Below, one piece after another: positions 1-64,000 of a stretch of DNA of 64,000 nucleotides. Origin of the DNA: Beroe forskalii (lineage: Eukaryota > Ctenophora > Nuda > Beroida > Beroidae); assembly GCA_011033025.1 (NCBI GenBank), contig WFMF01000084.1, forward strand, positions 248,001 through 312,000, written 5' to 3'. Numbering within the stretch: position 1 is the stretch's first letter; each line of letters starts with the position of its first letter. The notes under the pieces are model-generated. The model did not search any database. It was not told the origin of the DNA and saw only the letters and a program-made list of their open reading frames with translations. The translations under genes and the position numbers were made by a program.

Positions 1-1297
1 TCATTGGTCTAGGAGGGAGGGTGTGAGGTCAATCCGGTCTGGGGCATAAGCTGAATTAAACAGAATTAAACAGAATTAAACAATTTTAGTCCAAAGAAGC
101 ACTAACACTTCTGTCTGGACGGATACATACATCAACAAATTTTCATATTTCAACCCGCCACAAAATCACTGAAAAAGCGCGGCAGCAACGAGTTCACGTA
201 TTAGCGCCATTTGCTTTGATCTGCAATTTAGCATCAATTGCCATTGCGCTCCTAAGCAAGTCCTCGGCAGTCTTTTTGCCAGCCTTTTCGCGAGCAGCGG
301 ATGGGCGAGTTGCAGAAGTGGGTGCAGTCTTAGGGGGTGCTGCAGGAGCTGTCTTAGGGAAGGAAGCTTGGGCAGGGACAGGGGGAGCAGCAGGAGTAGA
401 TGTACGGGCTGCAGTAGCACAGGCAGTGGGAGAAGTCTTGGTGGGAGCAGGAGGGGAAGGTGCATTTTGAGCATGACTCCAAATCTCACCTTTGAAGATG
501 TAGAAGTGCTGCTCAGGGCTGGCTCTCTTCTTCGCTTTCATGAGGTCCACAAGTTTCTTCCGTTCTTCTCTCTCCTCACGAGTCAGGTCTGGTGCTACAA
601 AGACCCTTCGTGTAGTTGGGATTTCTCGTAATATTTTCCCACATTTACGAAGACGGACAGCAGCATCACTGTTCGTTAGGCACACTTTGATGGGGCGGGG
701 CTTGTCAGTAGTCTTCTTCCCCAACCTCTCGCAAAAGCCAATGTGAGGCTTTTCTCCAACTCTGCTGAACACCTCACTCACCGTCTTCTCTGTCTCAATG
801 CTGGGATCTTCTGTAACGCCATAGAGAATGATGTTCTTGCTCCTGTCCTCCGTTTTCACCACATTCTTGACAACACCAGCAATGTCCTTGGTGGAAATAG
901 TCGGAACTTGGGTACTGAAACTGGAGGCAACAACATCACTGTAACTTTTCAGCTCTGATTTCAGCGTTGTTTGGAGTTTTCCGACAGTCTCACTCTGACT
1001 TTCACGAAACTGATTCATTTGGTTCTTAAGCTCATCATTCTGCAGTCTAATAACCTCCTCTTTCAGCTGATCAATCTTTCCCGTTGACACTCTCAGGACA
1101 TCATAGCATAATTCAAGTTGCTTCATAGCCTCCACAAACCACATTGAGACACCTTCTTTCTTATAATTAGCACCTGCAAACACATCAAGAGGAATTTGAT
1201 TGACATCAGAACATTTCGTTTGGAGACAAAACTCGTGTAACATGGTAGAAACATCAAACAGTACATTCTGAGCACTTTCCAATGAATACTGATCCAT
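1..1297 (-). mobile_element. Non-LTR retrotransposon fragment (ORF1 end)
   Basis: The minus strand carries a full ORF1 (1297 down to 194), then about 190 bp with no open frame before the window edge. Non-LTR elements of the CR1/L2/jockey type carry ORF1 upstream of the endonuclease-RT ORF2, so ORF2, if present, lies to the left of the window. The element sits upstream of SLC25A3 exons and probably lies in an intron of that gene, in antisense. I cannot tell whether it belongs to the same family as the LINE at 14.6-16.3 kb. Confidence 0.7.
194..1297 (-). CDS. LINE ORF1 protein, RNA-binding coiled-coil type
   Basis: An uninterrupted 367-residue frame starts at the ATG of 1297-1295. Residues about 60-110 (LKEEVIRLQNDELKNQMNQF and around) form a probable coiled coil. 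Residues about 150-250 look like the RRM-type domain of ORF1 proteins: a first strand NIILYGVTED, then RPIKVCLTNSDAAVRLRK, and a basic DLTREEREERKKL helix. The C-terminal 90 residues are low-complexity Pro, Ala and Thr with Lys. Such proteins bind the element RNA and form the retrotransposition RNP. That the frame is open along its whole length suggests a young copy. The family is inferred from architecture, not from a database match. The opposite strand has ORFs in the same place, which are shadows. Confidence 0.75.
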   Translation of the reverse strand: MDQYSLESAQNVLFDVSTMLHEFCLQTKCSDVNQIPLDVFAGANYKKEGVSMWFVEAMKQLELCYDVLRVSTGKIDQLKEEVIRLQNDELKNQMNQFRESQSETVGKLQTTLKSELKSYSDVVASSFSTQVPTISTKDIAGVVKNVVKTEDRSKNIILYGVTEDPSIETEKTVSEVFSRVGEKPHIGFCERLGKKTTDKPRPIKVCLTNSDAAVRLRKCGKILREIPTTRRVFVAPDLTREEREERKKLVDLMKAKKRASPEQHFYIFKGEIWSHAQNAPSPPAPTKTSPTACATAARTSTPAAPPVPAQASFPKTAPAAPPKTAPTSATRPSAAREKAGKKTAEDLLRSAMAIDAKLQIKANGANT

Positions 1298-1479
1298 GGT
1301 GACCGGAGATATAATTGTACAATCTTATACACGGTAGCTGTATTCCATGTATATCATGAGCAGGTTACAAACGGTGTGTGATGCGCTTATAAGTTATTGC
1401 AGAGAGATAAAAACGCAACGAAATGCAAATTGATGACTTTTACCTGTGAACATGCGTGTGCTACTACTGGTGTGAAATG

Positions 1480-1960
1480 GTGTCTGGGTCTAACTGGTGT
1501 CAAAGTTGAGTGACGTAGCTCAAACTGGTGTCAGGGTCTCATTGGTGTCAGATTGAAGAAGCGTCAGTTGATTGGTGTCAGGGTCTAACTGGTGTCAGAC
1601 TAGAGTGACTTCAGTATAAACGGGTGAAGTGACATCAGTGTAAACTGGTGTCAGAGTGAAGTAACGTCAATATAAACTGGTGTCAGGGTTTGACTGGTGT
1701 CAACGTGAGGTTGTGTTAGCGTTAACTGCTGAACTGGTGTCAGAGTCTTACTGGTATGAGAGAAGTGAAGTCAGCGTAAACTGGTGCCAGGGTCAAACTG
1801 GTGTCAGAGTGAAGTAGCATCAGTGTCTACTGATGTCAGGGCCAAACTGGTGTCAGCGTGAAGTAACGTCAGTGTAAACCGGTGTCAGGGTCTATTAACT
1901 GGTTTCAGGGTCCAACTGGTGTCAAAGTGAAGTCAGGGTCTGACTGATGTCTAACTGAAA
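1480..1960. repeat. Irregular minisatellite, AACTGGTGTCAG core
   Basis: The core AACTGGTGTCAG recurs well over ten times, joined by variable linkers such as GTGAAGTAACGTCAGTGTA or GGTCT. Spacing is irregular, roughly 20-45 bp. It lies just upstream of the first visible SLC25A3 exon. There is no open frame of note. Confidence 0.8.
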
Positions 1961-2113
1961 GCACTTATGCGTGGTTAATTGTTTTCCGCGTAATCGTCCT
2001 ATCTTGAGTCAAGTGCTCAAGTGATTCTATTTCAGAGAAACCCTGTGTCAGTAACAGTTAAATAATACTTCACTTTGTTATCAACCTGGAAGTTTAAATC
2101 CAAATCTTTACAG

Positions 2114-5100
2114 GAGCCCCCAGGATCTGGGCTGAAGAAGGTATCAATGGCTTCTACAAAGGACTGGCTCCCCTCTGGGCCCGACAAATCCCCTACACCA
2201 TGATGAAATTCGCCTGCTTCGAGCGAACCGTCGAGATTCTATACAAATACGTGGTACCTTCTCACCGATGCCATTTCATAATCGAACTTATCTGATATGA
2301 GCATAATTGGCCGTCTATTTTACCATCTTACTTTCACAAACGATTACTGCACAGTGGTATTATCCGAAATGAGATGCAATTGAGGTTAGCTGGAATCTCG
2401 ATTTCTGGTTACAATTCAAATTACAGAAAAATTCAGAAAATTGTAGAAGTTGTAGCATTTTTCGTATCAAAACATGGAAATTTTGGTTACCCACGTTTAT
2501 TTAGCCCTAACTCACTTATTCATAGGCAAATTTCAGAGGTTTTTTTACAATTACTCAGGGCAATGATTAGTCTAATGATATCATGAACCATCAAGGTGGA
2601 ATTATTGAACAGTTTTGAACAGGGATTACTTAAAATGGAAATTCATAGCACTTAAAAAGGCTAAAAAAGCAAAACGACGAAAACATATGGCACCCCACTG
2701 TAGTCCGAATTTCGGCATGCATAAGTCATTTGCAAGTTCCACTCAGCACCCATTGAAAGTCAGTTACTGTCGGAAGTTGCACTGAAATAATTCTGCGAGC
2801 TCATTCGCTCTACACGGTCTGGTCTCCACGGGAATCATTATTGATCCAGAACATTCGTTCCACGTCCGTTTTGCAAGCTTCCTATCGTGTACGAGCGTAA
2901 ACGCTAAAGTACTAGCAGAGTTTTGCGTATTTTCGTGTGGGCTTTTTCGGTATTACGACGCGCACGCGCGTTCTTTTTACCGTTTTGTAGAATTTACTGA
3001 CCTGCAATTTAATCAGAAATAGGACGAGTAGAGTGGTTACGAACATCTTCAATTGTAACAATTAAAACGTCGTGTTCTTGTGATATTTCAATGAATATAT
3101 CATTCATCATAGTCATACATTCTGAGAAGTTAATTGGTTAGAACATACAACTGACACGCAACATATTCATATCACTACGCTCTTATCTTAACTAAATCTA
3201 TAAATAATTGAATTAAATTAATTTATTAGAAAATGCACTGAATATATAATACGACAATCTACTGTCTGCTATTATGTGAATTACAATATACATTATACAA
3301 TATACACAGCAATTGGCAATGTCAAGGCACGAGCACTGTACACAGTACACAGTGACGTAATGACGTATGTGAGCTAGTAGAGAGAGAGAGAGTTCGCTCA
3401 AACCCTATGCTTGTCAATACGTCACTGCATACCGACACTCTGTTGCTCAGTGACTCTGTGTCTTGACCTTGTCAATAGCTGGGGAAAATTCTGCCTTTCA
3501 GTTGGTCTTGATATGTTGGTAAATTAAATAAGAATAACGGTACTGATTTCAGTTTATCATTAATTAATGTTCCATCATCGTATTCCTGTATATATAAGCT
3601 TTCTTTAATTTTGCGTTTAAACATTTTGCTTTCAAACGTTAGTATATCGCAGTTCTCAAACGTAATTTGGCAACTTGGATTTGCCGCCAAGTGTTTTCCA
3701 ACTTCGGTCATACCAGTTCCACTTGTCTTCATGTGTTCTTCAAACCGTGTTCGAAGAGCACGACAAGTCTCACCAATATACCGTCGCCCACAACTACAAG
3801 TGATCCTGTATTTTAAGTTACCATACATTGGCGACATTTCATCGAAAGTCAAACAATGTATTAGTAAGGATTTACCAGGGAAATGTCAGTTAATTTATTT
3901 AAACAGTTATTCTAAATTATGTCATAAGTTCAGTTTTAAAGACAGACAGCCAAAACACCTCAAACGTGATTTGGTATACAGGATCACTTGTAGTTGTGGG
4001 CGACGGTATATTGGTGTCGTGCTCTTCGAACACGGTTTGAAGAACACATGAAGACAAGTGGAACTGGTATGACCGAAGTTGGAAAACACTTGGCGGCAAA
4101 TCCAAGTTGCCAAATTACGTTTGAGAACTGCGATATACTAACGTTTGAAAGCAAAATGTTTAAACGCAAAATTAAAGAAAGCTTATATATACAGGAATAC
4201 GATGATGGAACATTAATTAATGATAAACTGAAATCAGTACCGTTATTCTTATTTAATTTACCAACATATCAAGACCAACTGAAAGGCAGAATTTTCCCCA
4301 GCTATTGACAAGGTCAAGACAAAGTGAGCGGGAACTCTCATATAATGTCATTACGTCACTGTGTACTGTGTACAGTGCTCGTGCCTTGACATTGCCAATT
4401 GCTGTGTATATTGTATAATGTATATTGTAATTCACATAATAGCAGACAGTAGATTGTCGTATTATATATTCAGTGCATTTTCTAATAAATTAATTTAATT
4501 CAATTATTTATAGATTTAGTTAAGATAAGAGCGTAGTGATATGGAATATGTTGCGTGTCAGTTGTATGTTCTAACCAATTAACTTCTCAGAATGTATGAC
4601 TATGATGAATGATATATTCATTGAAATATCACAAGAACACGACGTTTTAATTGTTACAATTGAAGATGTTCGTAACCACTCTACTCGTCCTATTTCTGAT
4701 TAAATTGACGAAGAAATCCCTATTCTACACACCATGACTGACCTGCAATACGTCGATAATAAAAATCGGCCCAATATTGTGACACGTTCGATTTGATATG
4801 ACCCATTTCCATTTGCTGGTTTTGTACTAAAGACTTAATTTCCTCCCACCCACACTCAAACCCACCACCCCTTTCAAATACGTGGTACCCAAGCCCAGAT
4901 CAGACTGCACCAAGGGCGAGCAGCTGATCGTCACCTTCATTGCCGGTTACATTGCTGGTGTGTTCTGTGCCATTGTCTCCCACCCTGCTGACTCTATCGT
5001 ATCCAAACTCAACGCTAATCCTGGTGGTGGTGTGGTGTCCGCTGCCAAAGAACTCGGTGAGTTGTGTTTTTATTCGGTTTTAATACTTTTTTTCGGTTTT

Positions 5101-5376
5101 AATACTTTGTAGCTATTACGCAGAAAATCACTGAATCGCGGAAATAACCATTGACCATCACTAAAAATAATTAAGACAACCCTAACCGACCCTTACATCA
5201 CAGGACTCGCCGGTATGTGGAAGGGTCTCTTCCCCCGTATCATCATGATCGGAACCCTCACCGCTCTGCAATGGTTCATCTACGATTCCGTGAAAGTCGC
5301 CTTCCGTCTGCCCCGACCTCCTCCACCTGAGATGCCCGAATCCCTCAAGAGGAAACTTGCTGCTGCTGAGTCATAA
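2114..5376 (+). CDS. SLC25A3: Mitochondrial phosphate carrier, last three exons
   Basis: Imports phosphate with a proton across the inner mitochondrial membrane for ATP synthesis. Exons: about 2114-2250, about 4882-5056 and 5204-5376 (stop TAA 5374-5376). The joined protein contains GFYKGLAPLWARQIPYTMMK and FACFERTVEILYKYVVPKPR, the third-repeat carrier signature SHPADSIVSKLN, then GLFPRIIMIGTLTALQWFIY and the tail RLPRPPPPEMPESLKRKL, all closely matching animal SLC25A3. The first two carrier repeats must lie upstream of the window. The last intron is an ordinary GT-AG intron (GTGAGT...CACAG). The intron at 2251-4881 is odd: a 15-bp direct repeat, CAAATACGTGGTACC, sits at both edges (2244-2258 and 4875-4889). 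No cut within it gives GT-AG while keeping the conserved residues. It also contains a retroelement dimer. The sequence resembles a working gene, but that intron must be checked. Confidence 0.9.
3472..3852 (-). CDS. GIY-YIG endonuclease domain, PLE left arm
   Basis: This 126-residue frame has YRITCSCGRRYIGETCRALR, the first GIY-YIG strand pair with the zinc-binding-like CxC and the YIGET block typical of Penelope-like elements. Then follow RTRFEEH (Arg of the helix) and a downstream Glu-containing segment (TFESKMFKRKIKESLYIQ). In full-length elements this domain sits at the C-terminus of the RT polyprotein and nicks target DNA. The copy is 5'-truncated: homology to the right arm ends just before YRITC, and the residues upstream (MTFDEMSPMYGNLK) look unrelated to the other arm. 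Confidence 0.75.
   Translation of the reverse strand: MTFDEMSPMYGNLKYRITCSCGRRYIGETCRALRTRFEEHMKTSGTGMTEVGKHLAANPSCQITFENCDILTFESKMFKRKIKESLYIQEYDDGTLINDKLKSVPLFLFNLPTYQDQLKGRIFPSY
3920..4308 (+). pseudogene. GIY-YIG endonuclease domain, PLE right arm, frameshifted
   Basis: The right arm keeps more of the upstream protein (KFSFKDRQPKHLKRDLVY, typical of the segment before the GIY-YIG domain in Penelope-like elements). It then lacks about 8 bases just after RRYIG near 4015, compared with the left arm. This breaks the frame. The remainder, from about 3994 to the stop at 4308, is in another frame and matches the left arm. It is a dead copy. Confidence 0.75.
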
Positions 5377-6290
5377 AGTGCGGACTTTTAGAGTTTAAAA
5401 TGAGAGCCTGTCCATATAATGCGCGTTATTCCTTAGGAGTTTGAGTAGAGTTCAGCTATTGTGAACAGTGTCTTAATGCTGATTTGTGTTTGTATAGCTA
5501 AAGATTTTATTATCACTAATTTATATATCAAGAAAAATGTGGTTTTAGTTGTTTCTCATTTGGGGGTCTGGAGTCAAAGGGAAGATCACGCTTATATCAG
5601 CAGATAAATTTAAATCATGAATATATACTTTAACAAATACACACCATCTTGGTTAACAAAATGCGACCCAAATCATCATCTACATTGTATATTCCGGTGG
5701 CTGAGTAATTGAATGTCCTACATCCCAAGTACATTTCAAAAGCTGACATTAGCATTCGAAAAGTATGCGCGCGGCGTGCCATTGGCCAAAATGTGACACG
5801 CCGCGCGCATTGTATGATTTCTACTCAAATCACGCTGCATGAGCATGATTCGATCATTCGACATGCATTGACACTGCTGCATATCATATTCTCAATAAAT
5901 GGAATGCCCAGGGATTATAAATACATTTAGACGATCTTGCCAGATAAGAATAAGATAAAGATAAAAACGTCAACCAGCTGCACTGCCAATGCCATTGCAA
6001 CGACGATAAGATTTGAAAATATACCGATAAAAATTTGGTTACAAAGTCAATTCATCTCTGCTTATACTCTGCCTTTAAACCTTGGCTGTTGAAAGTCTTT
6101 GTCGAATGTCTATTTGCCTAATCACAATAGCTCAATTGGCAATTCAAACCCTCAAACTAATTTTCAATTCACCGGTTCTTTTCCTCTGATTGTCCTGGCG
6201 TGAAGATTCAGTATTCGGGAAAGCCATAGCTCTAATTTATTTCAATTTTCAATAGAAAGTGTGAAATAACTAAATAAGGAATTCCATGAG
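5377..6290. other. Convergent intergenic region, SLC25A3 / HCN
   Basis: This stretch holds the 3' untranslated regions of two convergent genes. A candidate plus-strand AATAAA lies at 5894-5899. A minus-strand AATAAA (TTTATT at 6237-6242) lies about 50 bp past the HCN stop and is well placed. The only other structure is the hairpin at 5765-5810. No coding potential was recognised. Confidence 0.6.
5765..5810. repeat. CG-rich perfect inverted repeat
   Basis: ATGCGCGCGGCGTG (5765-5778) pairs perfectly with CACGCCGCGCGCAT (5797-5810) across an 18-base spacer. The 14-bp stem is strikingly CG-rich against an AT-rich background. The spacer contains the small palindrome TTGGCCAA. Function is unknown. 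Confidence 0.8.
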
Positions 6291-9200
6291 CTACAGAGTA
6301 TCTGCACAAGATGAGGTGGCCACTGATTCCTCAGGGATGGGGTTAGCGTCGCTTAGTCTGGTCAGGATCCTGTCGTCGTGGATAGAAACAGACACTGAAA
6401 TGGATTCTTCATAATATTATAGATCGTAGGGATTGGCAAGGGAAGAAAATAACTTCCTAAATAGCCCGTCACTGTCAGTTGCAAACGAATTTGAAATACA
6501 AGGGGTACGTAATTACAGAATTCTGAAAAGCAGATAATCGGAAAATTCGTACCTTTTATTGACTGATCTTTGGGTTCCGCGTATCGTTCAGGGTATCTGG
6601 ATTGTTCGACATCTATCGGAGTTTTCTCAGAAGGCGGTTTCTGCCCCTTCTCTCGAGCAACTATCCTGTGGCAATATTTCAAGATAGATTGTCTCTGGGA
6701 ATCATTAAAGGCAATCAATCCGAATGTTGGGCTTTGGCAATTATTAGGTTAAATCATCATTGATGAAATCCAGCAAAATCAACTAACTTTCTGAAAACGC
6801 TGTAATTGGCACTGTTCCTGCATCTGAACTCTTCCATCGTATCTGGATCCAATCGGGATTGACTTGCCAGTTCCAAAATATCATCACTCGATGCACAGGC
6901 TTTCCTGTCCAATCTGAAAATGGGAAGGAGTAATTTTCTCAGTTTTATAATATGATGAAGATGGGGTTTTTAAAAATAATTATACGATTTTGTGTGGCCA
7001 CATTCACTTCATATCCAGTAGGTTATTTCCTGGAATAAGGGTTGAATTTGATGTCTATCACTTACATTGCTTCCTGGAAGTCGTTGTGCATGTTGGGAGC
7101 GATATCCGTTGGTCTGATTCCCTGGAGCACTAAACGGGAGTGAGCAACGAGTATCATCTGGTGTTTGAAGAGGGAGTATCTGTCGATGAGGGAGTAGAAC
7201 ATGAACTTGGGAATGAGCAGGAAGTCGCAGGGGGTCTCAGCGTACACCATCATGTCGGCTTTCCTTCGGAGCAGCATCGGCAACTCTGAATTAGAGACTT
7301 GCCTTAGAACTGTGCTTAGCCAAATTGGTAATCATAGACTCATGTTTATCAATTAAAAAATAAAGACTAAGATTGATTATAATTTTTTGAATTATAACCA
7401 AACCTCCGAAGAAGCCATATTTCCTGACGATTATTTCATCTTGAAGGGTGTTATTAGCCGTGGTAAATTCAATGCTCACAGTTCCTTTGAGGATAACATA
7501 GAGATTTTCAATGGTATCTTCTGATCTTACAACGATATCACCAGTCATAGATACCAACGATCTGAAAAACAATATTAATGTTGGACTTTGAGACATGAGA
7601 ATTTTTCTAATCGTTGCGCAGATCAAATCAAAAATGCTTTTTGAATTTGATGGGTCATGCATGTTTATGACAACGTGACTTAGAACGTTTCATGATTTCC
7701 TTTGTGAAATTTAAATTGTCTAAAATGCAACATTTTGTCTTGAAGTACCACTTCAATTCAAGTGGTAACCGGAGAAAATGTTGAACTTCAATAAGTTGTA
7801 AAATGAATTGAATTAACTCACTTGGTACTGAGAATGAACTGTTCAATGAAACCATCGCAAGCGGTACGAAGGAAAAACACATTCTCTAGCAGCTCTCCTT
7901 GCATAGCTTTAATAACGTCCTGTCATGGTCAGTGGAATAGGTTTGTGAATTTATGTCTAGGTCTAATTCAAAAGTCTCAAATGATGGGAAATAATCGATA
8001 AATTCAACCCTGGAGAAATTAATTGGAGAACAGCAGATACAAGCCAAGATCTGACATGACACTCTTTACTCACTATTTTCAAAGCCAGAGGAAGCTCTTT
8101 AACGATTTCATCTGTCTCTAAAATAGATCCACCGTATCTGTGATGGAAAAATTCGTGCATTCTTTGATGAACGTCCGTGTTCATATTGTATTTCTTAGCA
8201 AGTGCGTCCACGTCCTTCAGCTAAAAATATATGTTTTACCACTGGTACCACAGTACGTTTTTAATAATGGTATCACGGGTTCAGGGTGAAATTACATTTG
8301 AAGGTCATTGGATACCAAATTTTAAAAGATTTGAAATTACCACCACTCAAAATACGCAACATTTAATGCGACGCGCGCAGCGAACAAAACCGAATTTATG
8401 GCACAGTAATTGGTGAAATTTTAGGTTTGTGGTAACATTTTGACTTTGCGCGCTACGCGAACACAGGTTTAACATGCGACTGCCCGAAAACCCCGATATT
8501 TGTTTACCTTTTCTGTGTAACGGATGTCACCGATTTTAAACATGGAAATTGTTTTCGTCATCTGCGAGACGATCATCATGTAGAAGAAAGCACCAATTAA
8601 CATGGACGGTATGATGAGGAGAACCTGAAAACGGTGATCATAAAATACGATCTTGTCTGCCGATCGAATATCATTTGGATGTGTACCAAAATACTAACGA
8701 TCAAAGTAAAACAAAGCTAAAAAGAGCTGAGATGTACTTTAATACATGAAATTTCGCGGTCAGGCAAATGAGCATTCAAGTCATTAATCTACATGAAATG
8801 GAGCCCTTTCGAAAGGTTAAATGCATTGTTCATTACATGCAGTTCCAACAATGTACTGGCAAAGATATCCAAAAATAAACAGCCCGGTTAGTCACGAGTC
8901 CTGCTACTTGAAAGTTAAAAACTATGGGTTGAGCAAAAAAAACAGTGGCTTCTGTATCAGAACTGTTACGTGTTCTGTCACAGAACTGCGGCGGGGGTTC
9001 TGTCACAGAACTGCCTCTAGTTACGACAGTCTGTCACAGAACCACCTCCTGTTCTTCACATATCGACTGCAAATTATCAAGAATTAGCCATTCCTGTAGT
9101 TAAGCCCTTCTGAGGCCTTAAGCACATTTTCTTGTAATTAGGCACCTATTCAAACGAAAGATTGCTTAATCCAAAAAGCAAAGAAGCGATGTAGTAATTT

Positions 9201-12200
9201 GTAAAACCTCTAATGTTTCTTGAGGCGGATCTTTGCCGTAACCAATGGTTATCATGTGGGATAGAGACCTGAATATCGACCATAAATACTGGTCCCAAAT
9301 CGAGGCTTCCTGAAATGACTGGGATCCAAGATTCTTGATTTGAATTTATTGAACCGACTTAACTTTTTCAAAATCTGGTGAATTTAACTGCATGGTAAAC
9401 TTCAAGCAAATTAATGAATTTTAAGATTATAAAAAGGTTCAAGTACTTCATACCTGTATATTTAACAAAACCGGCCAAGATTTCTCCGGAAAGTCCCTGA
9501 GGTAGACGACGAAGAATTGGAAGCACGCGCTCCAATGAGCGATCATGAAGAAAAACCCGAGGAGTTGGACGATCTTGATTACCAGGGGACTCAACTCAAA
9601 TATCTGCGGTAGAAAATCTTAATCTGATCGATAAAATGATAGGTATGAATTATTTATTGTAAGCAATGATAATGACCTCATCTCAAAACATCACGTGCTT
9701 TACCATCTAGACAATCAATAAATCAACTAAGACACATTGCTAAATACCAACAAAGCAATTGATTTAACACTTACTTGTATCCACCTTTTCAAGATGAAAT
9801 GTAGTCGCCCCAGCCGTAGAACTCGGAAAAGGGAGAACATTTTGAGTATTTTAGCTCCAAGCAGCGCCTTAGAAGCACCAGCAGCCAGCGAAATGTCCTG
9901 AGGAAGGAAGGTAGAAAATTTTTCTCTGTTTTGAACTTTTCACGCAGGCATGGTATTTTCATGCAATATGGAAGTTAGAGCACCCCTGACACTGAATGTT
10001 TTCAGTATTTTCAAGTTTTTTTCAGAAACATCTTTCCCCGGTTATATCCAAGTTTTCTAAGCAAAAACAACAGTTTGTCCCTCAAATCACACGCATAAAT
10101 GCGATAAAACTGGAGGACTGAAGATAAATGAATAACCCTACGTTGGTTTGATCAGATGAGATCTCGGTTCCTATCACATCGAATGGAATTGAAGCTAGCA
10201 AGTCAATGATGAACCAAGTCTTGAGATATCGCAGCTGAATCTCTTTTCTGTTCAAGTTTATCTGAAAAAAACCATCTATTTACTCGTTGAAAATCAGTAA
10301 TACAAATCAGCAGTATTACTTGGCCTTCATTCCTTATTTTTCATGTGGCATGTTTAAAATGCATTTCTTAAACATTATATCAGCAGCAAATCCAAGGTGG
10401 GTTGATCTTTGAAAGAACCCAATTAACAACAAACCCATGGCGTGTTAATTTTTTAAAATACTCTATAAACAACAAACCCGTGGCGGGTTGATCTTCTGTT
10501 CGACCGTTCCCGTAAAGAAACTCAGCACCACATCTGCCATGAATATGAGATCAATGAGAATGATGATGGGATACCAGTTCTTCCTCTCACTGGCCTTGTT
10601 GGTGTTGTGAAATATCTTGAAGAACGCCAGTTTGACAGGCAGGAGAATCATCATGAGGAAGATGGCAAAGAGGAGGACGGTGTCCCATAGCAGACTGAGG
10701 GGGACGTTAAGAAGTTACGAATGCTTTGATAATATCACATTACTATTACCGAACGATTTTAGATATTAAACAAGCGGTCGAAATCTAAACGCTTCATCGA
10801 ACGTGAAACTAGGTAGAATTGTATTTTTTGATAACAAAAGAACTACGTATCCCTACCGGAAGGTAAACAGAGGGTGTATGATAAATATTTTGCCTTCCAG
10901 CTGACCCCCACTAAACCCCTGCTGACCCCCTGGTAACCCCCTACTAACCACCTACCGGAATGTAGAGAGAGGGTGTATGATGAATATCTTGTCCTCCGTC
11001 ATGATCTTGTCCTGTCTCTGTCTGTCAGCCAGGACCCCCACCACCCCGTTATAGTACGTCTTGATCTTGTTGCTGGTAATGTCCGCCTCGAATAGGGAGA
11101 GGATCTTGCTCTTGCTGTATTCCTCCTCAGCAACCTGATCTCCCACCAGTCTGATGTACGTACGGGGGGTCATGAAGAGGGTCATTAATGAAGCAAATAA
11201 GCAAATATTTAAGTATTTAATTCTACGTCGAATTAATAAATATTTGTCATGTTATAAGTGGTAATTTGGACAGATTTTTAAGGTTTTACAAGTTGGAAAG
11301 TCCGATATATGGGGCTTAATAAGGAGCTAAAGAGTTCTAGGTTGTGCTCAAGTGGGATAAACGGATTGGGGGTCGGAGAGTTAAATAGTTAGGACGTGGG
11401 GCGACCATCGATGAAGAGGCTATAAAGTTAGGTAGTTTAAGTAGGTCAGTCTGCCTCGATTGAGTTATTCTTTAAAATTTGTTTCGATTTAATTAGAATC
11501 CGAGGCCGTTAATTTCTGTAAAGGTGTAAACAAGAGTTGCGCATTGCGCTCGCTTTCTGACTACATTTTTTCGAACGTTTTATGTCCCTTGATTTTATTT
11601 GTCATCTCAAATGGCAGAAACATCACGAAAATGAATATCAAATTTGAGTTTCATTCTCAACACGTACTGCTGAGGGTTTTTAAACTCGAATGATTCTAAC
11701 TTTCAATATCAATCGATTAAGCTAGATTCATCGGATCCGTATGTGACTTTCTTATTTCAATGATTCTTTTCAAATTCTAAATTCAATCATACGTTGAAAT
11801 TGTTGAAAGCTTTTATCCAGCAGTTTGTCAATATCTTATATATTATCAGAAATTGCAATGTTATATGGGCAAGAGACGAGAGCCGCTAAACCACTGTTTC
11901 CAATGTACAATTGTACGTGGCTAAGTTCTTGAGCTCTGGTTAAATGTAAGTTAGCGACAACGGACAGCATCATAATATCTATAATACATTCGTTATTTTG
12001 ATGAGTTTAAGAGTTCTCGCTTCAGCAGATGACGACAACGGACGGAAATCATGATTCGTGACGCGTGCGCACGTGAACAGCAATTCTGTTATCCTATTGG
12101 CTGTTATCATGTTTAACACAGCAGAGGTACTAGGTAGCTTGTACAAAAATTTTCGGGGCATTTTCAGAACTTGTCCATTTTTCTAACCTCAATGCATTTT

Positions 12201-12494
12201 TGTAAGATAAAGGGGCGGTTGGTGAGGGGAAATATGCCGTATTATTCCAGTATTACTGATTGCAATTCACTTGACTCACCCAAGATTACTGATTGACTCA
12301 CCCAAGTCCTGACTGAGTCCTATGCATGTTCCTCTCCGAAACAGACAGTCTGGGGTTGTCGTGAACGCTGAGGTCCGGTGTGACCTTGTTCTGAGGCAGA
12401 CTCACGGACCGTTTCCTGCACCGGTGATACCCCGCAAAGGACTGCCGTGTGGCACCCATCCGACTGCTCATGTGCGGCTGGAAGTTGACTGGCT
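6291..12494 (-). CDS. HCN: HCN-type hyperpolarisation-activated cation channel, 5' incomplete
   Basis: Fifteen exons on the minus strand join in phase: 12494-12302, 11150-10956, 10694-10478, 10261-10142, 9897-9775, 9603-9454, 9309-9208, 8624-8508, 8220-8074, 7919-7822, 7561-7404, 7285-7066, 6913-6788, 6731-6553 and 6394-6291 (stop). Together they give about 748 residues. Domains in order: the N-terminal HCN motif IIHPLSTFRLLWD leading into S1; S2 (IILIDLIFMADVVLSFFTG); S3 (YLKTWFIIDLLASIPFD); S4 (KALLGAKILKMFSLFRVLRL), which aligns to HCN S4 without gaps; S5; the pore SHMITIGYGKDPPQ with GYG; S6; a C-linker with FHHRYGG; and a cyclic-nucleotide-binding fold (GDIVVRSEDTIENLYVILKG, FGELPMLLRRKADMM). 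The Arg-Thr pair that contacts cAMP phosphate is Ala-Asp here. S4 keeps its C-terminal arginines but lost some N-terminal ones. The 11150 acceptor is chosen by phase. The start codon was not found. CNG or plant-type channels are less likely because of the IIHP and C-linker motifs. Confidence 0.88.
8970..9046. repeat. Clustered GTTCTGTCACAGAAC palindromes
   Basis: Two perfect copies of GTTCTG-TCA-CAGAAC and a partial third (TCTGTCACAGAACC) lie in this HCN intron within about 80 bp. The half-site order is the opposite of a steroid-receptor element, so a receptor site is not supported. Confidence 0.7.
10383..10500 (-). repeat. Triplicated exon end with 5' splice site, 43-bp period
   Basis: On the minus strand the last bases of HCN exon 10694-10478 and its donor (CCACGG|GTTTGTTG) are repeated in the intron. 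Copies of the GT fall at 10477, 10434 and 10391, exactly 43 bp apart. Copy 2 keeps GT (CATGG|GTTTGTTG). Copy 3 has AT and is dead as a donor. Use of copy 2 would add 43 nt and shift the frame. Confidence 0.8.
10853..11001 (-). repeat. Duplicated end of an HCN exon with donor, 99-bp shift
   Basis: The end of exon 11150-10956 (encoding KIFIIHPLSTFR and the donor CG|GTAGG) is repeated 99 bp further on as 10900-10857 (KIFIIHPLFTFR, CG|GTAGG). Over these 12 codons the copies differ at five codons. Four of those differences are silent and one is Ser to Phe. The second copy has AG before it but no pyrimidine tract. Confidence 0.8.
12272..12306 (-). repeat. Duplicated 5' splice site, 22-bp shift
   Basis: The donor of HCN exon 12494-12302 (minus strand CTTGG|GTGAGTCAA) is repeated 22 bp downstream with the same bases. 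Its GT is at 12279-12278 rather than 12301-12300. Both are strong donors. Only the first keeps the frame into the next exon. Confidence 0.8.
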
Positions 12495-14297
12495 CTGAAA
12501 TGGATCATGGGGTTATTAAATTTGAGGTACAGTTTGGACTTGGCAGAGTCGGAAACTTAGACTTTTTAAGTTCAGAATTATAATGTCGACATGGCAGAGC
12601 GGACTGTCCATGAAACTGATTACCAGGTCCAATGCATAATATTATTTCTGAATAATGCGCTTGGTGAAGTGGACTTCTTGTCATCCATGACATCCAGGGT
12701 TCGAGTTTCGGAGAAAACCTAACTCGTATAAGCGGTAAACGAGCCAGGCTAACCTTGGTAGTCCATCTTTTTCGATTATAATGCTACTGATATGCAAGAA
12801 TACATGTTTCATTTTCATAGGCTCGAGTTTTCATTGGCTCCTATAGCCTTAGGGAGTGAGTTGAAAACGTTAAATGATATGAGAAGTTATAAAATCAGGA
12901 GCTTTCGAAACTCATAGAGTGATTATCGTCGTATGGCCTGTTATTGACAATAAGATAATAATAATCATGATATCATTGTCATAAACGATACAATTTCATA
13001 ATTATAATAAAAATAATAAAATATGGTTGCTTTGACCGCCGTCAGGAGGGTTCTGCGGAATAACAAGCTCTAAGAGGATAGGAATTAGAACAAGTTATTG
13101 AGTCAGAGCCACTACCAATATTTTAATAAGAGGCCACCTGTTATTACGATCCTTAACTAGGATAGCAAGCGTTAGACGTTTGACAGTCAGATCATTAGAT
13201 CAACTTAGTTGGTATCAGAGTTAGTCTTTAAATATTTAATTCGTTGTGAAATCATGCAATATTCTGGTGGGTATCTGCATAAAGTATTTATCATTTTATC
13301 ATGACGCCATCCGAATTTCCCGTCAGTTTCTACGAATTTAAAGTGAATATTTTGGTTCGTTTCCCACTGCATCTCTCACGGTATGTCTTAAAATAGGTGC
13401 AATGTTACGTCTCTTAAATTTCCGATATTTTTGCATGGTAAATATAACTCCGGCAACAGAGAAAAATCGGAAACATTAACCTTAAGTTTCTGAGAAATCA
13501 AGAATTAGTGCAGACCAGTAATATTTTCATGAGCCTGAATCTTGTCTACATATATCCTATATCTTGGTGAACCTATACGAGTAGTATAACATATGCGTAG
13601 GAACCACGACTAAACGTTAATAACATGACGAAGCTAGCTGATCTCGAGGACTCCATTCCTCAACATAAATATATATTTTTGAATCTATACACTCTCACAG
13701 TGTAGAACTGTAAATATTGGCCGCACTTTTCTTGCGAGCTAGTATTTTGAACTATGTATTTTCGTTCTTGCTTTTGGCATATGCTTTTACTTACACTGTG
13801 GATTTTTACATCTTACTCTTGTGATTGTTTCAAGCTAGCGTAGTCTCGATTATATTGTACCTTGTTTCTACTTTCTAGTGCTTTTATTAAAATAGGGTAT
13901 ACTTTTACTTTTAAGGGGCAATATCAAAACTGGCTGATATAATAGCTGCAGTTGGTTCAGTCGCCTTGTTTAATGTTCATGACCAGATTCACCGTTTTTA
14001 GTCAGACATGAGACTTGTAAGGTGATTTTTTTAGCCCAGAAACCATGATATTTCTCGGTCATAAACGTGGAAAAGGGGTGATTCCAAAATTTTGAATTTC
14101 ACTTTCACCTTTTGGCCTAGAATTCCTGACATCTGTGGAAACATGCAACGAATTTTCTTTAACTATTGTCCCAATATCATGAACTGTTTGACCTAGTGTT
14201 GTTATGAGGACCTATTGTACACTGTAACGTGTTGGAACCACCACTGAACAACCGGTCTAGCCTCACCAATTAGTTAATAAGTTAATTATACGATGTT
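12495..14297. other. Upstream region of HCN, no gene recognised
   Basis: The HCN 5' end must lie here or in a longer upstream intron, since the first exon found begins with an acceptor (TTTCAG) and no in-frame start. I see no further exon with supporting homology. The region is AT-rich without strong repeats. Confidence 0.4.
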
Positions 14298-14380
14298 CAC
14301 GAGAAATAGGCGGGTAGGATGACGTCATTATCATAGCGTAACGTGGTGAGTTGATGACCTTGAACCGGCTATTTCTCGTG
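14298..14380. repeat. Short foldback element with TGACGTCATTATCA core
   Basis: CACGAGAAATAG (14298-14309) is the perfect reverse complement of CTATTTCTCGTG (14369-14380). Between them lies TGACGTCATTATCATAG then GTGGTGAGTTGATGACC. The core recurs near 16966, 38857, 48554, 57585 and 59368, so this is a complete-looking member of a dispersed family. Confidence 0.75.
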
Positions 14381-14592
14381 CGCGGAGTTTTGAAGGCAGT
14401 GGGGCCAGTAACAGGTGTGATAACGGTTACACACAAAAGAGGCAATCTTGCAACGGCCGAGTCCAGGGGACAAATCGGATGCCATGCACGTTCCAGGTCA
14501 AGAAAGAGTATATCTAAGTCAGTATGTCACATGACATGGCGAAACGTGACTTACACGAAATGTCACGTGAAGTTTATAGAAATTAAAATGTA

Positions 14593-16305
14593 GATGATGG
14601 TGGAGAAGAAGACATCAGAGAAGCAATCAAAGACCTTGACCCTTACTCCTCTACACCTGATGGTGACATTCCTGCCAAAGTCCTCAAAAGCTGCTCAGAT
14701 CAACTTTCCTATCCTCTCTATGTACTGTGGAAGTCATCATTTGACACAGGACTCATACCCAGTACCCTCAAAACACAGTATGTGACCCCTGTTTTTAAAA
14801 AGGTGATCAGACTGACGCAGCTAACTACAGACCAATCTCCATTACATCTCATGTCATTAAAATCTTTGAAAGAGTGCTACGCAAGAGAATAGTGTCACAC
14901 ATGGAGTCTAACAACCTTCTGACTGACAAACAGCATGGATTCCGGAAAAAGAGAAGCTGCCTCACACAGCTCATAGACCATGTTGACCATGTTTTGAAGT
15001 CCCTGAACAGTGGAGAGGAGGTTGACACAATCTACCTAGACTACGCTAAGGCTTTTGATAAAGTGGATCTCCAGGTCCTCCTAAGGAAGCTTCAGCGCTA
15101 CGGTATAGGTGGCAGGATGCTGCAATGGATACGCCAATTCCTTCTAAACAGGTTTCAGACTGTAGTAGTTGAAGGAACAAAGTCCTCCTTCCAACTTGTT
15201 ATTAGTGGGGTGCCACAAGGAACCGTCCTAGGGCCAATATTTTTCATCATTTACATCAACGACCAACTGGATGTACTCAAGACTGCTGATGGAAAGATAT
15301 TCGCCGATGACACCAAGCTTATTTGCCAAATAAGGGAGATAATCTCTCACATGCTCCTACAAGACGACCTTAACAATATCCTAGTTTGGTCAACTCGCAA
15401 CAACATGCTGCTAAATGGTAACAAGTTCGAGCTGCTAAACTACACCTTGAACAAGTCCATGTTACTCAGGAGCCTACCCTTCACCCAAGAGCTCCTTCAA
15501 TACACTCTTCCAGATGGTACCATTATCGAGCCCAGCACTACTGTACGTGATCTGGGTGTTTTGCTTTCAAATGATTGCTCATGGACGCCACATATCCATC
15601 AAATGCTCACCTCAACCAGGAAGGTTGCTGCCTGGGTCCTTAGCGTATTCCGGTCACGCTCCCCCACACTCATGATGACCCTGTTCAAGACAATGGTGAG
15701 GAGCAAACTGGAATATTGTTGCCCTGTTTGGAACCCAGCTAAAGTTGAAGACATCCGTGATATCGAAAACGTCCAAAGAAACTTCACACGGAAAATTAGT
15801 TCTTGCAAAGACCTTGATTATTGGGAAAGGCTGAAACAGCTTCGGATCATGTCACTCCAACGACGCAGGGAGCGATACATTATCATCCATACATGGAAAA
15901 TCGCCTGCGGAGATGCCCCAAATGACATTGGCATGGTATTTAAAACCAACTCAAGACTGGGTTTGAAAACTGTTGTCCCAAGACTACACCCGAAAGCTCA
16001 AAGGTCAGTCGCGACCCACTACAACAATTCCTTTGGAGTGAAAGCAGCCCAACTCTGGAATATTCTTCCCAAATCTGTTAATGAACAGTCCACACTTGAT
16101 TCGTTCAAAGTGGCTCTGGGAAGATTTCTTGAAAGCTTTCCCGACACACCTCCAACAACAGGATACACTGCTGTGAACAGCAACAGCCTTCTTGAATGGA
16201 ATGTTCAGAGATGCTCCAGAATGGCAGGCTTGGAAGACTCGCATGTTGACGTCGCCCATCTGTGATCCCGGCTAAACGGACTCTAAGGTACTCTAAGGTA
16301 AGGTA
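14593..16305 (+). mobile_element. CR1/jockey-like LINE, 5'-truncated, RT region
   Basis: The element begins in the region just before RT and runs to a 3' tail of short repeats (ACTCTAAGGT twice, then AAGGTAAGGTA, about 16275-16305), the usual short-repeat end of CR1/L2-type LINEs. RT blocks are visible: YRPIS, KQHGFRKKRSC, IYLDYAKAFDKVDLQ (catalytic Asp), SGVPQGTVLGP and the FADD box (KIFADDTKLI). After RT comes the usual C-terminal region. The frame is open from the ATG at 14874 to the stop at 16265 (463 residues). Upstream, codons from 14593 are in another frame, and one missing base in the run near 14801 explains the shift (a GDQTDAANYRPIS-like segment is broken). Endonuclease and ORF1 are absent. 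The copy cannot move by itself. Confidence 0.9.
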
Positions 16306-17219
16306 AAAAGATGCAGTCCTTCCCAAGAGGAAGCAATACAGACATGATATATTACTAGCATTCTAATGCACACGTGACATTGCTTGTCATAGCTCTACAT
16401 GTCAAAATGCCAGTTAGACATGTTAGTATTATGTCACTTGAGTTTCCAAGTGCCTTGAGCCAAAACTGTATCGCGCACATGATGGTCTACAACAGTTGGA
16501 ATGATCTCATGTACGGAGTAACATTCTAACATTGAAGTATCAACGTAAATCCATGAATCGCTCTGACAAGAATCAAATGCCAATATTCTGAACTAAATTC
16601 TCATGAAAAGAGGCAGAAATCTTTCGCTTTTACTCTAATACTGTAATAGTGCAGAAGGACTAGAAGTAACATACTGACATTACTAGTTGCGGACTTGACG
16701 TGACAATTGACATGATATTGGTTACAAATTTTCAACCGTTTTCCTATTCAAAGATCTTTTATACTTTTATAACTTTACATAAGAACTTATATAACATGGT
16801 GTTGATAGTTATTGCCTGAAGACAAAAATCTCATATATCTGATGAATAGATAAGTAGGTAAGAATACAAAAGCTATTACTTTATTATTTATGTATGTCAT
16901 ACTCATATAGCAATGGTTGTGATGACATTTTACAGAAAACACAGTGGATAACAGAAGGATGGCAGTTACGTCATTATCATAGTTTAGAATGGTGAACTGA
17001 TGACGGCTGAACCCAAGCATTTTGTGCGCGGTACATGAATGTATGCCCGTTGTATGTCACTACAATATATATGGTTTGTTAAATGGCCCTCGACTAATCG
17101 ATGAAAACTCCGCAGTGAGCGGTCACTACTTATAACCAGCTGATGATAATTTTAACTTTGGATTGTTGTAGCGTAGCCTGTCCGCACGAATCGCATTAGT
17201 ATATTGCTCGTTTTGATAG
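16306..17219. other. Intergenic, one copy of the dispersed TGACGTCATTATCA motif
   Basis: No gene is recognised. Near 16966-17034, TACGTCATTATCATAG...GGTGAACTGATGACGGCTGAACCC...GTGCGCGG matches the core of the foldback at 14298-14380. Confidence 0.6.
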
Positions 17220-18955
17220 CCTTTTCGGCATTGATAAGCCCAAAAACGCGATTTTAACCCCCCATAACAGACAGAAAATGGCTGATTTCGGGATTCTGAA
17301 GTATGGTATGTCTTTCTTAGGTCGTTCATGGATGGCGTGCAAATTTTCAGCTCAATCAGCCAAAGCTTTTCGATTTCGAATCTTGGGTGCCTCAGAAATG
17401 AAGACACGCCTGGATCAATGTTTTTAGAGGTAAAAATAGGTTTTTTTGGATTTTACAGGAAAACAAAGGAAAACTGGCGAATATCATTGGTTCAGTGGTT
17501 TCAGGCGCATAATTTATGACCAGATACACTTCTATTTGACCACCCATGAGACATCTACGCCCAATAAGGGGCGAAAAAAGGCAGTTTTTAAGCCCAAAAA
17601 CGCGATTTTAACCCCCCATAACAGACAGAAAATGGCTTATTTCGGGATTCTGAAGTATGGTATGTCTTTCTTAGGTCGTCCATGGATGGCGTGCAAATTT
17701 TCAGCTCAATCGGCCAAAGCTTTTCGATTTCGAATCTTGGGTGCCTCAGAAATGAAGACACGCCTGGATCACTGTTTTGAGAGGTAAAAATAGGTTTTTT
17801 TTGGATTTTACAGGAAAACAAAGGAAAACTGGCGAATATCATTGGTTCAGTGGTTTCAGGCGCATAATTTATGACCAGATACACTTCTATTTGACCACCC
17901 ATGAGACATCTACGCCCAATAAGGGGCGAAAAAAGGCAGTTTTTAAGCCCAAAAACGCGATTTTAACCCCCATAACAGACAGAAAATGGCTTATTTCGGG
18001 ATTCTGAAGTATGGTATGTCTTTCTTAGGTCGTCCATGGATGGCGTGCAAATTTTCAGCTCAATCGGCCAAAGCTTTTCGATTTCGAATCTTGGGTGCCT
18101 CAGAAATGAAGACACGCCTGGATCACTGTTTTGAGAGGTAAAATAGGTTTTTTGGATTTTACAGGAAAACAAAGGAAAACTGGCGAATATCATTGGTTCA
18201 GTGGTTTCAGGCGCATAATTTATGACCAGATACACTTCTATTTGACCACCCATGAGACATCTACGCCCAATAAGGGGCGAAAAAAGGCAGTTTTTAAGCC
18301 CAAAAACGCGATTTTAACCCCCCATAACAGACAGAAAATGGCTTATTTCGGGATTCTGAAGTATGGTATGTCTTTCTTAGGTCGTCCATGGATGGCGTGC
18401 AAATTTTCAGCTCAATCGGCCAAAGCTTTTCGATTTCGGATCTTGGGTGCCTCAGAAATGAAGACACGCCTGGATCACTGTTTTGAGAGGTAAAAATAGG
18501 TTTTTTGGATTTTACAGGAAAACAAAGGAAAACTGGCGAATATCATTGGTTCAGTGGTGTCAGGCGCATAATTTATGACCAGATAAAATTTTATTTGACC
18601 ACCCATGAGACATCTACGCCCAATAAGGGGCGAAAAAAGGCAGATTTTAAGCCGAAAAACGCGATTTCAACCCCCCATAACAGACAGAAAATGGCGAATT
18701 TCGGGATTCTCAAGTAGGGTATGTCTTTCTTAGGTCGTCCATGGATGGCGTGCAAATTTTCAGCTCAATCGGCCAAAGCTTTTTGATTTCGGATCTTGGG
18801 TGCCTCAGAAATGAAGACACGCCTGGATCACTGTTTTGAGAGGTAAAAATAGGTTTTTTTTGGATTTTACAGGAAAACAAAGGAAAACTGGCGAATATCA
18901 TTGGTTCAGTGGTTTCAGGCGCATAATTTATGACCAGATACACTTCTATTTCGTG
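17220..18955. repeat. Satellite array, about 353-bp unit, about 5 copies
   Basis: The phrase GGGATTCTGAAGTATGG or a close variant starts at about 17290, 17644, 17998, 18350 and 18703, giving periods of 354, 354, 352 and 353. Copies are very similar. Open frames in all directions here come from the repeat and are not genes. Each unit has a short GT...AG stretch (GAGGTAAAAATAGG...TTTTACAGGAAA) that looks intron-like but is only about 35 bp. The array ends about 40 bp before the first exon of the next gene. Confidence 0.95.
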
Positions 18956-18993
18956 TTATTTCCTAACAAACGGCCTTGACTATTTCCTCAGAA

Positions 18994-21900
18994 ATGGCTG
19001 TTCATGGGTTCTCCATATTCCTGGGAGCAATCCCGATAACAGTGTTTCTACTGATATTCATTGCTCTAGTAACCTTCAAGTAAGTGCGTGAAATAGTGAA
19101 CTTAAAATAGCCACCAATGATAATTGATCATTCTCTCTAATCATTGATCATTGATCAATGATAAGAACATGTTTAGATCATTTACACCGACATCCCTGAT
19201 CAATAATAGATCATACAGTATGGTCATTGATAATCAATTGATCATTGATTGATCATTGATGGAATACTGATCATCACTCCCCCTTCCCCCAGGAACTTTA
19301 GAAACAACATCAAGTTGTATTTTGACGCGTTGTATAGTGGCAGCACGGCAGTTTGCCTAATGCTGTACTACGTGGCTCTGAACAGTAACGAGGTAGACTC
19401 GGACGGTAAACGGAGACTTTCTTCATGCATTGTACTGGTGAGTACAGAACTGGTTATTCAGTTGTATTTGTCTTTTGTAACACGGAGATATGAACGGATC
19501 AAACCACAGCACTTCTGTACTGTGGTTTGTAGATTTAAATACTGGTTATTACCGTAAACTTTTCTAGGCCGAGGGCGATAATCACATGATCTCGAAACTC
19601 GAAAGTCTTTGATTAAACATATTTCTCGTATCACTGATGATGACATTCTCGTATCAGTTATAACGTTTAACCTTTAGCATCTTGATTTCTCGTATCGGTT
19701 TATCGCTAAACGTCTACCCCATGGTTACTGGTGATTGGAATATATGCAGTGTGACCATTGGCATATTACCGAATTTCTTGGAAAGTTCTTCAAATGTTAA
19801 AGTTAACTCCCGTGATGTCTATTTCAATGACCAATGTGGAAATGCATTGAGGATAACATTATGACAGTGACTTCACTTTATGCCTTCAAGTTCAAGGATA
19901 TGCAGTGTAACAATGTCTGTCATAACGTGAAGATAACTCCAAGTGCACTGAATGAACCTACTCAGTGCTCACATAAGAACGACTGGCAAAATCAAGTTCT
20001 GCCAGCTTAGACACTCCTCATTGGTTCCATAATTCAACTGTTTACATTTTGAAATTTCTCAACTTCAAAAACAAATTAAGATCTCAACCGCTTGATATAT
20101 TCTGAGGACTGAAGTCCGTCTGCCTGTGTTTCAGATGATCACAATGTTCGCATTCCTGCTGAGTTCCCTGGGTTACTTGCTAGCAGGGGCAATATGGTGT
20201 AGGATTACCATGGCAGAATCTACACGAAGTGCTAAGAATCCACCGCCCAAGGTATGAGTATTATAGGTAGGAATTGTCAGGTGAAAGGTGATTTGCACTA
20301 GAGGGGTAGGCTGCCGAGGGGACTTGATTCTTTGAAATATCTCTCCAATCATCATGTACTTATACGAAGATATTATAGGTGTGTATCTAATTTCAAATCA
20401 GTAATTCATAGATATTAATTCTATTGTCCTCCACAGCCGTGCTACACGGGTAGAGATAGAAGAGTGACATTCTCAACGGAACGCAATGAAGTGGAGCAGG
20501 AGAGATACTTGAAGAGGTCCAGCAGGAAGATCTGCCTATTCGTGACAGGTAAGCATAGAGCAGATACTCAAATAGTTTGCATTACTATTAGCTTATTAGT
20601 GACCAGTTGCGCTTGACAAACTGGACAAATCAATGATATTTGACGGTTGATAATGGGCGGAAAACTAATAATTGTTCATTGTCCAGGTTATGAAAAAATG
20701 TTTTTTGTTGAATTTAGCGAATAACCAAAATTTTGAAATATACCCACTTCCGCCGTCGCCATGCCCGTTGGTATCAATGATGATATCCCCTTTAAATGAG
20801 TGTCGCGGTTTGGGGATAGGTTTCAACACTAGCTTTGTTATATCTTCCTGGAATTCATCTGTTTCCTCATCAGTCGTTACTTTCTCCTGGTGCAAGAGCA
20901 GGGATTTAGGGGTAGGATCACGATATGTTCAATTATAGAGGTAGGTTCAAGAGGAAGGATGGGTTCAAGAGTAGGGATAGGTTCAAGAGAATGGATCATA
21001 GGTTCAAGAGTAGGGATTATAGGTTCAAGAGAAGGGATAGGTTCATGATAGCTTACACTTTACAGTGGATTTTGAAATAGAGATATACACTTATACAGCA
21101 ATCCTGCATCGAGTTCTAATGAATGAATCATTATCAAACAACGCTAACAATTTTAGAAACCTCTTGAATAACGTTTAGGTTGCTTCTGGTTGTTTTGATT
21201 TTTGGTAAGTTATCATCTTCCACCATGTGATCACATTGGGACGACATGTGTAAAACTTCATGATTTGATTGGCTGAGGAAGTGGGTAAGTGGGTAAGTGG
21301 GTGAGTGAGTGATAGATTGAGTGAGTGAGCGAGTAGTGAGTTCGAGTGAATGAGTGAGTGAGTGAGTGAGGAGAAAATGAGTGAGTGACTGAGCGAGCGA
21401 GTGAGTGATTGAGGGGAAAAATGAGTGAGAGAGTAAGAGAGTGAGTGGTGAGTGCGTGGTTGAATGATTGAGTGGGTGAATGAGTGAGTGAGTGAGTGAG
21501 AGAGCAATGAATAAGTGGCTAGTGTGAATTTTGCCTTTTCAGTCTGATAACTCAATTTGGTATCTTTTTCACTGACCTACTGCTGGTTTTGCTGGATAAT
21601 GACGATGAAGAAGTTCTTTGTAGTTTTTCCTTAAATGCACTTTTAGGTCTTGGAATCCGCAGTGGAGGGAGCTGAGCATTGTTCCTGGAATAAAATACAT
21701 CAAAAACGTGTGCTGAGAAACTATATGAACGCATTGCACCGCAAAAAGCATCTCACTTTACCACTCTTAACCATGATACTGACTTAGTTCAGTCTTATTT
21801 CTTAACCACACGTTGGCTTAATGCTAGCACAACTCGAGTAATCATTACAATGGGAAATTCTCCGTGACTTCATTGTAAATTACTATGCACATTATGCATT

Positions 21901-24806
21901 AGCTATCAATGTTCCATTCTCAGTGAGATACATGCTAATGAGAGCCGTACATTGTGTTCTGAAAGTCAAAACATTACATAATATCACGATATAATATTGA
22001 AATATCAACATCAACTTCACACATCGAGTCAGTAAGTTGAAGTAGAGCAATAACTAACGTTTTATTAAAGAAAGCAAGAAAACAGTCAGAAAATAATTTT
22101 ACTACGTATCTTACTATATATAATGCGCGTTGTTAATATTTATATATTTATTTATTTATTTATTTATTTATGGCTGGCGATTCGTTTTCAAGTAGGCGAC
22201 GAAATTCTTTTTTCATCGTGTTGCAAAAACTTTATAATGAATCAGAAAAATTATGAGAGATTTTTTCGGCCACCCTGAGGGGTGTGGGGGGCCACGCCCT
22301 TTTTTTCGCAAAAATTAAACTTTCGAATTTTTTCAAAATTTCTTCGCCATTGAGTTGTTTATGATGAATAAAAATTTTGAGAATTTTGTCCGAATTATTG
22401 GGTCACCCTGAGGGGCGTGAGGGGCCACGCCCTTTTTTTTCGCAAAAATTAAACTTTCGAATCTTTTCAAAATTTCTTCGCCATTGAGTTGCTTATGATG
22501 AATAAAAATTTTGAGAATTTTGGCCGAATTATTGGGTCACTCTGAGGAGCGTGGGAGGCCACGCCCTTTTTTCGCAAAAAATATATTTTCGAATTTTTTC
22601 AAAATTCCTTCGCTATGGAGTTGCTTATGATGAGTAAAGGTTTTGATAATTTTGTCGGCAAAATTGGGTTACCGTTGGGGGCGTGGAAAGCTTTTTTTTC
22701 GCAGAAATTAAAATTTCGAATTTCCCCTCCAAACTCGCACGGTCAAATCACTGTCAAAAGGACATTTGGCCTATAGCTCATGCGGCTGCCATCAATCGCC
22801 GTCCGTAGGACGGGAACCGACTAGTTAGTATAACTTTTAGATTCCCTTGAGATGAAGATGATCCTAAGAATGTGTCTGCCTCTTCATTGTCTGGATGCCG
22901 TGTAAGTCCATCATGATTGGAGCTCATGACACACGTTCAGTACTACATCAGTACATTTGGAGCTATGCAATAAATAATTGTCAGAAAATAATCAAATAAG
23001 AGTGTTTCAAATCCATCAACTCAAAATACTTGGAGTTCTTCATTTAAGCAAACTTGGCAGCAGGCAGAGTGTAACATGTTACGTAAATCGATTGTTGTTG
23101 TCTTATGAAATAAGAAATTTATATTTTAAATTATTTAGCTAAATATCTAAATCAAAGTGCTGATTGTGAAATATGCAAATATTCAAGCATTTACTTTATT
23201 TAAATATTCAGCTTACTAACTTAGGCCCTTATATTATTCACATCCATCAACATGAAATTTTCAGTTTCCTCTATTGTTCTGCCCGTGCTCTACATAATTA
23301 TCGACATATTCAAGGAGGGAGATGCGGACATAGTGGTGGAAAGGCAAAGGTAGGTGTATAAATAATATAAAATCATTCACATGTCTATTACGTAATACTA
23401 AAAACTGGGATCAAACTTTACTGTTGAAGCTTTGGTACATTCAAACTTGTTTAGAAAAATCAAATGCAGATTAATCTTTATAGCTATATCGATCATTCGT
23501 CGTATATAACAGAGGCCAATAAACTGTCTTATCACCTGATGAACTAATTCCAGGTGTTGGGTGGGTGGAAGTGATGGATTGATGTACGTAGTCCTGTACA
23601 TTCCGATCATATCTTTCATTTCGTCAACTATCTGTGTTTACATTTGGAGCGGGGGCATCATTGACAAGACCCTCTTTTATTCTCTCAAGACAACCGATTC
23701 ACGGATAAGGAATTTGCAGGTATACTATGTGCTAATTCAGGGATTCAGCAATAAATTATTTGATTTTTATTGGATATAGCTGGCAAAGTAGATGAAAAAC
23801 TTCAAATCAGAGTTCAATTATACAAACACTTGCTTCTCGTGCAATAGGTACCTATAGTAGGTACCTATAATAAGTACCTACATATCTTATAATATTAAAT
23901 AATTTTTCAGCTTCGAGTAGTTTTGGTTGCAGTACAAGGACTTTGGTGGCTGATTCAACTACCACTGTTGGCTAAGCACCACCTTTCAACAATACAACAC
24001 ATAAACGGAATCGTAAACATACCAGTGTCATTAATTGCATTCTATGTAATGCTTTACCAAGCTCCAAAAGTTATAGAGCTATGGGACAAGCAATTACCTA
24101 TAGGTCAGTAAATCATAATTGATGTACTCTTTATTAATGTCTGATAACTAATTAGGAACTTTATCAATCAAAATTATGATGATGTTATAATGTTTACAAT
24201 ATTATCATAATGTGATTTGACAATGTTCACGTTATATAGGTTTTGAAATCTGAAAGCTAGTTTCAACATAACAGACTACATTAGTGAATTTATGAATGAC
24301 GTTCGTTTTTAATTGTTCCAGGCAAACAAGCAAAAGACAGTGCAAACACATTATGGAACAACCTCATGAGTGACAAAATTCCAGACAAAATTCTGAAACA
24401 CAGTTCGAGCAACTCTTACGGGGGCAGTGTTACCACTGCAGAGTCTCACATTGACTACATGGTGGATGATGAAGGAATGTACGAAATACCTTTGGAAGAT
24501 GAGAATAATACCAACGATTGTAACATCATGGAGGAGAAAAGCACAGTCTATGGAAACAAAATAGCAGTAAAAATTGAAGAAACAGAAGAAAATAGTGACA
24601 AAGACGTTGAATCAGATAATCATGAAGAAAAAGTTTCCATCACTAGGAGTGCCACCAATGTTCCAAGTGAGAAGAAGGATGGAGATTCTGAGGGAGATTT
24701 CAGTGAAGGGTCTTGTGCTGAAGACTTTGAGTATAGCGATGGTGAGGACAATTCCTCATACTATTGCTCACCCCCTCAAGACCCAGAGACATTAAATGCA
24801 CTGTGA
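18994..24806 (+). CDS. Seven-transmembrane receptor-like protein
   Basis: Eight exons join in phase with GT-AG introns: 18992-19079 (ATG at 18994), 19293-19437, 20135-20251, 20437-20548, 23265-23349, 23554-23719, 23911-24103 and 24322-24806 (stop). They give 462 residues. Hydrophobic segments: FLGAIPITVFLLIFIALVTF; ALYSGSTAVCLMLYYVAL; ITMFAFLLSSLGYLLAGAIW; ICLFVTVSSIVLPVLYIIID; VVLYIPIISFISSTICVYIW; VVLVAVQGLWWLIQLPLLA; IVNIPVSLIAFYVMLYQAP. A Cys-Trp (RCWVGGSDGLMYVVLYIPI) just before segment 5 is the layout of class B, adhesion and cAMP-receptor-like GPCRs. The C-terminal 150 residues are hydrophilic, acidic and Ser-rich, as in a cytoplasmic tail. The exact family is not recognised. An upstream exon could add N-terminal residues, since exon 1 begins with an acceptor-like TTTCCTCAG. 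Confidence 0.8.
19110..19270. repeat. Cluster of TGATCA palindromes in the first intron
   Basis: Overlapping TGATCA/ATTGATCAATGAT words recur many times over about 160 bp between exons 1 and 2 of the 7TM gene. The stretch could fold extensively. Function is unknown. Confidence 0.6.
20935..21045. repeat. AGGTTCAAGAGTAGGGAT minisatellite
   Basis: About five imperfect copies of a roughly 20-bp unit (AGGTTCAAGAGTAGGGATAT type) lie inside the 2.7-kb intron of the 7TM gene. Confidence 0.75.
21270..21510. repeat. (GAGT)n microsatellite
   Basis: Long purine-rich GTGA/GAGT repeats with interruptions. The Ser/His/Leu-rich open frame on the opposite strand is just this repeat translated. Confidence 0.9.
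22143..22171. repeat. (TTTA)n microsatellite
   Basis: About seven TTTA units in the same intron. Confidence 0.85.
22262..22715. repeat. Tandem repeat, about 135-bp unit, 3-4 copies
   Basis: Units start with CACCCTGAGGGGYGTG...GGCCACGCCC near 22271, 22402, 22538 and, degenerated, 22676. Each goes on with TTTTTTTCGCAAAAATTAAACT and a TTCGCCATTGAGTTG-like stretch. The GGGGCGTG/CCACGCCC words make each unit start able to fold. Confidence 0.85.
22799..22813. repeat. Perfect hairpin with GTA loop
   Basis: CCGTCC-GTA-GGACGG is a 6-bp stem with a three-base loop, just after the 135-bp tandem repeats. The same design (GTA loop) recurs at 62228-62246. Confidence 0.7.
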
Positions 24807-26139
24807 TGTGTTAAACCAAAGCAGAACCAGGGCAATGGTTGTATGTCATTTCATCACTTTATCAGAAGGTCAGCATTCATGATCTTTTATAGCAATGATC
24901 ATGTATAATGAGGAAATAATAGAGAATCGATATGAACTATGATATTCATTATTATTGCAATATGATTTCGCAGCCAGTAGTCAGCTGTATTTAAGTTTGT
25001 AGGTGCTAATGCAATGATTAAATAAATTAATTATACCAAGTTGCAAAATTTAGAAAGCTGGATGGGAAAATCAATGATAAGAAGTAATATTGATGCTGCT
25101 TAAATTGCAATATTTACTTTACATTATCATTTTCAAAATACCAAAAAATGAAAATTTATCAATACAGCTGATAAACAAAGCAAACTATCAATACAACACA
25201 ACATTTTCAGTGATCATCTTGAAAATATAATGATTCAATACTTTAACAATTCAATACTTTAACAATTGCATATTAAGTGATTTAAAACTACAAATTTGCC
25301 TTATTGGTCCTTATTTACTAACCAGCCCTTTTATGGTCCAAATACAATTATCATGGCTGGGTTAAAAGACCAATTGAAATGTTGCCACCTTTTCGACATA
25401 TTTGCCCTATCAAATATATTATTATTTTAGTTAAAGAAATGTCGAATTGTATCCCATTTCTGGTGAACAATGGAAAAATTGCTCAAGAGGGAGGGAACAA
25501 GTGTTTCAGAAATAATGCAATGCAACTTTGGTTTCAGGGCCAGGTAAAGAGGGCTGGTTTAGAAAAGGCAAACGTTAAATAAGGTCCAATATGTAAACAT
25601 GAACAAATGATTCGGTTGATAATATTTAATCTACTTTGTTGTTACAAATGAGATATGATTGTAATTACTACCTATGATATAATATTATTCTCAAAAATTT
25701 TCAATAATCTGCTTTTTCAATCTGTTCAATAATAGTTATCAATTGTTCCATAATTGATTAAACCCTGTAATACAAAAATTGTAAATAATAATTGTAGTTA
25801 CTTATTCATAGAAGAAAACCATTATTGCAGTATATCACATGATAAATCTTTAGTTCTTTCATCTTTGAAGATCTGAATGATGCATCATACTATCATAGAT
25901 CATGGATGGAAAATAAGGTATACACCTTTATAAGGTGATGCCCCTTGCATTGAACATCATGAATTAGAGAAGCAATGTGGGAGGGTACAGCTTATTGGAG
26001 TCCTATATCTCAAAATATTCTTAGCAAATGATGATGGAGAGGAGAGAGGAGATTTATTTGAATGCTGAAAAAGCAAATTATCATATTATTGTGAGCAATG
26101 AGAATAGCAATAGGTACAATGAAAATAGCAATACAATTA
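24807..26139. other. Convergent AT-rich intergenic region
   Basis: Downstream of the 7TM gene there is an AATAAA at 25021-25026. For the minus-strand gene an AATAAA (TTTATT at 26052-26057) lies about 85 bp past its stop. No coding sequence or strong repeat was seen. Confidence 0.6.
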
Positions 26140-27161
26140 TTATAAGAAGTAGTAACTGTAAACTCTTGTTCCTACTCCAAGCTTATCAGATAATTGATCT
26201 ATGACTCCAGTTAGAATAATGACATTCAGAGAATTCATTACACCATTCAGCTCTGACATAAAAAAGAAAATGAAAGGTACAATACTCACAGCTACTATAG
26301 CTGACAAGTTGTTGAACACATTGCAGTTCCTCAGGAGTTGTTGAGTGTCATTCAATGTCTGAAATTAACTAATTAAGCAATCAATACATCTCATTTCCTA
26401 CGTCCCCATAATCATATGATAAAAAGATAAAAAAGGGATAAGTTGGAAAGTATTCGATCTCTTGTATTCACATGAAATGCATTTAGCATTCAGAATTTCT
26501 CACAGGCAAAAAATCACATGAACTAGCAGTGAATCAATAAATTAAACAACTTACAATGAAGTCATCAAAAGGATCTGATAACGCTGAGGTCCTGATTAAA
26601 TCATTTTTATTCTTAATAGTGTTCTTATTCTTATGAGTTGGAGTCTTTGATTGTGGCATATTGTCAACTTTAATGTTTTGATGTACTTGTATTCTTCTCA
26701 CTCTTTTTCTGGTATAATCAGAAGTGTGACTGAAGTGCTTTGGGGCAAAATCACTTTCCTGTAGCTGTCTGTCTGGAGTGAAATTTTCACATTTTGGAGC
26801 CATTTGAGACCAACAATGTTCAGATTCTTCATCTTCCCATGAACTGTATGGCTGACAACAATCTAATGCTGAAAATAAGTATTCTTCTTAGTAGGACTGA
26901 CTTGATTGAAAAAGGCCTTGATAAAGACGGGCAAAATTTTGTGTTTTTGACAGAATTTATATAGAATGTTGGAGTGCGCAGAGGAAATCTGCGCATCTTG
27001 ATGGAGGCCTCAGTCAATCGAGCCGTCTGCACACATATGCATTAAAATGATGATGATTGGTACTCACAAGGTGATGATAAGATAGAAGGTAATTGCAAGA
27101 TATCATTATCCCAGATATCATCGTATCTCTCTAACTGTTCAACTATTACTTTCGGTTTCAT
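26140..27161 (-). CDS. Unrecognised 208-residue protein with C-terminal membrane segment
   Basis: Three minus-strand exons join in phase: 27161-27068 (ATG at 27161-27159), 26868-26555 and 26358-26140 (stop). The introns are short (199 and 196 bp) with good GT-AG sites (CTT|GTGAGT...TTTTCAG; ATT|GTAAGT...TTTCAG). The N-terminal half is acidic with Trp (ERYDDIWDNDILQLPSIL, YSSWEDEESEHCW). The middle is basic and Ser/Thr-rich (YTRKRVRRIQVHQN). Near the C-terminus a 20-residue hydrophobic stretch (LSAIVAVSIVPFIFFFMSEL) suggests a tail-anchored or single-pass protein with the N-terminal part in the cytosol or nucleus. I do not recognise the family. It is divergent from the tectonic gene, about 1.2 kb apart. 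Clean splice sites and phase support a real gene. Confidence 0.7.
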
Positions 27162-27829
27162 TGCTGAATTGAGATTATACATTAAACATACATTAAACAA
27201 TTTTGTTGAACTTGATTGCTTATAGCATAAACTGAGGGGGCCCCATAGTGAAACACTTAAAATGCAAAATGGGTTCAAATCAGAATTACTCTACATCACT
27301 GTTTTACTGCCAGTTTCGAGAATTAAACAATTTTACAATTTAATTTAGTATAGAACTGAGGTTTGAGTTAGTTATTAGATTGATTATGATAATATCTTCA
27401 TGGCACCAATCTACTATGGTGGCAATGAACTGACTTAAGCTGGAAGACAATTTTCATCTATTCATCTTTTTTCTGACATAAAGCCATGTGACTGTCCCTT
27501 AGCTTTAGTTAAGTGAAATGTTGCCATGCTTACAAGTTAAGGGTATGAATGATCTCAGATACAAGCATTCATATAATAATTAATTAATACATCCAATACG
27601 CTCCCTATTGTGAGCCCAAAGAACAAATATAATTGCTAAATATCCGATCCATTACTATTATAATTATTTATTCACCAAATTCGAATCATTGTTATTCATC
27701 CATTAAAAATAAATGCAGTGTACTAGCAATTGGTTACCAAAATAAAATAATCTGTATGCTGTTTATATCAATGAACTAAATTTGTTCAGAATCATTCAGT
27801 GAAAGAATCAGTTTGCCGCATGCTATGTG

Positions 27830-28332
27830 TCCATGTCCCTGTTTGCTTGCGCGCGCAAAATAGGTCCTACAACGTAGCACAAGAATCAGTGCAAAATGCA
27901 AACAAAATCAAATTTTGCGACTTGCGTTGATTACAGCAGAATTTCCCTTAACCAGGGGTGTCGATTAGCGCTTGCCGCGCCGCGCACTTTGCTCCAACCT
28001 GCAGGCCAGATCCCTAGTTTTACGCGCGCGCGGGGAAAGTTTTTGATAGGGGAAGGCAAAGCGCAAATGTGACTGTTCAAGTGTGGAACGCGAACGTTGA
28101 GCGCGTTGAGCGGGGAGGTACTGACATAGGGTAGGGTTACATACTACAAAATTTGTTTTGTAGGATGTTACTCCACCCTTGCGCGCGCGGTGCAACGTTC
28201 CACATTTGCTCAAAGAGCGTCCTGCGTCAGCGCCGCGCACTTCTGTATCACTAACCCTTTTTTACAAATCGAGCGCTAGATATTTTCGTTTGTTCGGCCC
28301 GGTAGCATCAAACGTCGCCATCTCTGTGTGAC
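27830..28332 (+). promoter_or_regulatory. CG-rich region upstream of the tectonic gene
   Basis: GCGCGC-type words cluster here (near 27850, 27975, 28025, 28180, 28240) against an AT-rich background. This is a likely promoter for tectonic and perhaps for the divergent gene. GTCGCCATCT, resembling a reverse YY1 site, lies at about 28314-28323, ten bases before the ATG. No TATA box is evident. Further upstream, GTTGCCATGCTTAC at about 27530-27543 has one perfect RFX half-site (GTTGCC), with the other half only partly conserved. Confidence 0.5.
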
Positions 28333-29902
28333 ATGATCGCTTGTATTACCATTGTGATATTTTCCCTTCTGAACTGTTTGGCATCTTCCCAAGTATGCCT
28401 GTGCGATTCAACTTCTATTTGTGACCTGCTATGTTGCTGTGACCCGGACTGTGACTCCGATGAAAAGGCCTCGTTCACGTGTGATACGAGTGTTTCCAGT
28501 AGCTCATCAACAGACGAGGTCTGTTTATCCAAGGATTTGTTCAGTCGATATACCGTTGATGATGGGTATTCTGTGACTACAGAAAATGACAGATATTGTT
28601 TTTCTTCTTTGTCTCCTGTTATCACCTCATCGACCGTAACAAAGTCCTTGAAAGCAAGTTCAATTGATCTTAGAAACGCAAACCTTCCGTTTGCTTACAG
28701 TAAAGACTTTAAGAAGATCGCTTTGTCCCGTGAGGTATCAAAAGCTTTCGATCCAGTATATATCCATTCTGAGGATTCAGGGATCAACAGTCCCCTGGTC
28801 TTGCCTGCTGGCCTTAGGAATAACTGCGTACGGGACTCAGTTTTGTATCTTCGAAACTCCAGTAGCACGTGTTCTCTAAAAATCACATCTGAAGTTTGTC
28901 AAACCGGGAACAAGGTTGACGGTTCTACATACGACGGATTAAAGTTCCTGTCTAACTTTCGGAATTACACCACTTTCAATGAAACCACCCTTGAAGTGGG
29001 ATTCGAACTTATCGAAGTGACGACTACATGTTACGACGAATCAAACACTGCTGTAACCTGCTCGCCTCCAACTGTTAGCTCAAGTAATTGCTTGAACGTG
29101 TTATACAAGATTGATCTTGTTATGCTGCATACTACCAGTATTACATCTGCAGAGTTCAAGTTGTACCTGAAAACCATAGCAATTGACAGTACCTCTACTT
29201 TGGCAACAACCGTTTCGTTTCAATCTGTATCAAACGATTATCCCATTGTTGGACCACGGTATCAACGGTACAAGCCAAAATTTGGTGTGTATTTCAATGT
29301 TAGTAAAGAGAAAACATTCTTCACTCCTTTTAAAAGTGACACAAGCTGCACAGCCCTTCGGAAGATAGAGTTCCCTTTTTCTTCTATCACAAGTTGTTCC
29401 AAAGCGGTATCTTTGGCTAGCACTGACTTTCCTGGTCTAGTCAGCGGTCTTTATGATGGCTTACCGAGCGCTTTGGCAAAGTATTACAACTCTGATTTGG
29501 GCAATGCCGATGAATGGCTCGCCCTCGAATGGCAAATACCCGAAGTTATCAAACGCCACAAATGTACCCACGCTCGTCGAAATGACGATAAACCACAAGA
29601 GTTTTGGGAGTAGGACGTATCCAGAAAACGATATCATCTCTGTCGTCACATCTGTTTCTACGTCTAATCTTCAGGCATTGAACAACCAAGATCTGCTTCG
29701 TGACAAGGTCGTATTCTACTTTTCCGTCCGATTTTTCAGCGTCGATGCAGACAATGTTCAAGATGAACACGTTTTTGATAGGTTGTCACGAACTTTTCCT
29801 GATTACAGCTTTCCATTCCGCATGTTATTTGTTGCTGTTGTGGTGTTCGTTGTTCTTAGTCTTGGAATTTTAATATGGGAGCAAGGCAAGCCAGAGTTTT
29901 GA
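28333..29902 (+). CDS. TCTN: Tectonic family protein, intronless, one frameshift
   Basis: Tectonics are secreted or membrane proteins of the ciliary transition zone (MKS/B9 complex) that gate cilium entry. The first frame (28333-29613) starts with a signal peptide (MIACITIVIFSLLNCLASSQ), then the Cys-rich tectonic hallmark CDSTSICDLLCCCDPDCDSD, and a long extracellular part with many paired Cys. Between about 29530 and 29610 the coding frame moves to the next frame. It goes on through NDIISVVTSV... and ends with a membrane segment (MLFVAVVVFVVLSLGILIW) and a short tail at 29902, the type I layout of TCTN2/3. Apart from this shift there is no stop in about 520 codons. There are no introns, whereas vertebrate tectonics have many. 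The shift may be an assembly error or a real lesion. I cannot say which TCTN paralogue it is. Confidence 0.82.
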
Positions 29903-31304
29903 TCAAACTTTGTGGCAGGCTTCCACAATTCTTATCTCTTAAGCATAGAGAATACTGTACTTGCTCAGAATGTATGTATATCTATGGTTTATTTTTAGCT
30001 ATCAGTTTATCATATTCATTATTCATGCTAATTTATTTCGTCAGATTCATGAATATAATGTTTTATCAGACGATCATTAATGTACCAGTCATAGAAGTAC
30101 CCACTCTGACTGATTTCTGCGTATGAAGTCACAAAGTGTTTTGTACATTCATCTTTATACCTGCTCATAATCAAATTACCATTAGTAAATTAGTTTTTCT
30201 TCTGCAACTGGCTTTTTGAAATGATCTAATATGGCACTCCAATGTCCACGTCACATATAACAATGGTTGATGCATAGGATTTCTTATTTTTCACACTTTA
30301 GTTAAATACTTATAGTGTGACTCTGTACGTGTATTGAATGCTTGTATAATTCATGTACATTGTACATTCAAGTAATAGTGGAAGGCCGGAAGCGTTATAG
30401 CCCAGTCACTTCACATCCCATTCCTGTTTACACTTTGCCAAGCACCCCTGAAATATAATGACGAGTCTTACCGTTAAACTCTTGGTTAAGTTAAACAGCC
30501 CTTTATTTCTCAGAGTAATGTAAGAAGTTGAAGTAAATGCTGTCTGATAATAGAGTTATTATTTGTAGCTCGACTCCCAGCTTCTAAATTGATTTTTACA
30601 TACTTGACAGTTTACTGCAGTTGACTTATAAAATATTTATAATATTTGATGTAAATAATATGTGCTATGTAATTTATTCTATGTACAGATCACTTTATTT
30701 AATATTTTTGAAAAATATTAATCTTATATTTTCATTGTCTAGTCGACATGGGTATGACTATATTTATAGCTATAATTTGTTTCCATAATGCAACAACTTT
30801 CATGCTGTTTTGCAATTATATCTCTCTCAAAACAACGCCATAAACTGGTGTGTAGGTACATTTGCGGGACTGAAATGTATGAATTGTATGACCTGTACGA
30901 TGTATACAGTAAGCTGTAACAGCGTAACATATCATCATGTACAGTGTGTGTTTATACAATGTACATGAGTAATGTTGAGTTACTGCTGCATGCCACATGG
31001 TAACGTAGCCAGTCTAGCTGACTGCGCTTTACTCTAATCTGTGTGCAAGATCTGGTCGCTATTTTGCTTAATAGTTAATTGTAACTGTCTGTGTTGCTAT
31101 GTTTCCTTCTATTTTTGGAGTCAATTTATTATCGGAATCAGCGTGAGTTTTGGACAGAGTTCTTGATAAATATCACGCTTTACATGACAGTTTTAGATAA
31201 AAACAGTAGTAGTAAAAAAGTTTTGGATAAACCCTACTGTTTAACTTTGCCGCAGTAGTTTCAAATAAAGCTAATGATTTCCCCTCTCCGCATGTAGCTA
31301 TGTG
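29903..31304. other. Intergenic, tectonic to MAGI
   Basis: AT-rich sequence without recognised coding potential or marked repeats. The MAGI promoter and any 5' untranslated exon should lie here or overlap the ATG exon at 31305. Confidence 0.5.
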
Positions 31305-34300
31305 ATGCCAGATAGAGACGACTGGGAGCTCAGTGTAAAGACAGTAAAACTCTCTCGATCTGGCGATGGGTCCTTTGGTATCTCCATCGAGGGAGGATCC
31401 GATAACGGAAAGTAGAATGTACACGTGTACATTGTACAAGTATACATTGTACAAGTATACATTGTACAAGTGTACATTTTACAAGTTTACGGTACATAAT
31501 TCAAGTGTATACAAGTAAATAGTAACATGTGCACGTGGGTCTACCTATATGTTTTGAAATTTACATATTTTGGTGACTAAAATCTGAAGGGAATTTTAGC
31601 AATCCCCCAATCCAAGCGTCAAATGCTTTTCAGGTCTCAGGCCTACCTGATGCAGCCAAGCGTCAATGAGTAACACAACAAATAATTTCAGAGCAGAGAG
31701 AAAGACTAATTCTACTGTAGAAGTTCTATAATTATTCTTATTATGAACACTTTCGTAGTTTTCTACGGAAGTGTTTGCTTCAAATCGAAGCATTTACGGT
31801 TGTCGGGTGGTGTGTCAAACTCCTACGTGCGTGGCTTTTCCATGCGCGGTGTAATCGTGCACGGCTCACTGGCTGTTAATCACAGGTGGTAGAGGGCCGC
31901 GCATGAAAAAGGCGCGCACATAGGAGATCGACAAGCCACCGCTATCCCCCCCCCCCAATATTTATAACTCAATATTTCAATAAGCTGTCAGAAGCAGCAG
32001 AAGTATAAATTTTACTAGAATACACTGTACAAGTATACATTGTACATCATTACAAAGTTAAAATCTGTACTGTACTGTGTACTAGTTTACATCGTACATA
32101 GTAAAATGTGTGCACGTGGGACGTGTGTTGGTTGTAAAATCTATACCCGGTGACTAAAATCTAAAGGAATTTTAGCACTTCTATTTATCAAATCATGAGC
32201 AAATTGTCTGATATTGTTGTCACAAATATTTTTGTCACATACTTTGGAAGTTCAACTTCAAATAATTGTATATTTCATTAATATTGAACGCGAATAACTC
32301 ATTCCTGTCAGTGAAAGCAAATTGCAATCACTAATTATTGGCTGTTATCCCTCTGCTATTTAATCTTCAACCCCTTCTCCGACCCGAGCGTAAGATGATT
32401 TTCAGTTCTCAGGGCTACCTGATGCAGCCAAGCGTCAAAGAGTAACACAACAAATAATTTCAGAGCGAAGAGAGAACGATAATTGTGCTGCAGTAGTTCT
32501 ATAATTATTCTAATTATGATAAATTTCGTAGTTTTCTACGGAAGTATTTGCTTCAAATTGAAGCATTCATCGCCCCCCCCCCCCAATATTCTGTCAGAGA
32601 CAACAGAATTTCGCGCATTGAAGCATTATAATATGAAGATAAAATTAAAATACCTTTTCGAGAAATGTGCTTTCGGCACAACGCACTTAATTTACGAATA
32701 TTTTTGGGTGAGGTCATAGTTTAATGTTTTGTTTTGTTTTGTTTTGTTTACACTTAGCACAGTAAAACTCGGATAAGTTTCATGTTCTAATTAACCTTTC
32801 AGAGCTGCTGTGTCACAGCTTACAGCGTGAGACATTTACTTTACTCATTCACAGGAGGGTCGAGTACCTACTGCTACGTGTACACACTACTCAGATTACT
32901 TCCCTTCTGTAATTAAACCTAATTCACGCATGTGCCACATCACTCACACTCACACATACAGACCTACATACACACATTCCTTTCTCTGCACACAGGTAAC
33001 ACTGTAGGTTGTAATTAACACATTATGTATGTACACACTGTGAATGATTCTATTTCTTAATTGAGTTTTCGTTTATGCCTTTTGAATCAAGAATTGTCAT
33101 ATATGAATGAAATTTGACATTTCTTTCATAATTTTCATTGTTCAATTCTGATGAAAGTCCTTACTTAGAACTTTGGGAGTTCACACGGCTGTGTGATTGA
33201 ATATATTGACATGGTGGCCTTTCATCCCCCCCCCCCTTCTATATCTAATTATATGGTTTGTTGAATTGACTTCATCATGGCAGAAACCACCGCTATTTGT
33301 GTGCTTACCATGACAGTGTGAAAGTAGCTCAGGGTTGAATGACACTGATCCACCAAGTTGGTGAGTTTGGTCATGCGAAGAGTATTATTATGACATATGG
33401 TGCCACTTTCCTCACCCTCTCCCCTATAGGAAAGTTCGGCCATGTGGACAGTGTTCGAGAGAGTGTCATAGTGGCACAGGGTGACATTTCACCGGGTGAT
33501 ATTATCCTGCAAGTTAACGGTGATGCGGTGGGCGGCTTCATACACTGGGATCTGCTCTGTGAGATCAGGAGATCTGGGAGCTTGCTGACACTGCTGCTTG
33601 TACCGCAAGGTGAGAGTGGGATGTGAGAAGTGGGAAAAATTGAGAGTGGGAGGTGGGAGAAGGTTAGTGTTGGTGGTGGGAGAAGCGTTGGGAACAGGGG
33701 TCTTCATGATGCGAAAATTTGTGAAACTTGAGATGCGTTGCTTTAGATCTCAGCATTTAAAACACAGTTTGAGTTAGGGATACTCTCAGTGTTTTGAATT
33801 TTGAAATACACATTCCTTTGGCTTTTACTGATGCCTTTTAAGTAACTTCAGTCTACACTGCTTGGCGTTTGTAGACTACTTCATAATTCCGAATAGAAGC
33901 TTTGCGTCTTTCTAAATTAATCACAAGCATCAGTCAACACAAACATTACAAACATCCTGTATTTTGTGTGGAATCAGTACTTCACATAACAAAATATCAG
34001 ATTACTCCTACTATTATAGCGGTAGTAGATTTAGTTACACTCAATACCAGAATACCAGACTTTCATTATATTTACACACGCACACTGTGTCCTCTTTCAC
34101 GGTCCGTTGTATAGACTGAAAATACACTGGGTTTAATTAGATGAGTGATATGTCCGCGTGAATTCACTGTGTAGTGTGTGATTGTTTATGTAACAGACTA
34201 TTAATAAGTCGGTCCTTTGTAAACACAAACACATAGAAATCATAAACACGCAGTGATTCAGTGGAATATCAAGTCATGAACTAGCAGAGGATGTAAAATG

Positions 34301-37300
34301 TCCATTCTTTCGCCCGTAATCGAACTTTCCTTTCATTTAAGCATTTAATGGGCATGCAAGCATTTCCCTTTCGTAAAATTCACAACCGTATCGCACCCCG
34401 GTGAAACTAAAATCTTAAGTCTCATGGGAGCTGAGAGGTTCAAAGATATTGGCAGTCTTTTGAGCTTTTGGATCTGTGTACTCATGGTTCATATGAACGC
34501 CTAATAATCTTCTTATCAGGGCTAATGCCGGTCTTACAGTCACCTTGAAGAACTCCATCAATAATATCATTAGATGTAGTTCTTTGAGAACACCTGCTCA
34601 ACTTCTAAACATAGTTTACACTGGTGTCTCCCCAAAACAATGAAATCTCTGCTTGTGACCGCGCGTGGGACAAAATTCGAAAAACATCTTTTTTAACTAG
34701 CAGATTTTGTCCTCAGCGCTGATGTAACCATGACTTTTTAGCAGTGAGTGTGTTGCGCGTTAGCGCGCGCATCGCCCGTTCGCGGTTTTGTCAAGTTTAA
34801 GTTGCACGCCGCGTACAAAAACGAAAACTTATCCACATGATTCATGAATTGGTCATTCATCATAGAGAATGGCTCAAACACATAAGCCTCTAATTTGTTC
34901 CGATTTACTCAAACATTTAAATGTAACTCGATACGGCTGAGAGTTGAATTGATCGAATTTTCAATTTTCCCATTTCCAGAATCACCGAAATGACATTTTC
35001 ATTGTGCCCGGGCAATTACTGCAACGACACCTCGTCATTAAAAACACCATCTTTATATCAATCTGGGGCACGCTGTCTGGAAAAGATGGATTCGTGTGTA
35101 GTCGCTTCACCTTGTGCTGTTTCAGGTAGAGGCCTCCCTCTGGATCTTGCCCAGTTTCTAGCTCCGAAATTTGACGAAGATTCAGAAGATTTCAAGCTAC
35201 AGAAAGTTGTACGACACAACATCTTCATTAAAACGCTGCCTTGTAAGTTTTGTTCATTTCCATTAAAACGTCTTCACTCTTAATTGTAGTAGTTTAATCT
35301 TTCTACAGTTAGACTTTAGAGTGTGTCAAATGACTGTCTCACATCGTCTTACAAAAAACTGAAACTCTCTCTCTTTCCTCTTCGTCTATTTGGTACCCAA
35401 CAGTACGCATTCTCATTTCTCAACTGTCACTCACTGTACAAATTTGCTATGCTATGATAAAAATAGGCTGCCGCGGCCCGCCATTGATTTGCCTTAATTA
35501 AATTTTAATAAATTTAATACCGGTGATTCACCTTGGACTGTCAGGATTTCAATTCACTTCATGTGTTTTTTCAACGGTACGTCTATTCCTCATACCGATT
35601 GTTAACAAATTTTATTCTATATTTGAGTTTGCAGATAGTCTCCAAATTCAATTATCATGAGTACTTGGTTACGATTTAATAAAACTATAACGTCCAACTC
35701 ATTTTCCTAAAAATGCTAACTCTTATGAATATTCGCAAAAATTCCAGACTACAAAATATTCATGTCATGACCGTCTATCAAAATTATCATATCGCAAATA
35801 AATAAAATGCGCTGATATTAATGGCCTTCTGCTAAAAAAAATTAACCGTTCGACATCGCCAATTAGACATTTTCAGCTATGAAAATGAGATCACTTTCAT
35901 TCGCCTATTATTTCTGAAATACTACGAAAAAAACGAACATATGCGTCCAGATGCAATGAAACATGTGCCCCCATTATCCAACCTGACCACCCTAAAATGA
36001 GAACCAGATAAGGTCTACCCGTCTTAGATTTCTCTACATTTGTTATTTAACACACGCACGGGAAATTTGAAATTTGTATCATATGATTTAACATCTTTTT
36101 ATCAGTGATAAATTGCTTATCATGTAGTTAATTAATAATGTGCTTGAAATACAAGTATATTCTAGTTTCATTTAGAGCGTAATTCACTATTATCAATTTG
36201 TATCAAACGACTACTCATTTATCTCGACGATTTTGAAGCATGTATTTAAGTTGTTTTGTAACTGCGCTTTTTACGGGAACCATTCAACGACCACTTTTCA
36301 TGTTACAGATAATATATGGTAATTGGTATGCATAATATGTATCCCATCGTAAGTATATCAGTAATGGGGCACGTGTTGTAGTGGTATTTTCTAAGTCTTC
36401 TCGTGACGTATATCTTCACGTTATCTCGCGTACCTAGGAGGAGGACATTAAATTGTAGATGAAGAACATCCACTGTCGTACTATGCTACATATGAGTTCT
36501 TTCTTACTTTTTACCAAAAAGATATAAGTACTTACGTACTTTCTTTTCTGTTTTAAGTTGTTTCAATGTTTTGAAAATTGAGTCGCACATTGAAAATATT
36601 TGGCAGTGATTAATATCTTCCAAGATAGGGGGCATCGCAATATTCCTGAACATAAATCGGTATCTATTTGTTATTAATTTTGATGTCCTGGTTAATTTCA
36701 TCTCACTCTCTACCACTAAAGTTTAGATCCACCTCTTCTCATTAGTCTGCCAGATCATCTTTTTTCTCTGGTGATCAAATCAAAGTTTCCCAAACAATTA
36801 TATTCTAATTAATTTGAGATCGTTTTTTGGCCTCTAATGGGAACAAAGTTTCCTGAATCACATTTCTTGTTTGGTATCTCAACTTCTACACAACCATCTA
36901 CAATTCTAGATTTGATCTCTACTGTGATCTATCTCCTTCCAATAGCCACTATGTGGCAGTCTCCATTATGTGCCACCTTACAGCGCAATAAAGAAAAAGG
37001 TGCTTTTTATGTTGTCATTACCACAGTTTGGAATGATGAATTATTAACGTCGGTCTGTCTATTGTACTCCTATATATCTGACTAATGTATGGTTCTGTTT
37101 TCCTGAACTTTCCTGGACTGCGCTGTGTGAGATGCAGCCGATGGACACAGTAACACTCGTCATTGGTTTTTCTCCGAGATATAAACATTGCAAGATGACC
37201 TCCTTATACGTTACGTTGCCTTCTTTCAGGGATGGAGAGCATTGCAAGATGAGTTTTTTAAACGTTATTGTCTCCTTTCACGCTATTCTCTCCTTTTCAG

Positions 37301-40300
37301 AGCCTGATTCAGACCACTGATTTGTATCCCTGCGGATTTATTGTCTTTGTTGGAAAGTGATGCATTTATTCTCCCCCGATTGCTATTAGCCTCGGAATAA
37401 TTAAGGGTTAATCAACTATCCTATAGGAACGAGGTTTATCAAGGTCTTGTTTTTCCAATGGATGCAGTAAGAATGAAGTGCTAATCGGGTAGTGACTTGC
37501 TCGCGCTGAAATGCCATATATACTTAATATTATTTTATCATAACTGAATCTCCTATTGTCAAAATATAATGTACTTTTCATCCCTTTGAACATTGCTTTG
37601 CCGACAGTTTTCCGATTGGTCTACCAAGACCTTGAAAGGAGGAGAAAAGTTAATTCTTGTCCGCCCTTATTCACAACTCAGTTAGCGACTATGCTATAGT
37701 CATGATAGTTTGTGTCTTTTTATAAGACCAAGTTATTGACCTGTTCTACATTATATAGCTATAAACAAACCACACGTTCTTAGTTGTGTAGGTACTTACT
37801 GTGTATTATTTATGTGTTATTATCTTTATCAAGCTGTGTATTTAAGTGTATATTTTCAACCTCATATTTATTTATTCCCACATGAGTCTTATGAAAGTAC
37901 GAAATGTTTCTGTTTCTATGATCAGGAATTCTTTTGTCCATGAAACTCGTTATCTTGTAATTCCGATGAAATGGCTAGAGTCACATACACCATTTAGGCA
38001 TATTTATCTCGCAATTTTGAACATTCCTGTCGCTAAATATATTTGTTAAATTGTCTATATTATCTCCACAAGTTTCGCACATTATTATCAGTCTACGTTT
38101 CCTCTCATCTTCTTCATCACTGAGGTTTCCGCATTTTGATACATATTTGTTGTACTATAGATCACTGGTGTGAAACCTTTGGCGTGTGTAAATTTGAGAT
38201 TGTTGCCACTCCTCTGCAACTCTTCCGCCCTGAATACAAGTCAAATTGTTCATTAATTTGTAGTTGGTTATTTAATGATAGTTTACTGCATCGTTTAGTG
38301 GATCTTCAAGGGGCTTCTTGCAGAGGAGAGAGTGCATAAGAGGATTTTGTCGGGTTTTGACAAAATTGTTCAATTATATGTCTAAACTTGGGTGCTGGGG
38401 TCTCTTGCACCACTTATAAGGACGACTCATTAGGCATGTTTGGTTTTGATCTGCTGGTTTAGTGAAAATAAACCTACCGAACGTTTAGTGAAAATAAACC
38501 TACCGAACGTTTAGTGAAAATAAACCTCCTGAGAAGGGTAGTAGCTTGTGGGTAAACTGAAGCTTGGGGGTCAACTGTAGTTCGGGGGTAGCCACGCCGT
38601 ATGATGGTATGTACCGTGATATAATGGCTGCTTAAATATGTAATGAGTACACTATACATCCAATAACATAATAGTAAAGTATTAAGTAATCAGTACCGTT
38701 AGAGCTTGGAGTCTGTGGAGTCACATATGTTCATCAATGTATACCACCCTGGGCTGATTCCCGTTTTATCTTTATTATTTTGTGTATTTCTGGCGTCATT
38801 TCGGTCGCTGTCTCGTTCTTATAAGCCGAGGACGCTATATTCGCAATTGAGAGTGGCGTCATTATCTGAACTTGAAGAAGTGAATTGATGACGTCACACC
38901 GCCTATTCCGTCGTCAGCCTGCCTTGTCGGAGCCCGTGTGTCTCTAAAAACCCTCATTTGATCCTGGTCTTTTCGTGATGTATTTTGTACGTTGAATCGG
39001 TATTAAAGCTCGGAAGATGGTATTGGCTCGTTTATGCCATTTTTATTTGCCGTCACGCCGACAACAATTCTCGGTTTAAATACCTGCCATTTACCATGAA
39101 ATTTTGTATTTATTGTGTTTTTTGAATATGTTCATCTCTCTGTATAACTACGATCTCTAGACATCCCCTCGTTTTCTCTTTAATTTCTCTCTAAAACTTC
39201 CTTTTTATCTCCATGTTAGCTCACTATCAATATCATTTTGGCTAACCCCCTTTAAAACCCCTCTACCTTTAATCCCTATTTGTTTATCAAATTTTGAATC
39301 TACATTATACACGTCCTATCTAGGCACCACGAGACCAGCCCGTATCGATGAGAAGCCCGGACTAGACTACCTCTTCCTCACGGAGGAAGACTTCGCTGAC
39401 ATGGACGCCAAAGGTACGTGCTATCTTGGATATCTAAGATATGGACGCTAAAGGTACGTGCTATCTTAGATATCTAAAATATGGACGCTAAAGGTACGTA
39501 TGTAATCTTAAATCTTCTTCAAATAAATCTTAGATATCGGCAAACCACTGTACAGAAGTGATACAATCTGATCAATCCATGTCCCTACCCATTCTTAGAT
39601 ATTCATCAAATGTATTTTCACCACCCTCCAGAAATGAGGATTATTCATTGTTTTTCAAATTATTTCAACAGTTTAGAAGCTGTGCGATGGATTCTTACTT
39701 CTTAGGTTTGTAGGTAAAAGGAGGGTTCTTCCTGGATGTGATGAGGTGTTATCGAGGAAGATTTCCATATCTGTTCACTGTGCAGTGTAATTGATCGCTT
39801 TGAATAGTTCCCACCACCATCATTCATGAAGCGCTTTTAAAGCCTCAAGTTATGCGAACATCAGTCGCATATAAACTGATAAGCGTCATAAGATGCAAAT
39901 ATTTCAATCTTTTAGTAGTTAGAAGTTTCCTGAACTTCTTGAAAACCTCCAGGCGCTTAGCACAAGTTTCCCACATTCACTATATTCGATAATACCCTTC
40001 ACTATTCGATAATAACGTCGACACGTTATATACACACCATGTGTTGCAATTACTACTGGTGTTGAAAAGGCTGGAATCTATATCAGATGTGCCTATAATA
40101 TGTAATGTATGTTTTTAGGAGACACATTTTTTGAAATTCTACATAATATGATAATTTAAATATATTTATTATGCCTTCAATAGTTTTACAGTAATTCTCA
40201 TAAATGGTTTTAGTAATTCTCATCATTTTGATATTTTTCTCATCTTAGAGTGAATTGAGTTTTCTCAGTAAAGTTTTTGCAAGATGTAACCATTTATAGT

Positions 40301-41934
40301 CCCTAGCCCAGTTTTTCATTCATGTTTAAATCTTTTGAACCAAATGTTGAGGCTAGCTAATGGTGACCTTACCAGAAATAAATTTTAGGACTTTTCCTGC
40401 CTGATTAGAATCTATTGACGTGTTTGTTTTAGCGTTTGTTTATTCATGCCTTTATAGTTTATCATATTTGGCATGTCTATCTGTCATTTTTGTCTGTGAT
40501 TTTTCTATATACATCTCCTATTTTCGGTCTGATTTTGTTATTGTCTAGTGTCTACATAGTATGTATTGTCCTCCTGTCTGAATTTGACATGTCTGCGATT
40601 GTCTACCTGTCTGGTTTTGAGGACCTGTCTGCATTTACCTGTCTGTATATTTACCTGTCTGTATCTACCTGTCTGCATATTTACCTGTCTGTATCTACCT
40701 GTCTGCATCTACCTGTCTGCATCTGACAACCTGTGTGCCACCATAGGGCTGCTGTTGGAGAAAGGAACGTTCGAGGGATACATGTACGGCACTCCCTCGA
40801 CCTGACCCCCACGACCCTAACTCGTAAGTAAGGGCAAGTAGGCCGATTTTGGTTTACCATACCCATTTTTGGTTTTCAAGACTCATCCGGGGTTGCAATG
40901 TCTATTTTTGGGTTGTAATGCCCAATTTTGGGTTACAATTTCTAATCATACGATTTCTGGAGTTTCAAACAGCATGTCTAGATCAGTAATTAAATTCATT
41001 GGGATGATTGAAATGAACTTTCTATGGTAAAATTTTGATGATGTTTCAGTAAAACAGCAGTTTTGAGGTTTGTATTTTGTATGTGTCTTTCACTAAACCG
41101 TTTTCTGGTCAAACGAGAGAGCCAATTACCTCCTAACTTTATTAGAATTCATTTCAGGAGTATGTCATAACATGATTTGGCAAACTTTCGTCTTATCAAT
41201 TAGCCACCTCATTGGATCATATGACAAATTCTGCTGTGCAATAACAATGGGGTTTAGGCTGGCTCGATGCCATGAAACGTTTTGTATAGACCTCTCATAT
41301 ATTGGTGTTTGGGAACTGAAGTCTGTTATCAGAAAACATTGGAGACTGCTGTATTCTTACTGAAGTAATCGAATTCTGGAAGTGTCATCCCTCACCCTTT
41401 TTTCCCATATGAAAACCCACCTAAGCCCCCCTGCAGGCATGGGACTGGGGTAGTTAAGCAGCTAGGACAGCTGTTAAACCCCCCCTGCACCCCGAACCCC
41501 TACCCTCATTCAATAATAGACCCACTTAACCCCTACGCTCATATCTGTCAATAACCCCTCCCTAACCCCCTCCCTAACCCCCTCCCTGCAGGCATGGGAC
41601 TGGGGGAGGTAAGCAGCTGGGACCCCGGCAGTTGGGCAAACTCCCCCCGGGGTGGGAAGTAGCTTACACTCAGTACGGCCAGAAATACTTCATCAAGTAA
41701 GTTATGAACACTGCCTAACTTAAATTGGTCTTATTTACGAAACAAAAAAAACTGAGGTTGATTGAAGCAATGGATAATGGATTGTCAGTTGTCCGTTTAC
41801 CTTTTAGTGCCGAAATGATTCCTAAATATTAATCTCTAAATCATTTTTCAGTCACAACGAAGGAACCACGACATGGTCAGACCCCAGACTGGTGGCTCTT
41901 CAGTATCACAGCGCTAAAACCAGCAAATATGGAG
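31305..41934 (+). CDS. MAGI: MAGI scaffold protein, 5' half (PDZ0, guanylate kinase, WW1)
   Basis: MAGI proteins are multi-PDZ scaffolds at cell junctions. Exons: 31305-31407 (start; DWELSVKTVKLSRSGDGSF, ISIEGGSDNG), 33430-33609 (rest of PDZ0: GDIILQVNGDAVGG), 35126-35242 (GRGLPLDLAQFL...VVRHNIFIKTLP), 39324-39413 (CTTRPARIDEKPGLDYLFL, guanylate kinase start), 40747-40823 (LLLEKGTFEGYMYGTP), 41632-41696 and 41852-41934 (one WW domain split by an intron: LPPGWEVAYTQYGQKYFI + NHNEGTTTWSDPRL). The order PDZ-GK-WW is unique to MAGI. Phases agree except in two places. The first intron has no in-phase GT donor (see findings). Exon 40747-40823 reads into TGA after GTPST, with a PRPDPHDPNS continuation in the next frame. 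A 17-nt candidate microexon (41592-41608) would add MGLGE before LGKLPPGW. The second WW domain and later PDZ domains were not found and probably lie beyond the window. Confidence 0.85.
31427..32583. repeat. Duplicated block with TACAAGTATACATTG repeats, first MAGI intron
   Basis: A 16-bp unit of the TACAAGTATACATTG type is repeated about four times at 31427-31483 and again at about 32030-32060. A flanking block (CTACCTGATGCAGCCAAGCGTC ... TTTCGTAGTTTTCTACGGAAG) occurs at about 31640-31790 and again at 32410-32560. A poly-C run followed by AATATT occurs in both halves (about 31948, 32570). The whole reads as a diverged tandem duplication of about 780 bp. Confidence 0.75.
31820..31926. repeat. 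30-bp imperfect inverted repeat
   Basis: The arm at 31820-31849 (CTCCTACGTGCG...ATGCGCGG) and the arm at 31897-31926 (CCGCGCATGAAA...CATAGGAG) are reverse complements at 26 of 30 positions, around a 47-base loop. A small foldback inside the first MAGI intron. Confidence 0.75.
38457..38530. repeat. 26-bp tandem repeat x3
   Basis: GTTTAGTGAAAATAAACCTA plus CCGAAC is repeated at 38457, 38483 and 38509 (the last partial) in a MAGI intron. Confidence 0.85.
39401..39500 (+). repeat. Triplicated 5' splice site, 40-bp period
   Basis: The end of MAGI exon 39324-39413 with its donor (ATGGACGCCAAAG|GTACGTG) is repeated at exact 40-bp steps: 39401, 39441, 39481. All three keep AAAG|GTACGT. Using the second or third adds 40 or 80 nt and brings an in-frame TAA, so only the first gives full-length protein. 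Confidence 0.85.
40600..40738. repeat. ACCTGTCTGCATCT minisatellite
   Basis: Units of about 16-18 bp (ACCTGTCTGTATCT/ACCTGTCTGCATATTT) run up to the acceptor of MAGI exon 40747. Their T- and C-rich strand may serve as its pyrimidine tract. Confidence 0.8.
41431..41630 (+). repeat. Duplicated candidate microexon segment
   Basis: CCTGCAGGCATGGGACTGGGG occurs at about 41431 and again at about 41585. In the second copy it reads CTGCAG|GCATGGGACTGGGGGAG|GTAAGC, a possible 17-nt exon (41592-41608) whose end phase fits the next WW exon. In the first copy the donor is TAGTTAAG and cannot work. Confidence 0.5.
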
Positions 41935-44256
41935 GTAAGTGTCGCATTATTTCATGAATTTTCGTATCTTTCTTTTGATTTCGTTTTGGCTGATATTTGG
42001 CCTGTTTCTTTAGTACTCTGGGTAGGTTTCCGCCCCACATAAGCATAAAATATTCCTCCCTCGCGTTGTAGGGTAGTCCTGACACGCGACGCGCGAGCTC
42101 CAACCAAATTCTGCCAAACGCCACGAGCTCGCACATGACAGCTACGCTTTGCGTCATTATGACGGCTGGCAATGACTGCTTTACGACGTCTAACACGTCT
42201 ATTTTTCGTGCTAGTGTGATTTCTGATGGTGGCCTCTGATCACGTGTCCTGAGTTTCGAATGATAGTCCGTCACGTGACCTTAAACTTCGTCAAATCGTG
42301 TTTGCAATGATGAATTGCGGTTAATATATATAATGCGTATGCAGCCCCTTGTCGAAGTATTCGCTGAGAATTTATACTGTTCCTCAGATCGAATATATGA
42401 TAATTTATGTGTTATATTATTCAAAACTAGGAACTTGAATATTTGTAAGTTTGTAGGCGTTCGTCGTGTAAATATTTTACAGATTTACAGTACCGTTATT
42501 GATTGAATATATAGAGGAATATCTATCTTTAGCCAAGATTCATATCGTGATCTTGTTTGATTTTTATGAGATTGTATAGTTTGCTGGATTTTATGATTGG
42601 AGGGCCGAGCGAAGCCATGGCATTTTTGTTACGACCACAAAATGATTTTGGATGGATACAATTGCAAAACTGCGCTTCTTATGCCGTTTTAAGTAGGAAT
42701 AAAAAATGTTTCTTCGCATTAATTATTTTTCTTCCACTGCTTACATGAGTAACTAATGTCTGAATGTACTCTTATGAAATTATTGTTGTGTCGCAATTCT
42801 TCTCGAGCAAACTTCAGTTATAACATCCTTCAATCAAAGTCAAAGGATTGACTTTCTATGGACAAATTTGTAAAAATTGTGCGTCATCTAACTTGCAACA
42901 TATGCAACGAGGAGCCACTTCCTTTTTCAGTCTTGCTACATGCTACATGATTGTTTCTAAGGATTCATGACTCGTGCTTTGGCTAAAAAAGTATTTCGTA
43001 GGGCGTAAAAATCTAATAAAATGTGCCTTTTAAAATGGAAATATTTGTGCGTCCGCGCGGCTTCGTTTGAATTTTTCACAATTCGTGTTTAATTGCAACA
43101 TTTTCAATTTCAGTACGCCTGTTTCATACACCATTCCCCATCCGCCGGAGTTTTCCTTTTGTTGGTTGTATGCTGACGACTGAGAAATATGCTTCGTATT
43201 TTGTCGTACATTCAACAATTATCTCTATAATTTAAGTGCAGAATCTGAATTTTACTCTTCAGTTTGAACATTGAAACATCTCGGGTCTTACCAAGATCGA
43301 GGAAATTATGTATCTGAACCCATAGGTTTTTTCCTCGCGAGTTTTAATTCGAGAAGTTGACTACGAGTTAAGCAAAATGTCATTATATAAGACTGTACGA
43401 AAGTTCTAGCAAATTCCAACCGGTAAGTAAACTACTGAAGGAAGGTTCATTAACCACAGGTCATACGGTATGTATGTGTTTAAAAACCACATCCTGGGCT
43501 CTAATCCCATTAGATTATGTTGATGACATATAGACAACCATGAGCCTAGAAGTCTCTTGATTCCCTGAAATCATCTGTCGGTACAATCACAACACTAACC
43601 AATGAGAGCTCTGGAATGTTAATCACGTGGTCTAACCAACCAATCCTAACTACGATAACCACGACACGTGACATTTCTTACCGTATGTATTGTGTGCGAA
43701 TGCGGATTTTCATTCGCCATTCCGCACATGGACTTTATATTCGCCATGTGCTCGTATAACCACTAAATTACAAGGGTCCGCATTATTTGTACTATGTGTA
43801 TACATTATGTTTCCTAGGATGATTTCCAGAGATACACGGCATTGTATGTTGTAGTATTTTTATTTGAGGCGCGCGCACGAAAGTTAGGCGTTTTAACGTC
43901 ATCAATTGGAATTTCAACTTCTGATAATGACGTCTGCAGCATTCGCCTTTTGTTCGCACACAGCCTATGGGTTTGCTGCGAGATTGCGTCTAATTTCTTG
44001 CTTCCCCGAATCAGTATATCCATTGTATCATAATACTTCATACATCTGGTGCATTGGATTTGGATTACCGAGCTGAACTCTGTTGTTCTCGAACTACAAA
44101 TTCAAGAACTGAATTCCATACCGTGCAGTTATAATTTACAGTTCCAAGTTTTATTATTTCTGCAGAGAAAAGTTCTGCATTCTGTCAACATTCCGGTGTA
44201 TATCCCTTGCACCGGTCTGCAAGTTGCTATAAACGGAACATGACCTAACCTATATA
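41935..44256. other. MAGI intron or downstream region, nothing recognised
   Basis: No exon with recognisable homology was seen. A 122-residue open frame on the minus strand (41906-42274) has no support. Confidence 0.5.
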
Positions 44257-45067
44257 GGGGAAATCACGGTCAAATGGGAAATTTGGTTAAATGGGAAATC
44301 GAAGAAGGGCACTATTTCAGCATATTTCAACCCCATTTTATCATTAAGATTTCCCTTAGGACCCATTTTAGAAAGAAATAAATGGATTCACTTTATTTGG
44401 ATTTAAGATATTTTTGATGTTTTCAAAAAAATGCATCAAATTAAAATATTTTTGAATCAACCACTGAAAAAAACTGTCTATAAATTTGTTTCAGTGCATC
44501 AGTTCAGTTCATTCTATGGTTATTCGTGTTCTGGAGTATCTACTCTCTATGTATACTACCCTGTCTTGTACCTGGAGTAATTATAATGCGAAATTTTTTG
44601 AGTTTTTCCTCCAGTCATCATTTAAAATGGGATTTTGGTCAAATGGGATTTTGGTCAAATGGGATTACATTTTACTGTATATTTGTATATTTGGTCAAAT
44701 GGGATACCAGAAAATAATGGATGCAATAGCATCAATATCCTACAGTTTGATACAATCAAACCATATTATCCCTAGAGTTTACATCTTTCTGAAGAACATA
44801 TAAATACGGAAATCAAGATGTATAGCTTTTTGTCTGATTAGGGCACACTATCCCATTTGACCATACATTCCCATTTGACCAAATTTTGGGGTCAAAATTG
44901 ATTCGTCTACAACCACAAAAGAAACCACTATGAGCGATTAAACCACTGATTATATGATCAAGACAACTATAATAAGTAACTTTATTGGACTATTTGAGTA
45001 TAAAAGCTTAAGATTCAATTTAAATTTTTTACTTAGCCAAGGTATCCCATTTGACAGTGACTTCCCC
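44257..45067. mobile_element. TIR element with TA target site (MITE-like)
   Basis: The ends are inverted repeats: GGGGAAATCACGGTCAAATG... at 44257 and ...CATTTGACAGTGACTTCCCC ending at 45067. They match at 21 of 23 positions and are flanked by TA on both sides. Inside, TGGTCAAATGGGA recurs in the left and middle part and its complement TCCCATTTGACCA in the right part, at least seven copies in all. No transposase frame is present. TA duplication and terminal GGGG suggest a non-autonomous Tc1/mariner-type or related DNA transposon. Confidence 0.75.
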
Positions 45068-47939
45068 TACACACACCTTGCATATATGTTTAGGAATTAG
45101 GGGCGACCAGATGTATGTATCTATGTATGTGTATGTTTGTATCTATGTATTTAGTCGATATACAGGGCGTAGTTTGTACAGCTCATTTAGGGAGAGAGAG
45201 AGAGTGGGGACGTTTCTCTTACTTTCAGTGGAAACTTCGCTTTTTGAAGTGATGAGCATGTTTCCATGCCTCTTGTGTTCAATGGATTTGGCAGCGTTTT
45301 CTTTCGCTTAATATATGCAGATTGTAACCTTTGTTTTATGATCCAGGTAGTTGTACCTCTGTACCTTGAATCCAAGCCCTGGATCACGGGATCACTAGCA
45401 TTTAGAAGAGTTTCAAACTCTCTTTACCCTCTATACATCCACTATTAGTACCGTCCTACTTCCTGCTAATGAGCTATTTCCTAGCTCCGGTAACCAAGCT
45501 ATGTCTGGAAGTTATATTGTAGAGATCGGGCGCGCGGAAGGTATGCGGTCCAATATCGTCTTTTTACCTCTTAAACTCGTGATAATGACGTCATTTTCTA
45601 ATTCCTCTGATTTTTGCTCGACTCAAAGGCCTTGTAGACCTTGTATGGAAGGTATGAGAGTACATATAATTGGTGTCTGTTAGCCGTGGTATTTGTTATT
45701 CTCAGTATCCATGTTTCTTTCGAGATATTTCATTGCGTTTAATGACTTTCAGACCTGCAGTTCATTATCATTATTTTCTATAGTTTTATTCGTCCATTTT
45801 CCATTGTTCGTTGTTATGATTTCTCTACTTGCTGAAAAATGTTTTTTTTTTCATGTTCACAGAATATCCCACTGCGCTATTCGTTTAACATTTTCGATGA
45901 GACATAGTATCAAACATGCTGCGAGTTCAGAGTTTCACTTCGTAAAAACAGGAAAAAAAGACGAAACTTTTATTGGCTCTCTCCATTTCATACACGTGTG
46001 TATAGATATTAAACGTACATATATGCCGACTTAAACCACTACATATAATGGGCCATTAAAACTTGTACACATTTATATCAGTTGAACTTAAATGTTTCTA
46101 TATGTTTTGTAATATGTGTTTTATTTATGCATGCGCATTGCGCATCGTATGTATGGTAATATTCATCAGCTGCATATTATAGTTGAGCACCTTGGTGTAG
46201 ATTATTGTACTTCGTTGTAGTTTATTTCACATTTATCACGTGGTTGACACAATATTTGCTTTGTTTGGCTGTGTACATGGGATATATTTGCGCGCATTTA
46301 AGGTAGAATTTGAGTGTGGTATTTTCTCGTTTATGGTTTTGAAAATTCAGTCAGTTTTGAAAATTCAGTCAGTTTTGAAAATATTCGTCATGGACCCCCC
46401 ACAAGTGTACACGTGTGTTTTTCACAGTACAACCATTAGTCATTAAATTTAACGTTATTATTAAACATTTTATTATGTTGAATATGAATGTTCATGTGTA
46501 TATTTTCTATGTTGAGAACTATATTTTATTCTCTGAAATAATAACGTCAGTGTCTTGAATAATTCGTTACACATACGTTACATTATTTGTATCAAGCCAG
46601 ATTCGCTCAGCAATCCATCTTCATCATGTAAAACTCTCATTGGAATTTAGCTTGCATGCCATTCATTTGATTGAGTTATCAAATAATTTGTGGAATGTAT
46701 TTATCACTACTTAGTTGAAGTATCGCTATTGGTTCACCTGTGTCCCATCCGCAGTCCCCCGGGTGTCGTGGGAAGGGGGGTCCCTCGGGGCGGCGCCTCC
46801 CCCTAAACACTAGGGACTGGCTGGATCTCTCGCAGGTTGATTTATAGTTGTAGGTTCACTTGCGACGAAATGTTTTCCTTTTCCAGAAATAATCTTGGGA
46901 GTTGATGAAAATATTTCATATTTTGTTCTTTGCTTTTTATCTTACTTCCCTATCATGGGCGGGAAGTATGTTTTTGTAAAACAGTTAGTGTCGTACTTAC
47001 AAGACAAAAAGACAACCGATAAGTAGCTGTAAGTTAAACTGTACCAGGCACCAATTGTTTATCGTCATCAGACACAGCTTAATAAGTTGTACTAATAACT
47101 GCTCATTCGCTTGGAAGTATAATACTGAATGAGTGATGAAGTTCGTGATGGTATTATCGAAACATTGCCTCTGTAAAAACAGTAGAGCATGGAAAAAATA
47201 TGAAAGGAAAGAGTCAATTCGATCGGGTTGCGGTGGAAAGAAATTGCACCCTTTTTCCTCTCAACCTATCTTCTAGCACTCTTAATTTTTAGTGAAAAGG
47301 CAATACATTATATTTGCTTTATTCATAGCGACATCTTAAGATGATTACCTAAATACTACGCCCAATGTGTATAGATGCTGTTGAGCAATCTCAGGAGTAA
47401 TTTCATGCATATACAGTACATTCTCCCACACGAATCTTCTATCAAATTGAATTGCTTAGCGTGTACTGCGAGCTGAGGTATATCTCTCTTTGTTTGGCTA
47501 CATATATTCTTCTATCAAATTGAATTGCTTAGCGTGTACTCAAGCTTGTTTAGCGACCGTGTGAGTTTTGGTATTATACCCCTCCCAAGCTTTAGCGACA
47601 AAATAATAAGTTTTATATTTAGCCCTTTACAAAGCTTGTTTGAAGACCGTGTTTGATTCATTATGCTTTCCCTCCCATTTTTACTAATTTGGCGTCCGAA
47701 TTCTTAAAATTTTGGCATACGGTCACGACGAAGTTTAATGACTGCAAATTGAAATAGTAGCTTTTACGCAATTTATTTTGCAAGTTGGTCGAAGAAGACA
47801 TATATATTATATTCAATTTGGAATACTACGAGTAGGTGAAAAATGCGCTTCCGCGGAGGCGCTGCGCCATACGACATGGCCCCTCATAGTCTGAGAGGCA
47901 ACGGTCGCGGTTTGGCTGATAATATGTTGGCATAACTAA
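45068..47939. other. No gene recognised
   Basis: AT-rich sequence. It contains short TATGTATC repeats (about 45112-45160), a 19-bp tandem repeat TTTTGAAAATTCAGTCAG (about 46338-46380), and a duplicated TCTTCTATCAAATTGAATTGC phrase (about 47436 and 47508). None suggests a gene. Confidence 0.5.
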
Positions 47940-48125
47940 CTAACCTACCTACCTACCTATCAATTGTATACTCTATCTCCCTTCCCCTCCACCCATTTCT
48001 TTATATCTATTGTTCTCCACCCATTTCTTTATATATCTCTACACCCATTTCTTTATACTATCTCCTTTCCCCTCCACCCATTTCTTTATACTATCTCCCT
48101 GCCCCTCCACCCATTTCTTGTTCGG
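47940..48125. repeat. CCTCCACCCATTTCTTTATA minisatellite
   Basis: Five to six copies of a pyrimidine-rich unit of about 20-40 bp (CTCCACCCATTTCTTTATA plus CTATCTCCYTKCCC). The Phe/Pro-rich open frames here are translations of the repeat. Confidence 0.85.
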
Positions 48126-48551
48126 GCTCTCCTCCCATCCCCTGTCTTTTTATGCTAATTTGGATCAACGAGTTCTCAAGATTTTATGTTTAACAGCCTT
48201 TTTATCTGAGCTATTCTATACCTCTCAGTCTCATAGTATTGGTCACATATTGTGTAGGATTTGTTACCCAAATCATGAATATTTGTTTATCTCTTTGCAA
48301 CCGAGCATTATAGGAAAGGGGAAAATTGTGCCGAAAATTTGCTGGTCTGATTATAATTCGTATACTTTCCTGGATCATAATTATAATTATAATCAGGACT
48401 TTTGTTCGGCATTTCTACTTTGTTCCTATCAATATTTATCGCATTTCCAAGTTTTATATGCCGACAATCGGGTTATATTTTTCACCGAGCTGCAAGAGAG
48501 AACCACTTACCACATGTATTTTAGATTTGGCATTCCCAAATAACAGTCTGC

Positions 48552-48640
48552 TGAGATGACGACATTACCATAAATTCAATTGGTGTGTTGATGACGCTTT
48601 AACGCCTATTCTTATTGTTTGGCAACCAAACAATAGGCGT
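48552..48640. repeat. Dispersed motif copy with inverted arm
   Basis: GATGACGACATTACCATA...GGTGTGTTGATGACGCTTTAACGCCTATT carries the family core. Next to it ACGCCTATT-CTTATT-GTTTGG (48602-48622) pairs with CCAAACAATAGGCGT (48626-48640) through a three-base loop, with one six-base bulge. Confidence 0.65.
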
Positions 48641-48849
48641 CTTGCTCCATTCTACAGAGACACCTCTCTGTATATTATATTGGCACGGTAACAAATTACC
48701 AATTAAGAGTGCATATAATATATATGTAAGCCAGTCCTCTAGTCGTGCCCTGTACAACACGAGGTATACATATATTATCACGGGAAACACTCACTATTAT
48801 ATTCAGCCTATGTAGTACATGCACATACTCTGCATGTGTAATGAGGGAC

Positions 48850-49390
48850 TTGTGTTGCGTTGTGGTTTACCTTGCTCCTCCTTCCTCAATCCAGGAATGA
48901 GGGGTTGTTTTTCGTTGTGTTTTAACTTGCTCCTCCTTCAATCCCGAAATAAGGGGTTGTGTTTCCTTGTGTTTTAGCTTACTCCTCCCTAAAATCCCAG
49001 AATGAAGGGTTGTGTTTCCTTGTGTTTTAGCTTGCTCCTCCTCCTTCAACCCTCGCTGTGTTTTAGATTGCTCCTCCCTCAATCCCGGAATGAGGCGTTG
49101 TGTTGCGATGTGTTTTAGCGTGCTCCTTCAATCCCAGAATGTGGGGTTGTGTTGCGTTGTGTTTTAGCTTGCTCCTCCCTCAATCCCAGAATGAGGAACG
49201 TTGTGTTGCGATGTGTTTTAGCTTGCTCCTCCCTCAATCCCGGAATGAGGAACGTTGTGTTGCGATGTGTTTTAGCGTGCTCCTTCAATCCCGGAATGAG
49301 GGACGGTGTGTTTCGTACACATACTCTGCATGTGTAATGAGGAAAGTAAGTGTTTCGTTCGGTTTTAGCTTGCTCCTTCCTCGAGTCTCG
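48850..49390. repeat. 52-bp minisatellite
   Basis: About ten copies of TTAGCTTGCTCCTCCCTCAA followed by TCCCGGAATGAGG and GTTGTGTTGCGTTGTGTT, with copy-length variation. Long open frames on both strands in this stretch are repeat translations. Confidence 0.9.
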
Positions 49391-49965
49391 ATCTAATCTT
49401 TGCAAACGGATTCAAGCATGCCATATATCGAGAATGCGGCTGTTTGATGTGTCACCTGAGGTTTTAGACGTGCCGATTCTTCACTGTAACCTGTTTTTTT
49501 TGTTATTTATGGCATTTGGTTTTCAAGGAATGCCTAAAATGTTGCGATGATGAAAGTTGATTTGTGTCGAAATTCAAGCTCGGTCTATTTTGATGTTGGT
49601 ACTCTTTGGTTGATTCATGTGATAATATTGCTGGTAGTGCCGTAAAAGTAGCACAACTGTACACACATTGCACTTACCCAGCCTCAAGCCTTCTTTATGC
49701 TTTTATGAGGTCTCGAGCAGTTAGTATGATATCTGACAGGAGAGATGAGAGACTGGTATGGTTGGTTGTACAGTAAAGCTACTGGTTTGGCTGGCAACGT
49801 CTGAGTTGGGTCCAGATCCAAATTTAAAGCTTGGGAGTGTTGGCGAAGTCTGCGATCTGAGTTCCAACAGGTAGGACCCAATTTAGAAATATTGCGCGGA
49901 TTCTATGTTAGGCCATATTTTTCGCGCGACGTACATGGGTCAAAAAGATGTCCCAACAGTAGGAC
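49391..49965. other. Gap between minisatellite and satellite, nothing recognised
   Basis: No coding or repeat signal stands out. Confidence 0.5.
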
Positions 49966-49969
49966 GTCA

Positions 49970-52900
49970 AAACTTAAATTGTACCAAGTCGCGATTTCAG
50001 AAATTTTATGTTAGGCCGATATTTTTTCGATATGTCTCCAAATTCCTTTCGTCACAATTTCATGAAACTTTGCAACCATCTGAGAGTGATCCTACAAAGG
50101 GAAGAACGTCAAAAATCGAAAGTCCACGCTAGTTTAACCGCCATTAAACAAACACAAGGATTTATTTTGATTTTACGAAGGTGGATTTTTTTCGAAGGGC
50201 CAATTTCATGAACTGCAACTTCGTCAAAATTGAAACTCGTTGCTGGTGATACAGTTCAAACGATACAGTCCACAAGGATTTAGGATTTTACGAAGAAGGG
50301 AGAAACGATCTAAGAGAAAAAAACGACAAAACGAACGTGCTAGCTTTTACCTAAAGTCAAACACAAGGATTTATTTGATTTTACGAAGGTCGACTTGGTG
50401 CAAGGGTCATATCTCAGAATTCCTTCGTCACATAATTTCATGAAACTTTGTAATCCATTCGAGAGTGATCCTGAGAAAAACGTCAAAATGATGCTCCCCA
50501 CGCTTCTTTTATTTTTACAGTGCAACAAAGGATTTGTTGATTTATTCAAATTTTACGAAGCGTCGATTTATTTTTTGATTTTTAATGAGTTTGTTAGTTA
50601 CAATGCCCGAATTCTAAGATAATGAAACGAAACGTGTCGAATTTCACCTGAGAGTAGATCCTGAAGGGCAAAAATTTTGATTTTACGAAAGTCCATTTGG
50701 TATTACAGTTTTAAATTTTAATGAAATCTTTATCGAGAGGAGCAGTTGGAAAATATGACCCTGATACCCACGCGTTATTTTTCTGACTGTAAAAACAAAA
50801 GGATTTATTTTGATTTTTAATGAGTCGGGTAAAACTGGAAACACGGAGTTTCATTTTTTCGTCATACTTCATGAAACTTTACCCATTAGATCCTAAGACT
50901 GGGCAAAATGGAAAAATAAATGTGCTTGTTTTAAAATACGAAATTATGACGAGGAATTCGGAGATATGACCTTGTACCAAGTCGACCTTCGTAAAATCAA
51001 AAAAATAACCTGTTGACTGTAGCGGTAAAACTAGCACGTGGAGTTTCGATTTTTTGACGTTTTCCCTTCAGGCCGGATCTCGAATGGATTGCAAAGTTCG
51101 ATGAAATTATGACGAAGGAATTCGGAGATATGACCCTTGTACCAAGTGGACCTTCGTAAATCAAAATAAACCCTTGTGTTTGGACTGTGGCGGTAAAAAA
51201 CACGTGGAGTTTCGATTTTTGACGTTTTCCCTTCTAGGATCCTCTCGAATGGATTGCAAATGTTTCAGAAATTTTGACGAAGAATTCGGAGATATGACCC
51301 CTTGCTTGTACCAGTCGACCTTCGTAAAATCAAAAATAAATCCCTTGTGTTTGACTCAGCGGTAAAACTAGCACGTGGAGTTTCGATTTTTTTGACGTTT
51401 TTCCCCTTCTTGAGATCACTTGAATGGATTGCAAAGTTTCATGAAATTATGACGAAGGAATTCGGAGATATGACCCTGTACCAATTCGACCTTCAAAATC
51501 AAAATAAATCCCTTGTGTTTGACTCAGTAGCGGTAAAAACTAGCACGTGGAGTTTCGATTTTTTGATGTTTTTTCCTTCTTAGGATCACTCCTCGAATGG
51601 ATTGCAAGTTTCATGAAATTTTGACGAAGGAATTGGAGATATAGACCCTTGTACCAAGTCAACCTTCGTAAAATCAAAATAAATCCTTGTGTTTGACTGC
51701 TGTAGTGAAACTAGCGTGGAGTTTCTGATTTTGACGTTTTTCCTTCTGATCCTGCTTGAATAGTTGCAAGTTTCCATGAAATTTTGACGAAAATTCAGAG
51801 ATATAAACCCTTAACTACCGATCGACCGATCGTAAATCAAAATAAACTTGTGTTTGACTGAAACGGTACTTTTGACTGGAGTTTCGATTTTGACGTTTTC
51901 CCTTTTTAGGATCACTCTCGAATGGATTGTGGTTTCATGAAATTATGACGAAGGAATTCGGAGTATGACCCTTGTACCAGTCGACCTTCAAAATCAAAAT
52001 CCTTTATGAAAGACTTCTTGGTGAAACCAGTTAAGTTTCGGAGCTGTTTTTCCCTTCTTAGATCTCTGACCTCTCAGAAAGTTATAAAGTTTCATGAAGG
52101 AATTGGAGAATTCAGGATTTTCTGTCCCAAGTCGACCTTCGTAAAATCAAAATAAATCCTTGTGTTTGACTGTGGCGGTAAACTAGCACGTGGAGTTCGA
52201 TTTTTGACGTTTTCCCTTCTTGGGATAACTGAATGGATTGCAAAGTTTGGCGAAATTATGACGAAGGAATTCGGAGATATATTCCTTGTACCAAGTCGAC
52301 CTTCGTAAAATCAAAGAAATCTTGTGTTTGACTGTGCGGTAAAACTAGCACGTGCCTGATTTTTTGACGTTTTCCTTCTTGGGATCACTCTCTTTCCAAA
52401 TCTCGTTACAAAGTTTCATGAAATTATGGCCAGAGAGATTCGGAATGACCCTTGTGCCAAGTCGACCTGATCGTAAAATCAAAATAAATCCTTGTGTTTG
52501 ACTGTAGCGGTGAAACTAGCACGGGAGTTTCGATTTTTGACGTTTTCCCTTACTTGGCTCGAATGGATTGCAAAGTTTTCATAGAAATTATGACGAATTC
52601 GGAGATATGACCCTTGTACCAAGTCAACCTTCGTAAATCAAAAAATCCTTGTTTGACTGCTGGTGAAAACTAGCACGTGGGTTTCGATTTTTTTGACGTT
52701 TTCCTATAGGATCACACTTCTTGAATGGATTGCAAAGTTTATGGGAATTACTGACCCGAAGAATTCAGATATATGACCTTGTACCAAGTCAGATCTGATC
52801 GTTAAATCAAAATAAATCCTTGTGTTTGACTGTGGCGGTGAAACTAGCACGTGGAGTTTCGATTTTTGACGATTTTCCCTCTTAGGATCCCTCTGGAATG

Positions 52901-54050
52901 GATTGCAAAGTTTCATGAATTATGACGAAGAATTCAGGAGGATGTACCAGAGTCGACCAAGTCAAAATCAAAATAAATCCTTGTGTTTGACTCTGGTGAA
53001 ACTAGCGTGGAGTTTCGATTTTTTGACGTTTTTCCTTCTTAGGATAACTCTCGAATGGATTGCAAGTTTTATGAAATATGACGAAGGAATTCGGAATATG
53101 ACCCTTGTACCAAGTCAGGCTTCGTAAAATCAAAATAAATCTTTGTGTTTGACTGTAGCGGTAAAACCAGCACGTGGGTTTCGATTTTTTGACGTTTTCC
53201 CTTCTTAGGACTACTCTCAAATGGTTGCAAAAGTTTCATAGAAATTGATGAAGAAATTCGGCGACCTTATACAAGTCGACCTGATCAAAAATCAAAATAA
53301 ATCCTTGACTGTTTGGCTGGGCAGAAACTAGCACGTGGTTTCGATTTTTTGACGTTTTCCCTTCTTAGGATAACTCTCGAATGGATTGCAAAGTTTCATG
53401 ATGACGAAGAATTCGGAGATGCATGACCCTTAACCCACCAAGTCAACAATCTGGCAAATAAAATCCTTGTGTTTGGCTGTGGCGGTGAAAACTACTTTGA
53501 CAAGGTTTCGATTTTTGACGTTTTTATGAGATCACTCTGAATGGTGCAAGTTTTGTAGAGAAGTATATGACGAAGAAAGATTCGGAATACAACCCTTCTT
53601 ACCAAGTCAATCCCCGTCGTAAATCAGAAATAAATCCTTGTGTTTGACTGCAGCATTACGTCGCACGTGGGTTTCGATTTTTGACGTTTTTCCTTCTTAG
53701 GATCACTCTCAGATGGATTGCAAAGTTTACATAGAAATTATGACAGAAAGGTGGAATATGATATATTATAAGTCGACCTAAATAAATCAAAATAAATCTG
53801 TCGTTTTGACTAACTTAGTGCGACTAACTTTTGTCGATTTCAGTTTTGTTTTCCCATGTAGGATAACTCTCGAATGGTTACCAAGTTTCTTAAATTGCAA
53901 CCAGATGATAGTTGGAATGTGACCTTGGCCAAGTCGACCTTGAAATCCAAGAATAAATCCTTGTGTTTGTTCATGTGGAAAAACTAGCACGTGGGTTTCG
54001 ATTTTGACATTTTCCCTTCCCTAAGGACCACTCTCAAATGGATTTATAAA
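49970..54050. repeat. Degenerate satellite, about 160-170-bp unit
   Basis: The unit reads roughly CTAGCACGTGGAGTTTCGAT, TTTTTGACGTTTTCCCTTCT, TAGGATCACTCTCGAATGGA, TTGCAAAGTTTCATGAAATT, ATGACGAAGGAATTCGGAGA, TATGACCCTTGTACCAAGTC, GACCTTCGTAAAATCAAAAT, AAATCCTTGTGTTTGACTG. From about 50,940 on, units are in this orientation. From about 49,970 to about 50,800 they are in the reverse orientation. More than 20 units are visible. They differ mostly by small deletions rather than substitutions. Confidence 0.9.
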
Positions 54051-54079
54051 GTTTCATAAGTCATAAAATTCAATAGATT

Positions 54080-56300
54080 TTCAAGATTCTTTATACAAAT
54101 GCCCCCATCTTAATTTTTCTTCTTTTTAAAAAACACCTTAAATTCCGTCAAATTTTTTCTTTAAAACCCACTTAGTTGGTTTTATTTCCCTTTTTATTTT
54201 ACGAGAGGGGGGAAAAAACCCAAAAACCAGTTTATCTTTTGGGGAAAGGTTTTCTTTTTTCGATCTTCCCCAGTTTTTTAAACAATTTCTTTTGAAAAAT
54301 TACATTTTTATTTTTTAAAAAAAATTTTTTTCTCTAAATTAAAAACGTTTATTTTTCTGAAAAAAATTTATTTAAAAACCCCTTTTTTATTTTTTCTCTT
54401 TCGTTGGTCCCCTTGATTTTTTACCTATTTATTTGATAAATGTTTATCGGGTCTTAAAAAATTTATTAACCCAAAACCCCCCAAATGATATGGTTTCATT
54501 ATTTTTAATTTTTTGTATTTTACCTTGATGAAAACATGGCCAATTTTTATTACTTCAACCACCTTTTTATATTTAAACCACATCCTCGGGTCCAGTTCTA
54601 AAACTCCCAAACACAAGTTATTTACCTCACATACCCAGATGACACACCAAACACAACTCACACCTTTTTTTCCACTGTACCCCCCCTTTCTACAAAAGAA
54701 AGCTGGTGACGGTTTTTTCTTTTTTGAGATGGGACTATGGAAAGGGTAGGGGTCAAAAATAAAGGGGGAAAATTATTTAGTCCGTCCTCTCTTGGCTCTT
54801 CTCATTCTCTCTTGGGTTGAGGCTATGCTTGTTTGGGGGGATCTGGAATTTGGATTAATCATTATCGTTAACTTGGGGTTCTCTTGATTTGATTTGAATG
54901 ACGTTTAATGGTGGAATTTAACCTTTCCCCCTATTTCTCATGGAAAAATTCCTCATATCTCTTTCAAGACCCAAAGGTTTTTCTCTTTTCTCTGACCAAT
55001 TTTGGCTACTGATCAAACAACTCAAAAATTTCTCAACTGGGATCTTTCTTATTAGATCTTTGTTAAATTTTCTCCCTTTTTTGATAATTTCTTTTTTTTA
55101 AATTCTCTTATCTTTGTTAAAGGGTCTATCATCCCAGGTGAAAAATTATTTAATCTTTTTCACGAATTTATCCCCAACATCCTTTTCCTTTTTCATCACT
55201 TTCCCAAAAAAACCCTTTTTTTCTTTCTTCCAACCCTTTTTCCCTGGCTTTTACTTTTTTTACCTCCCCTTGCCTATACACCCTTTCCCACCTTTCCCCG
55301 GCAGCTTTAAATTTCCCTTTCCACATTTCCTTTACACCCATTTCCCCGGGCTCTTCCCTGAAGGGGTTTCCTTTTCGTAAGTGTACAGTCCCGGCAACTT
55401 CCCTTTTATTTCACTTTTCCCCCAAAAACTCCCGGTTCAAAAACTCTTGACCCTTAGGTGGTCTTCAAATCTCGTAAAATCATTGAAAAAATCCCCTTCC
55501 CCATTTAAATTTCCAAAAAATTCTTTAAAACCCCTTTAAGGGGGTCAATAAGTTTATCAACTCCTTTCTTGTTAACTTTTTAAAAAAGAAAAAAAGATGT
55601 TTGGTTGTCCGTCTTCCTTTCAATCGAAAACCCTAAGACCCCCGGAAATTTTCCTTATCCATTTTGACACCCCCTTTCCTAAACCACCAACCATTTTTGC
55701 CACTTTCCCCGACACCTTCCTGACACCATTTTAGGGGATCAATTTAAATGAAAATTTGGTTCAAAAAAACTTTCCCCACACCACTTTTCCCCGACCCCTT
55801 TCCTGGCACCCGCTTTCCCTAAAACCACTTTTTCCCAAAATTTTTACCCCCAAACCCCTTTCCTTGGACACTTTTTCCTTTTAAACCCTTTTCCTTTTTA
55901 TTTCGGGCCCCCCCCCAACATTTCCCCAAACTTTTGACACCACATTTCCCCAAACTTTTCCCCAATTTTCCAGACCTTTCCCCCAACCAATTTATATTTC
56001 ACAACCAGGGCCATTTTAACCCCCATCTGCCCCCTCATTTCCCCTCTTTCCCCCCAAAAATCGTTCCCTTCTTTTAAAAAACCCTCGAAAATATGCCTCA
56101 TATCGCCCTCGCCCTTTATCAGCCCCAAAAAAGGGCGGGGGTTTTGCGGAGGACCCGGGGACATTCGGGATCAAAAATTTTTTTTAACGATTGAGAACTT
56201 CTTTTTCTGGTTCATTGAGTTTTTCCCAAACTCCCCTTTTTATAAATTTTCCCCTTTTTTGCGCATATTTAAAGCCTGTTTCGGAATATTGCGGTAATTC
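54080..56300. other. Homopolymer-stretched copy of 56.8-58.95 kb
   Basis: This stretch is filled with lengthened runs (CCCC, TTTTT, AAAA, GGGG). It still follows the same order as 56,800-58,950, for example CCTTGATG...ACACAACTCACACC, TTGAGGCTATGCTTGTTT, ATTATCGTTAAC, AGTGTACAGTC, GTTCATTGAGTTTTT. I read it as a poorly polished assembly of a tandem copy, not as biological divergence. Open frames here should be ignored. Confidence 0.75.
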
Positions 56301-56309
56301 CCCTTTTTT

Positions 56310-56785
56310 TTACTGTGGCAGTAAAACTAGCACATGAGTTTCGATTTTTTGACGTTTTTCCTTCGCCGGATCACTCTCAGACTAGGTTGCAAAAGTTTTC
56401 AGCAAAATTACTGACGAAGATTCGGAGATATGACCCCTTATGCCAAATCGACCTTCGTAAAATCAAAATAAATCCTTGTATTTGGCTATGGCGGTAAAAC
56501 TAGCACGTAGATTTCGATTTTTTGACATTTTTCCCTTCTTAGGATAACTCTCGAATAGATTTGCAAAGATTTCATGAAATTATGACTTCAGATAGATTCA
56601 AGAATATGACATATACCAAATCGACCTTCAACAAAATCAAAATAAAATCCTTGTGTTTGACTGCCTGTGGAAAAACTAGCACGTAAATTTCGATTGCGAC
56701 ATTTTTTCCTTCTGGAGACCACTCTCAGATGGATTTTAGAAGTTTCATGAGTATGACGAGAGGTGGAGATATGACTCATTGTGCC
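56310..56785. repeat. Satellite, same 160-170-bp unit as 50-54 kb
   Basis: About three units of the 50-54 kb satellite, in the same orientation as its right part, separate the distorted copy from the clean copy of the 2.1-kb segment. Confidence 0.85.
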
Positions 56786-56799
56786 AAGATAATGCATTT

Positions 56800-58950
56800 G
56801 GTACGGATTTGGTGCATAGGTCGACTCTGTCCCCAGTTTTATCTAAATTCAAGTATTCGATAAAAACACTCTAACATCTAAATCTGCCGTCTAAATTTTA
56901 AATCTGCTCTCTAAATTCACGCGTATAGTCATGAAAGTTAATTTCCCATGTTCCTAATCCCATTGCTATTGTCTCGTTGTCAGTTTGGTACTTGATGTCT
57001 GACCTATTATATTTGATAAGTATTAGTTTTATCAGGTACTATAAATAGCCATTATTAAGCCCACTAACTCCCTCAAATGATCATGGATGCATTACTCATT
57101 GTTGGTTGTATTGTACCTTGATAGTAGCAGCATGGCACAATGTCTTATAGGTGGTACTTGCACCCACCCACCTGCCTTATACTCTCAAAACCACACTCAC
57201 TCCGTCCAGAATTCTAAAACTCACACACATACTTACGAACGATATAATACCCCTCACATATCCAGCCACTGTAGCACACGCAAACACAACTCACACCTTA
57301 TGTTTTCCACTGTACACTCTCGCATTTCTCACACACAGTAGCTGGTGACTGAGTGACTTTATTCTGTATGAGTATAAGACTATAGGAAGTAGGAGGTCAA
57401 AGTATATAAGGAGGGAAGGGTTATGGCTAGTCCGTCCTCTCATTGGCGTCTTTACTCTGTATTACTCTGCTTGGAGTTGAGGCTATGCTTGTTTTGGGGG
57501 ATGAGGATCTGGAATATATGATGGATTAATCCATTATCGTTAACCAGTTAGGTTCATCATATGAGTAATATAGGTGGTTGAGAGTGACGTTTAAAGTGGT
57601 GAATTGATAACCTTCTACCTCCTATTTCTCATGGAATAATTCGCATAACACATATCTCTTATCTTACATTTGACCAATAGGTTGTAGTTCTCTTTGTATC
57701 TCTCATGACCAATGTAATTGCTACTGATCAATGCAGAGCTCAAAGTAAATTTACTCAGCTGAGGATCTGTTCATGTGATTCAGATCTTTGTTAAATTTAC
57801 TCCTTTCATGTTGATAATTTCTTTTGTTATTCACGAATTCTCCTTGCTTTTATCTTTGTTCATCATAACGAGGTCTAGTCAGTACCAACTTAGAGTGAAT
57901 AATTATTTAATCTTTTCAGTCGTTACGAATTTATCCCTAACATCACTTTTTCCTTTAGCATCACTTTCCCAAACACCACTTTCTGTCACCATTCTATCCG
58001 ACACCACTTTACCATGGTGGCACACTTTTTTGACAACTCTCCCCTTTGTGATCATATACTTTATACCGACACCACTTTCTGGCACGACGTACCCTTACAC
58101 CCCTTTCCCTGACACGACATTTCCTGACACTGCACCACATTTCCCTGGGCTCTTCCATGAACGTTTGTATTCATAGAAGTGTACAGTCACGTGACAACCT
58201 ATACATTTCAATTTTTCACGTCACGAATAACTCCAGAGTTACGAAGTAACTCTACGACCACTATGGGTGGTCTACGAATACTGTAAGTCATTCAGTAAAA
58301 ATCGCGCCTTCTCATTGGTGAAATTTACCAGAGTATTCAATAAGACCGCTTCACATAGTAATTCGTAGAGATTATATCGTAACTCATGACTTATTCGTAA
58401 CTTTTAAAAAGAAAGAAAGAATATGGTGTCACGTGACTGTACACTTACAATACGAAACACCATTCATGAAAAACTCACTTTTCCTTTTCGCCAATACCCA
58501 CATTTCCCACAACTTCTTTCCTGACACCACTTTTTCCACAACATACAATACCGCTTTCTGGCACGGCGTTTCTGGCACCACTCATTAGTATCAATTTTAC
58601 TGGCCACTAGCCTGAAACAGCACCACAGCACCCTTTTCCTTAAAAGCACCATTTCCCTGGCACACAGCGCCGCCGGCATAACTGTAAATCTTCCCCCATC
58701 ATTCCTCATTCTCTGAACTCGTTCCTTCTAACTGTGCCCTCGAATAATATACTTTCCTTGCTCACCTCCTTGTGATTGATCGGGCCTAAAGGACAGGTTT
58801 TGTGGAACATTCAGGAGCTTCTTTCTAGTTCGTTGAGTTTTTGGCTCTCCCATTTGTGTGAAATTCCTTGCATTTCTGTATTAATGCTTTTGTATTTAGG
58901 AATGTGCAGTAATTCAGTACTATTTTTATAGTACTGTAAGTTTGTTAAAA
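56800..58950. other. Non-coding segment, clean copy of the duplicated 2.1 kb
   Basis: No gene is recognised. It holds pyrimidine-rich stretches with repeated GACACCACTTTCC-like words (about 57955-58150 and 58500-58660) and the foldback at 58177-58446. A partial copy of the dispersed TGACGTTTAAAGTGGTGAATTGAT motif lies near 57585. Confidence 0.6.
58177..58446. mobile_element. Foldback/MITE, 20-bp perfect TIRs
   Basis: AAGTGTACAGTCACGTGACA (58177-58196) and its exact reverse complement (58427-58446) bound a 270-bp element without coding sequence. Weaker complementarity continues outward (CATGAA...GTATT-type words on both sides). The inside has repeated inverted TAACTC/GAGTTA and ATTCGTA/TACGAAT words. 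The left end is also visible in the distorted copy near 55,377. Confidence 0.75.
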
Positions 58951-60699
58951 CTGGTTTCAGTTTTTTAGCTCCAATTTTCGGTTTTTTACATTTTTTGACT
59001 TTGATTAGCTCAACTATATCCTATTAGACTAGTCATCCAATATGACATCAACCGACATTCATACCCCATAGACCACTACAGTACTACATCATTGCAAAAA
59101 ATGGTAAGGGCTGAATCTTTCCATGTTGATCAGATGTTCATAAACGGGAAGAGATAGACTCCCTCTTCACTATACCCCAGGACTGTTAAAGATTTCCCAT
59201 ATATTGGAACATCATCGCTCACCATTCTTTACCCCTTATAATGACGTCACTTTCCTCGACCACACTGTTCTACTACTCACGGCAAAACAGATTTTTCCAC
59301 ACTATAGCTGCTTCCATTACGTGCTCTACCATCGCTGGAAGATACAAATCACGAAGATGGGCGGTGGCGTGACATCATTATCAAGTCTAGAGTGGTAGAC
59401 GCTGACAACCCAGTGATTTTGTGTAGTATTTCATGCAGTCCTTTGTCATTTTATTTTGGAATTATTCGTAAATTAAGGTGTACAATTGCGTTTCAGCTCT
59501 TCTGTATTATCAAATGAACAGTATTTTCTTGTGGCACAGAAACAATTAACAAATTTGAGATGGACTAGAAATAATGGTAAAAGTTCGAATAAATATTATT
59601 CAACAATTCAAAACTTACATAACTTGGAAAATTCAAACTTGAATTACTGTAATTACGTTTTGTCGTTTGCTTTTAGTCTTTAGCTTGAAGCTCTGTGACT
59701 GGCATGTTATATTATTGGCTTTACCCACCAATTTGAGTACAATTTATCATCGAGTCTCAACTACAAATTACCTTGCGAATATTAGAAGACTAAAACTAGC
59801 CAATCATGACACCTTCCAGCCACCACCGGCCTGTACATTCCCAGCTGGGCAGGCAAAGGCCCTTGCAATAAATCATGTCTTCTGGTTCACCATCTTCCAA
59901 ATTAGATGGTATATTTCAGAGCCGTCTGCGTAGTTTTTTGAGCTAATCTTGACGTCATCAGAACGAGTGTTCTAATCCGTAGTTATTGAAAGTCACAGGA
60001 CTGACACGTGGCCTTTTTGATGACCCCTTTTCTGCTCACTAAATACTATCCAGGTCGAGTGTATGCTGATAATTACAGACAGGCGTACTATGAATGCGGC
60101 CTCGAACAACAGTGAATTAAGCACAAAGACTGGTCTACAGCATTAGCAGCGTTTATATAACACATGATAAACTACAGGTAGTTTTTTACATTTTATAACA
60201 TCTGTAATAACTCGCCCTGCAGGTATAAGGTACTATTCGTGCCTCTTTATGGAGATTTCGTAGTCTCAGGCCCTTTTCAAATAATCAGATGGCTTTGACG
60301 GGTTTTGTGGAGTTACATCATTTCTGCATTCATTGTTTTTTACGGAAGTTTAAAAACTCATTGATTATTTTCTGCAATTCCGATGCAGTCGATGTTGATG
60401 TCAATTTCAAGCAATATAAGATTTTTTAAATTCTTATTGTGGCAAATTACCTCTTCTTAATCTTAGTATTTTCAAAAACCTTCTTGGATTGTTTTGCTCT
60501 AACAATTTTGTCACAGTTTATACCTCACCGCTGCAGATCACTCACTCAATATAATTGTTACATCATTTGTTGTAATTGTTCTTCACTTTGAGACATGACC
60601 TGGGTGGAGTTGCACCCTGAGACATGACAGCGCTGGGTCATGTAAATGAGGTGTAAAAATGAACCTGTATTGTTTCTCAACTGCGTTAATATATTGACT
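58951..60699. other. No gene recognised
   Basis: It contains a copy of the dispersed motif (GTGACATCATTATCAAG...AGTGGTAGACGCTGACAACC) at about 59368-59425. At 60050-60116, CCAG|GTCGAGTGTATGC... reads RVYADNYRQAYYECGLEQQ then stop. It might be a terminal exon of something, but nothing else supports it. Confidence 0.4.
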
Positions 60700-61620
60700 A
60701 CTTTTTATTGTTTGGGGGAAGACTTTCGGTACATTTTGGGAAGGGAAGGAGAATCCTTGAAATTCTTAAACTGGGGTGGTTTTTTTTTAAACCCCTTTCC
60801 CCCCAAAATAGGTTTTGTGTTTAGGAGGTTTTGGGCTCGCCCCTTTTTGCAGATTTTACTTTTTTTGGGGTTAATTTCCTTATTTTTTGGAAGTTTCCCA
60901 TTATATTTTCTGAATTTCCCCTGCAGGTATAATTTAACAATTGTTTTTTAAATTTTTAGTCTCGCCTTTCTTAATCAGTTTTAAAACCTTTTTTTTGGGA
61001 TTTTTTTTTAAAATTTTACATTTTTACCTCAGTTCCCCTTCAATAAATTTTTTAAATCATTTTTTTTTTTTTAAAACCAAAATTTGAACAGCCCTTTTTT
61101 AAATATTAAAAAAATGATTTTTCTAAACCCTTTAATTATTACATTTATTTTTAAATTTTTAACTTTTTAAGGGGGAAACCAAATTTTTAAATTTAACCGC
61201 GGGGGTGTGATTGAAGGGCCTTTTATTTTTTCCCTTTTTTTTGGGCTTTTAAAAATTTGTTTGGGGGGCATAAAAAACCCCTTTGAGGCGTCATTTTTGA
61301 GCCCTGTTGGTTTAACTTCCCTTTTGAATTTTTTTTAATTTTGCCCGAATTAGACATTTTTTTTAAATTTCCCCCGGGGTTTTTGGGCCTTCTTGTTTTA
61401 TCCTTTGAACTTAAAGGGGTATTTGAAACCCCATCAACCACTTTTTTTTCTGAATTATAATAAGTTTATTCCGCCGCCGTTTTTTTCTTTATAAAATAAT
61501 AATTTTCAAAAAACAAATTTTAATTTTTAAAGGGAATTATTTTTTGCTTGAAATTTAAAAGGCTTGAGAAAATATCAAAGGGAAAAAAATACAAACGGGA
61601 GAGGGGGGTGCCGTTTTTTG
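60700..61620. other. Second homopolymer-stretched segment
   Basis: Runs of T, C, G and A are abnormally long and frequent, as at 54-56 kb. Its end (about 61,540-61,620) still follows the sequence at 62,337-62,435. This suggests another copy of the roughly 810-bp unit that was badly polished. Confidence 0.65.
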
Positions 61621-63080
61621 GAAAAAATTTTATGCACGTAGATTATGATCGTTTATAGGGTTTCTATTACGCAACTCTTTTAAATCTGTTTTAAGGCTTT
61701 TGAAAATTTTTGGGGTTTTTTTTACTTAAGTTCAAGATCTCAAGATGGGGAATGGACATAACTTGAATAACTTGGAGGGATATTTCAGATGGATTGTTAT
61801 CATAAAACTGTGGCAGAGTTCGGTCTATAATCAATGCCCAGTCGGTGATAAACAGTAGTAACTGTAATTTTGAGAAATTGAACGCTTAGAGGCAATCTAA
61901 GGTTTACAAAAAGTGTACAATTTATTCGAGTTGAATATAAGGTGAAGCAGATTACCAAGAATTGATCCTGGCCCGGGTGTATGAAAAAGTTGTCAATGTC
62001 AGTAATCAGTATGGGGAATCAGTTGTCAGATTTAACATCATCCTGCGGAACAAAACAGAACAAAAGTCACATGATTTAGCACAATTACTGAGACTAATCG
62101 TCCGAACTATTTTTCACCCTGCTTCCTTCATAAAATTCGTTGCGTATAACTATTGATCTGATTGCAATTTTTTTGATGCGGTAAAAATTATCAATCAATT
62201 TGAATGGTAGTGTTGTGTTGCGAACGAGGTGCTGCGTAGCAGCACCAGTGAGCTAATAATATCTACAGGCCCAACGGGCCTGCTAATTAATCTAATTTCG
62301 TAAGAGCACGTGAATAATGTTTGTTTGTGCTTCCGCACCGAATTAAATTTGAGCTTGCCAAGAAAATATCAAGAGAAACGAAGGCTAAGATGCGCATGAT
62401 GGTACCGTTGCTATGGAAACCGACTTTTGTGCACGTGCAGATTACGATCAGTTCTATGCGAGTGCTTTCTATTACGCTACTACTGTTAAATGCTGTGCTG
62501 TAGTTTTTGAAAATTTTTGACGTTTTCTTAGCTTCAAATTCAAGATCTCAAGATGGAGAAAGGACATAACTTGAAAAACGGAGGATATTTATGATGGATT
62601 GCTTTCATAAAACTTTGGCAAAGGTTGGTCGATAATCAAAGCTGAGTCCGTGATAACTGTAGTTATGAAATTGGCCCTTAAGTCTATGGGCATTTTAAGG
62701 TTCACAAAAGTGTACAATTTAATCGAGTCCAATATAGGCGTAGCAGATTACGGAGACAGTTCCTCGCCTGGATCAATGAAAAAAAAACGAAATTTTCCAA
62801 TGTCAGAATCAAAATCATCTTGCAATCAAAACGGACGAAAACTCAGATGATTTAGCACGACTAAGATTTACCGAAGGACTACTTTCACTCTGCTCCTTCA
62901 TAAAATTGCTCATAACTTTTGTTCTAATTGAAATTTTTTAATGCCGTAAATTGGTAAAAAGTATCCGATCACTTTGAATGCAGAATGGAAGCGTTGAAAA
63001 TTTTCAAAGGAGGTGCTGTGTAGCAGCACCGAGTGAGATGCGTTTTTGCAGCCCCAATGTCCCAACGGGCCTGCTAGTTG
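61545..63080. repeat. Long tandem repeat, about 810-bp unit, with twin hairpins
   Basis: 61,630-62,160 and 62,440-62,940 align (ATTCAAGATCTCAAGATGG, GGACATAACTTGAA, TTTCATAAAACT, AAAGTGTACAATTTA). Each unit ends with a hairpin pair: GGTGCTGC-GTA-GCAGCACC (62228-62246; variant at 63012-63030) and CAGGCCC-AAC-GGGCCTG (62266-62282; degenerate near 63062-63074). Confidence 0.8.
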
Positions 63081-64000
63081 TCAATAAATTTTGAAATTGT
63101 ACTTCTTAAAAGAGACGAAATTAAACAATTTTCCTCATCAAGAATTATTCAATCTCCTTCAATATCCAATTCATATCTGGTATTTCCCACGGTATACTTG
63201 TTGTCCTCCATGTATTTCATGCAACAAGCGCAAAGTTGCTAGTTTCGACCGCAAAGAATGCACACATTTTCCTCTAGAATTATATTTCATTTTTTATAAT
63301 TCAGTACTGAATAATATTATATACTTGGGTCGCGTGATACAAGCATATTTTCAATAACTGCATTCACATTTTAATGCTTAATACGCAGGTGTTTTTGCTG
63401 GCTTGCCATGCATTTGTTTCCATTCGTTTATAGAGTGAATTTGATACAGGAAATGTGAATTTCTGCCGTGCTCTTTTCAGTTTCATTGTTATAAAAATAC
63501 CTTTTGATAAGCGTCAAGTTTTTATCTCGGTCCAATTGTGTTGACTCCATCCATCTGCTGTCAAGCTACTTCATCGCTGCCAACCGTCAAAATTCCAACA
63601 GCTGATAACTTGATAAGAAGTCGTGATTCATAGAAGTCAGCAGTGTGACATAATACTCGTATCTCAGGCGATTTATGCGTGACGTGATTATCAGTTGCTA
63701 TTATTCCAGATAATCAGTAACGCTGATTCAGCGATATAATGAACAGTTGATTTGATCATCGAGTTTTAAACAGACACTTCTTCAATTTCTGTACATTTGA
63801 CTCCTTTCTATTGTTGTACACTTGATACCGTCACTCTCCGTCTGTCTTCTTCTCCTCCTCCTCCTCATAAAACTGAGTGACGGTTAGAATACGTCGTCAT
63901 ATTGTATTGGTTTAGAAAATTGAATGCAAATGAGTGACGGTTAGAATTGCTTCGTCATACATTAGCTTGAAATGGTAATCTGAGGACGTTTAACTGCCTA
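63081..64000. other. Right edge, nothing recognised
   Basis: AT-rich. Near 63840-63870 there is a TCTTCTCCTCCTCCTCCTC run. GAGTGACGGTTAGAAT followed by CGTCATA occurs twice (about 63875 and 63931). Confidence 0.5.

Follow-up and report, generated by a model that had tools for sequence, protein, structure and literature searches.

Tandem repeats across 5′ splice sites in a genomic sample of the ctenophore Beroe forskalii: frequency and excess at donors

The founding paper on the minisatellite-like "mirages" of lancelet genes reportedly appeared in 2002. Two lancelet papers describe mirages as exon-intron boundaries duplicated in tandem, found in globin (BflGb6 and BflGb9), Adh3, TnC, and PGBD5 genes, with a length-unstable copy number and splicing reported as normal (PMC3087553, PMC3902484), and they occur at both 5′ and 3′ boundaries (PMC3087553). 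In humans, a 31-bp VNTR of CBS, c.1444_1467+7(16_21), is present in 16–21 copies and is polymorphic in people (PMC2630376). Human ABCA7 has a VNTR in intron 18 with a 25-bp unit, the first GT of which is the exon 18 donor, ranging from 12 to about 427 copies, and transcripts that retain one unit have been observed (PMC5954066). Given lancelet mirages, CBS, and ABCA7, tandem repeats of this kind are already known.

The repeats described here from Beroe forskalii resemble the mirages in that they span the exon-intron boundary and many copies carry splice signals, and their units of 22–99 bp fall within the range of about 10–160 bp reported for mirages. Mirages are described from single genes, whereas the present data give a rate, measured on 173 donors, together with an excess of repeats at donor sites. 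The CBS unit, which by its name comprises 24 nt of exon and 7 nt of intron, is built much like the units of an OTUD5-like gene (28 + 6) and of one MAGI exon (A184510, 25 + 6), yet CBS is one polymorphic gene, whereas the present arrays lie in many genes of one assembly. The ABCA7 unit begins at the GT and leaves the exon tail uncopied, whereas the arrays here copy the exon tail; splicing effects are documented for ABCA7 but not for the present arrays. Intron gain by tandem duplication likewise carries splice signals, but its product is a new intron built of exon sequence, while here an existing donor is multiplied (PMC3443670, PMC4974935). The novelty lies in how frequent the repeats are and in their excess at donors; a literature search of titles and abstract starts, with subscription papers mostly outside its coverage, recognised no genome-wide count of boundary-spanning repeats.

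The window is the whole 64,000-nucleotide stretch, C958:248001-312000, of an assembly of 216 Mb in 1134 contigs. Its minus strand carries an HCN-type channel gene, the best solved relatives of which are HCN channels, and its plus strand carries a MAGI gene. Exon ends were predicted by a self-trained exon-chaining finder with sequence as its only input, which called those at 12302, 10956, 10478, 33609, and 39413. The initial annotation had nominated four of these donors, three in HCN and one in MAGI, as tandemly copied, and direct reading and self-alignment confirm that the exon tail, the donor GT, and the head of the intron are repeated at all four (Table 1). At HCN 12302, CTTGGGTGAGTCAA occurs twice at a spacing of 22 bp (identity 14/14 by self-alignment), the second copy holding an 11-bp insert recognised by eye. 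At HCN 10956, 40/47 positions are identical at a shift of 99 bp and the second donor reads GTAGGG; the join TFR/LLWD (slashes mark exon ends) aligns without gaps to HCN1, i.e., at the first donor. The third copy at HCN 10478 has lost its GT (GGATTTG), thus two donors are present there rather than three. At MAGI 39413, the 2.5 unit copies hold three identical AAAG/GTACGT donors starting at 39414, 39454, and 39494, and the kinase join DAKG/LLLEKGT aligns gaplessly to MAGI2 with the first donor, as does the PDZ join EGDLIVQ/INNEALL of the same gene in its homology alignment. A weaker case claimed at MAGI 33609 falls away, as the repeat is intronic and the exon tail is not copied.

Table 1. Exons and repeats at splice sites in the window and in the added sequence. 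Plain numbers are window positions; "A" denotes a position in the 264-kb stretch, to which 148000 is added to obtain the contig C958 coordinate.
Feature	Position	Strand	Basis or remark
HCN N-terminal exon, predicted	12302..12494	-	exon finder
HCN 22-bp duplication over donor of exon end 12302; 5 nt exon + 17 nt intron	12271..12306	-	exon end from exon finder, not fixed by homology
HCN exon before S1	10956..11150	-	exon finder, homology
HCN two copies, spacing 99 bp, over donor of exon end 10956; 42 nt exon	10852..10997	-	self-alignment, homology
G-rich ~11-bp minisatellite between the two HCN 10956 copies	10900..10953	.	seen at many other genome places
HCN exon S1-S2	10478..10694	-	exon finder, homology
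HCN 43-bp unit x3 over donor of exon end 10478	10364..10495	-	exon end not fixed by homology (alignment gap there)
MAGI guanylate-kinase exon	39324..39413	+	exon finder, homology
MAGI 40-bp unit x2.5, three AAAG/GTACGT donors	39398..39499	+	self-alignment; join aligned to MAGI2
GTGAGAGTGGGA-like intronic repeat 3′ of MAGI donor 33609; no junction-spanning copy	33610..33635	+	direct reading
MAGI donor array outside window, 31 bp x 2.8, unit 25 + 6 (exon + intron)	A184510		
MAGI donor array outside window, uneven copies	A185357		donor re-placed by hand
MAGI acceptor-side case	A186904		
Mitochondrial-carrier gene donor array, 28 bp x ~123	A94055-97557		Pfam Mito_carr match spans join
OTUD5-like gene donor array, 34 bp x ~72, unit 28 + 6 (exon + intron)	A206649-209070		
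Acceptor-side array in OTUD5-like gene	A210627		
Thioredoxin-like gene, 37-bp array at one exon	A261252		
Thioredoxin-like gene, 30-bp array at another exon	A259997		
Inverted copy of thioredoxin-like gene, both arrays	A242885, A244157		
Ig-like exon, 61 bp x 2, second GT lost	A3184		Pfam Ig matches below cut-off only

Adding 200 kb that adjoins the window on its contig and 50 kb from a second contig brings the sample to 314 kb. Its largest arrays are those of the mitochondrial-carrier gene, which we take to be the phosphate carrier, and of the OTUD5-like gene. The Pfam Mito_carr match of the former runs across the join KCRIQ/VDPDKYK, supporting the first donor, and the OTUD5 name comes from a match of an upstream exon (E 7.9e-6), the array-bearing exon itself being unmatched. 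The gene presumed to be thioredoxin-like, with zero Pfam matches above cut-off, forms an inverted pair with a copy 90–92% identical to it, in which ~4 repeat copies stand against ~11. An additional 20 kb of gene-poor sequence yielded no donor-spanning case.

Several per cent of the sampled donors carry tandem copies: in the 314 kb, donor-spanning copies are found at 13 loci (11 independent) among 173 predicted good donors and acceptor-spanning copies at 2 of 182 predicted acceptors (Fisher p = 0.003; 0.009 with independent cases). In the window alone, 4/21 good donors are affected. All 13 cases lie on contig C958, with 0/34 good donors on the second contig, and they cluster by gene (HCN 3, MAGI 3, thioredoxin-like gene 2). 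A T at position +3 is seen in 6/11 array donors and 30/160 others (p = 0.012, post hoc and uncorrected). The count of 13 was curated by hand, with two donors re-placed (A185357 and a PH-domain exon) and the repeat-borne exon A+6456 dropped before the donor counts and the relocation test described below. In the PH-domain exon (A-24741) the true donor lies upstream at A24778 and the repeat is intronic. Predicted exons within repeats were discarded (e.g., A51131-51371, A88790-90322, A149057-149312, and B26291-26358), as were A-238397, where the opposite strand carries a stronger exon, and A+242242, a false exon antisense to an acceptor-side array. Among acceptor matches, 2/15 were kept after curation.

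An artefact of assembly or gene prediction might be suspected, since the exons come from an ab initio finder and several first-pass matches turned out to be predicted exons in repeats or misplaced donors. However, the units of the long arrays are diverse (62 different ones in 123, and 19 in 72), which a looped assembly would not give, and exon ends are supported by homology in several genes. We therefore regard an artefact as scarcely credible.

The sample sequence is repeat-rich, with many minisatellites in its deep introns. In the relocation test, repeats were moved randomly 1500 times with exon overlap limited. Donor-anchored repeats with a score of at least 20 number 10, against 2.59 expected, an excess of about fourfold reached in 0/1500 relocations; at a score of at least 26 the figures are 10 and 2.14, and at a score of at least 14 they are 12 and 5.03 (p = 0.005), the 12 including a weak, unverified donor, A-5688, outside the 13 loci. 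With the window left out, 7 donors are observed against 1.63 expected at a score of at least 26 (0/1500), and 8 against 4.07 at a score of at least 14 (p = 0.041). The claim of the initial annotation that the recurrence exceeds chance is thus borne out. Acceptors show no excess in this test, with 2 vs. 2.70, 1 vs. 2.22, and 2 vs. 5.31 at scores of at least 20, 26, and 14, respectively. A version based on TRF gives 7 donors against 1.49 (p = 0.0005) and 2.17 (p = 0.0055) expected, but 7 against 3.60 (p = 0.07, not significant) once weak arrays are included. From the relocation and TRF figures together, the donor excess is strong among clear arrays but diminishes once weak ones are counted.

These results bear on a neutral explanation, in which duplications arise at one rate everywhere and are eliminated from exons and, in part, from acceptors but tolerated at donors, so that donors behave like intron. 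In its favor, plain coverage of donors (12/174, from the donor set before corrections) is about that of deep-intron points (327/4184), where minisatellites abound, and the excess weakens as weak arrays join. However, only the first unit of an array can cover a donor, and array starts are therefore the fair measure. These exceed relocation both in the whole sample and outside the window. At a TRF score of at least 100, they also pile up in exon tails: nine fall in the last 5–40 nt of the exon (36 bp), or seven after removal of the PH exon and one of the gene-copy pair, whereas the 299 bp of intron that follow hold six; for acceptors, the equivalent count in the exon head is one. Neutrality at a uniform rate is a serious candidate that we put somewhat below even odds. 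The suggestion by the initial annotation of a process acting at exon-intron borders agrees with the excess over relocated repeats.

Across the genome, donor-like arrays are common. CAGGTTAGT is followed by itself within 10–40 bp 630 times and its reverse 35 times, while the single words occur 2646 and 1802 times; for the donor word CAGGTAAGT the pairs are 237 vs. 20. These figures count word pairs, in which long arrays weigh heavily, rather than loci, and they show neither that donors exceed acceptors nor that a real exon stands at each array start. The acceptor word TTTTCAGG likewise shows an excess of tandem pairs (695 vs. 150), and the donor bias is thus established for the sample only. The claim that 5′ rather than 3′ sites are affected therefore stands within the 314 kb but, given this excess and the lancelet repeats at both boundaries, is not established as "donors only" outside it. 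For 14 genome-wide units with known letters, the sense frame is open in 13/14; since the antisense frame is open in 13/14 too, this proves little. Among exon-free arrays, donor-like words are mildly in excess (11/61 vs. 5.5 expected, PWM of at least 5), and upstream of ten such arrays checked, no coding-like ORF is present (best LLR 1.8). Array units, donor arrays included, contain TAGGTT/AACCTA in 12/97 arrays vs. 2.3 expected and GTTAGT in 7 vs. 2.6.

The units comprise 5–42 nt of exon and about 6–57 nt of intron. Reading on to later donors meets a stop in 13/13 examined cases, in the carrier only in the third copy, which upholds the view that use of later donors would give frameshifts or stops. 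The accompanying statement that no period keeps frame is wrong for HCN 10956, as 99 is a multiple of 3, although the read-on hits a stop immediately. A regulatory use of the tandem donors, which the initial annotation also raised, would mean that the copies are kept because they tune splicing or trigger transcript decay. GT is retained in most copies of the long arrays (109/123 in the carrier and 71/72 in the OTUD5-like gene), three extra donors are passed in open frame in the MAGI PDZ exon, and use of one more unit is reported for human ABCA7 (PMC5954066). Nevertheless, the donor core of the two largest arrays is about as variable as the other positions of the unit (0.099 vs. 0.095/0.063 for the remaining exon/intron positions in one array, and 0.028 vs. 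0.030 in the other), a copied GT is lost both at HCN 10478 and in the Ig-like exon, and the periods are of mixed frame with stops in all read-throughs examined. Since copied donors are no better conserved than their surroundings, no regulatory use is seen, and we consider it improbable.

The birth of introns, in which an exon segment with AGGT is tandemly duplicated to provide donor and acceptor and the array becomes the new intron, is a mechanism already known (PMC3443670, PMC4974935), and the long arrays occupy much of the carrier and OTUD5-like introns. However, the units hold intron sequence absent from the next exon, unique intron separates the array from that exon in both genes, and neither intron consists wholly of duplicated exon sequence. 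This origin is very improbable.

The best explanation, to which we assign a probability of about three in four, is that these are donor-anchored minisatellites of the lancelet mirage kind. A founding tandem duplication of about 20–100 bp would take as its template the last 5–42 nt of the exon and the first 6–57 nt of the intron. The protein is unchanged while the first donor is used, and the duplication would thus survive. Homology supports the first donor as yielding the conserved protein in HCN 10956, two MAGI exons, and the carrier, and it is probably this donor that is used in RNA. Some duplications may then grow and shrink, presumably through slippage or unequal exchange, and form arrays with as many as about 120 decoy donors, lengthening the intron from its 5′ end, while others would decay. 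Neutral seeding, tolerance through a working first donor, and ordinary minisatellite turnover fit these observations. The founding duplications, or their survival, appear biased towards donors, and the preference could reflect either a mutational bias of the border or better survival there. A stronger proposal makes the 5′ splice site a hot spot for tandem duplication, at which a border-linked process in transcribed genes duplicates exon tail and donor several-fold more than other DNA and so seeds the long arrays; we hold this as tentative and on balance doubtful.

A rate can now be put on a phenomenon known from single genes, and the arrays provide an animal counterpart to the donor-spanning VNTRs of human CBS and ABCA7, as well as a warning for gene annotation and repeat masking. 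In a single genome it can now be tested whether the exon-intron border is a mutational hot spot and how the spliceosome chooses among identical donors. If 5′ splice sites are indeed such hot spots, splicing in this ctenophore would have to select the first donor from a series of as many as about 120 that are nearly identical.

In the OTUD5-like gene, which lies outside the window on the same contig (C958), a tandem minisatellite occupies an acceptor. Every unit of this array consists of TTTTTTCAG followed by the exon head, and the exon start predicted by our self-trained exon finder falls at the last copy. Very long arrays of splice-like words, with periods near 38-46 bp, occur on three other contigs of the assembly (C248, C10 and C2).

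Within the HCN region, the G-rich minisatellite has more than 100 matches listed elsewhere in the genome and contains GGTTAGT, a word that also occurs at several of the donors bearing arrays. Neither of the two large window arrays overlaps any predicted exon, and the long ORFs presumably resemble a tectonic-family gene.

Locations of the features (A, position in a 264-kb stretch of C958)
Feature	Unit or words	Location
OTUD5-like acceptor array	~39 bp	C958:358599-359055 (A210599-211055)
Very long array	donor-like (word match)	C248:400078-414397
Very long array	acceptor-like (word match)	C10:9834-13200
Very long array	acceptor-like (word match)	C2:82000-83586
G-rich minisatellite	~11 bp, GGTTAGTAGGG-like	window 10900-10953
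Large tandem array	354 bp x 4.9	window 17235-18951
Large tandem array	162 bp x 17	window 50940-53744
Long ORFs, cysteine-rich start		window 28306-29899
Inverted duplication, part of thioredoxin-like gene		C958:390757-392948 and C958:407257-409379 (A242757-244948, A259257-261379)

The two inverted copies from the thioredoxin-like gene, also outside the window, share ~90% identity across 2.2 kb, and their arrays are of unequal length.
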